Shown here piece after piece: positions 1 to 64,000 of a DNA stretch of 64,000 nucleotides (positions within the stretch are counted from its first letter, which is position 1; every line of letters starts with the position of its first letter). The DNA comes from Roseovarius sp. SCSIO 43702 (GTDB taxonomy: Bacteria; Pseudomonadota; Alphaproteobacteria; Rhodobacterales; Rhodobacteraceae): positions 332,501 to 396,500 of the forward strand of contig NZ_CP080623.1 in assembly GCF_019599045.1 (NCBI RefSeq). The letters are read 5' to 3'. Below the pieces are notes generated by a model that was given only the letters and a program-made list of their open reading frames with translations, had not been told where the DNA came from and did not search any database. Both the position numbers and the translations under genes were made by a program.

Positions 1-2685
1 GCGAATGCCCAGCCCGTCATGCGCATCGCGGTCACGTCGTCGGCCCGCTCGCCGCAGGAACTGACGGCGATCGTGCAGGACCGCGTCGAGGACCGGCTGA
101 TCTCGGTCGATGGTGTCGCGGACCTCCAGGTCTATGGCGACCGGGAGCCGATCTTCCGCGTCGATATCGACCAGCTCGCGCTGGCCAGCCGGGGCCTGAC
201 GCTGGGCGACGTGCAGCGCACGCTGGCGGACGTGGCGCTCGACACGCCGGCGGGCGACCTGGCGGGCGACCGGCAGGCGATCAACGTGCGTACCACCGCG
301 AGCGTGGTGACACCCGAGGCGTTCGAGGCGCTGGAGATCAAGCCGAATGTCCGGATCGGGGACATCGCGCGGGTGACGCTCGGCCCCGCGACCGGCGAGA
401 CGGTGCTGCGTGCCAATGGCCGGCAGGGGGTCGGGATGGGGGTGATCCGGCAGGCCACGTCGAACACGCTCGAGATCTCGAAGAACGTTCACGCCGTGGT
501 GGCCGAGCTGAACCGCACCCTTCCCGACGACGTGGAGGTCTTCGTGACATCGGACGACGCCACCTTCATCTCGGGCTCCATCGAGGAGGTGGTCAAGACG
601 CTCGGCTTCGCCATCGCCTTCGTGGTGGCGGTGATCTTCCTTTTCCTGCGCGACGCGCGCGCGACGCTCATTCCGGCGCTGACCCTGCCGGTGGCGCTGG
701 TGGGGACGCTGGCGGCGATCTACCTCGTGGGGTTCTCGATCAACATCCTGACGCTGCTGGCGCTGGTGCTGGCGACGGGGATGGTGGTGGACGACGCCAT
801 CGTCGTGCTCGAGAACATCGTGCGCCAGCGCGCCGCCGGGATGGGGCCGCGGGCGGCGGCGGTGCATGGCACGAGCCAGGTCTTCTTCGCGGTGGTGACG
901 ACCACGGCGACGCTGGCCGCCGTCTTCGTGCCGTTGTCGTTCCTGCCGGGACAGGCGGGCGGGCTTTTCCGCGAGTTCGGCTTCACGCTGGCGATGGCCG
1001 TGTCGCTGTCCTCGGTGGTGGCGCTGAGCCTCTGCCCCGTCCTGGCCAGCCGCCTTCTCACGAGGCCGCCCAGGAAGGACGCGCGCGGCCCGATGATCTG
1101 GCTCGGCAACCGGCTCATGCGGCTTTACGAGGCCACGCTGCGCGGTGCTCTGGCGATGCCTTACGTCATCGTGCTGATCGCCGGTTTCGTGGCGGCGACG
1201 GCGGTGATGATGGCGGGGACGATCCGGCAGGAATTGACCCCGCCCGAGGACCGCGCCGTGGCGCTTCTGCGGGTCACGGCACCGGCGGGCGTGTCGCTCG
1301 ACTACACGCAGTCCAAGATGCGGCAGATCGAGGACGCGGTGACGCCGTTGCTGGAAAGCGGCGAGATGACGAACCTTTTCGCCTTCAGCGGGTTCAGCGC
1401 CAACAATCGCGGGTTCATGGTATTCACGCTGGCGAACTGGGCGGACCGCGACCGCAGCCAGCAGGAGATCGTGGCCGAGATCAACCGGGAGCTGGGCAAT
1501 GTCATCGGCGTGCGCGCCTTCGCGATCCAGCCCAATTCGCTGGGCATCCGGGGCGCGGGGCGGGGTCTGGCCTTTGCCATCACCGGCAACAATTACGACC
1601 AGTTGTCGGAGGTGGCCGACGCGATGATCGACCGGCTGCGGCAGATCCCCGGCATGGGCCAGGTGCGGCTGGAATACGACCGCACGCAGCCGCAGCTCTT
1701 CGTGCAGGTCGACCGGGAACTGGCGGCCGACCTGGGCATCGACATCACCGGGCTGGGACCGGCCTTGCAGGCGGTGCTGGACGGGCGCGACGTGGCCTCG
1801 GTCTTCATCGACGACAAGAGCTATGACGTGCAGATGCTCTCGACCGCGAACCCGATCGACGATCCCGGCGACCTCGAGAGCATCTTCGTCAGGACGGGCA
1901 GCGGCATGATGGTGCCGATGTCGAGTTTCGTCACGCTGGAAGAACGCGCCGTCGCGCCGGAACTGGGCCGCGAGGGGCAGAACCGGTCGGTGGAACTGAC
2001 CGCCGGACTCACGCCCGAGATGTCGCTGGGCGACGCGCTTGCGCATGTGCTGGAGGTCGGGGAGGAGGTTCTGGCGCCCGAGAACCGCATCGTGCCGCTG
2101 GCCGAGGCGGCGACGCTGGACCAGACCAATGCGGGCATGATCGTCACCTTCGGCTTCGCGATCCTCGTGGTGTTCCTCGTGCTTTCGGCCCAGTTCGAGA
2201 GTTTCGTCTCGGCCGTGGTCGTGATGGCGACCGTGCCGCTGGGCCTCGCCTGTGCGGTCTTCGCGCTGCTGCTGACGGGGCAGAGCCTCAATGTCTATTC
2301 CCAGATCGGGCTGGTGATGCTGATCGGGATCATGGCCAAGAACGGGATCCTGATCGTCGAATTCGCCAACCAGCTCCGCGACCGGGGGAACGAGGTGAGG
2401 GATGCCATCCTCGGGGCCTCGACCATCCGGCTGCGCCCGGTGATGATGACCATGACCTCGACCGTGCTGGGCGGCGTGCCGCTGGTGCTGTCCTCGGGCG
2501 CCGGCGCCGAAGCGCGCGAGGCGCTGGGCTGGGTGATCGTCGGCGGGCTGGGGCTGGCGACGCTCTCGACGCTCTACCTGACGCCGGTGGCCTACCTGCT
2601 TCTCGCGCGCTTCTCGACCCCGAAGGCGAAGGAGGAGAGGCGCCTGCGGGAGGAGTTGCAGGCGGCGCAATCGCAGACCGCGTGA
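1..2685 (+). CDS. RND-family efflux permease, C-terminal part (5' end outside window)
   Basis: Inner-membrane proton-driven pump subunit of an AcrB/MexF-type tripartite efflux system. The frame is open from base 1, so the gene enters from the left. About 894 residues remain of a family that is usually about 1,030, so the first 130-150 residues are missing. Visible hallmarks are the TM4 segment GMVVDDAIVVLENI with the paired Asp of the proton relay, and the second-half segment IMAKNGILIVEFANQ with the relay Lys. Two blocks of hydrophobic helices (about residues 195-400 and 705-875) flank periplasmic porter domains. It ends 25 bp before a convergent LysR gene. The membrane-fusion partner is presumably upstream, outside the window. 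The substrate cannot be told. Confidence 0.93.
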   Translation, partial: ANAQPVMRIAVTSSARSPQELTAIVQDRVEDRLISVDGVADLQVYGDREPIFRVDIDQLALASRGLTLGDVQRTLADVALDTPAGDLAGDRQAINVRTTASVVTPEAFEALEIKPNVRIGDIARVTLGPATGETVLRANGRQGVGMGVIRQATSNTLEISKNVHAVVAELNRTLPDDVEVFVTSDDATFISGSIEEVVKTLGFAIAFVVAVIFLFLRDARATLIPALTLPVALVGTLAAIYLVGFSINILTLLALVLATGMVVDDAIVVLENIVRQRAAGMGPRAAAVHGTSQVFFAVVTTTATLAAVFVPLSFLPGQAGGLFREFGFTLAMAVSLSSVVALSLCPVLASRLLTRPPRKDARGPMIWLGNRLMRLYEATLRGALAMPYVIVLIAGFVAATAVMMAGTIRQELTPPEDRAVALLRVTAPAGVSLDYTQSKMRQIEDAVTPLLESGEMTNLFAFSGFSANNRGFMVFTLANWADRDRSQQEIVAEINRELGNVIGVRAFAIQPNSLGIRGAGRGLAFAITGNNYDQLSEVADAMIDRLRQIPGMGQVRLEYDRTQPQLFVQVDRELAADLGIDITGLGPALQAVLDGRDVASVFIDDKSYDVQMLSTANPIDDPGDLESIFVRTGSGMMVPMSSFVTLEERAVAPELGREGQNRSVELTAGLTPEMSLGDALAHVLEVGEEVLAPENRIVPLAEAATLDQTNAGMIVTFGFAILVVFLVLSAQFESFVSAVVVMATVPLGLACAVFALLLTGQSLNVYSQIGLVMLIGIMAKNGILIVEFANQLRDRGNEVRDAILGASTIRLRPVMMTMTSTVLGGVPLVLSSGAGAEAREALGWVIVGGLGLATLSTLYLTPVAYLLLARFSTPKAKEERRLREELQAAQSQTA

Positions 2686-2710
2686 GGGGCATGGGCCGGG
2701 CGGCGCCCTC

Positions 2711-3610
2711 TCACAACAGGCATGTTTCCTTGACGTGGGTTTCGAAGAAGTCCGAGAAGGTCGCGACGCGCAGCGGCAGGCGGTCGTAGGGCGGGTAGTA
2801 GAGCGTGAGCCAGATCTCGGGCGGGGACCAGCCGGGCAGCACCTCGGCCATGCGCCCGGCGGCGAGGTCGTCGGCGACGATGAAACGCGGCAGAAGGGCG
2901 ATGCCCTCGCCGTTCCTCACGAGCCCGGCCAGCAGATCGCCGTTATTGGCGCTGATCCGGCCCGTCGCCTTGTGGCTGTGCCGGCGCTTGCCGTGGCTCA
3001 GGTGCCAGATCTCGTCGCGCGAGCCGGCGTGGTAGCCGAGGCAGTCGTGCTCGGCCAGGTCCCCGGGCCTTTGCGGTGTGCCGCGTGCACGCAGGTAGTC
3101 GGGCGTCGCCACCAGCAGGCGCGGCACCTTGCAGATCTTGCGCCAGATCGTCGACTTGTCGTCGGGCGGGCCCGAGATGCGGATCGCCAGGTCGAAATCC
3201 TCCTCGACGATATCGACGAAGGCGTCGGACAGGTTCACGTCCACGGTGGTTTGCGGATGCAGCGCGCCGAATTGCGACAGCACCGCCGGCAGCACCTTGA
3301 TCCCCAGCGATAGCGGCGCGCTGATCCGCAGGCGGCCCGAGGTGATGCCCTGCGCCTCGCGCGTGTCGTCCGCCGCGCGGGCCAGCCCCTCGGCGTGGGG
3401 GGCCGCGCGCGCCGCGTAGACCGCGCCCGCCGAGGTCAGCGAGACCTGCCGCGTGGTGCGCACCAGCAGTTGCACGCCCAGCCGCGCCTCGAGCGCCGCG
3501 ATGGTGCGCGTGACCGAGGCGGGGGTCATGCCCAGTTGCCGCGCCGCGCCCGCGAAGCTCTGCTGCTCGGCCACGGCCAGGAAGACGCGGATGGATTCAA
3601 GTTCGCCCAT
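2711..3610 (-). CDS. LysR-family transcriptional regulator
   Basis: Regulator of 299 residues with an N-terminal winged HTH (about residues 1-60, with AARQLGMTPASVTRTIAALE as the recognition segment) and a C-terminal periplasmic-binding-like effector domain (about 90-295). It is transcribed divergently from the dioxygenase-DoxX-WrbA genes with 108 bp between the starts, the usual arrangement for a LysR protein controlling its neighbour. From the target genes, a quinone or other electrophile response is a reasonable guess. The inducer is unknown. A second LysR of similar architecture at 33816 heads a related gene set. Confidence 0.9.
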   Translation of the reverse strand: MGELESIRVFLAVAEQQSFAGAARQLGMTPASVTRTIAALEARLGVQLLVRTTRQVSLTSAGAVYAARAAPHAEGLARAADDTREAQGITSGRLRISAPLSLGIKVLPAVLSQFGALHPQTTVDVNLSDAFVDIVEEDFDLAIRISGPPDDKSTIWRKICKVPRLLVATPDYLRARGTPQRPGDLAEHDCLGYHAGSRDEIWHLSHGKRRHSHKATGRISANNGDLLAGLVRNGEGIALLPRFIVADDLAAGRMAEVLPGWSPPEIWLTLYYPPYDRLPLRVATFSDFFETHVKETCLL

Positions 3611-3718
3611 GGGTGATTATTACGATGTGCACAATGGTGAATGCAAGATTATGGTCATTCTCCGGCATACTCCGCCGCTCTATATGGGGGTCAACAAGAC
3701 CTGTACCGGAGAACAGCC
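3611..3718. promoter_or_regulatory. Divergent control region between LysR and dioxygenase genes
   Basis: This 108-bp gap between divergent starts is clearly richer in A and T than its surroundings, especially about 3615-3675. It must hold both promoters and probably LysR sites. I could not fix an unambiguous T-N11-A operator or -35/-10 pair by eye. Confidence 0.4.
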
Positions 3719-4657
3719 ATGCTGACCCAGATCAAGGGCCTGCACCACGTCACGTCGCTGGCGTCGGACGCGCAGGACAACAACCGCTTCTTCACCGACC
3801 TGCTCGGGCAGCGTCGGGTCAAGAAGACCGTGAATTTCGACGCGCCCGAGGTCTATCACCTCTATTACGGTGACGAGACCGGCTCGGCCGGCACGATCAT
3901 GACCTATTTCCCCTTCCCGCATATCGTGCCGGGCCGGCGCGGCAGCGGCGAGGTGTCGGAGACGGCGTTTGCCGTGCCCGAGGGCAGCCTCGCGTTCTGG
4001 CGCGACCGGCTGGAGGGCGCGGGCGTTCGGGGCATCGCCCCCGAGACGCGCTTCGGAGAGCGGCGCCTGCGCTTTGCCGGGCCCGATGGCGACGGTTTCG
4101 CGCTGACCGAGGTTGCGCGGGATCCCCGCGCGCCCTTCGCGGGCGGGCCGGTTCCGGCGGACCGGGGCATCCACGGTTTCCGCGGGGTGACGATGCAACT
4201 GCGCGACGGCGCCGCGACGGTGGAGCTGCTCAAGCTCATGGGCTACGAGGAAACGGGCCGCGAGGGCGCCATCACGCGCCTTGCGCTGCGGCAGGGCAAC
4301 GGCGCGGATATCGTCGATATCGAGATCCGCCCCGATATGCCGAGGGCGCGCGAGGGCGCGGGCTCGGTGCATCATGTCGCCTTCGCGGTCGAGGATCGCG
4401 CGGCACAGGCCGAGGTGCGCCAGGCGCTGCTCGGGGCGGGGGCGCATGTCACGCCCGCCATCGACCGCGACTACTTCTGGGCCACCTATTTCCGCACGCC
4501 CGATGGCGTGCTGTTCGAGATCGCGACGCACGAGCCCGGCTTCACGCGCGACGAGGATGTCGCGCATCTGGGTGAGGCGCTGAAACTGCCCCGGCAGCAC
4601 GCGCATCTGCGCGACAGGCTGGAGCAATTCCTGCCGGAGATCGCCGACGCGGCCTGA
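3719..4657 (+). CDS. Ring-cleaving dioxygenase, VOC superfamily (MhqO/MhqE-like)
   Basis: Protein of 312 residues from two vicinal-oxygen-chelate modules. Metal-ligand positions are suggested by LHHVTSLASD near the N-terminus, VHHVAFAVED near residue 218 and LFEIATHEPGF near 265. The family includes Bacillus MhqO/MhqE, which are induced by hydroquinones and catechols. The start is set at the ATG following ACCGGAGAAC; an upstream in-frame ATG at 3641 would add residues unlike the family. It heads a set with DoxX (gap 11 bp) and WrbA, paralleling mhqNOP. It is homologous to 38222-39169 in this window; both contain VKKTVNFDAP and YHLYYG. The exact aromatic substrate is unknown. Confidence 0.88.
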   Translation: MLTQIKGLHHVTSLASDAQDNNRFFTDLLGQRRVKKTVNFDAPEVYHLYYGDETGSAGTIMTYFPFPHIVPGRRGSGEVSETAFAVPEGSLAFWRDRLEGAGVRGIAPETRFGERRLRFAGPDGDGFALTEVARDPRAPFAGGPVPADRGIHGFRGVTMQLRDGAATVELLKLMGYEETGREGAITRLALRQGNGADIVDIEIRPDMPRAREGAGSVHHVAFAVEDRAAQAEVRQALLGAGAHVTPAIDRDYFWATYFRTPDGVLFEIATHEPGFTRDEDVAHLGEALKLPRQHAHLRDRLEQFLPEIADAA

Positions 4658-4668
4658 TCGGCCGCGCC

Positions 4669-5100
4669 GTGACACGGATCCTGAAGAAAGGAGAGACTTC
4701 CCCTGAACTGGAAACCACCTGGGCGCCGCGCATGCTCAGCGTCCTGCGGATCGCGGCCGGGTTGACCTTCCTGTGCTACGGCACGGAAAAGATCCTCGGC
4801 TTTCCGGCGAACCGCACGCCCGAGATGTTCTCGATGTCGTGGAACGCGGGCCTGATCGAGCTTGTCGCCGGGGCGCTGCTGGTCCTGGGGCTGTTTACCC
4901 GTCCGGCCGCCTTCGTCGCGTCGGGCACCATGGCCGTCGCCTATTTCGTGGCGCACGCACCGCAGAGCTTCTTTCCGTCCGTCAATGGCGGGACCGGGGC
5001 GATCCTCTTCTGCTTCGTGTTTCTCTACCTCGTCTTCGCGGGCCCCGGTCCGTGGAGCCTCGATGCCATGCGGAACAGCGCGGCAGGTGACAAAGTTTAA
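4669..5100 (+). CDS. DoxX-family membrane protein (MhqP-like)
   Basis: Small inner-membrane protein with four predicted helices (about residues 22-42, 60-80, 82-102 and 110-130 in the GTG-started version). The pattern G-LTFLCYGTEKILGF followed by a helical hairpin ending GLFTRPAAFVASG is typical of DoxX/YphA proteins. Bacillus MhqP, encoded beside the MhqO dioxygenase, belongs here, and the same adjacency is seen in this window. The start is uncertain. The GTG at 4669 has no clear ribosome site. The ATG at 4732 begins at the conserved part. A good AAAGGAG at 4687-4693 lies between them without a well-placed in-frame ATG. Confidence 0.85.
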   Translation: MTRILKKGETSPELETTWAPRMLSVLRIAAGLTFLCYGTEKILGFPANRTPEMFSMSWNAGLIELVAGALLVLGLFTRPAAFVASGTMAVAYFVAHAPQSFFPSVNGGTGAILFCFVFLYLVFAGPGPWSLDAMRNSAAGDKV

Positions 5101-5140
5101 CCCCTGATCCCCTAACAAGCCCAACCAAAGGAGACAGACC

Positions 5141-5731
5141 ATGTCCGTCAAACTCGCGATCATCTACTACTCGAGCTACGGCACCAACCACCAGATGGCC
5201 AGCATCGCCGCCGAGGCCACCCGCGAGGCCGGCGCAGAGGTGCGCCTGCTGAAAGCGCCCGAGACCGCGCCCGACGAGGTGATAAACAGCCAGGACGCCT
5301 GGAAGGCCCAGGCCGAGAAGACCGCCGACGTGCCCGAGGTGACGCCCGAGGACATGGAATGGGCCAACGCCTACCTGATCTCGGCGCCCACGCGTTTCGG
5401 CGTCATGGCGAGCCAGATGCGCGCCTTCATCGACACGCTGGGCGGCCTCTGGTTCAACGGCAAGCTGGCGAACAAGCCGGTGACGGCCATGACCTCGGCG
5501 CAGAACACCCATGGCGGGCAGGAGACGACGCTCCAGTCCATCTACACGACGGTCATGCACTGGGGCGGGTTCGTCGTGGCGCCGGGCTACACCGACGAGG
5601 TGATCTTCAAGACCGGCGGCAACCCCTACGGCTATAGCCACACGGCGGGCGAGGAGTTCTCGGACGACGCCAAGGCCGCCATCGGCCACCAGGCCCGCCG
5701 CCTCGTCGAAGTGGCCGGAAAGCTCGCGTGA
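5141..5731 (+). CDS. wrbA: NAD(P)H:quinone oxidoreductase, WrbA-type flavoprotein
   Basis: Flavodoxin-fold enzyme of 196 residues that reduces quinones by two electrons with NAD(P)H and FMN, avoiding semiquinone radicals. The N-terminal [14 protein letters not shown] is the FMN phosphate loop. [20 protein letters not shown] and [19 protein letters not shown] are the signature WrbA segments. The length matches the family (about 198). A strong AAAGGAG lies 8 bp before the ATG. It follows the dioxygenase and DoxX genes in the same direction, so the module appears to both reduce and cleave quinone-type compounds. Confidence 0.93.
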
Positions 5732-5875
5732 CAGGATAGCACGCAACGCGGCCGGCAGGACCAAGCATGTCCTGACGGTCGATTCCCCGAAGACCGGACC
5801 GCATCCCCACCCCCGGCGGCGCCGAAAAAATCCGATCATCCGGTCAAAAAAACATCCAGTAGATGAATCCATCGA

Positions 5876-5904
5876 TTGCTCGCTTTTCCGAGTTCGCGAT
5901 AAAT
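5876..5904 (+). promoter_or_regulatory. Possible sigma-70-like promoter for the TPS operon
   Basis: TTGCTC (5876-5881) and GATAAA (5898-5903) are separated by 16 bp in an AT-richer island upstream of the first IalB-like gene. The 208-bp gap between wrbA and that gene is the only sizeable non-coding stretch ahead of the operon, so its promoter should be here. The match is modest and made by eye. Confidence 0.35.
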
Positions 5905-5939
5905 GTTCCCCGTAGAAACGAACCGGAAAATCGGCGGGA

Positions 5940-6458
5940 TTGGGGCGGTTGGAATATTCGGGCAAGCGCAAGCGCGGTCTATTGGCGGTCTTCGCCTTCG
6001 CGGCATCTGTAACGTGGCTGTCTTGTGCCGGTGCGCCGTCCACGGCGCAAATCCTGCAGGACTGGCGGGTCGATTGCGCATCCGGGGTCTGCAATGCCTC
6101 GCAGACCGTGGCCGCCGAGGATGGCACCTGGCTCGCGACGGTGCGCCTTTATGCGGGTGAGACCGCGCCGACCTCGGACGAGGTGCTGGGCGAGATCCTC
6201 GTGCCCTCGGGCGTTCACCTGGCATCGGGGTTGTATCTCGGCTTCGGCGAACGGATGATCGACGCGGCCTGGCAACGCTGCACCGCCGAGATGTGCCGGG
6301 CGGCGCTGGCGTTCGACGACGGCATGCTCGGCGCGTGGCGCAGGGGCGCGGCCTCGGAAGTGAGGTATCGTCCCGGTCCTGATGCGCCGGTGATCGCCTT
6401 CGACGTGAGCCTCATGGGGCTGACCGACGCGCTGGCGGCGCTGGAGGCGGGCCGATGA
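5940..6458 (+). CDS. IalB-like periplasmic protein, first in the TPS operon
   Basis: Protein of about 172 residues with an N-terminal signal segment (after a KRKR basic cluster, a hydrophobic run ending near APSTAQ). The mature part resembles the invasion-associated locus B family: an early WRVDCASGVC, then WQRCTAEMC about 75 residues later. The paired cysteines suggest two disulfides in the periplasm. No ATG is available, so a TTG at 5940 or 5949 must be used. The last codons overlap the TpsB start (ATGA at 6455). Tight coupling to tpsB and a paralogue just downstream suggest a role in handling TpsA or TpsB; that is inference. No function of IalB in two-partner secretion is known to me. Confidence 0.75.
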   Translation: MGRLEYSGKRKRGLLAVFAFAASVTWLSCAGAPSTAQILQDWRVDCASGVCNASQTVAAEDGTWLATVRLYAGETAPTSDEVLGEILVPSGVHLASGLYLGFGERMIDAAWQRCTAEMCRAALAFDDGMLGAWRRGAASEVRYRPGPDAPVIAFDVSLMGLTDALAALEAGR

Positions 6459-7950
6459 GATTTGTCCTCCTGGCACTCGCTTTGCTGCTCGGGCAGGGCG
6501 CCGTGGCCCAGACGTTCAGCGTGGACGAGATCGAGTTCAGCGAAAGCGCCTATCTCGAGGCGGAGGCGCTTGATGCGGTGGCGGCGCCCTACGAGGGCGT
6601 GCCGATCGATCTCGAGGCGCTGGACCGGCTTCTGGCCGAGGTCCAGGCGCTCTATGCCGAAGCCGGGATCATCACCGCCCGCCCGATCCTGCCGCCACAG
6701 GAGATCAGGGACGGCATCCTGCGGATCGAGCTGGTCGAGGCGCGGATCGGTGCGCTGAGATACGCGGTGCCGCATACCAAGCCGGAGTTCTTGCGCCGCA
6801 ACCTCACCCTGTCGCCGGGGAGCTGCCTGACTACGAGGCGATGGAGCGGGACCTGCGGATCTTCGAGGTCGCGCATGATTTCGTGCCGGAACTGGCATTC
6901 GAGCCGGGAACCGAGCCGGGCACCACGGATGTGACCGTCCGCAGCGAACCGATGAAGCGCTACGATCTGACGGCATCGCTTACCAATTTCGGCACCAAGT
7001 CCACCGGCGAGCTTCAGGCGAGCCTGTTCGGCCGCGTCAACAGCCTGACGGGCGTGCGCGACACGCTCTCGTTCCAGTTGCAGGCAAGCGAGGGCGCGGC
7101 ATCGGGCCAGGTGGGGTACTCGCGCCCGATGGGCCGTCCGGGTGGCCGGCTGGTGCTGTCGGCCGCCTATTCGCAGTCGGACGTCATCTCGGGCGCGTTC
7201 AGCACCCTCGATATCGTCTCGGACAGCCAGTCGGCGGGGATTGCCTATCGCTGGCCGGGCTACGTGCGGCCCAACTCGCACTGGATGTTCGAGACCGGGT
7301 TCACCTACGACGAGAACCAGTCGACGCTGGGCGGTCTGCCGCTTGCCGATGTCACCCTGACCGAGCTCCAGGCGCGGGCCGAACGGGTCTGGCGCGGCGA
7401 CCGGCAGGCGCTTCAGCTCTCGTTCGGGCTGCGGGTCGGCACGGCGGAGACGAACCAGGTGTCCCAGACCGAGGGCGACTACTGGCTGCTCGAGGCGGGG
7501 CTGGGGTGGAACCGGCTGATCGGCGAGAGCGCGCTGCTTTCGGTCCAGGCGCGTGCGCAGTTGGCCGAGAACCAGAACCTGCCCGTGGACCGCCTCTTCA
7601 CGGTGGGCGGGCCGACCTCGGTGCGGGGCTATCCCAACAACGTGCGGGCGGGCGACAGCGGGCTCGAGATGAAGATCCAGCTCGACCGTGCGCAGCCCTG
7701 GAACTGGGGCCGGCGCGTCAGCGTCACCCCGTTCGGCTTTGTCGATGCCGCGGTCGTGAAACCCTTTCGCCAGGGCGGCGGGTTCGATGCCGACCAGGAT
7801 CTGCTCGCTTCGGTGGGCGGCGGCGTGCGCGTGGGATTGGGAAAGAAGGTTGCGGCGCTGATTTTCGTCGGTGTGCCGCTGGTCGATACGCTCGGCTTCG
7901 ATGCGAGCGGCGAATATCGGGTCCATGCCGGGCTCGACTGGACATTTTGA
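6455..7950 (+). pseudogene. TpsB two-partner-secretion outer-membrane transporter, apparent frameshift in a G run
   Basis: ShlB/FhaC-type Omp85 protein that would export the neighbouring TpsA. The first 122 codons encode a signal peptide (MRFVLLALALLLGQGAVAQ) and a POTRA domain. At G4 (6817-6820) the homology moves to another frame. One extra G would give PGELPDYEAMERDLRIF and join the frame that runs to 7950. That part carries the rest of POTRA, then a 16-strand barrel with VGGPTSVRGYPNN, the conserved Omp85 VRGY motif, and ends in Phe (LDWTF). Repaired length is about 498 residues, slightly shorter than typical TpsB (550-580). The barrel shows no other damage, so a sequencing error or very recent mutation is likeliest. 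A separately translated 6841 product would lack signal and POTRA1. Confidence 0.85.
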
Positions 7951-7969
7951 GAAACGAAGGATGAACGAC

Positions 7970-8545
7970 ATGATGAAGAAACTGTTCCTGGCCGCGGCCC
8001 TGGCTGCCACCACGCCTTTTGCCGCGATGGCGCAGGATACGACCGAGGGCGTCGCCGAGAGCGAGCTCGAGGCCGCGCGGGCGGTGGCCAACAACTCGGT
8101 CTTCGGCGGCTGGATCGTCAATTGCGAGGCCCTGACGGTGCGCGACACGAGCTGCCGCCTGATCCAGCAACTGACGCTGGCCGAGAGCGGCGCGCTGGTC
8201 GCGCGGTTCATCGTGCTGCCGGTCGAGGATGGTGCGGCGGTCATGCTGGCGCAGGTTCCGATGGGTGTCTTCCTGCCGGGCGGCGCGGTGTTCCGCGTCG
8301 AGGGGGCGGATGACGACGCGCAGAAGGAGATGATCTGGCAGCGGTGCCTGGGCGAGCTTTGCGAGGCGGCGATCCGCCTCGAGGGCGAGGATATCGACGC
8401 GCTGCGCGAGGCCGACGCGATGCTCTTCGGATACCGGATCGAGGTCGATGGCGACCCGGTCGTCGTGCGGGTCGACACCAGCGAATTCGGCGCCGCGATA
8501 GATGCCATCCGCGAGGACGCCGAAACCGAGCCGGCGGCGGAATAA
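7970..8545 (+). CDS. IalB-like periplasmic protein, second in the TPS operon
   Basis: Protein of about 191 residues with a clear Sec signal peptide, MKKLFLAAALAATTPFAAMAQ. The mature part shows the IalB pattern: GGWIVNCEALTVRDTSC, later IWQRCLGELCEAAIRLEG, so four cysteines occur in two pairs as in the 5940 gene, though overall identity looks low. ATGs at 7961, 7970 and 7973 are possible; GAAGG at 7956-7960 best fits 7970. It lies 19 bp after tpsB and 87 bp before tpsA in the same direction. A periplasmic helper for the giant exoprotein is a plausible inferred role. Confidence 0.8.
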   Translation: MMKKLFLAAALAATTPFAAMAQDTTEGVAESELEAARAVANNSVFGGWIVNCEALTVRDTSCRLIQQLTLAESGALVARFIVLPVEDGAAVMLAQVPMGVFLPGGAVFRVEGADDDAQKEMIWQRCLGELCEAAIRLEGEDIDALREADAMLFGYRIEVDGDPVVVRVDTSEFGAAIDAIREDAETEPAAE

Positions 8546-8554
8546 GAGACGACA

Positions 8555-8584
8555 CTGCCCCCGGCCGACCGGCCGGGGGTGCAG
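8555..8584 (+). terminator. Strong intercistronic hairpin upstream of tpsA
   Basis: CCCCCGGCC (8558-8566) and GGCCGGGGG (8571-8579) form a perfect 9-bp stem with a GACC tetraloop. CTG/CAG at the ends could extend it past a small bulge. There is no T run after it, so it does not look like a complete intrinsic terminator. An attenuator or RNA-stability element setting tpsA levels relative to tpsB is possible. Confidence 0.5.
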
Positions 8585-8632
8585 GAACTCGCGGCCGGGC
8601 GGGCCGGATACGCGCGACGGGGAAGACCTGAG

Positions 8633-11600
8633 ATGACGAACGCAACGGGACGTGGACAGATGACTTTCAAGAGCCTGACAGCCTGGGGGCGCAACTGCGT
8701 CGCGGCCCTCTCGTCCTTCGCGATCGCGGTCACACAAGTCGCCCCGGCCTGGGCGCAGGCCGCCCCCTCGGGAATCACGGTCGCCCAGTCGGGCGGCGCG
8801 CCGATCACCGCGACGACGATCACGCCGGGCGCGTCAGGCACGTTCGACATCACCACGGGAACGATCGTGGGCGGCATCGCGCGCAACGCCTTCGACCAGT
8901 TCAACGTCGGCGCCGCCGAGACGGTGAACCTGATCCAGCCGGGTGGCAGCCGGGCACTGGTCAACACGGTGACCGGCGGCACGTCGACCATCGCCGGGCA
9001 GCTCAACATGCTCAAGAACGGGCAGGCGGCGGGGTCGAACGTGTTCCTCGTCAACCCCGATGGCGTGATCGTGGGCAAGGGGGGCGCCATCACCGCCGGC
9101 GCGCTGACCATGTCGACCGCCACCGCGGGCGAAACCTCGGCCATCGCCGCGGGTGACAGCGCCGCGATCCAGCGCCTCTTCGACCGGCAGGAGGCGCTTT
9201 CGGGTGCCGGGATCGAGGTCTATGGCCGCATCGACGCCGAGCGGCTCGATCTGCGTGCCGGCGGCCGGATGCTTCTGCAGGGGCGCATCAGCGTGGAGGG
9301 CGGTGAGGGCGCGGCGCCCGCGATCGGCGGCGCGGTCAATACCGAGGGGATGAAGCAGGCCAACGGCGTGTCGGTCGAGAACGGCGTGATCCGCCTTTTT
9401 GCCGGTGGTGACATGACCATCGGCGGCGGCGCGGACACGGCCAACAGCGTGACGGCGAAGGCGGGCACCTCCGGCGGCGCGGTCCAGGCCGCGTCGGGCG
9501 GCAGCATGACGGTGAAGGGCGATGCCAGCATCGACGTCGCGGGCAGCACCGGGGATGGCGGCATGCTCCTGCTCTATACGCAGGGCTCGGCGGTGCTCGA
9601 GGACGGGCTGTCGCTCAAGGCGTCGTCGGTGGCGGGCGATGGCGGCATCGCGGCGCTCACGGCGGAAGGCGCGGCCGAACTGGGCGCGATCGCCGCGGAC
9701 CTGGGATCGGACGGCGGCACCGGCGGCGCGCTGCGGGTCGAGGCGGCGTCGCTGACCGTCGCCGGGGCGGGCAGCCTCGTGACGCGCGGCGGCGACCTGG
9801 CGCTTGTCGGCGAGAGCATCGCCGTCACGAACATGGATATCGACACCCGCCGCCGCACCGGCGCCGGAGCGGTTCTGTCGGATGCGGGCGACGTGATCCT
9901 GGTCGCGCCCGAGATCAGCATGACGAACGCATCCGTGAAGGCCGAGGGCGGCGCCGAAGCGGGCGGCATGATCGCGCTGCTGGCGCGCGACGTGGCGGCG
10001 GAACAGGGACCGCTGCAAACCGATACCGGCGCGAAGGCGGCGATCACCCTTGCCGACAGCGCGCTTCAGGCCGGCGCCATCGTGGTCAACGCGGTGGCCC
10101 TGGCGAGCACGGTGGACGACAAGGACAGCGCGGGCAGCGACACGGCCTCGGAGAGCATCCTCAACAACATGGACGGCGTGCTGACCGATACCGCCGACCT
10201 CGTGCAGAAGGTGGCGACCGGCGCGCTCGACGCGATCTCGTCGGTCGCGATGCTGCAACTGGCCGAGCTTTCGGCGGATGCCAGTGTCACGATCACCGAC
10301 TCGGTGCTGACCGCGGATGGCGACTGGAAGGGGCTCTCGCGCGGACCGGACGCGACGTGGAATGCCGGGGTCCTGGCGGATAACGGCATCCTCAGCCGCG
10401 ACGGCGCGGCGGAAGAGACGTGGACGCTGCTGGAGAGCGCGCCCGAGGGGCTGCGCCTGACCGGGGCGCTGCCGCTGGCGGTCTCGGCGGATAGCGGGGG
10501 CGTCATCGTCCAGTCGGACGCGCGCACGAATGTCGATATCGAGCCCGACGATTTCAACGCCGGCGCGACCGCGGCGCGCAGCGACGCAAGCTCGGTGATC
10601 CGTATCACGGACTCCGCGCTGACCGCGAAGGGCGACACGGACGTGTCCGTCGTCTCGACCGCCTTCGACCGGACGCGGATCAAGATGGGCACCAAGGATA
10701 CCCTGGCGGGGGCGCTGGGTGTCGTGCTGTCGCATCGCAACGTGACCAACCAGACCATCATCGACGGGGGCAGCATCAGCGGGCGCGATCTGCGCGTCGC
10801 GGCGCTGACCGGCAAGCATCACGAGATCGACAACCGCTCGAACGCCGGGATCGACGGTGCGTTCAGCGCCGCGATCACGGTGAACCTTGGACACAGCCTG
10901 ACCGAGGCGGCCCTTGGGGGCACGATCACGGCCAGCGGCAAGGTGGACCTCGATGCCGAGACGCTGTTCTTCGGCCGCACGGTCAAGACGAACGCGACGA
11001 TCGGCAAGGCGGACGATCCCAAGGAGCGCCAGATCAACGAGCGCCGCAAGGAAAGGATCAAGGGCTTCGCCGGCAAGATCCTCGGCACCGCCGAACGCGG
11101 CAAGAGCGAGGCGGGCGGCGAGGACAGCACCAACGGCGGGAAGGTCGGCTTCGGCATGGCCCTGACGATGGACCTGAGCCTCGAGCGGCAGGACACCTAC
11201 GCGACGCTGGGCGGGCGCTGGCATGACGGCGGCACGCTCGTGCAGCTTGCCGCGACGAACGTCGCCGCGACCGAGGTGGATGTCGACGCGGTGACGCGGT
11301 TCGCGCGGCCCGGCAACGGGTCCGGCGCCGTGACGGGGTTCCGTGGCGAGGGCGGCGGCACGCTCGCCCGCAGCACGCTGGGCGGCGTCGGCACGCTCGG
11401 GGCGGTGCAGGCCAAGATCCAGCAGCAGCGCGGCCTGACCAAGGAAGAGATCGTCTCGCAATACGGTCATGCCATGGTGATCACCGGCTCGTTCTCGAAC
11501 TTCGGCGGCCACACCGAGGCCGAGATCGGCGCCGCCACCGTGACCGCCGCACGCGCCAGCGTCGATGCGCGGACCGCGCTGCCTCTGCCGGGCAAGCCCG

Positions 11601-14600
11601 AGCAGATCCGCGCCGCGATCGAGACCTTCGCGGATGCCGTGACCGATTTCCGGAAATACGATCCTGCATCGCTGGAACTGCCGGAAACGCCGCAGCTTCC
11701 CGAACTCGACGGCTTCTTCAGCCTCGACGAGGGGCTCGTCACGAGCCGCGTGGAGACCTCCGCCATCGGCACGAGCGACACGGACAAGCCCCAGAGCTCG
11801 GCCATCGGGGTGACGGCGGCCTATGACGGCTACGATTTCGAGACCCGCGCGCGGATCGGCACGGGCGCCGTGCTGACGCTGAGCGAGACGGCCTCGGTCA
11901 ACGCGGTCGCCACCGGGGTCATCACCGGCTATGCCAACAAGCCCGGAGGCTCGAGCCTGAAGCCCGGCGGTGCCACGGCTGCGGTCGGCGGCACGCTGAG
12001 CGCGGTGCGCCTGCGCTCGATCACCGAGGCGGATATCGCGGCGGGCGCGCGGATCGTGGCAGGTGGCACGCCGGGCGCACCGGATGCGGCGGATGTCGCG
12101 GTGACGGCGCGGAACGGCATGGTGCTGGTGACGGGTGGCTGGGCCGGCGGTGCGGCCGCCAAGGCCTCGGTCAACGGTATGGCGATCCTCGGCGCCTTCG
12201 ACGTGGCGACACGCGCGCGGATCGGCGCGGGCGCGGATATCGTGGCCGATGCCGTCACCGTGGATGCCAAGGATGAGAGCGTCCTCGTGGGTGTCGCGGG
12301 CGCCCTGTCGGTCTCGGAGAATGTCGGCGTGGGCGTGGGCATGCAGATGTTCGTGGGCACCCGCGACACGCGCGCCTCGCTCGACGGCGCGACGGTGACG
12401 GCAACGCGCCTCGCCGTGAATGCCGAGACCGCCGGCGTGATGGTCTCGGCCGCCGCCGCCGGTGCCGTGGTGCGCCAGTCCACTCCCAAGTCGGGCGGCG
12501 GCAGCGCGCCGAGCACGCCCGCGCCGGGTGGCGGCGGTGACGACGAGGACGTGCTGATCCCGTCGTGGTTCTTCGACGAGGACGAGAACGCGGCGATCTC
12601 GGACCGGTCGCAGTTCGATACGGCGGAAGAGCCGCAGAACGTGGATGCGGACACCGGCCAGGCGACGGGGGGCAAGGGCTCGGCCAAGGCCAAGACGGGC
12701 TTTTCCATCGCGGGGGCCGCGGCGCTGAACATCCTGCTCGAGAACGCGACCGTGGCCGAGATCGGCGCGGGCTCCACGGTCGAGCTGACCGGCGCCCTCG
12801 ACGTGACGGCGAAGAACCGGACCATTCATGCCACCGTCGCGGGCGCGCCGTCGCTGGGCATCGGGTCCAAGAACAGCAACAACGCGCTGGCGGGTGCGCT
12901 TGCCGGGCTGGTCGATGGCACGCCGCTGGCGGGCCGCGATACCATGGCGCGGATCACCGGCGCCGTCGTCACGGCGGGCGACACGACGGTCGAGGCCGAG
13001 GACCTTTCCATCGCGGCGACGGTGGCGATCGGCGGTGCGGGCTCGACCCGCGGCACGGTTGTGATGGCGGGGTCCGTCGCCGGGCTCTGGGCCTGGGGCA
13101 GCACCCGCGCGGTGGTCGAGGACAGCGCCGTGAGCGTGGCCGCGCTGGACCTCGACGCCAAGGACGCGTCGATCAACGTGACGCTGGGCGGCGCGGCGGG
13201 CGCGAACCTGTCGAAGGAGGGCGCGCTCGGGGCCGGTCTCGGGGTTGCGATCAAACTCTTCAACCGCTCCGCCGAGGCGCGGCTCTCGACCGACGTGGCG
13301 GGCCGCATGACCGAGGCGGAGGCGATCACGGTGGATGCGCAGAGGCTCGGCGTCCTCATCGGGGTCGCCACGTCCGTCGGCGTGGGCAAGACCGGCCTTT
13401 CGGGCAGCGCCGTGCTGAACACGCGGATCGGCGACACGCGCGCGATCATCGGCGGCGGCACCGAGCGGCTGGGTCTCAAGGCGGACAGCGTCAGGGTCAA
13501 GGCGAACGAGGATTCGCACCTGTGGTCCCTCGCCGGTGCCATCGGCGGCGGTATCGCGGCGGCGGTCGGCGGCGCGGCCACGGCGAACGTGATCGTGACG
13601 GATACCGATGCCGATCTGCGCGGCGTCGACCTGGCCGCGCGGGATGGCGGCGACCTGGGCGAGGTGGTGCTGCTGAGCGATGCGAAGACCACCATCGGGA
13701 CGCTGGCGGTGGCGGGCCAGGCCGCCAAGGGCAAGGGCGTGGGCATGGGCGTGACGCTCAACAACATCACGGCGCAGGTGCGGGCCCGCGCCGATGGCAG
13801 CACGGTTTCGCAGGCGGCGCGGTTCGACGCGCAGGCGCGCAACACGCGCAACATCTGGTCGGGCGCGGGCGGCGTGGCCGGTGCGGGCGGCGGTGCGGCG
13901 GGCATGGCGCTCGCGGTCAACCTGCTGACGGTCAACCAGACGCTTGTGGACCTCGACAACGCCGCGATCTCGACCCGCACGGGCGGGATCAGGGCCGAAG
14001 CCGTGGCCAATGGGCAGGTCGTGTCGGTCTCGGCCGCCCTCGGCATCTCGGGCGCCAAGGGCGCGGCGGGCGCGGTCACGCTCAACTCCTCGCTGGGCGA
14101 GACGAAGGTCACGGCGGACAGGGCATCGCTCGATTCGGCGGGCGACATGTCGCTGCTGGCCACGGATCATGCGCGGTTCAGCTCGGTCGCGGGCGGCGTG
14201 ACGGGCAGCGGCGCAGGCAGCGCGGGGGCCGGGATCTCGGGCAACCTGATGCTGAACAGGACCGAAGTCGTCGTCACCGATGCGACGTTGCGGCTGCGCG
14301 GCGGGGCGCTCAGGGCGCGCGCCGAGAGCAAGCCGGTCATAGATGCCGTGGCGGTCGGGTTCGCCGGCTCCGGGGGGGCGGGTCTCGGTGGCAGCATCAT
14401 CGTGGCCGATATCGGCAACATCACCTCGGCGCGCATCACCGGCACGGATATCGACGCGGGCACGTCCTCGGTGACGGTCGAGGCGGAATCGGCGGACCCG
14501 TCGGTCATCCGGCTGGATCCCAGCATGAATGTCGGCTTCGACGGCGATGGCCGCGCGCTCGGCAACATCACCGCGCTGGCGGGCGGTGCGTCGATCGCCG

Positions 14601-17600
14601 GCGCCTCGGGCGTGGGGATCGCCGCGACGATCGTGCTGATGCACAACACGGTCGAGGCGCGGCTGGAGGCGGATGACCTTGTCGCGGGCAACGTGACGGT
14701 GACGGCCACGAACGACATCGGGCTGAACGCCGCCGCCGTCTCGGGCGCGGGATCGGGCGCAAGCGGCGTCGCGGGGTCGCTCGTCTTCACGCAGATCGGC
14801 GTGGCGGGCGCCAGCGAGGAGGACCTGATCGACGAGGTCGCGGCGCAGGCCGATGCCGACCGGCCCGAGAATGCGCGGGGCGACGACATCTCTGATGCAA
14901 GCGCGCAGGGACGCGGCGACAACGTGACACTGGCCGAGGGCGTGAACCCTGTCGAAGAGGGCCGCGAACTTGCCGTGAAAGGCCGGGACGCCGCCTTCGA
15001 CGCGCTGGAGCGGGCAACCGATCTCGATCTCGATTTCGTGGCGGATGCGGCGGATTCGACGCAGGCGGTGGTCAAGCTGGGCAAGTCGGCCGATATCGGG
15101 AACCTGACGATCAGGTCCGATGAGAAGAGCGTGATCCGCTCGGCCGCGGGCGCCGCGGGTATCGGATCGACGAACGGCGTCGGCCTCGGCATCACGGTCA
15201 ACGGCATCTGGGGCCAGTCGCTTGCACATCTGGAACTTGCCGATGGCGTGACGCTGACCGCCGGGGATCTCGAGGTCAAGGCGTTGCAGTCGGGCGGCAT
15301 CGCGACATTCGCGGGGACCGGGGGCGTCGGCGCCGGTTCGGCCGGCGGCGCGGGGTCGCTGGTGATCAACAGCTTCGGGCGTCGTGTCGCCTCGCGGATC
15401 AAGGGCGGTGTCGGTGTCGGCATCCGTGCCGGTGACATCACCGTGGCATCGAACCAGAGCGGCAACATCCTCGGGGGCGCGCTGGCGCTGGCCGGCGCGA
15501 GCGCCGGGGCGGGCGGTGCGTCCGTGATGCTCAACCTCATGGCGGACGAGGTCGATGCGGAGGTGAAGGACGTCGCCATCGGCGAGATGGGCGGCACCGT
15601 GGACACCCCGGTCTACGACACCGACAAGGCGGCGGGTGCGGTCAGGATCTCGGCTCGGCGCGAGCTCATTTCCGCGGGCACCGCGGCGTCGGGTGCCGCG
15701 TCGGGCACCGGCGCGCTTGCCGGCGGGCTCGCGTTCAACACGGATCTCTCCTCGGTCCAGTCGCGCCTCTGGGGCGGTTCGGTTGTCGCCGAGTCGCTGG
15801 ACGTGGCGGCGCTCAACGACATCAAGCTCATCTCGGTCGCCCTGGGCGGTGCCGCGGATGGCTCCTTCTCGGCCGGCCTGTCGGTGGCGGCGAATACCGC
15901 CGGTGCGGACGTCCTTGCCGATATCGCCGGGACCAGGGCGCGCACGCGCCATCACCTGACGGTGACGGCCGATGCGATCACCGACGCGAGCGGCAATGCC
16001 GTGGGCGGCGCCGCGTCGGGTGTCGCCGCCGTTGCGGGCACGCTCACCACGAATGTGCTGGGCAACCGCGTGCGCGCGATCGTTCACGGCCCCGCGGCCG
16101 TCGGCCCGGCGGACCTGGCCACGGCGGGCACCGCGCTGATCCGTGCCGATGCGATCAACAACATCTCGCTGGCCGCCGGGGCGGACGAGATGCCGGATTA
16201 CTGGGACGATTTCGACATCGTCGATCTGCTGCAATCGGGCCTGCCCACCCTCAACGTGAGTTTCGCGGGCGCGGGCTGGTTCTCGGCGGGTGGCACGCTT
16301 GCCGCCAACATCACCGGCAATGACGTGACGGCGTCGGTGCGCAACCGCTCCTCGATCACGGCGCTGGGGCATCACACGCTCACCGATCCGGGCGATCCCG
16401 AGGGCAAGCGGCAATTGCGCGGCGCCGTGATCGAGGCGCAGGCCAATACCGTGCAGTCGGGCGCCAACGTGACCGGCGGGTTCAGCACGGCCGTCGCGCT
16501 GAACGGGCTGGTGCAGGCCAACGTGATCGGCGATCGCGCCGTGGTCGAGCTGGGCACCGGGGGGCAGCCGTCGGACGCGGTGCGCGTCAACCGCGCCGCC
16601 GAGGCGGATCTGCTTGCCGAACTGGGGCTGGTGGGCGCCGGTGCCGATGCCCATGCCGAGCAGGATACGGTGCTGCGGGCGCAGGTGCGCAACGATGTCC
16701 TGGCCTTTGGCGGGACCGTGAATTTCGGTCTCTATGCCGGGCTGAGCGGCACCGCTGCGGGCACGGTGATCGGCAGCAAGGCGCGGGTTCTGACCAACCT
16801 CTCCGACCTCGGTGCGCGGCGCGATATCGCGCTCGAGTCGCGGATCGAGACGCAACTCGTCAACGTCGCGGTCGCGGCGGGCACCGGGGCGGTCGGCCTT
16901 GGCGGCGCGCTCGGCGTGCATGTCGTCGGCAGCGATGCGCTGACCGAGGTGCGCGGCGGCGTCCTGACCGCGCGCGAGGGGGATGTGGAGATCGACGCGG
17001 CCGTCTCGACGAAGGCGCTGACCATGGCGGGAACGCTCGGGGCCGGTGCCGCGGGTGTCGGCATGTCCCTGCAGGCCACGGTTTTCGGCAGCAAGGCGAT
17101 CGCGCGCGTGGCGGGCGCGGATGGCGGCGGAACGACCCCGACCATCGTGACCTCGCAGGCGGGCGACGTGGCCGTGCGGGCCGACACGAATGCCTACACG
17201 CTGAGCGGCGTGGCCGGCGTCTCGGGCGGGGTCGCGGCCATATCGCTCAGCGCGAACGCGGCGGTCATGAAGGCCGAGACGCGCGTGGACGTGGGCGCGG
17301 GCGTGACGCTCGATGCGGGCCGTGACGTCAAGCTGGCCGCGACGGAATTCGTGCGCCTGCGCGGTCTTGCCGGCTCGGCCGCCGGTGGCCCGGCAAGCAC
17401 GGGCGGCTCCTTCAACTACACGCGCTTCGCGGGCACGACGCAGGTCAACGTGTCGCTCAGCGCGAACGCGGCGGTCATGAAGGCCGAGACGCGCGTGGAC
17501 GTGGGCGCGGGCGTGACGCTCGATGCGGGCCGTGACGTCAAGCTGGCCGCGACGGAATTCGTGCGCCTGCGCGGTCTTGCCGGCTCGGCCGCCGGTGGCC

Positions 17601-20600
17601 CGGCAAGCACGGGCGGCTCCTTCAACTACACGCGCTTCGCGGGCACGACGCAGGTCAACGTGGGCGAGCGCGCCGTGATCCTGGCCGGGCGCGACGTGAT
17701 CGCGAGCGCCAAGGCGGATCGCATCGTCATGGGCGGCACCGTCGTCGGCGCCGTCAGCACCGGCGCCATCAGCGCCGCCGCGGTGTCGCTCAACGTCGTG
17801 GACATGGGCGGGACGGCGGCGTCCTCGGATGCCGGCCAGGCCCTGCCGCAGGGCCCCGATGGGGCGGCCCCGGCCAACACGACCTCGCAGGGCGACGCGG
17901 TGCTCGGGTTGCGCGACGATTACCTCGACGACGCCCAGGCACGGCTGAACCGCGGCGCGCAGGCACCCGGAAGCGCGACCCTGGCCGAGCGCGGCGGGGC
18001 CGGTGCGGCCGTGACGCGCAACGACGAGGAGCGCGCCAAGATCGACCTGACCTCGGCGCCGGAGCCCGACAAGCTGGCCGTCACGATCGCCGCCGATGCC
18101 ATGCTCGCGGCCGGGCGCGACCTGACCCTCTCGGCCGACACGGTCGCGCGGGCAGAGCTCTACAGCGGCAACGTGACCTTCGCGCCCATGTCCTTCGGCG
18201 GCGTGGCCGCAGGCTTCGGCGTGGGCGTGACGCGCACGGGCGCGCTGGTCAGCGTGGGCGAGCGCGCGGTGCTGCGCGCCGACCGGAACGTCACCCTGCA
18301 GGCGCGGACCCGTGGCCAGAAGGTCGGGGGCGAGGACGGACCGATGTTCGACGCGGTGGGCGTGAACGCGAGCACCGGCGGCATCTCGGCCGCGGTCGGC
18401 GGCGTCGTGGTGGTCGATTCCAGCGACAGTGCCGTCGATATCGCCGCAGGCGCCATGATCGAGGGCCGCAGCGGCGGCAACGCGCAAAGCGTCACGATAG
18501 AGGCCGAGCGTGCCGGCGGGATGCTGATACGCTCGCTCAACGCCTCGGGCTCGGGCTTCATCTCGCAGGGGGCGAGCTTCGTGCTGGGCCTCAACAGCGG
18601 CACGAGCCGGGTCAATCTCGCCGGGGCGGCGGGCCAGCAGGTCGGCGTCAAGGCGGCGCGGGTGACGCTGGACGCGGCGGACCGGTCCGAGGTCAGGATC
18701 CAGGGCCTTGCGGCGGCGCTCGGCGCCGTGGCGAACTCGATCAACGTCGCGGTCGGCAGGAATGCCGGGCGGACCGAGTTGACGCTGACCGAAGCGCGGC
18801 TGCGCGGGGGCACGATCACGCTCGCCAACGAGACCACCGCCGTTGTGACGACGCAGATGCTCGGGGTGAGCGTCGGTGTCGCCGGGGTCGGCGGCAGCCT
18901 CTCGGTGTCGCTCAATGATGCCACGCAGCGCACCCGCCTGAGCGGGGTCGATATCGAGGCCACCGATGTGAGCGTCGATACCGTCGCCTCGGCCAGCGCG
19001 ACAGCCGAGTCCGCGGCCGGTGCGGGCGCGATGCTGGCCGCCAACGGGTCGGTCTCGATCGCGGTGCTGGGCTATGACGCCGAAACGAGCGTCTCGGGCA
19101 GGATCGCCGCCGACAACAAACTGAGCATCCGCACCGCCAGCGTCGACGCCAAGGCCGATGCCGACGCGCGGGCGTTCCGCGGCGGCATCCTGGCCGGTGG
19201 CGCGACCATAGCCGTCGCCCAGCAGAGCACGGCGCGCGTCGTCACCGACCTCCGGTCGGGCAACCTGACCGCCCGCGAGATCCGGTTGCAGGCGATCAAC
19301 GGCTCGAACATGACCGCCGACACGATCAGCGGATCGGGCGGCGTGGTGGCGGGGCAGGCGGCCCTGACATGGCTCAAGGCGGATTCCGAGACGCGGCTCA
19401 AGCTGGCCTCGGGCGGGGTGCTCGACATCGACGCAAGGACGCTCGGCGCCGGGTCGTCGTCGCAAACGGTCATGAACGGGCACGCCAATTCGGTCAACGC
19501 CTCGGTTGTCGGCGCCTCGGGCGCGCTGCTCTTCACCAGCTCGAACTCCGAGCTCGAGACATCGGTCGGGGCCGGCGCGCGCATCACCGCGGACGTGATC
19601 GAGCTGAGCGCCGTGACCGGCATCAAGCGGCCGCGCCACGGCAGCGGCTGGAACGTCAAGGCCGGCTCCGGCGGCGTCGTGGCGGGTGCCGCGATGAAGT
19701 CGGACGTCGAAGTTCATGCGGACACGAAGCTGACGGTGGCGAATGGCGCCGTGATCCGCCAGACCGGCTCTTACGATGATCCGGGCGCGTTCCGCCTGAT
19801 CGCGGGCGGCAACATGGACCTGACCGACCGGCAAAAGCTGGATGTCGGCGGCCTCGTCGCGACGCCCGGCGGGGTCAGCAGCGTCGTCGTGCACAAGAAC
19901 GACGCCACAGTCTCGATCGGCAACGCCACGCTGTCGGCGCTCGGCGACCTCGAGATCCTCAATGGCTCGAACGTGGATATCCGCTCGGAGGTCGATGCGA
20001 AATCCTACGGCCTCGCGGGCGCGGGCTTTGCCAAGACCACGGCCAGCTATAACGGGAGCAACCGGATCAATATCGGCGGGGGTGCCGTGCTCGAGGCCGA
20101 ACGCGATATCGTGCTGGGCGCCGGGCGCACCGCCGCCGGCTCGCAGCGGATCAATATCCGGGCCGAGTCGCGCGTCTTCAACAACACGGCTTTCGCGATC
20201 ACCGTGCCGACCACGGCGGATGCCAGGGCGGCGACCACCTCGCGCGTGACCATCGACGAGAATGCCGAGCTGCGCGCGGTGCGCGATGTCGAGCTGTCGG
20301 CGATCTCGGGCGGGCGCGACGTCGTCGGCTACGGACGTGCCAAGGACCTGTCGCGCGCCGCGATCGAGGCGGTCGGCAATTTCTTCGGCGACCTGGTGGG
20401 CGCGGACGAGATTTCGCTCGATATCGAGAGCGGCACCTCGACCGACACGCATGATGACGGGATCATCGTCAACGGCAACGTGCGCGCCGGGACGCGCAAC
20501 CAGGTCGTGCTGCGGTTCGCGACACTGGGCGGCAAGACCGTGCTGGTCGATCCCGACGATCCCACCAAGCCCGCCGATCTGACCGATCCGCGCTGGCGCG

Positions 20601-23600
20601 ATATCAGCTACGCGCTGTCGGACGATTACCGCTCGTCGGGCGATTTGCAGCAGCGCATCGACTATCTCGACGGCCTGATCAACAACCCGGCCCTGAGCAC
20701 GGGCGAGTCGGATGCCGCCAAGGTCGCCTGGCGCACCGAGAAGGCGCTGCTCGAGGCGCGCCGCGACGCGCAATCGGGCAGCTTCGGCATGATCGAGCTG
20801 GGGCCGGTGCGCGCCAGCAGCGGCAACATCGTGATGGATGCCGACTGGGTGCAGGGCGGCCCCACGGGCAAGCTGACGGCGCCGGGCAATGTCCTGATCG
20901 ACATCCTGTCGACTACCTCGGACGTGCTCAAGACCGGTGCGCTGACGATCCCGCCTGGCCGGGGCGGAGAAATCACGCTGCGCTCGGTGTCGGTGACGTC
21001 GGGCGACGATCTGCGCGCGCTTTCGGGCGGCCGGGGCGGAGACTACAGCCTCGCGCTGGAAACCAGCGCGACGGGTGATGCCCCGTTGATCAATGTCGCC
21101 ACCCAGCCCGCGAACGGCATCGGCGGCACCATCGTGATCGGCGGCGATGCCGACAACTTCTCGGGCGAGATCCTCGTCAACTCGGCCTATGGCGATATCG
21201 ACGTGCGCGGCGCCGTCGCCGCGCAGACCGTCAAGATCGAGGCGCCCAACGGCGACTTCATCCTCGGCTACGTGCCCGGCATCCGCTCGGTCTCGGGCGA
21301 TCCCGACGCGCAATATGACGGGCGGTTCAAATCCTACGAAGACGCCTATCGCGATTACGTGCGTGCCTTCGGGACTATCGCAAGGCGCGATCCCGGCGCA
21401 TCGCTCGTCGTCAACAACGGCGGATTCCGTGCCGGCAAGAACGTCTACATCACCGCCGACACGCTCAACATCAACGGCGATATCATTGCCGGCAAGGCGA
21501 GCTATACGGTCGATATTTCCGCCTCGGCGCAGTCCACCATCGACGCGATCGCGGCGCGTGGCGGCGTCGGCTCGGAGCTGGTCCATGCCGCGTCGGGCAA
21601 CGGGCCCACGCTGACCGGTGTAAGCAGCGATGCCGATATCTTCTTCAACCACGGCACAGGCCGACTGGAAGTCGCCGACATGTCGGGGCAGGGCGGCCGG
21701 ATCGAGATCGTGGGCAAGATCATCTCGACCGGTGGCGGGCGCATCGAGTCCCTGTCCGGGTGGGGCGCCATCGACGTGCGCAGCGCGGTGCGGCAGGACC
21801 TCGTGCTGGGCAAGATCGACCTCGGCGCCAAGCGCCTGGATGGCGTGATCCGCATCACCGACACGTCGCGCGCGCTGCTGGACAGCACCACGGGCGCGCA
21901 GCTCAAGGATCGCGACGGCATCGGGCGATTCCTCACGACCGAGTTCCGGCGCGAGGGCGATCAGCTCAAGACCTATACCAACCGCAGCCAGACGGCGGTC
22001 TACGACCCCGAGAGCCGCGTCACCCGCGAGCTGGCCACCGTCGAAGAGGGGAGCGTCACGGGCCGCACCACCAGTTTCGCGCCCAAGGCGAACCAGGATT
22101 ACATCGTGCGCCGCGCCGAGGATGTGACCCATGTCGTCACGACGCGCCGCTCGGTCGAGACCATCGTGTTCAACGTCTTCAAGACGAAGGACAAGACCCG
22201 CACGACCCAGATCGCGACCAGCACCCGGTCCGTGGACCTGGGACAAGGGCCGTTCGTCGGCGCGTCGCTTGGGGGCGCGGATTACAACTATGCCTTCAGC
22301 GGACAGCGCGTCTCGCAGACCGGCCCCAGCACGGTCGAGACGAACTACGAAGACAACCGATGGGGCATCTCTCCCTTCGGCGTCGACCTGAAGGTCGGCT
22401 GGCGCCACTGGACCTATGACACCACCACCAAGACCCGCCATCTCTACGAGCATCGCCTGAAGGCGGACCATGCCATCGACATCGGCTTCGGCGGCAATGA
22501 CGCCGCGCGGCTCAATGTCGTCGCCAATGGCAGCGTCATCTTCGGCGGCAGCGTGCGCAACATCGCGGGCGAGACGAGCGCGCAATCGATCGACGGCTCG
22601 GTGCTGACCGGCGGTCGCGGCGTGGTGCTGAACACCGCCGCGCTCAGCCTGCGGGCCGAAAAGGGGCGGATCGGATCGCTCGACGGTGCATTCCGGCTGG
22701 TGCAGGCGAATGACGCGGCGGTTTCGGCCGTTGCCAAGGACGGCATCGCGCTGCGCGAGATGAACGGCGCGCTGCGCGTTGCGCAGGCCGAGGCCACCGG
22801 CTCGGGCGCGTCCGTGAGCCTCATGGCGCGGGGCGATTTGCTCAAGTCGGGGGCGGGCATCGTCAAGGCCCACAATGTCGACCTGACCTCCGAGGCGGGC
22901 GCCATCGGTGGCGCCGGCGCGCCTTTCGCCATCGACACCGGCGCCGAGGGACGGCTGATCGCGCAGGCGCGCGGCGATATCGCCATCGCCGAGCTGACCG
23001 GCGACCTGGGCGTGGGCACGGTGCGCTCGTCGATCGGCTCGGTCGCGCTGAGCGCGCCGGGCGCGATCCTCGACCGCAACGACGACGCGCTGCGCGATCT
23101 GCGCACCGCCGAGGAGCTGCGCAAGCTCTGGACCGACGAGCTGGGCCTCAACGGGGCCGGGCTGGCCGACCGCGAGCAGGAGCAGACCGTTGCGCTGCAG
23201 ATCGACATCCGCGCGGAATACGACGCTTACTGGCGCGCCCGCGGCGCCACGGCCGAGCGCCGCGAGATCGCCGGCGCCGATCCCGATGGCGCGTATTGGG
23301 ACCGCTGGGAGATGACGGGCGGCGACGCGCAGACCTACACGCTGGACGCGGACCGCCGCGCCGCGATCGAGGCGGCGGGCGGTGACGTGGACGCCTACGT
23401 GGCCAAGCGCCGCGCGCTCTATGCCGAGTGGAACGCGCAGAACGCCTATGACAACGGCTATACCTATCAGCCGGTCGCCGCCGACCTGGCGCCGCGGCGC
23501 ACCGGCATGGAGTGGACGCAGGCCCAGCTCGAGCGGTCGATCCGCGCGGGCCTCGTGCGCGAGACCGCCGACACCCGCACCCGGATCGAGGCGGCCAACG

Positions 23601-26600
23601 TCATGGCCGCGGGCGATATCACGCTCAGCGCCGGCGCGGGCCTCGGGGCCTTGCTCGAGCCGTATGTGATCGACCCGGGCGCAGGGACGCTGACGGGCCG
23701 CGATCTCGAGGTGCTGTCGGGCGCCGTGCGCGAGGATATCACCCGCGACGCAGAGGGCCGCTACATCGTGCGGCAGGCCGAGGATTTCAATTTCGGCTTC
23801 AGCGATATCGACCCCGCGACCGGCGCGGCCAAGGGGCGCCTGACCGTGACTGTCGGCGGGCAGGAGGCGATCTTTGCCGGCGCCGAAACCGCGGCCAATC
23901 TTGGCCTCGTCAACGGCCGGGGCGATGTGCGCCTCAAGATCGACGGCGCCATGACCGATGCCGGGCTGGGCGACGTGGCGATCACCGGGCGCCTGCTGGT
24001 GCTCGAGGCGGGCGATGCCGGCACCATCGGCACCGAGGACGCGCCGCTGCGCGTGGGTATGCTCGAAGGCGGCGCGCTCGACGCGCGTGCGGGCGGGGAT
24101 GTGAACATCGCGGCCCCGGCGCTCGATGCCGCAGCACTGGCGCGGCTGGGCCTTGGCGGGCAGGTGAACGGCGATATCGGGCTCTCCGAGGTGTTCTCGC
24201 GCGGGACCGTGCGGATCACGGCGGATGGCGCGCTTTTCGACGCCGCGCCCACCGGCGCGCCGCGCATCGTCGCGCGCGCGGCCGCGTTGAACGCCGCCTC
24301 GATCGGGACCGCTTCGGCGCCGCTGGGGATCAAGCTCGATCCGCTGGGCGGTGGCGGCCTGCGCCTCAGGACCGCGCAGAACGCCCATGTCGCGGGCAGT
24401 GGCGATCTGCGGCTCGACAGTGCCCGGATCGGCGGCTCGGGCGCGCTCGGCAGCAGTGGATTGCTGACCCTTTGGGGCAATGACACGCTGTCCTTCGGGG
24501 ATAACCTGGCGCTGACCGCGACGGGCGGCATCGACAGCACCAATGCCACCGGCACCGATATCAGCGGCGGCGCCCTGACGCTGACGCTGGGCGGCACGGC
24601 GGGCGCGGGCAAGCCCCTCGCCACCGCAATCGATCAGCTGACCCTCACCGCGATCGGCACGGCCGGCCTCGATCTGAGCGAGCGCGACGATCTGGCGGTG
24701 ACGACCGCGACCCTTGGCAGCGGCGCGCTGACGCTGGCCGCGGGCGGGCACCTGACCGCCGGCACGATCACCAGCCTCGGCACCGTCACGCTGGCCAGCC
24801 TGGAGGACATCGTTTCGGGCGACGTCACCGCGCAGCGCGTGACGGCCACCGCCAGCGGCGCGATCGGCCGCGCCTCGGCGCTGCGGTTGACCGCGCCCGA
24901 GCTGTCGCTGCGCGCGGGTGGCACGGTGGATGCGCGCATCCTGCGGGCCGCCACGCTGACCCGCTTCGAAGCCGGGCAGGGCAACAGCACCCTGGACGCC
25001 TCGGGCCACGACCTGATGGCGCAGGCTGGATCCGCCTTCGTCAGCGAGGGCAATCTGCTGGTCGAGGCCGATGATCTGACGCTGAACACCTCGGCCCATG
25101 TGGCCGAAGGGTTCGCCATCAGCGCCGCGAATGTCGTCTGGCAGGATATCACCGCCGGGACGCTCGACCTCGATGCGCTGACCCTGCGCCAGACGGGCGG
25201 CAAGACCGCCGATATCGAGGGGCGGGCGACGCTCACCCTGACCGGCGCCGCCACCTTCGAGGAGGGGGCCCGCCTCGAGGCCCGGGTCGCGACGCTGGAC
25301 ACGGGCAATCTCGGCCTCGGCGCGACATCCGCGCTCGAGACCACCGAGGACCTGACAATCAATGTCGCCGGCACGCTGGTGCAAGGCGCGGGCGCGACGG
25401 TCGAGGGGTCGGTCATCGACGCCACGGCGGGCGGCGCGGTCTCGATCGGCGACGGGTCCAGATGGGCAGCCCGGACCGGCGCGCTCGGCCTGACCGCGGG
25501 CGGCAGCCTGACACGCGGCGACAGGACCGCGCTGACCGCGGGGCAGGGCCTGACGCTGACCGCCGCTTCCATGACGGCCGGCACCGAGAGCCGGACCACC
25601 GCAGGCGGAGCGCTCGAGGTCGAGACGCTGAGCGGCGGCATGGACTGGGGCGCCGATGGCACACTGTCGGGGGCGATGATCCTCGCCAAGTCCGATGCCG
25701 ATATCAGCCTCGGCGCGCGCAATACCTGGACCTCGGCGGGGATGCTCGATCTTCAGGCCGGTGGCGATGTGACCGTCGGCGCGGCGGCGCACCTCGTGGC
25801 CGGGGATTCACTCGGCTTCGGCGTGAGCGGATCGCTCAGCCTGGGCGCGGGTGCCTCCTTTGCCGGGGCCGGTATCCATGGTGACGTTCGGGGCGCGATC
25901 TCGCTCGGCGATGACGCTAGCTGGACCGCCCGCACGAACGATGTGAACGTACACAGCGCCGGCCTTTTGATGCGCGGTGACAAGACCTCGATCTCTGCCG
26001 GGGACGACATCAGGCTTTGGGCCGCCGCGATGGTGACGGGCAACCGGAGCCGGACGGTGGCGCAGGACAATGTCTGGCTCGTTGCGGATAGGGCGGAGAT
26101 GAGCTGGGGCGCGGATGCCGAGGTCTCGGGCGCGACGATCGGCGCCTTCGCCCGCGGCGACATGTTCCTCGGGGACCGCGCGACATGGACCGCCACGAGG
26201 GGTGAGTTCCATCTCGACGCCGGGGGCCACCTGACCCGCGGGGACAAGACCGCGCTCAGCGCAGCGCAGAGAATGGTTCTTGCCGGTGCGACCATGGTGA
26301 CGGGCCGCGAGAGCCAGACCATTGCGGGCGGCGCGATGACGCTGGATGCGATGACGGGCGGCCTGAGCTGGGGCGCGGATGGCACCCTCTCGGGACAGTC
26401 CGTCACTGCCACGGCGGCGGGTGACGTGGATCTCGGCGCGCGCACCGTCTGGACATCGGCGAGCACGCTGGACCTGACGGCGACGGGTGAGGTGAGTTTG
26501 GGCGAGGCGGCGGTCCTGACGGCGGGCACGTCCCTGACCCTCGCGGCGGGCGGATCGCTGGCGCAGGGCGCCGGGAGCGTGATCCGCGCGGCGGGTCCCG

Positions 26601-28210
26601 ATGTGGACGTGTCGGCCGGCGGCGACTTTACGCAGGCGGCCGGGGCGCTGCTCGATGGCGGCGCGGCGCGGGTCAGCATCGGTGTGAAGGGCGACATGGT
26701 GCTGCGCCTCGTGCAGACATCGAACGCCACGGATGCGGCGCTGAACCTCACCGTGAGTGGCACGCTGTCACGCCAGGCCGAAGGGCAGGCGGGCCTCGTC
26801 GCCGATGCCGATGGCGCGCTCACCGTGCTGCGCGCGGGGGCGGTGGCGCCGACCGGGCCGGTCGGCCTGGAGGTCGCGCTGGCGCGGCTCGATGCGATCG
26901 TCGCGGCCGGGTCGCTGCACCTGGCGGAGGCGAGCGGGCTCATCCTCGAGCGGGCCGAGACGGCGGGCGCCGTCCTCGACATCGCGGCGGCGGGCGACAT
27001 GACCGTGCGCAGGGCGAAGGCGGCGGGCGATATCGTGCTCACGTCGGGCGGCGACCTGATCTCGGATCTGGCGCAACTGGATGCGCGCGAGGTTCGGCTC
27101 TTTGCCTTTGGCGGCGCGCTGCGCGGCGAGACGACGGGCACGTTCCGGGCCGATCTCGCGCCCGGCGCGACGGCCTATCTGCTGGCGAATGGCGATCTGG
27201 ACTTCGCCGAGACGCAGGGCGATCTGCGGATGGGCTTTGCCCTCTCGGATACGGGCGACGTCACCCTCGCAGCCGAGACCGGCAGCATGGAGGTGGGCGT
27301 GCTGGGTGTGGGTGACACGCTGACCATGGTGGCGGCGGGCGACCTGGTGGTGAACGCCCTGGGCGGTGTCAGCGTCGATCTGGCCGACGAGACCCGGCTC
27401 AAGCTGATTGGCCCCGAGCGGTATGGCGTGCGGGATGCGGGTGCCGCGCGTGTCGCGCAGCTGACGGCGATGGCGCCGGGTGCCAACCTGCGCGCGGGCC
27501 TGCTGAACGTGCGCGAGCGTCTGACGCTCGAGGCCGACCGGATCGACGCCTTCGGGTATGACCCGACGGCGGCGGACGGGATCGACCTCACGATCCACGA
27601 CGCGCAAGGCGACATGGCCGAGGAGGTCATGGTGCGCATGATCGGCGACGGGCCCGACCTTTTCCTCGCGGATCCCTTTACGCCCATCCGTTCGCTGCTG
27701 GGCACCCGCGCGACCGGCGGCACGACCGGGGGCGAGACCCGGATCGCGCGGGGCCGCATCCAGGATGGCCGCGTGATCGCCAGCGGCCCGCGCCTCTCGC
27801 TGTCGGACGACGTGGCCGTGGGCAACGTGGCCTGGTTCGAGCAGCGGACGAGCAAGGTTCTGGTCACGCGGGATTACGCGGCGCTCTCGACGATCGCGGA
27901 CGCGCAGATCCTGGCCGGAGACATGGGGTTCGTCGCCTTCGATCTCGAGAACCTGCTCGAACTGCGGGTGCGCAACGGGCTTGTCCTGAACCGCAAGACC
28001 GGGGGTCTGGCCGTGAACGGCGGCCAGGGCTTCGGCTTCGATATCGGGGTCGAGACCGATCTGCTGGGACGGGACTTCGTCCGGGGCCTCGCTCCGGCGG
28101 GCGTGGTGCGCCCCGCCGCGCCGCGCTGGATCACGCCGCTCGATGCGCCGGGGACGACGTGGGTGCCCATGCGCGGCGTCTCGCTCGACGAGTCCGACAG
28201 GGCGCTCTGA
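8633..28210 (+). CDS. Giant TpsA filamentous-hemagglutinin/LktA-like exoprotein, about 6,525 residues
   Basis: Secreted adhesin-type protein exported by a TpsB partner. It has a long signal region (to VAPAWAQA, about residue 43) and a TPS domain (about 45-175) with VFLVNPDGVIVGKGGAI, a variant of the NPNG motif. Thousands of residues follow of glycine/alanine-rich beta-helix repeats alternating A-D-V/G-G-A strands, resembling Fusobacterium LktA-type tandem repeats. Non-repeat insertions interrupt it: acidic/proline linkers (about 1281-1353, 2058-2143 and 3062-3146), predicted helices (about 3987-4053 and 4810-4976) and a Trp/Tyr-rich segment (about 4430-4616). Residues 2871-2940 are duplicated exactly. 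I noticed no cysteine after the signal. The C-terminus (TWVPMRGVSLDESDRAL) shows no toxin domain I recognise. Starts at 8633 or 8660 are possible. Adhesion or biofilm is the likely role. Confidence 0.9.
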   Translation: MTNATGRGQMTFKSLTAWGRNCVAALSSFAIAVTQVAPAWAQAAPSGITVAQSGGAPITATTITPGASGTFDITTGTIVGGIARNAFDQFNVGAAETVNLIQPGGSRALVNTVTGGTSTIAGQLNMLKNGQAAGSNVFLVNPDGVIVGKGGAITAGALTMSTATAGETSAIAAGDSAAIQRLFDRQEALSGAGIEVYGRIDAERLDLRAGGRMLLQGRISVEGGEGAAPAIGGAVNTEGMKQANGVSVENGVIRLFAGGDMTIGGGADTANSVTAKAGTSGGAVQAASGGSMTVKGDASIDVAGSTGDGGMLLLYTQGSAVLEDGLSLKASSVAGDGGIAALTAEGAAELGAIAADLGSDGGTGGALRVEAASLTVAGAGSLVTRGGDLALVGESIAVTNMDIDTRRRTGAGAVLSDAGDVILVAPEISMTNASVKAEGGAEAGGMIALLARDVAAEQGPLQTDTGAKAAITLADSALQAGAIVVNAVALASTVDDKDSAGSDTASESILNNMDGVLTDTADLVQKVATGALDAISSVAMLQLAELSADASVTITDSVLTADGDWKGLSRGPDATWNAGVLADNGILSRDGAAEETWTLLESAPEGLRLTGALPLAVSADSGGVIVQSDARTNVDIEPDDFNAGATAARSDASSVIRITDSALTAKGDTDVSVVSTAFDRTRIKMGTKDTLAGALGVVLSHRNVTNQTIIDGGSISGRDLRVAALTGKHHEIDNRSNAGIDGAFSAAITVNLGHSLTEAALGGTITASGKVDLDAETLFFGRTVKTNATIGKADDPKERQINERRKERIKGFAGKILGTAERGKSEAGGEDSTNGGKVGFGMALTMDLSLERQDTYATLGGRWHDGGTLVQLAATNVAATEVDVDAVTRFARPGNGSGAVTGFRGEGGGTLARSTLGGVGTLGAVQAKIQQQRGLTKEEIVSQYGHAMVITGSFSNFGGHTEAEIGAATVTAARASVDARTALPLPGKPEQIRAAIETFADAVTDFRKYDPASLELPETPQLPELDGFFSLDEGLVTSRVETSAIGTSDTDKPQSSAIGVTAAYDGYDFETRARIGTGAVLTLSETASVNAVATGVITGYANKPGGSSLKPGGATAAVGGTLSAVRLRSITEADIAAGARIVAGGTPGAPDAADVAVTARNGMVLVTGGWAGGAAAKASVNGMAILGAFDVATRARIGAGADIVADAVTVDAKDESVLVGVAGALSVSENVGVGVGMQMFVGTRDTRASLDGATVTATRLAVNAETAGVMVSAAAAGAVVRQSTPKSGGGSAPSTPAPGGGGDDEDVLIPSWFFDEDENAAISDRSQFDTAEEPQNVDADTGQATGGKGSAKAKTGFSIAGAAALNILLENATVAEIGAGSTVELTGALDVTAKNRTIHATVAGAPSLGIGSKNSNNALAGALAGLVDGTPLAGRDTMARITGAVVTAGDTTVEAEDLSIAATVAIGGAGSTRGTVVMAGSVAGLWAWGSTRAVVEDSAVSVAALDLDAKDASINVTLGGAAGANLSKEGALGAGLGVAIKLFNRSAEARLSTDVAGRMTEAEAITVDAQRLGVLIGVATSVGVGKTGLSGSAVLNTRIGDTRAIIGGGTERLGLKADSVRVKANEDSHLWSLAGAIGGGIAAAVGGAATANVIVTDTDADLRGVDLAARDGGDLGEVVLLSDAKTTIGTLAVAGQAAKGKGVGMGVTLNNITAQVRARADGSTVSQAARFDAQARNTRNIWSGAGGVAGAGGGAAGMALAVNLLTVNQTLVDLDNAAISTRTGGIRAEAVANGQVVSVSAALGISGAKGAAGAVTLNSSLGETKVTADRASLDSAGDMSLLATDHARFSSVAGGVTGSGAGSAGAGISGNLMLNRTEVVVTDATLRLRGGALRARAESKPVIDAVAVGFAGSGGAGLGGSIIVADIGNITSARITGTDIDAGTSSVTVEAESADPSVIRLDPSMNVGFDGDGRALGNITALAGGASIAGASGVGIAATIVLMHNTVEARLEADDLVAGNVTVTATNDIGLNAAAVSGAGSGASGVAGSLVFTQIGVAGASEEDLIDEVAAQADADRPENARGDDISDASAQGRGDNVTLAEGVNPVEEGRELAVKGRDAAFDALERATDLDLDFVADAADSTQAVVKLGKSADIGNLTIRSDEKSVIRSAAGAAGIGSTNGVGLGITVNGIWGQSLAHLELADGVTLTAGDLEVKALQSGGIATFAGTGGVGAGSAGGAGSLVINSFGRRVASRIKGGVGVGIRAGDITVASNQSGNILGGALALAGASAGAGGASVMLNLMADEVDAEVKDVAIGEMGGTVDTPVYDTDKAAGAVRISARRELISAGTAASGAASGTGALAGGLAFNTDLSSVQSRLWGGSVVAESLDVAALNDIKLISVALGGAADGSFSAGLSVAANTAGADVLADIAGTRARTRHHLTVTADAITDASGNAVGGAASGVAAVAGTLTTNVLGNRVRAIVHGPAAVGPADLATAGTALIRADAINNISLAAGADEMPDYWDDFDIVDLLQSGLPTLNVSFAGAGWFSAGGTLAANITGNDVTASVRNRSSITALGHHTLTDPGDPEGKRQLRGAVIEAQANTVQSGANVTGGFSTAVALNGLVQANVIGDRAVVELGTGGQPSDAVRVNRAAEADLLAELGLVGAGADAHAEQDTVLRAQVRNDVLAFGGTVNFGLYAGLSGTAAGTVIGSKARVLTNLSDLGARRDIALESRIETQLVNVAVAAGTGAVGLGGALGVHVVGSDALTEVRGGVLTAREGDVEIDAAVSTKALTMAGTLGAGAAGVGMSLQATVFGSKAIARVAGADGGGTTPTIVTSQAGDVAVRADTNAYTLSGVAGVSGGVAAISLSANAAVMKAETRVDVGAGVTLDAGRDVKLAATEFVRLRGLAGSAAGGPASTGGSFNYTRFAGTTQVNVSLSANAAVMKAETRVDVGAGVTLDAGRDVKLAATEFVRLRGLAGSAAGGPASTGGSFNYTRFAGTTQVNVGERAVILAGRDVIASAKADRIVMGGTVVGAVSTGAISAAAVSLNVVDMGGTAASSDAGQALPQGPDGAAPANTTSQGDAVLGLRDDYLDDAQARLNRGAQAPGSATLAERGGAGAAVTRNDEERAKIDLTSAPEPDKLAVTIAADAMLAAGRDLTLSADTVARAELYSGNVTFAPMSFGGVAAGFGVGVTRTGALVSVGERAVLRADRNVTLQARTRGQKVGGEDGPMFDAVGVNASTGGISAAVGGVVVVDSSDSAVDIAAGAMIEGRSGGNAQSVTIEAERAGGMLIRSLNASGSGFISQGASFVLGLNSGTSRVNLAGAAGQQVGVKAARVTLDAADRSEVRIQGLAAALGAVANSINVAVGRNAGRTELTLTEARLRGGTITLANETTAVVTTQMLGVSVGVAGVGGSLSVSLNDATQRTRLSGVDIEATDVSVDTVASASATAESAAGAGAMLAANGSVSIAVLGYDAETSVSGRIAADNKLSIRTASVDAKADADARAFRGGILAGGATIAVAQQSTARVVTDLRSGNLTAREIRLQAINGSNMTADTISGSGGVVAGQAALTWLKADSETRLKLASGGVLDIDARTLGAGSSSQTVMNGHANSVNASVVGASGALLFTSSNSELETSVGAGARITADVIELSAVTGIKRPRHGSGWNVKAGSGGVVAGAAMKSDVEVHADTKLTVANGAVIRQTGSYDDPGAFRLIAGGNMDLTDRQKLDVGGLVATPGGVSSVVVHKNDATVSIGNATLSALGDLEILNGSNVDIRSEVDAKSYGLAGAGFAKTTASYNGSNRINIGGGAVLEAERDIVLGAGRTAAGSQRINIRAESRVFNNTAFAITVPTTADARAATTSRVTIDENAELRAVRDVELSAISGGRDVVGYGRAKDLSRAAIEAVGNFFGDLVGADEISLDIESGTSTDTHDDGIIVNGNVRAGTRNQVVLRFATLGGKTVLVDPDDPTKPADLTDPRWRDISYALSDDYRSSGDLQQRIDYLDGLINNPALSTGESDAAKVAWRTEKALLEARRDAQSGSFGMIELGPVRASSGNIVMDADWVQGGPTGKLTAPGNVLIDILSTTSDVLKTGALTIPPGRGGEITLRSVSVTSGDDLRALSGGRGGDYSLALETSATGDAPLINVATQPANGIGGTIVIGGDADNFSGEILVNSAYGDIDVRGAVAAQTVKIEAPNGDFILGYVPGIRSVSGDPDAQYDGRFKSYEDAYRDYVRAFGTIARRDPGASLVVNNGGFRAGKNVYITADTLNINGDIIAGKASYTVDISASAQSTIDAIAARGGVGSELVHAASGNGPTLTGVSSDADIFFNHGTGRLEVADMSGQGGRIEIVGKIISTGGGRIESLSGWGAIDVRSAVRQDLVLGKIDLGAKRLDGVIRITDTSRALLDSTTGAQLKDRDGIGRFLTTEFRREGDQLKTYTNRSQTAVYDPESRVTRELATVEEGSVTGRTTSFAPKANQDYIVRRAEDVTHVVTTRRSVETIVFNVFKTKDKTRTTQIATSTRSVDLGQGPFVGASLGGADYNYAFSGQRVSQTGPSTVETNYEDNRWGISPFGVDLKVGWRHWTYDTTTKTRHLYEHRLKADHAIDIGFGGNDAARLNVVANGSVIFGGSVRNIAGETSAQSIDGSVLTGGRGVVLNTAALSLRAEKGRIGSLDGAFRLVQANDAAVSAVAKDGIALREMNGALRVAQAEATGSGASVSLMARGDLLKSGAGIVKAHNVDLTSEAGAIGGAGAPFAIDTGAEGRLIAQARGDIAIAELTGDLGVGTVRSSIGSVALSAPGAILDRNDDALRDLRTAEELRKLWTDELGLNGAGLADREQEQTVALQIDIRAEYDAYWRARGATAERREIAGADPDGAYWDRWEMTGGDAQTYTLDADRRAAIEAAGGDVDAYVAKRRALYAEWNAQNAYDNGYTYQPVAADLAPRRTGMEWTQAQLERSIRAGLVRETADTRTRIEAANVMAAGDITLSAGAGLGALLEPYVIDPGAGTLTGRDLEVLSGAVREDITRDAEGRYIVRQAEDFNFGFSDIDPATGAAKGRLTVTVGGQEAIFAGAETAANLGLVNGRGDVRLKIDGAMTDAGLGDVAITGRLLVLEAGDAGTIGTEDAPLRVGMLEGGALDARAGGDVNIAAPALDAAALARLGLGGQVNGDIGLSEVFSRGTVRITADGALFDAAPTGAPRIVARAAALNAASIGTASAPLGIKLDPLGGGGLRLRTAQNAHVAGSGDLRLDSARIGGSGALGSSGLLTLWGNDTLSFGDNLALTATGGIDSTNATGTDISGGALTLTLGGTAGAGKPLATAIDQLTLTAIGTAGLDLSERDDLAVTTATLGSGALTLAAGGHLTAGTITSLGTVTLASLEDIVSGDVTAQRVTATASGAIGRASALRLTAPELSLRAGGTVDARILRAATLTRFEAGQGNSTLDASGHDLMAQAGSAFVSEGNLLVEADDLTLNTSAHVAEGFAISAANVVWQDITAGTLDLDALTLRQTGGKTADIEGRATLTLTGAATFEEGARLEARVATLDTGNLGLGATSALETTEDLTINVAGTLVQGAGATVEGSVIDATAGGAVSIGDGSRWAARTGALGLTAGGSLTRGDRTALTAGQGLTLTAASMTAGTESRTTAGGALEVETLSGGMDWGADGTLSGAMILAKSDADISLGARNTWTSAGMLDLQAGGDVTVGAAAHLVAGDSLGFGVSGSLSLGAGASFAGAGIHGDVRGAISLGDDASWTARTNDVNVHSAGLLMRGDKTSISAGDDIRLWAAAMVTGNRSRTVAQDNVWLVADRAEMSWGADAEVSGATIGAFARGDMFLGDRATWTATRGEFHLDAGGHLTRGDKTALSAAQRMVLAGATMVTGRESQTIAGGAMTLDAMTGGLSWGADGTLSGQSVTATAAGDVDLGARTVWTSASTLDLTATGEVSLGEAAVLTAGTSLTLAAGGSLAQGAGSVIRAAGPDVDVSAGGDFTQAAGALLDGGAARVSIGVKGDMVLRLVQTSNATDAALNLTVSGTLSRQAEGQAGLVADADGALTVLRAGAVAPTGPVGLEVALARLDAIVAAGSLHLAEASGLILERAETAGAVLDIAAAGDMTVRRAKAAGDIVLTSGGDLISDLAQLDAREVRLFAFGGALRGETTGTFRADLAPGATAYLLANGDLDFAETQGDLRMGFALSDTGDVTLAAETGSMEVGVLGVGDTLTMVAAGDLVVNALGGVSVDLADETRLKLIGPERYGVRDAGAARVAQLTAMAPGANLRAGLLNVRERLTLEADRIDAFGYDPTAADGIDLTIHDAQGDMAEEVMVRMIGDGPDLFLADPFTPIRSLLGTRATGGTTGGETRIARGRIQDGRVIASGPRLSLSDDVAVGNVAWFEQRTSKVLVTRDYAALSTIADAQILAGDMGFVAFDLENLLELRVRNGLVLNRKTGGLAVNGGQGFGFDIGVETDLLGRDFVRGLAPAGVVRPAAPRWITPLDAPGTTWVPMRGVSLDESDRAL
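17243..17662 (+). repeat. Exact tandem duplication, 2 x 210 bp, inside tpsA
   Basis: Copies 17243-17452 and 17453-17662 read identically base for base. The unit is exactly 70 codons, begins on a codon boundary (SLSANAAVMK...) and keeps the frame. Other repeats in the gene are diverged, so this copy is either very recent or an assembly artefact. Confidence 0.95.
25450..26540 (+). repeat. Degenerate repeat array near the TpsA C-terminus
   Basis: Three diverged units each contain a W-A-R-T block, then RGDKTALSA-like, then SWGADGTLSG-like motifs. RGD(K/R)T lies near 25514, 25975 and 26238, and the WGAD motif near 25640, 26100 and 26365. Units two and three are about 263 bp apart (about 88 residues); the first carries an additional block. 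This repeat class differs from the Gly/Ala-rich ones in the first half of the protein. Confidence 0.7.
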
Positions 28211-28243
28211 GGCGGCGGGTGGCGTGGCAGTTGACGGGGTGCG

Positions 28244-28264
28244 GGCGGCTTGCGACAGGCCGCC
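28244..28264. terminator. Weak hairpin between convergent tpsA and MFS genes
   Basis: GGCGGC (28244-28249) and GCCGCC (28259-28264) can pair across a 9-nt loop in the 87-bp gap between two convergent stops. It has no T tract on either side. It is the only obvious candidate for ending either transcript. Confidence 0.25.
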
Positions 28265-28297
28265 GCGAACCGGACCGGCGGGGTGCGGGTGGCGGGC

Positions 28298-29779
28298 CTA
28301 ACGCTGCTGCATCCGCTCGCGCTGGTCCTTGATCGCGACCAGCAGGGCCAGCACGACGACGCAGGCGATGAGGCCGAACCCAACGACCATCGCCACCGCC
28401 CAGGAGGTCGCCGCCAGCGTGGCGAAGACCGCGGCGGTGATCAGCGCGATGCCGACCGCCGTGCCGATCCGCTGGCCGGTCTGCATGATCGCCCCCGAAC
28501 TGCCCGCGTAGTCGAGCGGCACCTCGGCCAGCGTCAAAGTCTGGTTCGGACTGATCACCGTGCCCTGCGCGACCCCGACCAGCGCAAGCGGCGCCATCAG
28601 CCACCAGATGCTGACATGCCCCGTCTCGAACAGGATCACGACGCCGATGCTGAGCGTCAGGCCGAGAAGCGCGATCAGCAGCCCGCCGATGACCAGCTTG
28701 CGGCCCAGGCGCCCGACCCGGTCGCCGGCCCAGTGCGCGGCATAGGCCGAGAGCAGCGCGGCGGGGATGCCGAAGGCCGCGGATTGCAGCGCCGTCTTGC
28801 CGTCGCCCTCCTGCACGTAGAGCGCGACCAGCACCCAGACGCTCGTCACGCCCATGAAGTAGAGCGCCATGATGGTGATGCCGTTGGTATAGCTGCGGGT
28901 CGAGAAGATGTTGAGATCGACCATCGGCGTGAGACCGAGGCGGACATAGCGGCGCTCCCACTGGACCCAGAGCCAGACGAGCGCGAGACCGGCGGGCAGG
29001 AGCAGCCAGACCGCCGCGCCGCCGCCGCTCTCGACGAAGGGAAAGAGGATCGCGAGCACCGCCAGCCCCAGGAGCAGTGATCCCACCGGATCGAGCGACC
29101 GCAGCCCGCTGCCCGTGCGCGGCAGGCGCAGGATGAGCGGGCGCGGGAACCACATCAGCCCCAGCACGATCGCGAGCATGCCGATGGGCACGTTGACGAG
29201 AAAGGTGAGCCGCCAGCCGAGATCGACGCCGCCGAACTCGATCAGCAGGCCGCCCAGCACCGGGCCGATGGCGACCGAGAAGCCCACCGTGGTGCCGAAA
29301 TAGCCGAAGGCCTTGCCGCGCGCGTCACCCCGGAAATAGTGCTGGATCATCCCGAGCCCCTGCGGGTTGAGCAGGCCCGAGCCGACGCCTTGCACGAACC
29401 GCGCCGCGTTGAGCGAATGGGCGTCGGGGGCCAGCCCCGCCGCGACCGATGACAGCGTGAAGATCGCCACCCCGATCAGGAACAGCCCGCCGCGTCCCAT
29501 GATGTCGCCCGCGCGCCCGGCGGCGACGAGGACCACGCCGAAGGTCAGCGCGTAGCCCGAGAGAACCCATTGCAGGTCGGATTCCGTCGCGCCGAGGCCC
29601 ACCCGGATCGAGGGCAGGGCCACGTTCACGATGCTGACGCTGACCAGCGTCATGAAGATCGTGACCAGAAGGACGAAAAGGATGCGCCACCTTATGGGGT
29701 CCGCGTCGGCGGGAGCGGCGATCTGCGATCCGGCGACGCTCGTGGTTTCGGTGGATGATGGCTTCATGGTCACGGTCAT
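28298..29779 (-). CDS. MFS transporter, DHA2-type drug:proton antiporter
   Basis: Inner-membrane exporter of about 493 residues with about 14 hydrophobic helices. The first helix region (RILFVLLVTIFMTLVSVSIVNVALPSI, about residues 30-56), the SDLQWVLSGYALTFG loop and RAGDIMGRGGLFLIG (motif A-like) are typical of the EmrB/QacA branch. Motif C-like GPVLGGLLIEFGG is near residue 170. The start is the ATG at 29779 (MTVTMKPSS); the ATG at 29767 is an alternative. The frame stays open upstream to 30334, but those residues are arginine-rich noise antisense to the next gene. Substrate unknown. It is convergent with tpsA and about 200 bp downstream of the baeRF3 gene. Confidence 0.9.
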   Translation of the reverse strand: MTVTMKPSSTETTSVAGSQIAAPADADPIRWRILFVLLVTIFMTLVSVSIVNVALPSIRVGLGATESDLQWVLSGYALTFGVVLVAAGRAGDIMGRGGLFLIGVAIFTLSSVAAGLAPDAHSLNAARFVQGVGSGLLNPQGLGMIQHYFRGDARGKAFGYFGTTVGFSVAIGPVLGGLLIEFGGVDLGWRLTFLVNVPIGMLAIVLGLMWFPRPLILRLPRTGSGLRSLDPVGSLLLGLAVLAILFPFVESGGGAAVWLLLPAGLALVWLWVQWERRYVRLGLTPMVDLNIFSTRSYTNGITIMALYFMGVTSVWVLVALYVQEGDGKTALQSAAFGIPAALLSAYAAHWAGDRVGRLGRKLVIGGLLIALLGLTLSIGVVILFETGHVSIWWLMAPLALVGVAQGTVISPNQTLTLAEVPLDYAGSSGAIMQTGQRIGTAVGIALITAAVFATLAATSWAVAMVVGFGLIACVVVLALLVAIKDQRERMQQR

Positions 29780-29976
29780 CCCCTGAACGGCAGGCGGGTG
29801 CAAGCCGGGTCGGCGCGGCCCCTCATTCATCGGCACCGCATTGGACCGGACGCAAGCCGGGAAGACAAGAGCGCAGGACCTCCCGCGACCTCGGGGGGGG
29901 CGGGAGCCTGGGGGTGGAGAGAGGGATGGGCCCCCCGCCGGCGCGAATTTGCGGGGCCGGCGGGGGCGTCGCGGTC

Positions 29977-31125
29977 TCAGAACCGGAAGATCGCGGCGAG
30001 ACCCGTGTCCGAGGGCATCCGCTCGGGCGGGACGACGACCACGTCGCCGCCCGCTTTCAGCGTATGCTCGCCCAGGTCGTCGAAGAGATCGTCGACGCCG
30101 GGATCCTCGAGGCGGGCATAGGTGATGCTGCCGGTGTCGGGATCGAGATGCCCGGGCACCACGCGATCGGCATCTATGAGCAGGGTGGCGATGCGGCCCG
30201 CCGCGGCGGCCTTGCCGATCTCGGTCAGGTCCGCGCTGCCGCGGCCGTCGGCACGGGCGTTGCCGAACTGCTCGCTCAGCCGTTCCAGCCGCTCGAGATA
30301 CTCGGGAAGCACGATCTCCCATGCGCGCGCGCAAAGCTCCTCGGTCGAGACCGAGGCGGGATCCACGTTGATCGCCTTGTCCATCAGGAAGGGGTTGTCG
30401 CTCACCTCCCGGAACATGTGGTGATGCTCGGGCAGGGCAGCCAGCAGAAGCGGAAGCCCGGAGGGGCGGGAATAGGTTTTCAGAACCTCGTCCGACACGG
30501 AGCGGAAGAATTGCCTGGTGTCGTTATCCCTCGACGCCTGCCGGACGTTCATCCCGTGGCGGGTCGTCCGGCCCGGTCCGGCCGGGCCATGGGCGCGTTT
30601 CGTGCGCTCGGGCTCTCCCTCCCGCGTGCCGACCAGGGCCTCGTTGGTGCCCGGAAACCCGTCGCCGAAGGGCACCGGGTCGAGGGCGTAGCGGTTGCCC
30701 TCGAAAAGGCTCGCCTCGTGGCGGTTCAGGCCAAGCACGTGATAGCGGTCCGCCGATTGCAGGATCCGCATGAGCGGCTTGGTGTGGAAACTGTCGGCGA
30801 CGATCGCCTTCTCGGTCACGGCGCGCTGAAGGTCGTAGACGCGGAACAGGTCGGGCGTGGCAAAGACCGCGATCCCGTCGAGCGTGTGGTTCCAGAACTG
30901 GTCATCCTCGGCCAGCTCTCGCAAGGGGCGCAGGATCGCCTCGGTTTCGCGGTCGGCATGTTGCCGCGCGAGCGATGCCTCCACCTCCCTGAGCAGACCG
31001 CCGAAGCGGATCGGATCCTGCTTGCGGTCGGGGAAGGTGCGGTGGGTCGGCTGGTAGATCGAGATGCAGGGGCCTTCATGTTCGGCCAGCAGCACCGGTT
31101 CGTAATCGCGTTCGAGTTCGTTCAT
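29977..31125 (-). CDS. baeRF family 3 protein (bacterial homologue of eRF1/RF-like domain)
   Basis: Protein of 382 residues. The N-terminal CISIYQPTHRTFPDRKQDPIRF is the characteristic opening of the family-3 bacterial archaeo-eukaryotic release factor group. Also seen are LDGIAVFATPDLFRVYDL, the LNRHEASLFEG segment and a C-terminal Lys/Asp-rich domain ending LAAIFRF. These proteins are proposed, on domain grounds, to act on stalled ribosomes or under stress, but biochemical proof is lacking. GGAG sits just before the ATG. It is 30 bp downstream of the butanediol-dehydrogenase-like gene on the same strand, so they are probably cotranscribed. Confidence 0.8.
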   Translation of the reverse strand: MNELERDYEPVLLAEHEGPCISIYQPTHRTFPDRKQDPIRFGGLLREVEASLARQHADRETEAILRPLRELAEDDQFWNHTLDGIAVFATPDLFRVYDLQRAVTEKAIVADSFHTKPLMRILQSADRYHVLGLNRHEASLFEGNRYALDPVPFGDGFPGTNEALVGTREGEPERTKRAHGPAGPGRTTRHGMNVRQASRDNDTRQFFRSVSDEVLKTYSRPSGLPLLLAALPEHHHMFREVSDNPFLMDKAINVDPASVSTEELCARAWEIVLPEYLERLERLSEQFGNARADGRGSADLTEIGKAAAAGRIATLLIDADRVVPGHLDPDTGSITYARLEDPGVDDLFDDLGEHTLKAGGDVVVVPPERMPSDTGLAAIFRF

Positions 31126-31155
31126 GTCGTGTCTCCAATCCAGGGTGGGGCGGGA

Positions 31156-32214
31156 TCAGTCCGCGGGCGCCTTCACCAGGATCTTGACCTGCGATTTCTC
31201 CTTCGAGAGCGCGTCGAAGCCCTTCTCCACGATGTCGTCGATCTCGATCCGCCTGGTGACGAGGTTCTCGGCCTGGAAATAGCCGCGCGTCATCAGCTCC
31301 ATCACCGCCGGATAGACGTTGCGGTAGCCGATGGTGCCCTTGATATCCCGCTCGCTCAGCACGACGGTGTTGGGCTGAAACGACGCCTCGCTTTCCCAGA
31401 TCGACACGACGAGGGCCTGGCCTTCGTGGCGGGTGCAGTCGATCGTCTGCGCGAGGACCTGCGGCACGCCCGTCACCTCGAAGGCGACGTGAACGCCGCT
31501 GCCCGTGGCCTTGCGGATCTCGGCCACCACGTCGGTCTCGGTCGGGTCCATCGCGCGGGTGGCACCCAGTTCCATCGCCTTGGCGCGGCGTTCCTCGGAC
31601 GGCTCGACCACGTAGACCTCGGCGGCCCCGGCCGCGCGCAGCGCCTCGACCACCAGCAGGCCGATGGGGCCGGCGCCAAAGACCGCCGCCGTGTCGCCCG
31701 CCTTGATCTTGCTCACCCGTACCGCATGCAGCGCCACGGCGGCGGGTTCGACCAGCGCGCCTTGCTCCATCGACAGGTCGTCGGGCATCTTGTGGGCCAT
31801 GCGCGCAGGCACCACGGAATAGGCGGCAAAGCCGGCCGCGCCGCCGGACAGGCCGACGAAGCCGAGATCCTTGCAGAGGTTGTAGAGGCCTTCGCGGCAG
31901 GCGTCGCATTTGCCGCAATTATAGATCGGCTCGATGGCGACGCGGTCGCCGACGGCGATATCCTCGACGCCTTCGCCCAGCTCCACCACCTCGCCGCAAT
32001 ATTCGTGGCCCATGGTGATCGGGGCCTTGTCATGGCTGAGCGGATGTTTCTCGTCCACGGGGATGAAGATCGGACCGGCCAGGTATTCGTGCAGGTCGCT
32101 GCCGCAGATGCCGGTCCAGGCGACCTTGACCTTGACCTCTCCGGCGGAGACCTGCGGTTCATCGATGTTCTCGACGCGAATGTCCTTGGGCCCGTGCCAG
32201 CGTGCAGCTTTCAT
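31156..32214 (-). CDS. Zinc-dependent medium-chain alcohol dehydrogenase, 2,3-butanediol dehydrogenase-like
   Basis: Cytosolic NAD(P)-dependent oxidoreductase of 352 residues. The catalytic-zinc cysteine is in TGICGSDLHEYL (about residue 37), and GHEYCGEVVELGEGV gives the His-Glu pair. The structural-zinc cysteines are in NCGKCDACREGLYNLC (about 98-112). The Rossmann motif is FGAGPIGLL (about 178). The early GPIFIPVDEKHPLSHD insert is characteristic of the (R,R)-butanediol dehydrogenase/YdjL branch. The ATG at 32214 has AAGGAG upstream; longer in-frame starts lack support. It would interconvert acetoin and butanediol or a related sec-alcohol. Shares a probable operon with the baeRF3 gene. Confidence 0.88.
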   Translation of the reverse strand: MKAARWHGPKDIRVENIDEPQVSAGEVKVKVAWTGICGSDLHEYLAGPIFIPVDEKHPLSHDKAPITMGHEYCGEVVELGEGVEDIAVGDRVAIEPIYNCGKCDACREGLYNLCKDLGFVGLSGGAAGFAAYSVVPARMAHKMPDDLSMEQGALVEPAAVALHAVRVSKIKAGDTAAVFGAGPIGLLVVEALRAAGAAEVYVVEPSEERRAKAMELGATRAMDPTETDVVAEIRKATGSGVHVAFEVTGVPQVLAQTIDCTRHEGQALVVSIWESEASFQPNTVVLSERDIKGTIGYRNVYPAVMELMTRGYFQAENLVTRRIEIDDIVEKGFDALSKEKSQVKILVKAPAD

Positions 32215-32375
32215 CGGAAATCTCCTTTTCGATCCGGGTTGAGTCGGCTTCGACCGCGAGGGTTTCACGGGCCATCCGACCTTGTTCACCTCCCGGGATA
32301 CCGGATGATTCCCGTCGGGCATTGATCTGCGGCAATGCCGCGCGGATCATGGCCGGGATTTCCCGGCAAACCGCG

Positions 32376-33044
32376 CTATCTGCCGGTGAGCTGCGCGGCG
32401 CGATAGACGCGAAACGCGAGGGCGAGGGCCGCGCACATCAGCGCCGGCGCCAGAAGCGCCCCGAACCCGAAGAGACCGAAGAGCCAGGCCCCCGCCGCCC
32501 CTCCGGCCACGAAGCCGCCGATGATCAGCAGGAAGAGGATCGCCTTGCGCTTTCCGAAGGTCTCGCCCCGCAGGAAAGAGCCCACCATGATCCCGAGATC
32601 GGTGAATATCCCCGTCAGGTGCGTGGTGCGGACGACCGCGCCGCTATAGGTCGTGGCAAGCGCGTTCTGAACTCCGCAGGCCATGGCGGCCGCGAGATGT
32701 CCGAAGGGCGATCCCGCCGACAGGAGCCCGTAGGCGACAAGGATGAGCAGCGCCTCGACCATGAGCGCGGTGTCGTAGCGCCGGTCTAGCCGCAACGCGG
32801 TATCGCGCACCACGAGGCCGGATATGACCGAGCCGAGGAAGAAGGCGCAGAGGAGTGCGGCCAGCAACCCTGCGTCGGTCATGGCGCCCTCGAAGATCGC
32901 GACGCCGAAAAGGCTCGTCGTGCCCGAGACATGCGACAAGGCCACGTGGTCGAGGCCCAGAAGCCCCACGGAGTTCACGAACCCCGCGATCGCCGCCAGC
33001 AGGAACGCGCCGTATTCGATCCAGTTGGGAAGCTTGGTGATCAC
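32376..33044 (-). CDS. DUF1275 (YoaK-like) membrane protein
   Basis: Integral membrane protein of about 222 residues with six or so helices. It shows the family features FVNSVGLLGLDHVALSHVSG near the N-terminus, ACGVQNALATTYSGAVVRTTHLTGIFTDLG in the middle, and a cytosolic LRGETFGKRKA loop before the last two helices. No biochemical function is established for this family. I set the start at GTG 33044, just before the conserved part and preceded by GGAAGAGG. An ATG at 33119 would add 25 polar residues. Confidence 0.82.
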   Translation of the reverse strand: MITKLPNWIEYGAFLLAAIAGFVNSVGLLGLDHVALSHVSGTTSLFGVAIFEGAMTDAGLLAALLCAFFLGSVISGLVVRDTALRLDRRYDTALMVEALLILVAYGLLSAGSPFGHLAAAMACGVQNALATTYSGAVVRTTHLTGIFTDLGIMVGSFLRGETFGKRKAILFLLIIGGFVAGGAAGAWLFGLFGFGALLAPALMCAALALAFRVYRAAQLTGR

Positions 33045-33167
33045 GTCAACGCCTCTTCCATCGCGCCGGGGGCCTCGACCCGTTTTCACCACTATCCGGC
33101 ACGGGATGCCAGAAGTCATCCGCGCCGAGCGGCTTTCCCGTGGGGATCTCCGCCCGTTCCAACGCGA

Positions 33168-33194
33168 AAGGCCACCGGCAGTGCCGGTGGCCTT
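33168..33194 (-). terminator. Rho-independent-like terminator after the 12-residue-repeat gene
   Basis: AAGGCCACCGGCA (33168-33180) and TGCCGGTGGCCTT (33182-33194) form a perfect 13-bp inverted repeat around a single base, or a 12-bp stem with a small loop. It starts 24 bp after the stop of the minus-strand repeat gene. Read on the minus strand it is followed by only a short T stretch, so termination strength is uncertain. Confidence 0.65.
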
Positions 33195-33217
33195 GAATTG
33201 GGAGAGCAGGGGCTAGA

Positions 33218-33649
33218 TCAGGCGATCCCGGCGTTCCGTTCCTGCTCGCTCAGTTCTGCGAAGAGGTCTTCACGCTCCTGCTTGCTCAGCTCGGCGAAGA
33301 GGTCTTCGCGCTCCTGCTTGCTCAGCTCGGCGAACAGGTCTTCGCGTTCCTGCTCGCTCAGTTCTGCGAAGAGGTCTTCACGCTCCTGCTCGCTCAGTTC
33401 TGCGAAGAGGCCTTCGCGCTCCTGGTCGCTCAGCTCGGCAAAGAGGCCTTCGCGCTCCTGCTCGCTCAGTTCTGCGAAGAGGTCTTCGCGCTCCTGGTCG
33501 CTCAGTTCGACGAGCTGGACCGGCTGGGAGAAACCGATGAGCGAGTTGGTAAGCTCGTGGCCCGCCGGCCCGCGTTTCTCGATGTCGATGGAGGCAAGGG
33601 CCGGAGTCGTGGTTGCCGCGATGATTGCGATGATTGATGCGATACGCAT
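33218..33649 (-). CDS. Small secreted protein made of 12-residue ELSxQERxxLFA repeats
   Basis: Protein of 143 residues with a Sec signal peptide (MRIASIIAIIAATTTPALAS), a short linker containing SLIGFSQPVQLV, and then eight head-to-tail copies of a 12-residue unit, consensus ELSEQEREDLFA. Positions 4 (E/D/K) and 9 (D/G) vary; the last copy degenerates to NAGIA. The unit is highly charged, amphipathic and probably helical. GGAG precedes the ATG. It has its own 160-bp upstream gap and a downstream hairpin, so it looks like a single-gene transcript. I recognise no family or function. The near-identical copies suggest recent expansion; a periplasmic or extracellular helical rod or ligand-binding array is speculation. 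Confidence 0.85.
   Translation of the reverse strand: MRIASIIAIIAATTTPALASIDIEKRGPAGHELTNSLIGFSQPVQLVELSDQEREDLFAELSEQEREGLFAELSDQEREGLFAELSEQEREDLFAELSEQEREDLFAELSKQEREDLFAELSKQEREDLFAELSEQERNAGIA
33221..33508 (-). repeat. 8 x 36-bp coding tandem repeat
   Basis: Eight in-frame 36-bp units, each encoding one 12-residue copy of the repeat protein. Core DNA is nearly constant, for example GAAGAGGTCTTC on the plus strand, with a few synonymous and missense differences. Such an array is a candidate for copy-number variation between strains. Confidence 0.92.
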
Positions 33650-33815
33650 GGTGTTGCTCCTTTCTGGTCTCCGCGAAAGGGGGAGACTGTGATTTCGTTT
33701 CGATCCGGGGCGCCATCGGCCCCGTCGACCTGCCCAAGAGTTAGGGTTTGTATTCGGTCTGCGAAATGGACATTGTATGGAATGACTATCGCCGAAATGT
33801 TCGCAATCGGATGCC

Positions 33816-34712
33816 ATGGACGTTCTCGATCAACTCAGGGCCTTCGTCGCCACCGCCCAGACCGGCTCTTTCACGGCGGCGGCGGATCAATTGGGAATCT
33901 CGAATCGCCTGACATCGAAATACGTCGCCGAGCTCGAAGCGCGCCTGCGCGTGCGTCTGCTTCAGAGAACGACCCGCAAGGTCGGTCTGACCCCGGCGGG
34001 CGAGGACCTTTTCGCGCGGGCCCCTGCGCTGCTGGATGAGTTCGACGACCTGCTGACCGATGCGACCAAGGGCGAATGCGGGCTGACCGGGACGATCCGC
34101 ATCGCGGCACCCGTGATCTTCGGAGAGACCTACGTGATCGGCATGATCGGCCGCTTTGCCCAAGCCAACCCGAAGCTGGCCTTCGATCTTCGGCTGAGCG
34201 ACAAGTTCGTCGATCTTGCCAGCGACGGGATCGACCTGGCGTTCCGGCTGGGTCACTCCGACACGCTGACGGTCAAGAGCCGCAAGCTCGGCTCATTCCG
34301 CAGCGCGGTCGTCGCGAGCCCGGACTATCTTGAACGCCACGGCACCCCGGAATACCACGAGGATCTGTCGCGCCATACCTGCATCGTCGATACGAACCGG
34401 AAATCGCCCCGGAAATGGAGCTTCGTTTGCGACGGGGCCGAGGTGATCGCGGATGTCCAGGGGCGGTTTCACGTCAATTCGGCGCGGGCCGCGGTGCAAT
34501 TGGCGGCCGAGGGCATGGGAATCGCCTACGTGCCGCGCTTCGCGCTTGACGGGCATCCCGGGGCCGCGCGCCTCGTGCATCTTCTGAAGGGTTACGATTG
34601 CGATGGCGGACCGATCAACGTGGTCTATCTCGAAGGGCGGACCCTGCCGAGGAAGGTGCGCGCGCTCATAGATTTCGCAGCCGAGGATATTCGGGATGCC
34701 GATCGCCTCTGA
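33816..34712 (+). CDS. LysR-family transcriptional regulator of the second detoxification module
   Basis: Regulator of 298 residues. The winged HTH at 1-60 has FTAAADQLGISNRLTSKYVAELEARL as the recognition region, followed by the linker and a substrate-binding-like domain (TGTIRIAAPVIFGETYVIG onwards). It is in the same direction as, and 262 bp upstream of, the FMN-reductase gene, and divergent from the repeat-protein gene. Target genes are most likely the seven-gene run to 39846. It shares the CrgA/aromatic-type layout of the LysR at 2711 (RTTR following the HTH in both). Confidence 0.9.
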   Translation: MDVLDQLRAFVATAQTGSFTAAADQLGISNRLTSKYVAELEARLRVRLLQRTTRKVGLTPAGEDLFARAPALLDEFDDLLTDATKGECGLTGTIRIAAPVIFGETYVIGMIGRFAQANPKLAFDLRLSDKFVDLASDGIDLAFRLGHSDTLTVKSRKLGSFRSAVVASPDYLERHGTPEYHEDLSRHTCIVDTNRKSPRKWSFVCDGAEVIADVQGRFHVNSARAAVQLAAEGMGIAYVPRFALDGHPGAARLVHLLKGYDCDGGPINVVYLEGRTLPRKVRALIDFAAEDIRDADRL

Positions 34713-34974
34713 GCATGATCCGCCCGGTGCGGTGAGACGCGCGGCATTCGGCTCGTTACATTATCAACCTTATGGAATTAGTGTGCTGATCGGGTGGCAT
34801 ATTATCAATCAACGCGGGTTAACCGATATTCCTCTCGACGGAACATGGATCGGCGCGGCGAGCGAAGTTGTGCTTGTGCCGCTGGACGGAAGGCCGACCG
34901 GTCTTACGTCGAGGGGCATTGCAGACCGTGACCGAGATTGACCGAGAATGAGATGATAGGGAGAGAGCGATTTC
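34713..34974 (+). promoter_or_regulatory. AT-rich upstream region of the FMN-reductase gene
   Basis: A 262-bp gap with a conspicuously AT-rich core (about 34750-34845) between the LysR gene and its presumed targets. An open frame across it (34696-34941) has no ribosome site and no recognisable product. The region probably contains the module promoter and LysR sites; exact boxes are not certain. GGGAGAG before 34975 is the ribosome site. Confidence 0.4.
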
Positions 34975-35535
34975 ATGATACGGATCCTTGGAATATCGGG
35001 AAGCCTGCGCCGGGCGTCCTTCAACACCGCCCTGCTGCGCACGGCGGTGGACCTGATGCCCGAAGGCAGCACGCTGACGGAGGGCAGCATCGCCGGTATC
35101 CCGCTTTATGATGCGGACGAGGAAGAGGCGAGCGGCGTCCCGCCCGCCGTCGAGACGCTGAAGGAGCAGATCGCCGGGGCGGATGGGCTGCTGCTCTTTA
35201 CCCCGGAATACAACAACTCGCTTCCCGGCGTGTTCAAGAACGCCATCGACTGGACGACCCGCCCGGCGGGCGACATCGCCCGCGTCTATGGCGGCAAGCC
35301 GGTGGCGGTGCTCGGCGCCTCCCCCGGCGGGTTCGGCACGATCCTCGCGCAGGACGCATGGCTGGGCGTGTTGCGCACGCTGGGCACGCGCCCGTGGTTC
35401 GAGGGGCGGCTCATGGTCTCCCGCGCGGGGGGCGTGTTTGACGATACGGGCCGCATGACCGACGACGCGATGCGCGGGCGGCTCGCGGATTTTCTTGCCG
35501 GGTTCGCCGGGTTCGCGGCATCGCATCGCCGCTGA
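34975..35535 (+). CDS. NADPH-dependent FMN reductase-type flavoprotein (ChrR/YieF-like)
   Basis: Flavodoxin-like enzyme of 186 residues. The N-terminal GISGSLRRASFNTALLR is the FMN phosphate-binding signature, and LLFTPEYNNSLPGVFKNAIDW the second diagnostic motif; PVAVLGASPGGFGTILAQ follows. Relatives reduce quinones, chromate, azo dyes or nitro compounds with NAD(P)H. First structural gene of the second detoxification module, 85 bp before the GST gene. Natural substrate not deducible. Confidence 0.9.
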   Translation: MIRILGISGSLRRASFNTALLRTAVDLMPEGSTLTEGSIAGIPLYDADEEEASGVPPAVETLKEQIAGADGLLLFTPEYNNSLPGVFKNAIDWTTRPAGDIARVYGGKPVAVLGASPGGFGTILAQDAWLGVLRTLGTRPWFEGRLMVSRAGGVFDDTGRMTDDAMRGRLADFLAGFAGFAASHRR

Positions 35536-35620
35536 CGGCCCGCCGCGCCCGGAACCCGACTGTCACTCACCGGATCCTCTCATGGACCCGGATCACGGAA
35601 CACCGGAAGGAGATACCTCG

Positions 35621-36247
35621 ATGCCGACACTCTACACGATGCCCGGAACATGCTCGCTTTCGCCGAACATCGCGATTGCCTGGCTCGACGCTCCTGTCGA
35701 GGTGCATGCGATGGCCTATGGCGATCACAAGAAGGACGACTACCTGTCGATCAACCCCAAGGGCAAGGTGCCCGCGGTGAAGTTCGAGGACGGCGACGTG
35801 CTGACCGAGGCGTCGGCGATCCTCGCCTGGCTGGGCGCGACCCACGGCAAGGCAGGCTATGGGCGCGACACGGAACTGGGCCGGAAAGAGGCCGAGGCGT
35901 TGTCCTACATGACCTCGGAAGTCCACGCCGATTACGGCGGGCATTTCGGCCCGCAGAACTTCGCCGAGACAGATGCCGGCATCGAGGAGGTCAAGCGCAA
36001 GACCTATGAGAAGCTCGGCCGCCATTACAAGCGCATGGACGGCATCCTGAGCGAGAATGGCGGCGAGTGGTATCTCGGGAAACGCAGCTTTGCCGACACG
36101 TTCCTCTATGTGCTGACGCGCTGGGTCGATCAGACACCGCTCGATTACGACGACTATCCGGCGCTGAAACGGCACATGGCGCGGATGGAGGCCGACAAGG
36201 GCGTGCAGACGGCCCTCGAGCGCCAGAACATGAAGCCGATCGGATGA
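35621..36247 (+). CDS. Glutathione S-transferase family protein
   Basis: Protein of 208 residues with an N-terminal thioredoxin-like domain (about 1-78; TLYTMPGTCSLSPNIAIAWL has the beta-class GST start, and GKVPAVKFEDGDVLTEASAIL contains the cis-Pro and glutathione-binding Glu-Ala-Ser). An all-helical C-terminal domain contains the capping motif GKRSFADTFLYV. It conjugates or reduces electrophiles with glutathione in the cytosol. AAGGAG precedes the ATG. The stop overlaps the next start as ATGA at 36244, so translation of DUF5996 is probably coupled. Confidence 0.9.
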   Translation: MPTLYTMPGTCSLSPNIAIAWLDAPVEVHAMAYGDHKKDDYLSINPKGKVPAVKFEDGDVLTEASAILAWLGATHGKAGYGRDTELGRKEAEALSYMTSEVHADYGGHFGPQNFAETDAGIEEVKRKTYEKLGRHYKRMDGILSENGGEWYLGKRSFADTFLYVLTRWVDQTPLDYDDYPALKRHMARMEADKGVQTALERQNMKPIG

Positions 36248-37240
36248 GCCGCACGGGTCAAGACGCGCCGTGGCCCGAGCTTGGGTATACGGATTGGGCC
36301 GAGACCTGCGCCGCGCTGCACCTCTGGGTGCAGATCCTGGGCAAGTATCGCCTCGCGCATACGCCCTGGGTCAGCCATTCGTGGCACGCGACGCTCTACG
36401 TGACGCCACGCGGGCTCACCACCGGACCGGTGCACGAGGCGGGCGGCTGCGTGACGCTGACGCTCGATCTCGTCGATCACCGGCTGGTGGCCGAGGCGGA
36501 TGGCGGCGCGCGCGACGGCTTCGCGCTGGGGCCGATGAGCGCGGCGGAGTTCCACGACCGCACCCGCGCCGCCGTCGAAGCGGTGGGCGGCACGTTCGAC
36601 ATCCATGGCGCCCCGAACGAGTTGCCCGATCCGGTGCCCTTCGCCGAGGATACCGACCGGCGGCCCTATGATTCCGACGCGGTGGCGCGCTTTCACGGCG
36701 CGCTGTTGCGCATCGTGCCGGTGTTCGAGCGCTTCCGCACCGGCTTCATCGGCAAGGTGTCGCCCGTGCATCTTTTCTGGGGCTCGTTCGATCTGGCCGT
36801 CACGCGGTTTTCCGGGCGGCTTGCCCCGCTGCACCCGGCGGGCATCCCGAACCTGCCCGACGACGTGGCGCAGGAGGCGTATAGCCACGAGGTGTCCTCG
36901 GCCGGGTTCTGGCCCGGTGGCGGCGGGGTGGAGGAGCCGATGTTCTATGCCTACGCCTACCCGACGCCCGAGGGTTTCGCCAACCAGCCGACGGAACCGG
37001 CGGCGGCCCGGTTCGATGGGACGCTGGGCGAATTCCTCCTGCCCTATGCCGCGGTGCGGGACAGCGATGATCCGGGCGCGACGCTCATGTCGTTCCTCCA
37101 GCCTCCAGACCACCTATGCCGCCGCGGCCAATACCGGAAGCTGGGACCGCGCCGCGCTCGAATGCGAGATCGGGGAGCCGCGCGTGCCGCGACCCGTTCA
37201 TCCCCACCTCATGCCAGACCATCAAGGAGACCCGAAATGA
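36244..37240 (+). pseudogene. DUF5996-family protein, frameshifted by a 7-bp duplication and fused to the pirin frame
   Basis: Uncharacterised family; about 330 residues if intact. It begins at ATG 36244, overlapping the GST stop, with recognisable family segments such as WPELGYTDWAETCAALHLW and SPVHLFWGSFDLAVTRFSG. After SFLQ (about residue 287) the family tail, TTYAAAANTGSWDRAALE, continues in another frame because CCTCCAG is repeated at 37095-37108. Removing one copy restores a frame that ends at TGA 37238-37240, overlapping the pirin ATG. As written, the frame instead runs through to 38199, predicting a DUF5996-pirin fusion of 651 residues. This could be a real recent mutation or a read error; the tail would be replaced by arginine-rich sequence. 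Confidence 0.8.
37095..37108 (+). repeat. 7-bp tandem duplication causing the DUF5996 frameshift
   Basis: CCTCCAG occurs twice in direct succession. Deleting one copy restores the conserved LQTTYAAAAN continuation, so the duplication is the cause of the frame change. Confidence 0.9.
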
Positions 37241-38199
37241 GCTACTCCCCATGCCCCGATCCCGTGCTCGGTGACGCGGATACCGTCAACGCCATCGAAA
37301 CCCTGATCGTGCCGCGCGCCGTCGACCTGGGCGAGATGGAGGTGCGCCGCGCGCTGCCCTCGACCAAGCGGCAGATGGTCGGGCCGTTCATCTTCTTCGA
37401 CCAGATGGGCTCGGCGGAGTTCCTGACCGACCAGGGCATCGACGTGCGCCCGCAACCGCATATCAACCTCGCCACGCTGACCTACCTTTTCGAGGGCGAG
37501 ATCCTGCACCGCGATTCGCTGGGAACCGAGCAGACCATCCGCCCCGGCGCGGTGAACTGGATGAAGGCGGGTGAGGGGATCGTGCATTCCGAGCGCACTT
37601 CCGAGGAGAAGCGCCAGAACGGCCAGCGGCTCTTCGGCCTGCAAACCTGGATGGCGCTGCCCGAGGCGGACGAGGAATCGGCGCCCGATTTCATCCATTA
37701 CGGATCGGACGACCTGCCGGTGCCGGACAGCGACGGGATCAAGGCGCGGATCATCGCGGGGCAGGCTTTCGGCAAGACATCCGGTCTCAAAACGGCATCC
37801 GAGACCCTCTATGCCGATATCGAGCTTGCGGCGGGCCGCAGCGTGCCCATCGACGCCGCCTACGAGGAACGCGCGCTCTACACGATCTCGGGCGAGATCG
37901 AGATCGCGGGCGACCGGTTCGAGCCTGCCCAGCTTCTCGTGCTGCGCCCCGGTGACGCGATCACGGTCAAGGCGGCTTCTTCCGCGCGCTTCATGCTGTT
38001 CGGCGGCGCGCCGATGGGCGGGCCGCGCTATATCTGGTGGAATTTCGTCTCGTCCCGCCCCGAACGCATCGAGGCCGCGAAGCAGGAATGGGCGCGTGGC
38101 CGGTTCGACACCGTGCCGGGCGACGAGGAGGATTTCATCCCGCTGCCCGAGGATATCGGCAAGCCGCGCCGCGCCGTCGGTGGGGTGCACTACCCCTGA
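37237..38199 (+). CDS. Pirin family protein
   Basis: Bicupin of 320 residues. The metal-site motifs are present in the N-terminal cupin: PQPHINLATLTYLFEGEILHRD (two His) and MKAGEGIVHSERT (His and Glu). RLFGLQTWMALP links to the C-terminal cupin. Pirins bind Fe(II); some have quercetin 2,3-dioxygenase activity, others regulate metabolism or respond to oxidative stress. AAGGAG lies 9 bp before the ATG, so it can be translated on its own even though the DUF5996 frame currently runs into it. It sits between detoxification genes. Confidence 0.92.
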   Translation: MSYSPCPDPVLGDADTVNAIETLIVPRAVDLGEMEVRRALPSTKRQMVGPFIFFDQMGSAEFLTDQGIDVRPQPHINLATLTYLFEGEILHRDSLGTEQTIRPGAVNWMKAGEGIVHSERTSEEKRQNGQRLFGLQTWMALPEADEESAPDFIHYGSDDLPVPDSDGIKARIIAGQAFGKTSGLKTASETLYADIELAAGRSVPIDAAYEERALYTISGEIEIAGDRFEPAQLLVLRPGDAITVKAASSARFMLFGGAPMGGPRYIWWNFVSSRPERIEAAKQEWARGRFDTVPGDEEDFIPLPEDIGKPRRAVGGVHYP

Positions 38200-38221
38200 G
38201 CCCCCGCGAAAGGACAAGGCC

Positions 38222-39169
38222 ATGACCCAGGCGATCCCCGGCCTGCATCACGTCACCGCGATTTCCGGCCCGCCGCAGGCGAATGTCGATTTCTACATCG
38301 GCACGCTCCTGCAACGGCTGGTCAAGAAGACGGTGAATTTCGACGCGCCGGACACCTACCATCTCTACTACGGCAACGCGCGGGCCGAACCCGGCAGCAT
38401 CCTGACCTTCTTTCCCTTCGTGGATGCCGGTCCCGGCCGCGCCGGGCCGGGGATGGCGAGCGCCGTGGCCTACGCGGTGCCAATGGGCGGGCTCGATGCG
38501 TGGATGATGGCGCTGGCCGAGGCGGCGGTCGATTTCGACGGCCCGGCCGAACGGTTCGGCGAGCGGATGATCGCGCTCAGCGATCCCGACGGGCTGCGGG
38601 TCGAACTGATCGAGACGGACCGCGCGGGCGGCGGCGGTGCGGAGACGCCCGTGGATGACGGTTTCCACTCGGTCACCCTCTGGCTCGAGAACCCGGACCC
38701 CACGGCGCGGCTGCTGACCGACGTGTTCGGCTATGCCAGCGCGGACGAGGCGGCACGCCCCGGCGAAAACCGCTTTCGTTTCGTGGCGCAGGGCGAGGGG
38801 CGTGGATCGGTCGTCGACCTGATCACCTGCGACGCGCCCTCCATCGGGCGGCAGGGGGCGGGCTCGATCCACCACGTCGCGTTCCGCGCCGAGACGGACG
38901 AGGTGCAGATGCGCTGGCAGGAGATGCTGCGCGACCGGAGCTTCGACGTGACGCCGCAGATCGACCGGCAGTATTTCAACGCGATCTACTTTCGCGAACC
39001 GGGCGGCGTGCTGTTCGAGATCGCGACCGATCCGCCGGGCTTTGCCACGGACGAGCCGATGGATGCGCTGGGAGAGGAGTTGAAGCTGCCCGCGCAGCAC
39101 GCGCATCTGCGCGACCAGATCGACCGTGTTCTCCCGCCGATCACCCTTCCGAAAGGGGGCCGGCAATGA
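38222..39169 (+). CDS. Ring-cleaving dioxygenase, VOC superfamily (second copy, MhqE/MhqO-like)
   Basis: Protein of 315 residues with paired VOC modules. Metal-ligand segments are LHHVTAISG near the start, IHHVAFRAET near 219 and LFEIATDPPGF near 264. It is homologous along its whole length to the 3719 gene, including VKKTVNFDAP and the C-terminal LPAQHAHLRDQ, but clearly diverged, so it is an old paralogue and not a recent copy. AAAGGA precedes the ATG. The stop overlaps the esterase ATG (ATGA at 39166). With that esterase it forms an MhqE-MhqD-like pair. Confidence 0.88.
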   Translation: MTQAIPGLHHVTAISGPPQANVDFYIGTLLQRLVKKTVNFDAPDTYHLYYGNARAEPGSILTFFPFVDAGPGRAGPGMASAVAYAVPMGGLDAWMMALAEAAVDFDGPAERFGERMIALSDPDGLRVELIETDRAGGGGAETPVDDGFHSVTLWLENPDPTARLLTDVFGYASADEAARPGENRFRFVAQGEGRGSVVDLITCDAPSIGRQGAGSIHHVAFRAETDEVQMRWQEMLRDRSFDVTPQIDRQYFNAIYFREPGGVLFEIATDPPGFATDEPMDALGEELKLPAQHAHLRDQIDRVLPPITLPKGGRQ

Positions 39170-39846
39170 CCCGCGATCCACATGCCGGGGGCCGCGTCCT
39201 CTCGGCCGGCGCGCCGCTGGCGCGGGCGCGGCTGGTGATGATCATGCTGCACGGGCGCGGCGGCGCCCCCGAGGACATGGAGGGGCTGGCCGGGTATCTC
39301 GGCCTGCCGGATATCGCCATCCGCGCGCCCGAGGCCGCGGGAAATTCATGGTGGCCCGACAGCTTCCTCGCCCCGCTTGCCGCCAACGAGCCGGGGCTCG
39401 GCTCGGCGCTGGGCGTGGTCGGGCGTCTTTCGGACGAGCTGCGGCGGGAGGGGTTCGGCCCCGACCGGACGGTGATCCTCGGGTTCAGCCAGGGCGCCTG
39501 CCTCGCGCTCGAACATGCGGCGCGGGCGGGCACGCCCTTCGCCTGCGTGGCGGGGCTCTCGGGCGGGCTGGTCGGGACGGGCGAGGCCGGCGGCCCGCCG
39601 CAGGCGGCGCTTTACGGCCATGCCGAGAAGGCCTTCGCCTACGAGGGCCGTCTCGACGGGACGCCCGTCCTGCTGAGCTGCCACGAACGCGATCCGCATA
39701 TCCCGCTCGCGCGCGTCAGGACCACGGAGGCGGTGTTCCGCGACCTCGGCGCGGCGGTCACGACCCGCATCCATCCCGGCGCGGGGCACGGAATCCTCGA
39801 GGATGACATCAGCGCGTTGCGCGCCGTCCTCAACACCGCCGGATAA
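39166..39846 (+). CDS. Phospholipase/carboxylesterase-type alpha/beta hydrolase (MhqD-like)
   Basis: Predicted cytosolic serine hydrolase of 226 residues. LHGRGG near residue 29 is the oxyanion region, GFSQGACLALEHA (nucleophile Ser near 109) the nucleophile elbow, and the Asp in HERDPHIPL with the His in PGAGHGI complete the triad. Bacillus MhqD, encoded beside a VOC dioxygenase, belongs to this family. It is translationally coupled to the dioxygenase by a 4-base overlap and may hydrolyse the ring-fission product; that step is inferred from gene order. Last gene of the module; convergent with the sulfite-dehydrogenase genes. Confidence 0.88.
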   Translation: MTRDPHAGGRVLSAGAPLARARLVMIMLHGRGGAPEDMEGLAGYLGLPDIAIRAPEAAGNSWWPDSFLAPLAANEPGLGSALGVVGRLSDELRREGFGPDRTVILGFSQGACLALEHAARAGTPFACVAGLSGGLVGTGEAGGPPQAALYGHAEKAFAYEGRLDGTPVLLSCHERDPHIPLARVRTTEAVFRDLGAAVTTRIHPGAGHGILEDDISALRAVLNTAG

Positions 39847-39856
39847 GGTGCCGCGC

Positions 39857-40252
39857 TCAGCGCTCGGACGAGAAATGCGTCTTGAGATAGGTGAGGATCA
39901 ATTCCTTGGTCTCCTCGTCGGGCTCCACCATGCCCTGGTCCTCGATCATCCAAGTCCACAGGTAGTCCCAGCGCTCATCGCTCAGGCGTTGCTGCCGGAT
40001 GATCGCGGTCGAGTGGCAGGCGACGCATTGGTAATACGTCTCCTCCGCGCCCGGCCCCGCGGGCAGGTTCCCCAGCTCGGGATCGGGCTCCGCCTCGGGC
40101 GTCTCGGGCTCCGGCGTCGCCCCGGCCGCGGGGGCCAGCGGATTCGCGGCCGGTCGCATCGGATCGTAGGCGTCCTGCGCGTGCCCGGCAGTCGCGATCA
40201 GGAGGGCCGTCGCACAGAGCGTGGCGCGCAGGACTGTCGGCGTCTTCTTCAT
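39857..40252 (-). CDS. sorB: Periplasmic c-type cytochrome, probable sulfite dehydrogenase subunit SorB
   Basis: Small monoheme cytochrome of 131 residues with a Sec signal (MKKTPTVLRATLCATALLIATAGHAQ), a Pro/Glu-rich linker (APAAGATPEPETPEAEPDPE) and one heme motif, CVACH in YYQCVACHSTAIIRQQRLSDERW. The Met after MIEDQGMVEP may be the axial ligand. It lies 59 bp downstream of the sorA-like gene on the same strand, the usual order. It would take electrons from the molybdenum subunit to cytochrome c. The symbol rests on context plus sequence pattern. Confidence 0.85.
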   Translation of the reverse strand: MKKTPTVLRATLCATALLIATAGHAQDAYDPMRPAANPLAPAAGATPEPETPEAEPDPELGNLPAGPGAEETYYQCVACHSTAIIRQQRLSDERWDYLWTWMIEDQGMVEPDEETKELILTYLKTHFSSER

Positions 40253-40311
40253 GTCGGCATCCTTGGTCGGGGAGGCGGAACCGGGCAGGGCGCCCGGCTC
40301 CGGGGTCGGTC

Positions 40312-41577
40312 TCAGGTGGCGATCAGCGCGATGCGATGCTGCATGTTGTTGCCGTATCCGCGCGGGTTCCAGCCCGGCACCACCGGCGGCTGCGAGACGC
40401 CGTTCATGTCGGTCGCCCGTGCCCACACCTCGTAATAGCCCGCCTCGGGCAGGGTCACGTCGGCGCGGAAGCGCTGCCATGCGAACTTGTTCTTCGGCGC
40501 GTCGAGCTCGGCCTCGATCCAGGTCTGGCCGAAGTCGATGGAGACGTCGACCGCCGCGACATCGCCATTGCCGGACCACGCATGGCCGCGCACCTCGGTC
40601 GCCTGCTCGGCCGGCGTCTCGGTGCCGGTGCGCGGGAAGGTGATGAGCGATTTGACCGGCATCTCGGTCATGATGACCATGTCCTCCTCGGGCACCTCGG
40701 TGCCGGGAGCCACGGGATAGGCGGGCAGGCGGTAGGAATAGCCGGTCATCTTGGCGCCGTCATGCACCTGGTCGCGGATCCAGATCCGGGTCAGGAACTT
40801 CTGCGAGGCCGAGCCGGGATAGCCCGGATTGATCACGCGCAGCGGGAAGCCGTGGACCGCCGGGATCGGCTCGCCGTTCATCTCCCAGGCGATGATGCCG
40901 CCCTCGGCCAGCGCCTTCTCGATCGGCACCCCGCGCGAGATCGCGTCCTTGTCGGGATCGTAGGACAGGTGCGGGTCGTTGCTGTAATGGGCGGTGTAGA
41001 CGGCGGTGTCCTTGATCCCCGCCGCGTTCAGAACATCGGCCAGCCGCACACCCGTCCAGTCCGCGCAACCCACAGCGCCGGTGGTCCACTGGTTGCCCGA
41101 CGCGCCGGGCACGAAAAAGGCCCGCCCGTTGCCGCCGCATTCGATGACCAGCCGCTTGGTCACGACTTCGAACTGTTCCTTGAGGTCGTCGATCGTCAGC
41201 TCCAGCGGCGTCTCGACCTCGCCGTCGATGGTCAGGGTCCATCCCTCGGCATCCATCTCGAGCGCCGTGTCGGGGACGTGGCCGTTGTTGCGGATGAAGA
41301 AATGCTCGTAGGGTGTCACCTCGTCATCGAGGAGATGCGCGGGCGTTTCGGCATTGAGCGGCTTGTCGTTCATCAGGATCAGGCCTTCCTTGCCTGCCAT
41401 GATGTCCTCTTCGCTCATGCCCTGGGCCAGGGCCATCAGGTTGTCCTCGAAGGGGATGTTCATGCCGACATAGGCGCCCAGCGCCGTCAGCCCCGTGGTT
41501 TTCATGAAGGTCCGGCGGGCGGGTTCGTCCGCGGTCTCCTGTTCGGTCACGATGTCGTGTGATTTCCGGTCGGTCAT
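40312..41577 (-). CDS. sorA: Sulfite dehydrogenase molybdopterin subunit SorA (sulfite-oxidase family)
   Basis: Protein of 421 residues that oxidises sulfite to sulfate in the periplasm. Near the N-terminus is a twin-arginine signal (PARRTFMKTTGLTALGAYVG), placed unusually about 20 residues in. The oxidoreductase molybdopterin domain follows, with the Mo-ligand cysteine in IECGGNGRAFF (about residue 136) and GSASQKFLTRIWI. The C-terminal Mo-co dimerisation domain includes ATEVRGHAWSGNGDVAAVDVSID. AGGAG precedes the ATG. It is upstream of the cytochrome gene. Sulfite arising from thiosulfate, taurine or DMSP metabolism is the likely substrate source in this kind of bacterium. Confidence 0.92.
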   Translation of the reverse strand: MTDRKSHDIVTEQETADEPARRTFMKTTGLTALGAYVGMNIPFEDNLMALAQGMSEEDIMAGKEGLILMNDKPLNAETPAHLLDDEVTPYEHFFIRNNGHVPDTALEMDAEGWTLTIDGEVETPLELTIDDLKEQFEVVTKRLVIECGGNGRAFFVPGASGNQWTTGAVGCADWTGVRLADVLNAAGIKDTAVYTAHYSNDPHLSYDPDKDAISRGVPIEKALAEGGIIAWEMNGEPIPAVHGFPLRVINPGYPGSASQKFLTRIWIRDQVHDGAKMTGYSYRLPAYPVAPGTEVPEEDMVIMTEMPVKSLITFPRTGTETPAEQATEVRGHAWSGNGDVAAVDVSIDFGQTWIEAELDAPKNKFAWQRFRADVTLPEAGYYEVWARATDMNGVSQPPVVPGWNPRGYGNNMQHRIALIAT

Positions 41578-41680
41578 GGCATGAACTCCTTACGCTACGT
41601 CAATAAGCCTAGCGGAAGTCGGTGCCTTTGCAAGTTTATCTGGCGACAGGCGGGCGGGGGGGAGGTGCCGGGCCTTTGAT

Positions 41681-41921
41681 CTACGGGCGGTTTTCGGCCG
41701 CTTCGCCCGCGTCCGGGTCGCCCGGTGGCTCTGGTTCCGTGCGCGGATCGAGCGCCATCGCCACGGAGGTGGTATCGGGAAGCGGCACGAATTTCTCGCG
41801 TTCCTCCTCGGGGAGTTGCGGCACCGAGCGGACGCTGAAGAGCATGAATACCGCGTATGCGATCGCGATCACCGATTCGAACACGAAGAAGGACGCGACC
41901 AGCGCCGAAATTCTGGGTCAT
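41681..41921 (-). CDS. Small single-span membrane protein, start unclear, possible one-base frameshift
   Basis: The frame ending at 41681 encodes one hydrophobic helix (ALVASFFVFESVIAIAYAVFM) and a charged, proline-rich tail with LPEEEREKFVPLPDT. It has only a GTG at 41884, in the middle of the helix. An ATG at 41921 (MTQNF) lies one frame away; dropping one base of the CC at 41905-41906 would join them into a 79-residue protein. No strong ribosome site is seen. I do not recognise a family. It is placed between sorA and dps on the same strand. Confidence 0.45.
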
Positions 41922-42013
41922 GGCGTCGATCCCGGTGCGTCTCGTCCGGCGGCAGGCCGGGCTGTCGCCCCCGCGTATAGCCGGAAACGGGACGGTCGGT
42001 AACACCATCATGC

Positions 42014-42040
42014 GAAAAGCCCCGGCGTGTGCCGGGGCCT
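42014..42040 (-). terminator. Rho-independent terminator of dps
   Basis: GCCCCGGC (42019-42026), loop GTGT and GCCGGGGC (42031-42038) form an 8-bp GC stem. Read on the minus strand it is followed at once by TTTT. It begins about 30 bp after the dps stop, a canonical intrinsic terminator. Confidence 0.85.
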
Positions 42041-42071
42041 CGTGTCGGTCGAAGGGGCGCCGCGAACGCGG

Positions 42072-42551
42072 TCAGGTGGCCAGCGCGCGCAGCATCCAGG
42101 CGGCCTTCTCGTGGAAGTCGGCGCGCGTGGTGGCGAGGTCCGCCGTCACCGGATCGTCCGCCGCTTCGGCCGTTCCGACAAGCGCGCGCATCCGCGCGGC
42201 GAGCCGGTCGTGATCGTCGCGCAGGTCGGCGATCATCTCCTTCGCCGGCAGGTTTGCGTCCGCGTCACGCCCATCGGCGCCGGCGGCGAGGTTCGCGGGG
42301 GCGATCATCGCCACCTTGCCCAGCGCGCGGATGCGCTCGGCCAGAACGTCCGCGGCCGTGAACATGTCCCGGTAATGCTCTTCGGTGAGGTCATGCACCG
42401 ACACGAAAAGCGGGCCGGTCACGTTCCAGTGGTAGATGTGCGACTTCAGCACGAGACGGTACGTATCCGCCAGAACCTCGGTCAGCGCATCCGTCACCGA
42501 CGCGACGTTCGAGATGCTTGCGGTGGGTTTCGTGTCCTGTTTCGTGGTCAT
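42072..42551 (-). CDS. dps: Dps-family ferritin-like DNA protection protein
   Basis: Four-helix protein of 159 residues. The first long helix carries LADTYRLVLKSHIYHWNVTGPLF with the His and the W-N motif of the ferroxidase site; the following VHDLTEEHYRDMFTAADVLAERI supplies the Asp/Glu ligands. Dps dodecamers oxidise Fe(II) with peroxide and protect DNA in stress or stationary phase. Followed by a clear terminator, so it ends its transcript. Upstream is the DUF1127 gene. The helical C-terminus ends WMLRALAT without a basic DNA-binding tail; some Dps proteins place that at the N-terminus (MTTKQDTK here). Confidence 0.93.
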   Translation of the reverse strand: MTTKQDTKPTASISNVASVTDALTEVLADTYRLVLKSHIYHWNVTGPLFVSVHDLTEEHYRDMFTAADVLAERIRALGKVAMIAPANLAAGADGRDADANLPAKEMIADLRDDHDRLAARMRALVGTAEAADDPVTADLATTRADFHEKAAWMLRALAT

Positions 42552-42603
42552 GTCGGCCTCCTGTCATGAGCGTTCGGGATGGGGTGCGGAAGAGCGGTCG
42601 CGT

Positions 42604-42894
42604 TTATTGCAGGACGTGCTGCGGGCGACGGTCGCGCCGCGCGGACGAGGCGAGCGGGCGCAATCCCAGGTCGCGGTCGCTCATGCCACGCGCGACATGG
42701 GGGATCTCGCCGCGGTGAATGCCGATATCCCGCAACTGGGCATCGCTCAGGGCGCTGAGTTCGGAGATCGTCGCGTTGCGTTTCCATTGCCGGACGACCG
42801 GACGGACCAGCCGGTTCAGGATGTTGCGCGGCTTGCTGCGCTTGCTGTCCTGCGCTTCTTCCCAGAGCATTTCGCGAGTGATGTAGATGGACAT
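42604..42894 (-). CDS. DUF1127-domain small protein
   Basis: Basic protein of 96 residues. The DUF1127 (YjiS-like) core is WKRNATISELSALSDAQLRDIGIHRGEIPHVARG, with the L-D-x-x-L-x-D-I-G pattern. An arginine-rich C-terminal tail follows. GGAGGATACC gives a good ribosome site for ATG 42894; the frame is open further upstream but those residues look like noise. Some short DUF1127 proteins of alphaproteobacteria bind RNA or affect phosphate and small-RNA regulation; whether this longer one does is unknown. Confidence 0.85.
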   Translation of the reverse strand: MSIYITREMLWEEAQDSKRSKPRNILNRLVRPVVRQWKRNATISELSALSDAQLRDIGIHRGEIPHVARGMSDRDLGLRPLASSARRDRRPQHVLQ

Positions 42895-43307
42895 GGTATC
42901 CTCCAATTCAGAGACTGATATTGCCGAGATGACGGTGGCCGAATTGCGGATGCGCGACGACGTGATCCGTCGGCCGCGCCTGGGCGCCATCATCTTGTTC
43001 ATGTGATCGAAGAGAGATCAGGAACCCCCGAGGCGTGGACAGGTCTTGGCCCGCCCGCCCGGGGTTACCGGCGGTTCAGTAGCTTTCCCGCGTTAAGCAG
43101 GAACCTCTTATGGAAGCTGAACATCGTCATGACCTTGAGATGGCCATTCGCCCCCGCCCTTTCAAGCCGGCCGTGCCGAACGGGCCGCACCTGTGCCCCT
43201 TATGCAACCATTCTGCGCGCCGCGCGCCGCGTGCCGCCGATCGACCACGGCACCGAGAGAGCCGTGGTTCGTCTTTCCCAGGGCGGATTTTCTGGTATCT
43301 CGAAAAC
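42895..43307. other. 413-bp intergenic region between divergent DUF1127 and antiporter genes
   Basis: It must hold two divergent promoters. Open frames cross it but none has a ribosome site or a recognisable product, and the one in frame with the antiporter would add arginine/proline-rich residues unlike the family. I saw no clear hairpin, repeat or RNA gene. Confidence 0.4.
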
Positions 43308-45860
43308 ATGGACATCGTTCTGATCACCACCGTCATCGCGTCGCTCTTCCTGCTCATCGGCGCGGCCGAGCCGCTGGCGAGCTACCTGCGGCTGCCCTAC
43401 GCGGTGATCATCGCCTGTCTCGGGATCCTGATCGGGGTGGCGGCGAGCTTCTTTCTCTATACCGACCTGACCGACGCGCTGAACCCGGTGGCCGAGGCGA
43501 TCCTCGCCCTGCCGATCCGGTCCAACGTGTTCCTTTACGTGTTCCTGCCCACGCTGGTGTTCCAGGTGACGCTCGGTCTCAACCTGCGCCGGATGGCCGA
43601 TGACTGGGTGCCGATCCTCGTGCTCGCCGTGGTGGCGGTCTTCGTGGCGACATTCGTGGTCGGCTATTCGCTGGCGCTGGTCAGCACGCTCACCCTGTCG
43701 GCGGCATTGCTGGTGGGCGCGATCGTCTCGACCACGGACCCCTCGGCGGTGGTCAGCATCTTCCGCTCGATCTCGGCGCCGCGGCGGCTGGCGCGGATCA
43801 TCGAGGGCGAAAGCCTGCTCAACGACGCGGCGGCGATCGCCCTGGCGGCGCTGTTCCTCGAATATGTCAGGGCGGGCGCGCCCGACCCCTCGGTCGGGGA
43901 TGCGCTGGCGCGGTTTCCCGTGCTGCTGGTGGGCGGGGTCATCACCGGCTGGATCGCCGCGCGTATCGCGATCTGGATCATGTCGCTTTTCGCGCGCTAC
44001 GAACTGGCCGTCATCTCGGTGTCCATCGCGCTGCCCTACCTTGCCTATATCGTGGCCGAGCAAAGCGTCGGCGCCTCCGGCGTGATCGCCGTGGTGATCG
44101 CGGCGATGACGCTGCAACTGACGGGTCCCCGGCGCCTGCCGCCGCCCACGTGGACCAACCTGCGCGAGGTCTGGGACCTGCTGGCGCATTGGGCGGGGGC
44201 GCTCATCTTCATCCTCGCGGCCCTGCTGGTCCCGCGCATGCTGCAAAGCGTGCAGTTGCGCGACCTCGGCCTCATCCTCGTGGTGGTGATCGCGGCCATC
44301 GCGGCGCGGGCGCTCATCCTCTACCTCCTTCTGCCGCTGCTGACCCGCCTGCGCCTCTCGCCGGTGGTCGAGCGGCCCTACCGCGTGGCGATCCTCTGGG
44401 GCGGGCTGCGCGGGGCCGTCACCCTGTCGCTGGCGCTGGCCGTCACCGAAAGCGCGCTGGTTCCCGTCGAGATCAAGCGGCAGGTCGCGATCCTCGCCAC
44501 GGGCTTCACGCTCTTCACGCTCTTGGTGCAGGGGACGACGCTGCGCTGGGTGATCGGGTGGCTCGGTCTCGACAAGCTCTCGCCGCTCGACAACGCGCTC
44601 TACAACCAGGTGATCGCGGTCGCGCTTCAGACCGTGCGGGCGGACCTCGCCCGCGCGACCGAGAGCTACGACCTGACGAAGGAGACGATCAGGTCCGAGG
44701 CCAAGCGCTTCGGCGAGCGGCTGGACGCGGTGGTCAAGACGGCCGACGACGCGACCGACATCCCCGACCGGGACCGCATCACGCTGGGCCTCATTGCGCT
44801 GGCCAGTGCCGAGCGGGACGTGATCGTCGACCGGTTCCGCGACAGGACGATCTCGTCCGCGCTCTCCGAGCGGCTTCTCTCGGATGCCGACGCGCTGATC
44901 GAGGCATCGCGCTTCAACGGGCGCAACGGCTACAATGCCGCCGCGCGGCGCAGCCTCGGTTTCGGTCGCTGGTTGCGGCTTGCCGTGTTCCTGCACAACC
45001 GGCTTCGCTTCTCGAAACCGCTGGCCCACATCACGGCGACGCGGTTCGGCCTGCTGCTGTCGCAACGCCTGATCCTGCGTGATCTGCACGGGTTCATCGA
45101 CGGCCGCATCCGGCGCATCCACGGTCGGCGGGTGGCGGAACTTCTGCACGCGATGCTCGACCGCAGGATCGAGATGGTCGAGCAGGCGCTCGAGGGGCTG
45201 CGCCTGCAATTCCCCGGCTACGCCGAGGAGATGGAACGCCGCATCATCCGGCGCACCGCGCTCCGGCTCGAGGAACGCGAATACGACACGCTGCTCGAGG
45301 ACGGGCTGATCGGCGAGGAGGTGCACAGCGCGCTGACGCTCGATATCGGCGCCCGCCGCGACCGCGCCGAGGCCGCGCCGTTGCTCGACCTCGCGCTCCA
45401 GAAGATCGAGCTGGTCCGACAGTTCCCGCTTTTCTCGGAGCTGGACGAGCCGGTCCTCGCCCGCCTGTCACGCGCGCTCAAGACGCGCTACGTGAACGTG
45501 GGCGAGACCATCCTGCGCCGCGAGACCCCGGCGCGGCGAGTCTATTTCGTGGCTTCCGGCGCGGTGGAGCTGAAGGCGGCGAACCAGACGTGGCGCCTGG
45601 GCCGGGGCGAGATGTTCGGGCAGATGGGCCTGCTCATGCGCCGGCCGCAGCGCGTCGAGGTGACGGCCATCGCCCCCACGACCCTGCTGGTGCTCGACGA
45701 GGACCGCTTCCTGCGGCTCTTCAAGCGGAGCAAGGTCCTTCAGGCCGCGGTGCTGGAAAGCGCCCGGAAGCGCGGCATTCCCGCCGAGCAATTCTCGCTC
45801 AAGGTCGCGACCGCGTCCGAGCGCCCCGCGGCCGCGCAGGACGCCGACGCGGCGTCATGA
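43308..45860 (+). CDS. CPA1-type Na+(K+)/H+ antiporter with C-terminal cyclic-nucleotide-binding-like domain
   Basis: Inner-membrane protein of 850 residues. Residues 1-410 hold about 12 helices of the sodium/hydrogen-exchanger fold. GAIVSTTDPSAVVSIF and EGESLLNDAAAIALAALF (the N-D ion-binding pair) are diagnostic, and GGLRGAVTLSLALAV is the late-helix motif. Then comes a long cytosolic helical region (about 420-690). About residues 700-820 form a cNMP-binding-like domain (FPLFSELDEPVLARLSRAL, then AARRVYFVASGAVELKA and RRGEMFGQMG-like). The architecture resembles plant SOS1 and some marine bacterial antiporters. Ligand control is plausible but the phosphate-binding cassette is not obvious. 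Overlaps the convergent 72-residue gene by six bases. Confidence 0.9.
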   Translation: MDIVLITTVIASLFLLIGAAEPLASYLRLPYAVIIACLGILIGVAASFFLYTDLTDALNPVAEAILALPIRSNVFLYVFLPTLVFQVTLGLNLRRMADDWVPILVLAVVAVFVATFVVGYSLALVSTLTLSAALLVGAIVSTTDPSAVVSIFRSISAPRRLARIIEGESLLNDAAAIALAALFLEYVRAGAPDPSVGDALARFPVLLVGGVITGWIAARIAIWIMSLFARYELAVISVSIALPYLAYIVAEQSVGASGVIAVVIAAMTLQLTGPRRLPPPTWTNLREVWDLLAHWAGALIFILAALLVPRMLQSVQLRDLGLILVVVIAAIAARALILYLLLPLLTRLRLSPVVERPYRVAILWGGLRGAVTLSLALAVTESALVPVEIKRQVAILATGFTLFTLLVQGTTLRWVIGWLGLDKLSPLDNALYNQVIAVALQTVRADLARATESYDLTKETIRSEAKRFGERLDAVVKTADDATDIPDRDRITLGLIALASAERDVIVDRFRDRTISSALSERLLSDADALIEASRFNGRNGYNAAARRSLGFGRWLRLAVFLHNRLRFSKPLAHITATRFGLLLSQRLILRDLHGFIDGRIRRIHGRRVAELLHAMLDRRIEMVEQALEGLRLQFPGYAEEMERRIIRRTALRLEEREYDTLLEDGLIGEEVHSALTLDIGARRDRAEAAPLLDLALQKIELVRQFPLFSELDEPVLARLSRALKTRYVNVGETILRRETPARRVYFVASGAVELKAANQTWRLGRGEMFGQMGLLMRRPQRVEVTAIAPTTLLVLDEDRFLRLFKRSKVLQAAVLESARKRGIPAEQFSLKVATASERPAAAQDADAAS

Positions 45861-46073
45861 TCGCGGCGGCTCGTCCTGCAGCGTCGCCAGGGCCTTCTTG
45901 ATCTGCCGGAGACGCTCCGTGCGATCCTCGCCCACCATGCCCTCCTCGGTGGCGCGCATGTAGTCCTTCTTGTCGTCCCGCCAGTCTTCCAGCATCCTGA
46001 TCTTCTCGTCGCGGCTCAGACTGTCGTCGCGCAGAAGCTCCTCCGGAGTTTCATATTTACCGAAATACGCCAA
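45855..46073 (-). CDS. Small conserved-looking hypothetical protein, 72 residues
   Basis: Highly charged cytosolic protein: AYFGKYETPEELLRDDSLSRDEKIRMLEDWRDDKKDYMRATEEG and so on, predicted mostly helical. It starts at TTG 46073, supported by GGAGG 6 bp upstream and by the absence of a closer ATG. The E-K-I-x-M-L-E-x-W-x-D-D pattern is seen in small alphaproteobacterial proteins of unknown function. It ends inside the last codons of the antiporter gene on the opposite strand. Confidence 0.7.
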   Translation of the reverse strand: MAYFGKYETPEELLRDDSLSRDEKIRMLEDWRDDKKDYMRATEEGMVGEDRTERLRQIKKALATLQDEPPRS

Positions 46074-46161
46074 GGCAGACCTCCAACTGATGATGCGACA
46101 AGGTTACGCGCGCAGTGATCGCCTTGGCAACCGGTCCGGCGAGGGATGGTTCCGTCGCCGC

Positions 46162-47340
46162 TCAAGCCCCGAGGCGGAACCCGCTCAGCGCCTCGACCGC
46201 CGCGTCGATCGGGTAGTGGTGGTTGCCCACGAACAGCCCGCGATCCTGTATGACGTCCGCGTTCGTCAGCGCGCCGCCGGAACTGTGCGAGAAATACTTC
46301 ACGACCGGGTTCTTGGTAAAGTTCCCGGCGACGATCGGCCGGCATTCGAAACCCAGTTCCTCGAGGGCGCGGATGACCTCCCTGCGGCCCTGGGTCACGT
46401 GGTCGTGCAGCACCAGCGAGAAGCCGAACCAGCTGCTTTCGCCGATCTCCTCCTGGATGGCGAAGACGGGATGGTTCCGCATCGCCTCCTGGAAGAGCCG
46501 CGCGTTGCGCCGGCGGCCCTCGATCAGGCCGGGAAGTTTCGCAAGCTGCGCCTGGCCCAGCGCGCCCGACATCTCGAGCGGCCGCAGGTTGTAGCCGGGC
46601 AGCACGAAATTGAAGCTTTCCTCGAACGGGTCGTCCGACTTGACCCCCGTCACGTGATTCTCCTTCGGCAGGTTCCGGGTCCAGCCATGTGCGCGGATCG
46701 ACAGCAGGACGTGGTAGAGCTCCTCGTCGTCGGTCACGACAAGGCCGCCCTCCATCGTCGAGATATGGTGCGAGAAGAAGCTCGAATAGGTGCCCATGAC
46801 ACCGAAAGTGCCCGCCTGCCGGCCCTCGAACGTGGCGCCCATGGATTCGCAGTTGTCCTCGATCACCACCAGGTCGCGCGCCTGCGCCAGGTCCATGATG
46901 CGCGCGAAGTCGTTGGGGTTGCCCAAAAGGTTCACCACCATGATTGCGCGGGTTCGGGACGTCACCGCGCGCTCGAGCGCGTCGAGATCGTAGTTGAGCG
47001 TGTGCCGGTCGATATCGACGAAGCGCAGGTGGAGCCCGTATTGATGAAGCGGGTAGTAGGTGGTCGACCACGACACCGCCGGCACGAGGATTTCATCCCC
47101 CGGTTCGAGGCGGAGCGCATCGTTGCGGGTGTAGCGCAGCGCCGCCGTCATGGCGAGGTTCGCCGACGAGCCGGAATTGACCATCACGGCAAAGCGGCTG
47201 CCGGTCCACGCGGCGAACTGCCGCTCGAAGGTCGCGACCTCCTCGCCCATCGAATAGCGGTCCGACGCGATCACGCGATGCAGCGCGGCGATTTCGGCTT
47301 CGTCCCACGATGACGTGGCCAGGGGAAATTTGTAGCTCAC
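46162..47340 (-). CDS. DegT/AHBA-fold PLP sugar enzyme, probable GDP-4-keto-6-deoxymannose 3-dehydratase (ColD-like)
   Basis: Protein of 392 residues with the aspartate-aminotransferase fold of sugar aminotransferases: VMVNSGSSANLAMTAALRY binds PLP phosphate, and VVIEDNCESMGATFEGRQAGTFG holds the PLP-pyridine Asp. The position of the usual Schiff-base lysine reads FFSHHISTMEGG, with His in place of Lys, the hallmark of the 3-dehydratases ColD and RfbH. Its neighbours Gmd and a GDP-fucose-synthase-like reductase make GDP-sugar ColD chemistry (C3 deoxygenation toward colitose) the best fit. Its start overlaps the stop of the reductase gene (47337-47340). A CDP-sugar RfbH role is less likely, as no CDP-sugar genes are nearby. 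Confidence 0.82.
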   Translation of the reverse strand: MSYKFPLATSSWDEAEIAALHRVIASDRYSMGEEVATFERQFAAWTGSRFAVMVNSGSSANLAMTAALRYTRNDALRLEPGDEILVPAVSWSTTYYPLHQYGLHLRFVDIDRHTLNYDLDALERAVTSRTRAIMVVNLLGNPNDFARIMDLAQARDLVVIEDNCESMGATFEGRQAGTFGVMGTYSSFFSHHISTMEGGLVVTDDEELYHVLLSIRAHGWTRNLPKENHVTGVKSDDPFEESFNFVLPGYNLRPLEMSGALGQAQLAKLPGLIEGRRRNARLFQEAMRNHPVFAIQEEIGESSWFGFSLVLHDHVTQGRREVIRALEELGFECRPIVAGNFTKNPVVKYFSHSSGGALTNADVIQDRGLFVGNHHYPIDAAVEALSGFRLGA

Positions 47341-48260
47341 CTTGCGACCTCGCTCAGATAATGCTCATAGGTTCGTTCCAGGCCCTCGGTGAGGGGCACC
47401 GACGCGGTCCAGCCCCAATCCGCCGCCTTCCGCGAACTGCAAAGCTTCCGCTTCATCCCGACGGGCCGGTCGAGATCGTGCCGGAAGGTGCCGCTCCAGC
47501 CGACCACCTGCGCGCCGATCTCGTAATACTCGTTGATGCTGTAGTCCCGGCCCAGCCCGACATTCATCACGTCCGGCACGCGGCTCATGTCGCCCGCCGC
47601 GCGCCACACCGCATCCGCCAGGTCGCCCACATACATGAACTCGCGCCGCGCCGTGCCGTCGCCCCAGATCTCCACGATGTCCGCGCCGGTCGTTTTCGCC
47701 CGGTGCAGCTTGTGCAGGATCGCGGGGATGAGATGCGAGGCGGCCGGGTCGAACGTGTCGTGGGGCCCGTAGAGGTTGCACGGGATCAGGGTCTTGTAGC
47801 GGACATCCGCATCCTCGCGCGAGATATAGTCGCAAAGCCGCTGCGCCACGATCTTGGCCAGCGCGTAGCCCTCGTTGGTGGGCTCGAGCGGCGCGCTCAG
47901 GATCTGGTCCTCGGTCAGCGGGTTCACCCCGTCGCGGGGATACATGCAGGTCGATCCGAGGTTGATGAGGCTCGTCACACCGCTTTCCCAGGCGCCGAGG
48001 ATGACGTTCTGACCGATGGTCAGGTTGTCGGTGAGGAAGCGCACCGGCGCCGCGATATTCGCCTGGATGCCGCCCACCCGGCCCGCCGCGTGGATCACGA
48101 GTTCGGGGCGCGCCTCGTCCAGGTATCGCGTCACCGCCGCCCGGTCGGCGAGGTCGAGCTCCTCGCGCGGGGGCGCCAGAACCTCGTGCGCCGCGGCCTC
48201 GGGATGCCGCCGGAGATTGCGGCCCACCATCCCGGCGCCGCCCGTGATCAGGACACGCAT
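47337..48260 (-). CDS. GDP-L-fucose synthase-type epimerase/reductase (Fcl/WcaG, possibly ColC)
   Basis: Short-chain-dehydrogenase-like NADPH enzyme of 307 residues. GGAGMVGRN is the nucleotide-binding loop. Catalytic Ser is in LINLGSTCMYP, and Tyr-Lys in EGYALAKI. Cys and His used as epimerisation acid/base are in GSTCMYP and NLYGPHD. WGDGTARREFMYVGDLADA is typical of GDP-fucose synthase. If the product of the adjacent ColD-like enzyme is its substrate, it would act as the GDP-colitose synthase ColC; otherwise it makes GDP-L-fucose. The two homologues cannot be separated by eye. Gap to gmd is 3 bp, and the stop overlaps the ColD start, so it lies in a tight operon. Confidence 0.85.
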   Translation of the reverse strand: MRVLITGGAGMVGRNLRRHPEAAAHEVLAPPREELDLADRAAVTRYLDEARPELVIHAAGRVGGIQANIAAPVRFLTDNLTIGQNVILGAWESGVTSLINLGSTCMYPRDGVNPLTEDQILSAPLEPTNEGYALAKIVAQRLCDYISREDADVRYKTLIPCNLYGPHDTFDPAASHLIPAILHKLHRAKTTGADIVEIWGDGTARREFMYVGDLADAVWRAAGDMSRVPDVMNVGLGRDYSINEYYEIGAQVVGWSGTFRHDLDRPVGMKRKLCSSRKAADWGWTASVPLTEGLERTYEHYLSEVAR

Positions 48261-48263
48261 CGC

Positions 48264-49385
48264 TCAGTTGTCCAGCGATACCGGCAGTTCGATGCCGTGC
48301 TCGCGCAGAAGCGCGTGCCGCCGTGCGTTCTTGAGGTCCGAGGCGACCATCTCGCGGCACATCTCCTGCGCGGTGATCTGCGGCACCCAGCCCAGTTTCT
48401 CGCGCGCCTTGGTCGGATCGCCCAGCAGCGTGTCCACCTCGGTCGGGCGGAAATAGCGCGGGTCGATGCGCACGATCACCTGGCCGGGCTCGACGGCGGT
48501 GGCCACGTCGCCCTCGACGGCCTCCACGATGCCCTTCGTCTCGACGCCCTCGCCCTCGAAGCGAAGCGTGATGCCAAGCTCGGTGGCGGCCCACTGGATG
48601 AACTCGCGCACGGAATACTGCTTGCCGGTCGCGATGACGTAATCCTCGGGCGTGTCCTGTTGCAGCATCATCCACTGCATCCGCACGTAATCCTTGGCGT
48701 GTCCCCAATCGCGCAGCGCGTCGATATTGCCCATGAAGAGACAATCCTCGAGACCGAGCGCGATATTGGCGAGGCCGCGCGTGATCTTGCGCGTGACGAA
48801 GGTCTCGCCGCGGCGCGGGCTCTCGTGGTTGAAGAGGATGCCGTTGCAGGCGAAGATGTCATAGGCCTCGCGGTAGTTGACGCAGGCCCAGAACGCGTAG
48901 AGCTTGGCCACGGCATAGGGCGACCGCGGGTAGAACGGGGTCGTTTCCGTCTGCGGCGTCTCCTGCACCTTGCCGTAAAGCTCGGATGTGGACGCCTGGT
49001 AGAAGCGGGTCTTGTCCGAGAGCCCGGTCAGGCGGATCGCCTCGAGAAGCCGCAGTGCGCCCAGCGCGTCGATATCCGCGGTGTATTCCGGCGCCTCGAA
49101 GGAAACGGCCACGTGGCTCTGCGCCGCGAGGTTGTAGATTTCGTCGGGCTGGATCTCGGCCACGATGCGGATGAGGTTGGTGGCGTCCGACAGGTCCCCG
49201 TAGTGGAGATGCAGGCGCACATCCTCCTCGTGCGGATCCTGGAAGATGTGGTCTATCCGCTGCGTGTTGAACGAGGACGCCCTGCGCTTGAGCCCGTGAA
49301 CCTCGTACCCCTTCTCGAGCAGGAGCTCCGCGAGGTATGATCCGTCCTGGCCGGTCGTGCCGGTCATCAATGCGGTTTTCGTCAC
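48264..49385 (-). CDS. gmd: GDP-mannose 4,6-dehydratase
   Basis: Enzyme of 373 residues converting GDP-D-mannose to GDP-4-keto-6-deoxy-D-mannose. [20 protein letters not shown] is the NADP-binding motif. The active site is [10 protein letters not shown] with [12 protein letters not shown] (Tyr-x3-Lys). [17 protein letters not shown] and [16 protein letters not shown] are strong Gmd signatures. Start set at GTG 49385, preceded by AAGGAG at good spacing; the frame is open further upstream without support. Provides the branch-point intermediate for the two downstream enzymes. Confidence 0.96.
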
Positions 49386-49501
49386 GACAAACTCCTTTTC
49401 GTGCGGCTTTCCCGGCGCGTCGCCCGTCACGGGGATCACTTACACGATTTCGCACGGGAGGCAATTCAAGCCGGTCGGGGCACGCGCCTGCCTCCGCGCG
49501 C

Positions 49502-50932
49502 TCAGTTGCGGTTGTAGACGTCCTCGTAGCGCACGATGTCGTCCTCCCCGAGATAGCTGCCGGTCTGCACCTCGATCAGGACCATGTCCACCTTGCCGGG
49601 GTTTTCCATGCGGTGCACCGCGCCGAGCGGGACATAGATCGACTGGTTCTCGCTCACCAGCGTCACGGTGTCATCGACCGTCACGCGTGCCGTGCCCTCG
49701 ACCACGATCCAGTGCTCCGAGCGGTGGACGTGGCTCTGAAGGCTCAGCGCCGCGCCGGGCTTGACCACGATGCGCTTCACCTGGAACCGCTCGGCCAGGA
49801 CCAGCGTCTCGAACCAGCCCCAGGGGCGATGATCGACGGGAAATTCCTCGGCCTGCCGCGCGCCGTCCCGCCTCAGCCGGGCCACCACCTGCTTGATGTC
49901 CTGCGCGCGCCGCATGTCGGCCACCAGAACCGCGTCGCGCGTCGCGACCGCCAGCACGTTCTCGAGCCCGAGGCCCACGAGCTTGAGATCGTCCACATCC
50001 GACCGCAGGTAGCTGTCCCGGCAATCGAGCGCCAGCGCGGCGCCCTCGACCGCGACGCCATCCTCGTCGGGTGCAGCCGCGCGCCACATCGCGTCCCAGC
50101 CGCCAAGGTCCGACCATGCGCCGCCGAACCGCACGGCCATGAGCGCTTCGGACTTTTCCATCACGGCGTAATCTATGGAAAGATCTGGCATCTCGGCCCA
50201 CGGCTCGGGCGCAAGCCGCTCGAAATCGAGATCCCGGCGCGCGCCATCCAGCGCGGCGCGGGCGGGGGCGATCATGTCCGGCATGTGGGTCTCGAACGCG
50301 GCGATCAACGTGGCGGGCGCCATCAGGAACAGCCCGGAATTCCAGAGGAAATTGCCCGCCTCCAGCATCCGCGCCGCCGCCTCGGCATCGGGCTTCTCGA
50401 CGAACTGCACGAGCGGATGCGGCCCCGGTCCCTCGTCCGTTCCGGGCGCCAGCTCGAGATAGCCGTATCCCGTCTCGGGCCGGTCGGGGGTGATGCCGAA
50501 GGTGACGATGCGGCCCGAGCGCGCCGCCTCCGCGCCGGCCTGCACCGTGGCGCGAAACGCCTCGGCGTCGGGGATCAGGTGATCCGCCGGCGCCGCGAGC
50601 ATCAGCGTCTCGGGCTCCGCCTCGGCCAGGGCCAGCGCCGCGACCAGAAGGGCGGGTGCGGTGTTCCGACCGTCGGGCTCGATCACGATGCGGCCCTCGG
50701 CCCCCGCCATCTGCATCTGTTCCGCGACGATGAAGCGGAACGGCTCGCCGGTCATGACCAGCGGCGCGGCGAATCCCTCTCCCGAAAGGCGGGTGAGGGT
50801 CTGCTGAAACAGGCTGTCGCCGTGCTGGAAGGGGGTGAACTGCTTGGGGTAGCTCTTGCGCGACACGGGCCAGAGCCGTGTCCCCGACCCGCCGGTCAGA
50901 AGCACAGGGGTGATCGTTTCTTGTGCCGTCAT
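49502..50932 (-). CDS. manC: Mannose-1-phosphate guanylyltransferase / mannose-6-phosphate isomerase
   Basis: Bifunctional-type enzyme of 476 residues supplying GDP-mannose. The nucleotidyltransferase domain (about 1-290) has VLLTGGSGTRLWPVSRKSYPKQF, the signature G-x-G-T-R-L-W-P, and VQFVEKPD. A C-terminal cupin (about 345-476) has RPWGWFETL, KPGAALSLQSHVHRSEHW and the PLGAVHRMEN region of the isomerase. I chose ATG 50932 because the 32 upstream residues are low-complexity Ala/Thr/Pro and the length then matches the family. It is 46 bp downstream of the Wzc gene on the same strand and 116 bp before gmd. No phosphomannomutase gene is in the window. Confidence 0.95.
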   Translation of the reverse strand: MTAQETITPVLLTGGSGTRLWPVSRKSYPKQFTPFQHGDSLFQQTLTRLSGEGFAAPLVMTGEPFRFIVAEQMQMAGAEGRIVIEPDGRNTAPALLVAALALAEAEPETLMLAAPADHLIPDAEAFRATVQAGAEAARSGRIVTFGITPDRPETGYGYLELAPGTDEGPGPHPLVQFVEKPDAEAAARMLEAGNFLWNSGLFLMAPATLIAAFETHMPDMIAPARAALDGARRDLDFERLAPEPWAEMPDLSIDYAVMEKSEALMAVRFGGAWSDLGGWDAMWRAAAPDEDGVAVEGAALALDCRDSYLRSDVDDLKLVGLGLENVLAVATRDAVLVADMRRAQDIKQVVARLRRDGARQAEEFPVDHRPWGWFETLVLAERFQVKRIVVKPGAALSLQSHVHRSEHWIVVEGTARVTVDDTVTLVSENQSIYVPLGAVHRMENPGKVDMVLIEVQTGSYLGEDDIVRYEDVYNRN

Positions 50933-50978
50933 CGCTCGTCCCGTCCTTGTGGTGGGCGCGGGATCGGCCGCGCGCCCG

Positions 50979-53105
50979 TCAGTTGGCGTAATAGGCGTTA
51001 TAGGCGCCATAGCTGTCGCCATAGCCATAGCGCTTCATACCTTTCGCGCTGATCTGCGCAAGGACGAGGCCCGAAACCCGCAGGTTGACGCTCTCGAAGG
51101 CCCGAAGCCCCTCGCGCACCTGCCGCTGCGACGTGCTGTCCCATTTCACCGTATAGAGGATCGCGTCGACCCATTGTCCGATGATCCGCGGTTCGGGCAC
51201 CGCAAGGACCGGGGGTGTGTCGATGACGACATAGTCGTAAAGCTCGCGCAGCTCGTCGAGGAAGGCGCGGAAGCGGTCCGAGGAAAAGACGTCCGCCGCG
51301 TTGATCTTCGTCCCTTCCGCCATCAGCAGATCGGCCTTGAGGGACGGCTCGTGAATGACCGCTTCCGACAGCGCCACGTCGCCGGTCAGCACCGACATGA
51401 GGCCCTGCCGGGGCTGGATGTCGAAATATTCCGCGAAGACGCGCCGCCGCATGTCGCCCTCGATCAGCAGGACGCGCTTGCCCATGTTCGCGAGGTTCTG
51501 CGCGAGCGCGATGGACTGCGTGGTCTTGCCTTCGCCCGGAATGGACGAGGTCGACATGATGATGCGCGGCGGGTTGTCGATATCCGACAGAAGGACCGAC
51601 GTGCGCAGGTTGCGGATCGCCTCGGCCGCCGCCGAGTTCGGCTTGTCGCGCAGATACTTCAGGACCTGCCTGCGCTTGCGCGCCGGGATCGCGGGGATCT
51701 GGCCCAGCACCGTATAGCCGGTCCTCGCCTCCAGATCTTCGGCCACCCGGAACGTGTTCTGCGCGTATTCCCGGCCCAGCACGGCCGCGACACCCACCAT
51801 CGCCCCCAGCATCAGCGACATGACCAGCACCAGGCTCTTGCGCGGCGCCGACGGGTTGCGCGGCACCACGGCCTCGCTCAGGAGGCGGCTGTCGGCCTGC
51901 TGGATGCCCTGCTGGATCGACGTCTCCTTCAGCCGGCTCAGGAAATGCTCGTAGATGAGCCGGCTCGCCTCGGCCTCGCGCTCGAGCTGCTGAAGCCGGA
52001 CGAGGTCGGCGGACTGCGTCTCGATCTGCGCCTCCTGCGTCGCGATCGAGGTTTCGAGCGCGTCGATCTGGCTCCGGGCCCGCTCGACCTCGAGGCGCGC
52101 GCGGTCCACGACTTGCTCGAACCGCGTATCGAAGGCCTCGCTCCGGGCGCCGTCCATGGTGCGCAGGACACGCGACAGGGCGGTGTCCCCGGCCTCCTGC
52201 GCCATCTCCTCCGCGTCACCCGTCGCCTCTGCCGCCAGGAGCGCGGCGAGCCGCGTCTCGGCCGCCTCGAGATTCGCACGCGCGTCGCGCAGGCGGTCGC
52301 GCGTTTCCTTGAGCTGGCGGTTCAGCGCGGCCAGCGCCTCGGGACTGATGAGCTCGGTGCCGGCGTTGAACTCCTTGACCGCGGCCAGCGCGCTTTCCAG
52401 CTCGACCTGCAATTCGCTCACGCGGTCGGTCAGCCACTCGGTCGCCTTCTCGGTCGCGGCGAATTTTACCTCGATCTGCTCGCGGATGTAGAGATCGGCC
52501 AGCGTGTTGGCGATCGCGGCGGATTTGCGCGGATCCTCTGTCGTGGCGGTGATCCTGAAGACATAGCTTTGCCGCACGTTCGAGACCGAGATCGCGTCGC
52601 TCACGTTGTCGATGACCTTGTGGAGGGTGCGGTCCTCCGCGTTCCCGGCCACCGGGTCGGGCCCGCCGCCGACGAGCGCGCGCAGCCAGCCCACGATGCG
52701 GCCCACCGAGATAAGCGGCACCGGCCGAAGCTCGGGATTGAACTCGGGATCGGATACGAGGTTCAACTCCCGCACGAGTTTCTTCAGCAGCCCGCGCGAG
52801 CGGATGACCTCCACCTCGGTGTTGATCGACGCCTGGTCGCCCGAAAGCCCGGTCATGACGCTTTCGATATCGACCACCTGCTCCTGCCGGCTTTCGAGCA
52901 TCACGACCGCGCTCGAGGTATAGACGGGCGTCGCGCTCACGAACGCGTAATAGGCCCCCAGAAAAAGGCCGATCGCGGCGCAGAGCGCGATCCAGAGCTT
53001 GCCGCGCCAGATCGTCCGCGCGAGATCGCGCAGGTCGATCTCATCGCTGTCCGGGACGGCGGAGGGCGCCTGGCTGGCCGGCATGAAGTTCGGTGAGTCT
53101 CTCAT
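50979..53105 (-). CDS. Wzc-type polysaccharide co-polymerase with bacterial tyrosine autokinase
   Basis: Inner-membrane protein of about 708 residues controlling capsule or exopolysaccharide chain length. The Wzz domain has TM1 near 35-55 (LWIALCAAIGLFLGAYYAFV), a long periplasmic coiled coil (about 165-420) and TM2 near 440. A cytosolic BY-kinase domain follows, with Walker A in SSIPGEGKTTQSIALAQ (about 520), Walker A-prime in VLLIEGDMRRRV and Walker B in YDYVVIDTPPVL. The last 18 residues are a tyrosine cluster (YGYGDSYGAYNAYYAN), the autophosphorylation tail. Start ATG 53105 or 53117. First gene of the minus-strand GDP-sugar operon. Wza, Wzx, Wzy and glycosyltransferases are not in the window. 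Confidence 0.92.
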   Translation of the reverse strand: MRDSPNFMPASQAPSAVPDSDEIDLRDLARTIWRGKLWIALCAAIGLFLGAYYAFVSATPVYTSSAVVMLESRQEQVVDIESVMTGLSGDQASINTEVEVIRSRGLLKKLVRELNLVSDPEFNPELRPVPLISVGRIVGWLRALVGGGPDPVAGNAEDRTLHKVIDNVSDAISVSNVRQSYVFRITATTEDPRKSAAIANTLADLYIREQIEVKFAATEKATEWLTDRVSELQVELESALAAVKEFNAGTELISPEALAALNRQLKETRDRLRDARANLEAAETRLAALLAAEATGDAEEMAQEAGDTALSRVLRTMDGARSEAFDTRFEQVVDRARLEVERARSQIDALETSIATQEAQIETQSADLVRLQQLEREAEASRLIYEHFLSRLKETSIQQGIQQADSRLLSEAVVPRNPSAPRKSLVLVMSLMLGAMVGVAAVLGREYAQNTFRVAEDLEARTGYTVLGQIPAIPARKRRQVLKYLRDKPNSAAAEAIRNLRTSVLLSDIDNPPRIIMSTSSIPGEGKTTQSIALAQNLANMGKRVLLIEGDMRRRVFAEYFDIQPRQGLMSVLTGDVALSEAVIHEPSLKADLLMAEGTKINAADVFSSDRFRAFLDELRELYDYVVIDTPPVLAVPEPRIIGQWVDAILYTVKWDSTSQRQVREGLRAFESVNLRVSGLVLAQISAKGMKRYGYGDSYGAYNAYYAN

Positions 53106-53210
53106 GGGTCGATCCATCGTGGCGTGGACTGAGCGAATTGCGGACCCTTTCACACACCCGTGCGCAAATGACAATCTTGCAATCCAGGGTGGTGGCGACC
53201 TATGGCCGTT

Positions 53211-53669
53211 TCACACCGGCAGGGCCGTGGTCGCGCTGACGGTGCGGAGCGCGAAGCTCGACTGCATCTTTGCCACGCCCGGCAACCGTGCGAGGTGCTG
53301 GCGGTGGATGCGGGCGAAATCCTCGGTGTCCTCGGCCACGACCTTGAGGATGTAATCCGCCGCGCCCGCGGTCAGGTGGCATTCCAGCACCGAGGGAATG
53401 CGCGCGACGGCCTTCTCGAAGGCGTCGAGCACGTCCTCGGCCTGCGTGCTGAGCGTGATCTCGACGAACACGGTCGAGGGAAGCCCCATCCGCCGCGCGT
53501 CGAGAAGCGCCACGTAGCCCGCGATATATCCTTCCGCCTCGAGCCGCTGCACCCGTCGGTGACAGGCGCTGGCCGAGAGGTGAACCTGTTCCGCCAGGTC
53601 CGAATTCGAGATGCGCCCGCGTCTCTGGAGCGCGGCGAGGATCCGGCGATCTAGATCGTCGAGTGACAT
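53211..53669 (-). CDS. Lrp/AsnC-family regulator, probably controlling ald
   Basis: Protein of 152 residues with an N-terminal AsnC-type HTH (LDDLDRRILAALQRRGRISNSDLAEQVHLSASACHRRVQRLE) and a C-terminal RAM/effector domain (AIPSVLECHLTAGAADYILKVVA-like). It is divergent from the alanine dehydrogenase gene with 133 bp between starts, a common arrangement in alphaproteobacteria in which the regulator activates ald in response to L-alanine. That response is inferred from context. Confidence 0.92.
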   Translation of the reverse strand: MSLDDLDRRILAALQRRGRISNSDLAEQVHLSASACHRRVQRLEAEGYIAGYVALLDARRMGLPSTVFVEITLSTQAEDVLDAFEKAVARIPSVLECHLTAGAADYILKVVAEDTEDFARIHRQHLARLPGVAKMQSSFALRTVSATTALPV

Positions 53670-53802
53670 TCACGCAATTCCCTTCGCGGTTTCCGGCTTC
53701 CTGCGCGAGATTATCCCGAATTTATCGCGGTGTGCGAGAGAAATTTCGCATCCGTTTGCGCGTCTTTTCCTCCAGACTTCGCCAAAAGGGAGGAGACACT
53801 AC
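53670..53802. promoter_or_regulatory. Divergent lrp-ald control region
   Basis: This 133-bp gap contains AT-rich segments (GATTATCCCGAATTTATC at about 53709-53726, and AGAAATTTCGC near 53740) with loose dyad character, suitable for Lrp-type binding. AAAGGGAGGAGA just before 53803 is a strong ald ribosome site. Precise promoter boxes were not fixed. Confidence 0.45.
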
Positions 53803-54921
53803 ATGAAAATCGGATGCCCCACGGAAATCAAGCCGCAGGAATTTCGCGTGGGCCTCACGCCCAACGCCGCGCAGGAAGCCACGGCGCACGGCCACGACGT
53901 CATCGTCCAGAAGGGCGCGGGCGATGGCGCCGGGTTCACCGATGCCGATTACGAGGCGGCGGGCGCCAGCATCATCGACACGGCCGAGGAAATCTTCGCC
54001 ACCGCCGACATGATCGTCAAGGTGAAGGAGCCGCAGGCCTCCGAACGCAAGATGCTGCGCGAGGGGCAGGTGCTCTTCACCTATCTCCACCTCGCGCCCG
54101 ATCCCGAACAGACCAGGGACCTGCTGGCCTCGGGCTGCACGGCCATCGCCTATGAAACCGTGACGGACCGGAACGGCGGCCTGCCGCTCCTGGCGCCGAT
54201 GTCCGAGGTCGCCGGGCGCCTCGCACCGCAAAGCGGGTCGTGGGCGCTGCAAAAGGCCAATGGCGGCAGCGGCGTGCTCATGGGCGGCGTGCCCGGTGTG
54301 CGGCCCGCCAATGTCGCCGTGATCGGCGGCGGCGTGGTCGGCGCGGCGGCCGCGCGGGTCGCCGTGGGCATGGGCGCGAATGTCACCGTGCTCGACCGCT
54401 CGCTGCCGCGGCTTTCGTATCTCGATGACGTGTTCCTCGGCACGCTCACGACCCAGTATTCCGACAAGGCCGCCATCGAGGAGCTTCTGCCGCGCATGGA
54501 CATGATCGTCGGTGCCGTGCTCATCCCCGGCGCCGCGGCGCCCAAGCTCGTGACGCGTGATCAGCTTTCGATGATGAAGCCCGGCTCGGTGCTCGTGGAC
54601 GTGGCCATCGACCAGGGCGGGTGTTTCGAGACCTCGAAGGCCACCACGCACCAGGACCCCATCTACGAGGTCGACGGCATCGTGCATTACTGCGTGGCCA
54701 ACATGCCGGGCGCGGTGGCGCGCACCTCGACCCAGGCGCTGGGCAACGCCACGATGCCCTTCATGCTGGCGCTGGCCGACAAGGGCTGGAAAAAGGCCTG
54801 CGCCGACGATCCGCATCTCATGAACGGGCTCAATGTCCATGCCGGTCAGCTCACCTACAGGGCCGTGGGCGAGGCGCTCGGCATCGACACCGTCTCTCCC
54901 GAGAAAGTGGTGAACGGCTGA
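53803..54921 (+). CDS. ald: Alanine dehydrogenase
   Basis: NAD-dependent enzyme of 372 residues interconverting L-alanine and pyruvate plus ammonia. The N-terminal MKIGCPTEIKPQEFRVGLTPNAA contains the substrate-binding Arg, and VKVKEPQASERKML the catalytic-region Lys. HLAPDPEQT has the catalytic His, and IGGGVVGAAAARVAVGMGANVTVLD is the Rossmann motif. MNGLNVHAGQLTY is the conserved C-terminal segment. The length is standard. Divergent from an Lrp regulator and closed by a strong terminator, so it is a single-gene transcript. Confidence 0.96.
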   Translation: MKIGCPTEIKPQEFRVGLTPNAAQEATAHGHDVIVQKGAGDGAGFTDADYEAAGASIIDTAEEIFATADMIVKVKEPQASERKMLREGQVLFTYLHLAPDPEQTRDLLASGCTAIAYETVTDRNGGLPLLAPMSEVAGRLAPQSGSWALQKANGGSGVLMGGVPGVRPANVAVIGGGVVGAAAARVAVGMGANVTVLDRSLPRLSYLDDVFLGTLTTQYSDKAAIEELLPRMDMIVGAVLIPGAAAPKLVTRDQLSMMKPGSVLVDVAIDQGGCFETSKATTHQDPIYEVDGIVHYCVANMPGAVARTSTQALGNATMPFMLALADKGWKKACADDPHLMNGLNVHAGQLTYRAVGEALGIDTVSPEKVVNG

Positions 54922-54949
54922 TCCTTCCCCTTTTCTCTCTTCCCGTACT

Positions 54950-54975
54950 GGGCGGCCCCGTGGCCGCCCTTTTTT
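54950..54975 (+). terminator. Rho-independent terminator of ald
   Basis: GGGCGGCC (54950-54957), loop CCGT and GGCCGCCC (54962-54969) form a perfect 8-bp stem followed by six T residues (54970-54975), 28 bp after the ald stop. Confidence 0.95.
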
Positions 54976-55033
54976 CATGGCGAAGGCGACCCCCGAAGGA
55001 GTCGCCCCCGCCCTGCGCCGCGCCTTGACGGCC

Positions 55034-56601
55034 TCAGATATTCCCGGCGTTCATCTCGCTCGCGATGTGATCCGCCTGCCGGATCGCCAGGGCCACGATG
55101 GTCAGCGTCGGGTTCTCCGCCGCGCCGGTGGTGAACTGCGACCCGTCCGACACGAACAGGTTGGGGATGTCATGCGTCTGCCCCCACTTGTTCACGACGC
55201 CGTCCTCGGGCTTTTCCGACATGCGGTTGGTGCCGAGGTTATGGGTGGACGGGTAGGGCGGCGTCGGCAGAATCCGCGTGGCGCCCACCGCGCGATACAT
55301 CGCCTCGCCCTGTCTGTAGGCGTGGTTGCGCATCGCGATGTCGTTCGGGTGATCGCTGAAATGCACGTTGGCGACGGGCAGTCCATGCTGATCCGTCACG
55401 TCGGTGTTCAATGTGACGCGGTTCGTCTCCTGCGGCATGTCCTCGCCCACGATCCACATGCCGGCCATGTTCTCGTAGGCGTCAAGCGCGGTGGTGAACT
55501 CGCGCCCCCAGGCACCGGGGTTCAGGAACGCCGCCATGAACGGAATGCCGAGGCTCAGCGTCTCGAGCTCGTAGCCCCCCACGAAGCCGCGCGTCGGGTC
55601 ATGCTTGGCCTCGTCCTGGACGATCCCGGCCATCGTGGTGCCGCGCCACATGCGCACCGGCTTGTCGAAGATCGCATAGACCGATCCCGTCATGTGCCGC
55701 ATATAGTTGCGCCCCACCTGCCCCGATGAGTTGGCCAGCCCGTCGGGGAACATCGACGACGCCGAGTTGAGCAGAAGCCGCGGGCTTTCGAACGAGTTGC
55801 CGGCGACGGCGACGATGCGGGCCTTCTGCATCTGAAGGTTGCCGTCCGCGTCGAAATACTCGACCCCCGTGACCTTTCCCTCGTCATTGTGCAGGATGCG
55901 CGCGGCATGCGCCCGCTCGCGCACCTCGAGGTTGCCGGTGGCCTCGCCGTCGGGAATGTCGGTATAGGCCGTGGACCATTTCGCGCCCCACTTGCACCCC
56001 TGGAAGCAGAAGCCCGTCTGCTGACAGGCCAGCCGCGTATCCGTATCGCGCGAGTTGATGGCCATGTTGCCGGTATGGACCTCCTCGTAGCCCAACGCCT
56101 TGGCGCCCGCCTCGAACACCTTGTAGTTGTTGTTTCCCGGCAGGCCCGGATTGCCGTTCGTGCGCGTCACGTTCAGCTTCTTCTCGGCCTTGTCGTAATA
56201 GGCGTCCATCTCGCGCGGGTCGATGGGCCAGTCCAGAAGGTTCGCACCCTCGACCTCGCCATAGGTGGTGCGCGCCTTCCATTCGTGATCCTGGAACCGA
56301 AGGCTCGCGCCGGCCCAGTGCGTCGTCGTGCCGCCCACGGCCTTCACGATCCAGGCGGGCAGCCCGCTGAAATCCCGGGCCACGCGCCAATCACCCGAGG
56401 TGGTGCGCGCATCGGTCCAGGCCAGCTGGCCGAAGCTTTCCCACTTGTCGTTGACGTAATCCTCGGGGAGGTAGCGCCCCCGGCCTCGAGCGCGACGACC
56501 TTCACGCCCTTCTGCGCCAGCTCGTTGGCCAGAACGCCACCCCCGGCCCCTGTCCCGATCACCACCACGACGCTGTCGTCGTTCTTGTCGAATTGTGCCA
56601 T
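55034..56601 (-). pseudogene. GMC-family FAD dehydrogenase (gluconate 2-dehydrogenase-like large subunit), one-base frameshift
   Basis: The gene starts at 56601 (MAQFDKNDDSVVVVIGTGAGGGVLANELAQ, the FAD-binding motif) and should continue ...VALEAGGRYLPEDY. That continuation lies in another frame. The plus-strand C5 at 56477-56481 (G5 on the coding strand) needs one more base to join them. The rest is intact to 55034, giving about 522 residues: CQQTGFCFQGCKWGAKW is the Cys-rich segment of the family; STHNLGTNRM and NPTLTIVALAIRQAD hold the active-site His and Asn regions. No signal peptide, as usual for this family, which is exported with its Tat-bearing small subunit encoded upstream. Sugar or alcohol substrate unknown. 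Sequencing error or recent loss are both possible. Confidence 0.85.
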
Positions 56602-56616
56602 TTTCCTCGCCTCCCC

Positions 56617-57135
56617 TCAGAGCCACGCGATGTCGTCGAAACCGCGGTCGATATACCCGCCCTGCGAGAAGCTCTCGCCTTCGTAGCCGAAGATCGGCCA
56701 GACATCCTTCTGATTGTAGAGCCCTGTCACCAGGCCCCCGCGCACCGTCTGGAAGAACGGCTCGTCCTCGATCTCGCGCAGGAGGGCGACGCGGTTTTCC
56801 TCCCATGGCGTCGTCTTGTAATCGCCGTGACCCGCCGCGCGCGCCTTCTCGTCCAGCATCGCGATGCCCTGGGCGACCATGTCGCGCGTGCCCTCGCTGT
56901 CGTATCCCTTGACGGCGACCGCATAGAACTGATCCCCGATCCGGTCATGCGGATAGATGTCCCGCGCCATCTGGATCAGCGTGGCCATCTCGTGTTCGGT
57001 GATGTTCACGACCTCCAGCGCCCAGGCGGCATCCGGCGCGGCGATGAACCCGCTCCCGATCGCGACCAACGCGGTCGCCCCGCCCGCACGCGCCAGAAGT
57101 TCGCGTCGGGTCAAGGTGGCTTTGTGTTTCAACAT
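56617..57135 (-). CDS. Gluconate 2-dehydrogenase subunit 3-type protein with Tat signal
   Basis: Protein of 172 residues. The twin-arginine signal peptide (ATLTRRELLARAGGATALVAIGSGF) is followed by the Gluconate_2-dh3 domain: ITEHEMATLIQMARDIYPHDRIGDQFYA and later WEENRVALLREIEDEPFFQTVRGG. Such subunits pair with the GMC subunit and carry it folded through the Tat system. GGAGGAAG precedes ATG 57135. It is 15 bp upstream of the GMC gene on the same strand. A cytochrome subunit is not present here, so the electron acceptor must be elsewhere. Confidence 0.88.
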   Translation of the reverse strand: MLKHKATLTRRELLARAGGATALVAIGSGFIAAPDAAWALEVVNITEHEMATLIQMARDIYPHDRIGDQFYAVAVKGYDSEGTRDMVAQGIAMLDEKARAAGHGDYKTTPWEENRVALLREIEDEPFFQTVRGGLVTGLYNQKDVWPIFGYEGESFSQGGYIDRGFDDIAWL

Positions 57136-57166
57136 TTTGCTTCCTCCCTTTTTATTGTCGTTCAGT

Positions 57167-57562
57167 TCAGCGATAGCGCCCGTGGCGCTGCATGACCTCG
57201 ATCTCGTAGCCATCGGGATCGGTCACGAAGAAGAACCGCGCCAGCAATTCGCCGTCGCGCTCGAAATCCACCAGCTTGCGGGGTTCGAAGCCGGCGGCCT
57301 TGAACCGCGCGTGCTCGGCGTCGAGGTCATCCACGACCACCGCCATGTGGCCATAGCCATTGCCGAGGTCATACGGCGCCTCGGTGCCCTTGTTGATGGT
57401 GAGCTCGAGCTCGAAGTCGTTTTCGTCGTTCTTCAGGTAAACCAGCGTGAAACTGTCGAACTCGATGCGATGCGCGGGCTTCAGCCCGAACGCCTCGTCA
57501 TAGAATGCAACCGACCGCGCCTCGTCCAGAACGCGGATCATCATGTGTACGATCTTGGCCAA
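57167..57562 (-). CDS. VOC-family protein, glyoxalase I (lactoylglutathione lyase)-like
   Basis: Single-module protein of 131 residues. IVHMMIRVLDEARSVAFYDEAFGLK is the classical glyoxalase I opening with a His metal ligand. YGHMAVVVDDLDAEHARFKAAGFE provides the second His, and FFFVTDPDGYEIEVMQ the Glu. It probably isomerises the methylglyoxal-glutathione adduct, or a related compound, as a dimer. It lies 31 bp upstream of the Tat small-subunit gene, so possibly cotranscribed with the GMC dehydrogenase. It is much shorter than the two ring-cleaving VOC proteins in this window. Confidence 0.85.
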   Translation of the reverse strand: MAKIVHMMIRVLDEARSVAFYDEAFGLKPAHRIEFDSFTLVYLKNDENDFELELTINKGTEAPYDLGNGYGHMAVVVDDLDAEHARFKAAGFEPRKLVDFERDGELLARFFFVTDPDGYEIEVMQRHGRYR

Positions 57563-57650
57563 GCCATCCTCCCTGTCTTGCTGAAACTCAGCTTCAGCCT
57601 AGACCGGGAATCGGCGGTCGGGGTAGTAACCCCCTACTACATCGCCGCCA

Positions 57651-57944
57651 TTATTCGGCAGCCAGCGGCGCGGCGTTGCCTGCCTCGGCCTCGCCCAGGT
57701 GGACAAGCGCCGCACAGCGCAAAAGCGAGGTGAAGTTCGCAGCTTCCCCGTGCAGTTCCAGAACCTCGGAATGCAGGGTCGAGATGAATTTCGGCGTGCT
57801 CAGGCCCTGGCTCCCCGCGATCTCGTCAAGGATGGCCCAGAACGCCGCCTCGAGGCGGATGCTCGTGCTTTGCCCGTTCAGGCGGATGCGCCGCGTGATC
57901 GGGGTATAGCGGTTCGGCTGCTGTCCCGCGAAAATCTCGCACAT
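57651..57944 (-). CDS. Ribbon-helix-helix domain protein
   Basis: Protein of 97 residues. TRRIRLNGQSTSIRLEAAFWAILDEIAGSQGLSTPKFISTLHSEV matches the RHH_4-type domain found in many alphaproteobacterial small proteins: a short beta strand (STSIRLE) then two helices. GGGAGGATC precedes ATG 57944. It may be a DNA-binding regulator, but the family is often annotated without known targets. It sits 88 bp upstream of the VOC gene and divergent from aroC. Confidence 0.8.
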   Translation of the reverse strand: MCEIFAGQQPNRYTPITRRIRLNGQSTSIRLEAAFWAILDEIAGSQGLSTPKFISTLHSEVLELHGEAANFTSLLRCAALVHLGEAEAGNAAPLAAE

Positions 57945-58087
57945 GAATTGATCCTCCCAGTCAAAAGCATGTGTGGTCAGGGAACCAACGGTAGGGTCAC
58001 GGCGACGCAAAGTCAAAATATCCGGGCCGATAGCCCTTGAGGGCGCGGCATCCCGCCGCTATCCCCCTTGTCCAAAGGAGCCTGCGC

Positions 58088-59197
58088 ATGAGCCTCAACA
58101 CCTTCGGACGCCTCTTCCGCTTCACCACCTGGGGCGAAAGCCACGGGCCGGCGCTTGGCGCCACGGTCGATGGCTGCCCGCCGGGCGTTGCGGTGGACGA
58201 GGCCGCGCTGCAGGTCTGGCTCGACAAGCGGCGGCCGGGCCGGACGAAAAACACCACCCAGCGGGACGAACCCGACGCCGTGCGCATCCTCTCGGGCGTG
58301 TTCGAGGGGCAGACCACCGGCACGCCCATCCAGCTCATGATCGAGAACACCGACCAGCGCTCGCGCGACTACGGCGAGATCGCCCAGACCTTCCGCCCCG
58401 GCCATGCCGACATCACCTATCACCAGAAATACGGGCATCGCGACTATCGCGGCGGTGGCCGCTCCTCGGCGCGCGAAACGGCGGCGCGCGTGGCGGCGGG
58501 CGGCGTGGCGCGCGCCGCGCTCGAGGCACTCGTGCCGGGGGTCGAGATCAAGGGCTACATGACCCGCATGGGCGAGGTCGCGATCGACCGCGACCGTTTC
58601 GACTGGGACGCGATCGACGGCAATGACTACTGGGTGCCCGACGCCGCCGCCGTGGCCGAGTGGGATGCCTATCTCAAGGAGATCCGCAAGAACCGGAACT
58701 CCGTCGGGGCCGAGATCGAGGTCGTCGCGCGCGGCGTTCCGGCAGGGATCGGCGCGCCCGTCTACGGCAAGCTCGACACCGACCTCGCCGCCGCGATGAT
58801 GTCGATCAACGCCGTCAAGGGCGTCGAGATCGGCGAGGGCATGGCCGCCGCGCGCCTGACCGGCACCGACAACGCCGACGAGATATTCATGGGCGACGAC
58901 GGGCAACCCGAGTACAGCTCGAACCACGCGGGCGGCATCCTGGGCGGCATCTCGACCGGGCAGGACATCACCGTCCGCTTCGCCGTGAAACCCACCTCCT
59001 CCATCCTCACGCCCCGCCGCTCGATCCGCATGGACGGCACCCCCACCGAAGTCGTCACCAAGGGCCGCCACGACCCCTGCGTCGGCATCCGCGCCGTGCC
59101 CGTCGCCGAGGCGATGATGGCCTGCGTGATCCTCGACCACCTGCTCCTGCATCGCGGGCAGGTGGGCGGGCTGGGTCCGAGGGGCGAGATCGGCTGA
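58088..59197 (+). CDS. aroC: Chorismate synthase
   Basis: Enzyme of 369 residues forming chorismate from EPSP, the last shikimate-pathway step, with reduced [25 protein letters not shown] is the first family signature, [25 protein letters not shown] the second, and [17 protein letters not shown] the third. [18 protein letters not shown] is also conserved. AAAGGAG near 58075 supports ATG 58088. Housekeeping gene; no other aro genes nearby. Confidence 0.97.
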
Positions 59198-59262
59198 CCT
59201 CGCGCCGGAAACGCCGAATTCTCCGGCTCGTTCTCCGCGTGGAAAACGGCTGCGCCCTTCGA

Positions 59263-59285
59263 TGAAATTCCAAGCGGAATTTTCA
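59263..59285. terminator. Weak terminator-like hairpin after aroC
   Basis: AAATTCC (59265-59271) and GGAATTT (59276-59282) pair across loop AAGC, with TT following on the plus strand. The stem is AT-rich and the T run short. It lies 65 bp after aroC and could serve either strand. Confidence 0.35.
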
Positions 59286-59345
59286 CCGTCTATCGGGTTG
59301 CGGCACCGACCGTTGCGTTAATCCCGGGGGTCACCGCACGATTGC

Positions 59346-59386
59346 ACCGACGTGATACCGACGTGGATACCGACGTGGATACCGAC
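59346..59386. repeat. Short 12-bp tandem repeat between aroC and the TPP-enzyme gene
   Basis: ACCGACGTGAT, ACCGACGTGGAT, ACCGACGTGGAT and then ACCGAC lie in direct succession. It is in the 258-bp gap between two convergent stops. No function is apparent; slippage could vary its length. Confidence 0.75.
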
Positions 59387-59455
59387 ATCGCGATCCACGC
59401 CGATTTCCTCGGTTAACCAATCACTTGGGGGATTTTCCAGGCCTGATTCGCGCAA

Positions 59456-61054
59456 TCAGTCGGTCATCTCCCCCGTCATGTAAATGAGCGTCGGCTTGTC
59501 CGCCTCGAGCGCCTTCAGAAGCGCGTCCTGAAGCGCGGGAAGGCTCTGGGGCGTCTCCGCATGGGCGCCATAGGCCCTAGCCAGCGCCGGGAAGTCCGGG
59601 TTATGCGCGATCACCGAGTTGGGGGCGATCTGCGCGCCGACCATGCTGTCCTCGATTTCCTTCAGCTTGCCGTTGTCCCAGAGCAGGATCGGCAGCGGCA
59701 GGCCCAGTTCCACCGCGGCGCCAAGCTCCTGAACCGTATACTGGAATCCGTAGTCGCCCGCGATCGCGACCGTGGGCTTGCCGCGCCGGGCCACGGCCCC
59801 GCCGATGGCCGCCGGCATCGCGTAGCCCAGCGTGCCGAAGCCGGTCGGGTGATGCCAGTGGCCGGGCTGCGGCATGTCCCACATCTCGTTCGAGACATAG
59901 GCGAATTGCGTCATGTCCGAGAAGATCATCGCGTCCTCGGGCATCACCGCCTGCAACGCGTCGACCACCCGAGGGATGCCCGGCCGCTCGGCCTCGAGCG
60001 CGGCGCGCCAGCGTTTCTTCTGCGCCGCCACCTCGTCGGCGTTCCAGCCGCCGCCCGCGGCGTCGCCATCCTCCATCGCCTCCTGCAGCGCGCGGAAGAA
60101 CGCCCCGCTGTCCATCAGCACGCCTTGGCCGCCGCCGGGCTGCGAGAGCACCTCGGGGTCGATATCCACGCGGATCATTTCGCCCTCGTAGCCAAGCTCG
60201 CGCCGCCAGAGATCCACCTCGGCCAGCTCGCTGCCGACGACAACCACGAGGTCGGCGCCCTGCGCCACCTCCGCACTTTCGGGCCGGCCAAGGAAACCGC
60301 CGTAATTCAAGGGGTAATCGCGCGGCATGACCCCGCGCCCCGCCACGGTCGCGATACTCGCCGCGCCCATTTTGCCGATTACCTCGCGCGCGGCCTCCAC
60401 GTCGCCGCGGGCTCCGCCGCCCAGCACGAAGAGGGGGCGCTTCGCCGACATGATCCGCTGTGCCATGCCGCCCGGCAGATCGCCGAAGCTTCGCGAGACG
60501 GGCTGCGGCAGGTCGGGCGCCGCCTCGGCCTCACCCTCGAGCGCGGCGATGGGCACCTGCACGTGTTTCGTGCGTGGCCGCTGAAGCGTGAATTCCTGCA
60601 ACGCCCGGTCGATCAGCGCATAGGCCGACGCCGCGTCACGCGCCTCGTGGGACCAGTCGCAGACCGTCCGTGCCGCGCCCTCCTGGTCGAGCATCTGGTG
60701 AAGCTGTCCGCGATAGTTCGCCGTTTCGTCGAGACAGGAGGACAGCACGAGGAGCGGCACGCTGTCGGAATAGGCCTGGCCCATGGGTGTCATGATGTTG
60801 CACAGGCCCGGCCCGGTGATGACATAGGCCACGCCGGGCCGCCCGCTCGCCCGTGCATAGCCATCGGCCATGAAGCCCGCGCCCTGCTCGTGCCGGGCGA
60901 GGACATGGGTGATCCCGGCCTCCTCGATGCCGCGATACATCTCCTGGTTATGGACGCCGGGAATGCCGAAGATCGTGTCCACCCCCCGCGATTTCAGCAT
61001 ATGCGAGATCTGCGCGCCCAGGGGTCGCGTCTGCGTGTCTTTCTTGGCCATCAT
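59456..61054 (-). CDS. Thiamine-pyrophosphate enzyme, acetolactate-synthase/AruI (2-ketoarginine decarboxylase)-like
   Basis: Three-domain TPP enzyme of 532 residues. The N-terminal PYR domain has the catalytic Glu in ARHEQGAGFMADGYARASG (about residue 53). There is a central domain (about 190-320), and the C-terminal PP domain has GDYGFQYTVQELGAAVELGLPLPILLWDN (about 425-455), the Mg/TPP motif with GDY instead of the common GDG. That wording and the length are typical of the branch annotated as 5-guanidino-2-oxopentanoate decarboxylase (AruI) in arginine transamination, but substrate is not proven. The start at 61054 overlaps the trkH stop as ATGA; CTGGAGGG is a good ribosome site. Confidence 0.82.
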   Translation of the reverse strand: MMAKKDTQTRPLGAQISHMLKSRGVDTIFGIPGVHNQEMYRGIEEAGITHVLARHEQGAGFMADGYARASGRPGVAYVITGPGLCNIMTPMGQAYSDSVPLLVLSSCLDETANYRGQLHQMLDQEGAARTVCDWSHEARDAASAYALIDRALQEFTLQRPRTKHVQVPIAALEGEAEAAPDLPQPVSRSFGDLPGGMAQRIMSAKRPLFVLGGGARGDVEAAREVIGKMGAASIATVAGRGVMPRDYPLNYGGFLGRPESAEVAQGADLVVVVGSELAEVDLWRRELGYEGEMIRVDIDPEVLSQPGGGQGVLMDSGAFFRALQEAMEDGDAAGGGWNADEVAAQKKRWRAALEAERPGIPRVVDALQAVMPEDAMIFSDMTQFAYVSNEMWDMPQPGHWHHPTGFGTLGYAMPAAIGGAVARRGKPTVAIAGDYGFQYTVQELGAAVELGLPLPILLWDNGKLKEIEDSMVGAQIAPNSVIAHNPDFPALARAYGAHAETPQSLPALQDALLKALEADKPTLIYMTGEMTD

Positions 61055-62499
61055 GCCCTCCAGAAGTTTACCGTGAACAGTACGAAGACCGCCATGAGCT
61101 CCAGCCGCCCGATGAGCATCGCGGCGGTCAGGATCCATTTCGCGGTCGCGTTGAGTGGTGCGTAGTTCCCCGCCGGGCCGATCGTCTCGCCAAGTCCCGG
61201 GCCGACATTCGCGATGGCCGAGGCCGCGCCGGAGACCGACGTGATGAAATCGAGCCCCGTCAGCCCCAGCGCCACCGACACCACGCCCAGCGTGAGGACG
61301 AAGAAGACGAAGAACACCATTACCGAGTTCAGGACGTCGTCGGAGATGGGCTTGTTGTCGTAGCGGGGGGTGAAGACCCCGTGAGGCAGATAGATGCGCC
61401 GGACCTGCGAACGGATCGAGGCGAAAAGGATTTGGTAACGAAAGAGTTTTACAGAACAGGATGTGGATCCCGCGCAGCCGCCGATCAGGCCCACGAAGAA
61501 GAAGATCGAGATCGGAAGCGCGCCCCACGTCATGTAATCCACGCTGGCATAGCCGGTGCCCGAGATGATCGAGGTGATGTTGAACAGCGATTCCCGGAAC
61601 GCCTGCTCCGGGTGGTGGGGAAACGTATTGATGAGGATCGCGGCGACGAAGACGACGAGGACCAGCACGGTCAGGAGAAACCCGCGCACCTGCGCGTCCC
61701 AGAACAGCGGCCGCGCGCTCCCGTTCACGAGCTGGACGTAGCGGACGAAAGGAAGCGCCGCCAGGATCATGAAGATCGCGGCGGCGTATTCGGGCAGCCC
61801 CGAGAAGGTGCCGAAGGAAGCGTCGTAATTCGAGAACCCGCCTGTCGAGACGGTGGTGAGCGCATGGACCGTCGCGTCGAACGTGTTCATGCCCAGGAAG
61901 GTGTAGCACAGCGCGCAGGCCAGCGTGAGCCCGAGATAGATGATCGAGATCTGCGAGGCGATGGCGCTGGCACGGGGAAGGATCTTGCCCATCGTGTCGA
62001 AGGCTTCGGTCCGGAAGATCTGCATCCCGCCGACCCGCAGCTCGGGCAGGAAGACCATGGCCACCACGATGATCCCGATCCCGCCCAGCCATTGCAGGAT
62101 ACCGCGCCACAGAAGGATGCCCTTGGGCAGCTCGTCGAGCCCCCCGATCACCGTCGCGCCGGTGGTGGTGAGCCCCGACATCGCCTCGAACACCGCGTCG
62201 GTCACGTCAAGCCCGGTCGCGCCCATGACCAGCGGCAGCGCCCCGAAGATCGGCAGCACGACCCAGACCCCGGTGGTCAGAAGGAAGGTCTGCTGGATCG
62301 TCAGCCCCTCCCGCACGCCGTTGCGGCAACTCATCGCGACGAGCCCGCCGGTCAGGATCGTGAGAATGCCGCTCTCGGCGAAAACGGGCCAGTGCCCGCG
62401 CCCTTCCGCGATGTCGACAAGCATCGGCAGCACCATCGTCAGGCCAAGGGCCAGCACGGTGAGGCCAATCACGTATCCCACAGGGCGCAAGTCGAACAT
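61051..62499 (-). CDS. trkH: Trk-type potassium uptake protein TrkH
   Basis: Inner-membrane potassium translocator of 482 residues with four pore repeats. The selectivity-loop glycines are visible in SGLTTTGATVIGG, TVSTGGFSNYD, ISGTGYASVDY and ANVGPGLGE. It needs the NAD-binding TrkA partner, which is not in the window. Start ATG 62499; the frame is open further upstream but the added residues are arginine-rich and lack a signal pattern. Overlaps the TPP-enzyme gene by four bases, so the two are translationally coupled despite unrelated functions. Confidence 0.93.
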   Translation of the reverse strand: MFDLRPVGYVIGLTVLALGLTMVLPMLVDIAEGRGHWPVFAESGILTILTGGLVAMSCRNGVREGLTIQQTFLLTTGVWVVLPIFGALPLVMGATGLDVTDAVFEAMSGLTTTGATVIGGLDELPKGILLWRGILQWLGGIGIIVVAMVFLPELRVGGMQIFRTEAFDTMGKILPRASAIASQISIIYLGLTLACALCYTFLGMNTFDATVHALTTVSTGGFSNYDASFGTFSGLPEYAAAIFMILAALPFVRYVQLVNGSARPLFWDAQVRGFLLTVLVLVVFVAAILINTFPHHPEQAFRESLFNITSIISGTGYASVDYMTWGALPISIFFFVGLIGGCAGSTSCSVKLFRYQILFASIRSQVRRIYLPHGVFTPRYDNKPISDDVLNSVMVFFVFFVLTLGVVSVALGLTGLDFITSVSGAASAIANVGPGLGETIGPAGNYAPLNATAKWILTAAMLIGRLELMAVFVLFTVNFWRA

Positions 62500-62683
62500 G
62501 GCGCAGCGTTGGCGTCTGGTTCGAACGGTGTCAAGGCGCATGGAGGCTGGACAGGTGGCCCCGAGTGTATAGAGATTGACGCAGGGGAGGGCGCAGGAGC
62601 ATGACAGGTTTTTCTCCGATGCCACGGCAGGTCCGCGCCGCGCTTTCATGCGACCGGGCCGACGGGTCCGGGCAGCCGGGCGG

Positions 62684-64000
62684 ATGACCGGCGGCGTCGC
62701 CAGGCACGCGCGTCGTGGGCGCGACGCCCGCAAGACCCTTCGCCAGACGCGCGACATTGCCATGCTGCCCGCGTTGCGCCGCAACCTGCCCCTCACCGAG
62801 CCGATGGATGCGGAGCAGATCGCGCGCATCGACGCGGCCTCCATGCATATCCTCGAGAACGTGGGCGTCGTCTTCCGCGACGACATCGCGCTTGAGGATT
62901 GGCGCAGGGCGGGGGCGAAAGTGGTGGGCGAAATGGTCTATCCCGACCGCGGCCTCGTGCGCGACCTGATCTCGACGATCCCGGAAACCTTCACCTACCA
63001 CGCCCGAAACCCCGAGAATAACCTGCCTTTCGGCAAGGATAGAGCCGTTTTCGTGCCGATGACCGGCGCCCCCTACCTGCGCGACCTCGACGATGTGCGC
63101 CGCAACCCGACGCTTGAGGACTTGGCGAGTTTCCACAAGCTGTCACAGATGCTGCCCGCGATGCACTCGTCCGCGCATCACATCGTGGAGCCCTACGATC
63201 ACCCGATCAGCCAGCGGCACCTGCGCATCACCTATTCCTCCATGAAACATTCCGACAAGATGTTCATGGGCATGACGACAAGCCCGAAGAATGCCGAGGA
63301 CGTGCTCGACATGTGCGCGATCCTCTTCGGCGAGGAGTTTCTCGAGACGCACGCGGTCGTGACGGGCAATTGCAACGGCAACTCGCCCCTTGTGTGGGAC
63401 GAAACGATGTTGGGGGCCATGCGCGCCTTCAATCGCCGGAACCAGCCGGTGCTCTGCTCGCCTTTCGTGCTGGGCGGGGCCAACACACCCGCGTCCGTCG
63501 CCCCCGCCGTGGCGCAGCTCAACGCCGAGGCGCTCAGCGCGCTGGCCTACACGCAGATCATCCGCAAAGGGTGCCCGGCGATCTACGGCCACTATCTCAG
63601 CACCGTCTCGATGAGATCCGGCGCGCCCATGGCCGGCACCCCCGAGATCAGCCTCATGAACCTGATGATCGGCCAGATGGCGCGGCACTATGGCGTCCCG
63701 TGGCGGTCCTCGACGACGCTCGGCGGGGCCAAGACCTTCGACGCGCAGGCGGGCTACGAAAGTGCCGTCACCCTCATGGCGCTCCAGATGGCGGGCGCCA
63801 ACTACATGTGGCACGCCGCCGGCTGGAACGAGGCGGGGATGCATTGCTCCATGGCGAAATTCGTCGTCGATGCCGAGCAATGCGCCATGGCCTACCGCAT
63901 GGCCGAGGGCATCCGTTGGGACGATTTCGACGAGGCGCTGGCGGCGGTGGCAGAGATAGGGCCCGGGGGGCATTACCTTGGCCACCCGCACACGCTCGAG
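62684..64000 (+). CDS. Trimethylamine methyltransferase (MttB) superfamily protein, 3' end outside window
   Basis: The open frame runs to the window edge with at least 439 residues of a family usually about 480-520. Segments such as HILENVGVVFRDD, SSAHHIVEPYDHPISQRHLRIT, VVTGNCNGNSPLVWDE, STVSMRSGAPMAGTPE and ANYMWHAAGWNEAGM are typical of the MttB superfamily. No in-frame TAG is present, so it is a non-pyrrolysine member; characterised ones demethylate glycine betaine or related quaternary amines with a corrinoid protein. Start ATG 62684 is favoured (ARRGRDARK follows); ATG 62648 in the same frame is possible. Divergent from trkH. Confidence 0.88.
   Translation, partial: MTGGVARHARRGRDARKTLRQTRDIAMLPALRRNLPLTEPMDAEQIARIDAASMHILENVGVVFRDDIALEDWRRAGAKVVGEMVYPDRGLVRDLISTIPETFTYHARNPENNLPFGKDRAVFVPMTGAPYLRDLDDVRRNPTLEDLASFHKLSQMLPAMHSSAHHIVEPYDHPISQRHLRITYSSMKHSDKMFMGMTTSPKNAEDVLDMCAILFGEEFLETHAVVTGNCNGNSPLVWDETMLGAMRAFNRRNQPVLCSPFVLGGANTPASVAPAVAQLNAEALSALAYTQIIRKGCPAIYGHYLSTVSMRSGAPMAGTPEISLMNLMIGQMARHYGVPWRSSTTLGGAKTFDAQAGYESAVTLMALQMAGANYMWHAAGWNEAGMHCSMAKFVVDAEQCAMAYRMAEGIRWDDFDEALAAVAEIGPGGHYLGHPHTLE

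What the first reader, a model, noticed from the sequence alone, without database searches (positions are those of the whole stretch)
5940..28210. Four-gene two-partner secretion cassette with two IalB-like proteins bracketing TpsB
Seen: IalB-like, tpsB, IalB-like and tpsA run in one direction, with an ATGA overlap between the first two and small gaps after. Known: standard TPS systems need only TpsB and TpsA; IalB proteins are periplasmic or surface proteins linked to invasion in Bartonella and are widespread with unknown function in Rhodobacterales. Inference: the two four-cysteine proteins may be periplasmic helpers or cargo partners dedicated to an extremely large TpsA, which must stay unfolded in transit.
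Basis: partly seen in the sequence, partly recalled or inferred. Interest (0 to 1): 0.75.

Follow-up and report, generated by a model that had tools for sequence, protein, structure and literature searches.

The report
Two-partner secretion operon with paired IalB proteins
A marine bacterium carries a secretion operon in which two small, probably periplasmic proteins of the IalB family sit beside the transporter and its giant exported protein; the same partnership recurs in many related bacteria, which gives this poorly understood, virulence-named family a testable role in exporting surface proteins.

Summary
The order ialB1-tpsB-ialB2-tpsA is real and conserved. Both small proteins pass Pfam's IalB cut-off and fold like solved Bartonella IalB (3DTD). 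Of 36 loci found with ialB2 in GTDB genomes, 27 have tpsA next, 26 tpsB before, and 21 of the 24 with enough sequence have ialB1 before tpsB. Stop/start overlap couples ialB1 to tpsB; a hairpin often precedes tpsA. In another family a rearranged cassette keeps an ialB2-type gene with tpsA and an ialB1-like gene (weaker placement) with tpsB. IalB also sits beside divergent TPS systems: 10 of 31 tpsB places in 149 family genomes (0.2 expected) and 10 of 147 rows from other alphaproteobacteria (1.1 expected). Best reading: IalBs are periplasmic partners of TPS export; the precise step is inferred. My searches found no paper on IalB with TPS; IalB beside trimeric autotransporters is published.

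The parts
5940..6458 (+). ialB1: IalB-family protein with four conserved cysteines and a signal peptide read by eye (172 aa from TTG 5940; second possible TTG 5949)
   Evidence: Pfam IalB 57.4 bits; four invariant cysteines in 9 aligned homologues; AF2 model matches 3DTD, Foldseek E 4.3e-8; orthologue upstream of tpsB in 21 of 24 tpsB-ialB2-tpsA loci with enough 5' sequence
6455..6931 (+). tpsB, first frame: POTRA domain; homology ends near 6823, after which the frame no longer matches
   Evidence: POTRA_2 57.6 bits; aligned to relatives up to residue 126 of L047
6814..6841 (+). place where tpsB changes frame in this record
   Evidence: not mended; mutation or sequencing error not decided
6817..7950 (+). 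tpsB, second frame: ShlB/FhaC-type barrel
   Evidence: ShlB 81.6 bits; 46-49% identity to four intact relatives, from residue 124 of L047 on
7961..8545 (+). ialB2: IalB-family protein with four conserved cysteines and a signal peptide read by eye (194 aa)
8558..8579 (+). G+C-rich hairpin (9-bp perfect arms, 4-base loop) between ialB2 and tpsA, no T run
   Evidence: folding z below -2 at this junction in 14 of 27 loci against 3 of 134 control windows (the window itself z -1.9)
8633..28210 (+). tpsA: giant TPS-domain protein, FxxPxG (LktA-family) type; 6543 aa if counted from GTG 8579; one cysteine in all, at residue 40, in the signal region
   Evidence: Pfam TPS 45.8 bits, NCBIfam NF012204 78.5 bits; cysteine count
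8783..9544 (+). TPS secretion domain of tpsA
   Evidence: Pfam PF05860 stretch 60-313 of window:8606-13600

Best explanation
This is a two-partner secretion (type Vb) operon, probably of a Roseovarius-group bacterium, that carries two extra IalB-family proteins. Shown: gene content and order, the IalB fold, conservation, and recurrence of IalB beside several separate TPS lineages. Inferred: both IalBs go by Sec to the periplasm, are held rigid by disulphides, and act as export partners. IalB1, translationally coupled to TpsB, would work at the TpsB POTRA domain (assembly or gating). IalB2, which stays with TpsA in rearranged loci, would hold or hand over the unfolded, nearly cysteine-free TpsA chain or its TPS domain. 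The hairpin before tpsA would set many copies of the small proteins against few of the giant. My odds: functional membership of the TPS system 0.85; a periplasmic export step rather than cargo or later surface role 0.5; this division of labour 0.35.
For: ialB2 followed by tpsA in 27 of 36 loci and the whole four-gene order in 21; stop/start overlap of ialB1 and tpsB, exact ATGA in 14 of 22, other overlaps in the remaining 8 by reading the printed letters; 10 of 31 ShlB places with an IalB within 5 kb in the family, 0.235 expected, P about 1e-13; 10 of 147 printed rows in other alphaproteobacteria, 1.14 expected on a 2-Mb genome for all, P 3.6e-7; at least 3 and by parsimony 5 gains or losses of the link on a 67-row TpsB tree. 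Pairing kept after rearrangement: L113 (another family) has ialB-tpsB divergent from ialB-tpsA, scoring 58 v 27 bits for the ialB1 profile and 162 v 58 for the ialB2 profile respectively, the second nested in ialB2 on the tree; L102 has an ialB2-type gene before a tpsA, with no tpsB beside it. Two IalBs also in L109 (tpsB-ialB-ialB) and L119 (tpsB-tpsA-ialB-ialB).
Against: No experiment; localisation and binding are not tested and signal peptides were read by eye. 9 of 36 ialB2-type loci lack tpsA and tpsB in the stretch held, and 7 of their 9 genomes have no ShlB match, so ialB2 relatives can persist without TPS. Most TPS loci lack IalB within 5 kb (21 of 31 in the family, 137 of 147 rows outside), so IalB is not needed for TPS in general. 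ialB1 is missing upstream of tpsB in L042, L048 and L062 although the sequence is held. ialB1 as one group has weak support (53/81), and the ialB1-like gene of L113 sits on a long branch (3.91) at an open fork. The chance expectation assumes even placement of genes; no second outer-membrane family was run as a control. The window's own tpsB is broken, so this copy may not work at all.
Confidence: 0.5

Rival explanations
1. The IalBs are co-exported or surface partners: they bind the displayed TpsA (cap, cross-linker or ligand-binding subunit) and take part in adhesion rather than in export.
For: IalB of Bartonella is described in passages I saw as an invasion factor (PMC8859334, PMC7688925); linkage data fit cargo partners equally well; the ialB2 type stays with tpsA in L102 and L113.
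Against: ialB1 is coupled to tpsB rather than tpsA, which a pure surface partner would not need; Brucella IalB was predicted periplasmic or inner-membrane (PMC7688925, passage).
Confidence: 0.25
2. IalBs are general envelope stress or quality-control proteins that bind unfolded outer-membrane cargo; TPS loci recruited copies as a local supply, without a specific contact to TpsB or TpsA.
For: All 26 TPS-bearing family genomes searched carry at least two IalB genes, most of them away from TPS; ialB2 relatives persist in genomes without ShlB matches.
Against: ialB1 and ialB2 hold their own positions and largely separate places on the tree, and the pairing is kept after rearrangement (L113); distance matrices of the four genes correlate (r 0.73-0.94, 0 of 2000 permutations as high for each pair), though shared ancestry alone can give this.
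Confidence: 0.2
3. The neighbourhood is passive: IalB genes hitchhike beside TPS genes inside mobile or variable islands, with no functional link.
For: The cassette is patchy: 1 of 35 same-genus genomes has the cassette-type tpsB.
Against: Overlapping stop and start codons, several distinct arrangements in several families, and far more cases than expected.
Confidence: 0.05

Closest known systems
Two-partner secretion systems with extra genes (hmw1ABC, hxuABC, cdiBCAI, bcpAIOB; review PMC5422565, section 9 and passages)
   Same: tpsB and tpsA in one operon with added genes, some shown to be needed for a working product; BcpO is in some species a predicted periplasmic lipoprotein needed for BcpA function
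   Different: Those extras are glycosyltransferases, a TonB-dependent receptor, acyltransferase-like, immunity or lipoprotein/cytoplasmic proteins; none in the text I saw is IalB, and here there are two related proteins, one tied to each partner
ialB beside trimeric autotransporter genes badA (Bartonella henselae) and batA (Brucella) (PMC8859334, PMC7688925, passages)
   Same: An IalB-family gene next to a type V secreted adhesin; possible operon
   Different: Type Vc, one IalB; the second paper judges an operon not the most likely explanation. In my class sample 0 of 28 YadA-anchor places had an IalB within 12 kb (compared by eye)
SadB and TpgA, partners of the trimeric autotransporters SadA and AtaA (PMC8151025, passages)
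   Same: Small envelope proteins encoded with a type V adhesin and needed for its normal surface display: the role proposed here
   Different: SadB is a trimeric inner-membrane lipoprotein and TpgA binds peptidoglycan; type Vc, not Vb; no direct sequence comparison was made here

Membership tests
Two-partner secretion (type Vb) | TpsA with N-terminal TPS domain | tested here: met
   PF05860 45.8 bits, cut-off 33.5
Two-partner secretion (type Vb) | TpsB with POTRA and ShlB-type barrel | tested here: met
   Both domains present as two pieces, 57.6 and 81.6 bits
Two-partner secretion (type Vb) | tpsB intact as one frame | tested here: not met
   Halves in two frames in this record; intact in relatives such as L047 and L061
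Two-partner secretion (type Vb) | TpsA is exported | not testable with these tools
   needs the bench
IalB family (PF06776) | profile score over the curated cut-off | tested here: met
   57.4 and 61.3 bits v 22.1
IalB family (PF06776) | fold of the solved Bartonella henselae IalB (3DTD) | tested here: met
IalB family (PF06776) | role in host-cell invasion (Bartonella) | not testable with these tools
   no reason to expect it in this organism
LktA-type filamentous adhesins (NCBIfam NF012204) | FxxPxG N-terminal domain over cut-off | tested here: met
   78.5 bits v 60; a family name only, no activity tested
SadB / TpgA type helpers | sequence membership | not tested
   Pfam gave IalB and no other family over cut-off; SadB and TpgA themselves were not compared

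The most novel reading that the evidence does not exclude
IalB proteins are a general class of periplasmic partners for type V secretion in Alphaproteobacteria, serving TPS systems (often as a pair, one member per partner) and trimeric autotransporters in Brucella and Bartonella; the classical invasion phenotype of IalB would then be partly an effect on the display of large adhesins.
Probability: 0.25. Interest if true: 0.8.

Novelty: new variant of a known kind. Interest (0 to 1): 0.6.

Why it matters
IalB is a widespread alphaproteobacterial family named after a virulence locus, and in the papers I saw its biochemical role is open; two-partner secretion is usually taken to need only two proteins. 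A recurrent link between them, with IalB types tied to TpsB and to TpsA, turns 'what does IalB do' into a simple knockout and binding question in harmless marine strains and points to a possible missing periplasmic step in type V export.

Tried and rejected

Literature: no paper of the held library has IalB with 'two-partner secretion' or 'invasion associated locus B' with 'filamentous hemagglutinin'. In the listings I saw titles and the starts of abstracts, none on IalB with TPS. I read passages of six papers (PMC5959193, PMC8859334, PMC2702493, PMC5422565, PMC8151025, PMC7688925) and one whole section (PMC5422565, section 9).

Row counts and dropped rows: one search reported 80 stretches matching a pattern, which may be a cap, 37 confirmed, 36 distinct loci. 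One search used 147 rows copied from the printed table, from 103 genomes; left out were the rows of G000 and G055 (counted in the family), a second piece of one gene in G393, and all rows that the tool did not print. G413 gives two rows for one IalB. Before the IalB tree L070, 8 core IalBs whose frame held a stop, and then 7 of 96 rows without a domain hit or too short were dropped; two rows labelled core (L016, L025) are the same genes as the TPS-linked rows of L073 and L074. In the TpsB tree L038, L070 and L099 are absent as short or cut pieces, and L077, L079, L081 and L092 as duplicates; L114 was labelled as IalB-linked. L071-L119 candidates for tpsA were not found or not tested for L072, L106, L107 and L109.

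Full report
WHAT IS THERE. The window is 64 kb of a 3.61-Mb single-contig genome. On the + strand lie ialB1 (5940-6458), tpsB (6455-7950, in two frames), ialB2 (7961-8545) and tpsA (to 28210). Profiles confirm each: IalB 57.4 and 61.3 bits (cut-off 22.1), POTRA_2 57.6, ShlB 81.6, TPS 45.8, and NCBIfam's FxxPxG 'LktA-family filamentous adhesin' domain 78.5. Upstream, same strand, are a VOC-family protein and a flavodoxin-like protein with a small DoxX-like protein between (name read by eye; sub-threshold HvfX match); downstream, on the other strand, is an MFS-type transporter (my reading, no profile run). Of 35 same-genus genomes searched, one (G560) has a closely related tpsB with the whole cassette; a second (G550) has a distant tpsB without IalB. 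G560's contig length equals that of the Roseovarius litoreus DSM 28249 contig, so the window most likely belongs to that genus (inference).

THE BREAK. tpsB is not one frame here. The first frame matches four intact relatives to residue 126 of L047 and the second from residue 124 on, so almost no homologous residues are missing. Whether this is a mutation or a sequencing error cannot be told from one record. Jannaschia helgolandensis (L043) also shows tpsB in two pieces, with an in-frame stop between the halves. Intact copies exist in other relatives.

CONSERVATION OF THE CASSETTE. A scan of GTDB species genomes with the ialB2 alignment gave 36 distinct loci (the 80 candidate stretches may be a cap), all Rhodobacterales by title or genus name (genus placement partly recalled). 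Local profiles: 27 of 36 have tpsA directly after ialB2; 26 of these have tpsB directly before it (the 27th, L070, is cut by the contig end); 21 have ialB1 before tpsB. Of the six without ialB1, L038, L054 and L070 lack 5' sequence; L042, L048 and L062 hold it and show no IalB there even at a lax threshold. ialB1 and tpsB share an exact ATGA in 14 of 22 loci, the window included, and the other 8 show GTGA, TTGA, TAATG or TGATG at the same place. Distances of the four proteins correlate over 20 complete loci (r 0.73-0.94), as expected for a unit, or for shared descent alone. The 50 bases after ialB2 fold with z below -2 in 14 of 27 loci, against 3 of 134 windows inside upstream sequence; the letters differ between loci. 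The window's hairpin has 9-bp perfect arms but z -1.9.

ORPHANS. Nine of the 36 loci have the ialB2-type gene without tpsA or tpsB in the stretch held (L046, L053, L059, L063-L067, L069). Seven of their nine genomes have no ShlB match; L053's and L067's have one elsewhere. In L067's genome (Monaibacterium marinum) that other locus reads tpsA-tpsB-ialB (L117; the long frame before tpsB is open at the 5' end and was not profiled as tpsA), so ialB2 there may only be unlinked. Five orphans (L046, L059, L063, L064, L066) lie within about 600 bases of a VOC gene 58-62% identical to the one upstream of the window's cassette, which hints at a shared old site and loss of the rest; not tested further. 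These five group beside the cassette ialB2s on the tree (90/73).

BEYOND THE CASSETTE. Of 149 family genomes (each another genus) 26 have 31 ShlB places; 10 of 31 have an IalB within 5 kb (0.235 expected): five cassettes and five others: ialB-tpsB (L071, L072), ialB divergent from tpsA-tpsB (L073, L074), tpsB-ialB-tpsA (L080). In the class sample 111 of 385 genomes have ShlB; IalB was sought in all 109 not already counted (67, 42); of the 147 printed ShlB rows used, 9 have an IalB within 2 kb and 10 within 5 kb (1.14 expected, taking 2 Mb for every genome), from family groups f26, f42, f91 and f117. Two more, L119 (f116) and L114 (f16), have tpsA between. TPS domains were found in the putative TpsAs of L071, L073, L074, L080, L105, L108, L110-L114 and L119, all that were tested among IalB-linked loci outside the cassette apart from L102 (33.3 bits, just under its cut-off of 33.5). 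On a tree of 67 TpsBs the no-IalB group needs 5 changes, at least 3 forced by well-supported forks.

TWO IALBS, TWO PARTNERS. ialB1s form one side of a branch (weak, 53/81) and ialB2s sit in another group (98/92). In G369, of another family, tpsB and an ialB run one way and an ialB and tpsA the other (L113). The one by tpsB scores 58 against 27 bits for the ialB1 profile, the one by tpsA 162 against 58 for the ialB2 profile; the second nests inside ialB2 on the tree, the first has a very long branch at an open fork. L102 has an ialB2-type gene right before a tpsA of the FxxPxG type (NCBIfam 113.8 bits) and a BCCT transporter, not tpsB, on the other side. L109 and L119 also have two IalBs.

SIZE. 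Cassette TpsAs run to 5928, 5677, 6759 and 5955 residues stop to stop, but 2805 in L040 and 1519 in L038. Outside the strict cassette, complete frames with IalB are 797-2829 and without IalB 1091-3025 (9 v 9, Mann-Whitney P 0.79). So IalB is not tied to size, although the window's own cassette type does often carry giants.

HOW IT MAY WORK. Signal peptides (by eye), conserved cysteines and the Brucella prediction quoted in PMC7688925 point to the periplasm (inference). A nearly cysteine-free chain of several thousand residues must cross it unfolded (established for TPS; DegP as a possible holding chaperone for FHA in PMC5422565, passage). The ialB2 type tracking tpsA and ialB1 tracking tpsB suggest one partner for the substrate and one for the transporter. 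This division is inferred, not shown.

WHAT IS KNOWN. The TPS review's section on extra proteins (PMC5422565) names glycosyltransferases, a receptor, proteases and CDI extras, not IalB. Passages of PMC8859334 and PMC7688925 report ialB next to badA and batA; the second judges an operon not the most likely explanation. My own class sample gave no IalB beside YadA-anchor genes (0 of 28 places). I found no paper on IalB with TPS in searches.

VERDICT. A conserved TPS variant with paired IalB proteins, not described in what I could search; functional link strong, mechanism open; this particular copy has a broken tpsB in the record.

Noticed in passing
17243-17452 and 17453-17662: Exact 210-base tandem duplication inside tpsA (70 residues); a recent slip or an assembly artefact.
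   Followed up: partly
8834-25792, - strand: A 5652-codon open frame lies antisense to tpsA; probably a by-product of the biased, G+C-rich coding sequence.
   Followed up: no
33218-33817, - strand: Small predicted protein built of near-identical repeats around QEREDLFAELS.
   Followed up: no
L043:8285-9820: tpsB of Jannaschia helgolandensis also in two pieces, here by an in-frame stop between POTRA and barrel.
   Followed up: partly
L046, L059, L063, L064, L066: Lone ialB2-type genes lie near a VOC gene like the one at window 3641-4657, in genomes without a ShlB match: possible relics of a lost cassette.
   Followed up: partly
L074:1913-13569: Two TPS-domain proteins (2415 and 842 aa) bracket one tpsB, with a divergent ialB beyond the smaller one.
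   Followed up: no
4669-5100: DoxX-like protein with a sub-threshold match (37.9 bits, cut-off 80) to the HvfX copper-RiPP maturation family.
   Followed up: no
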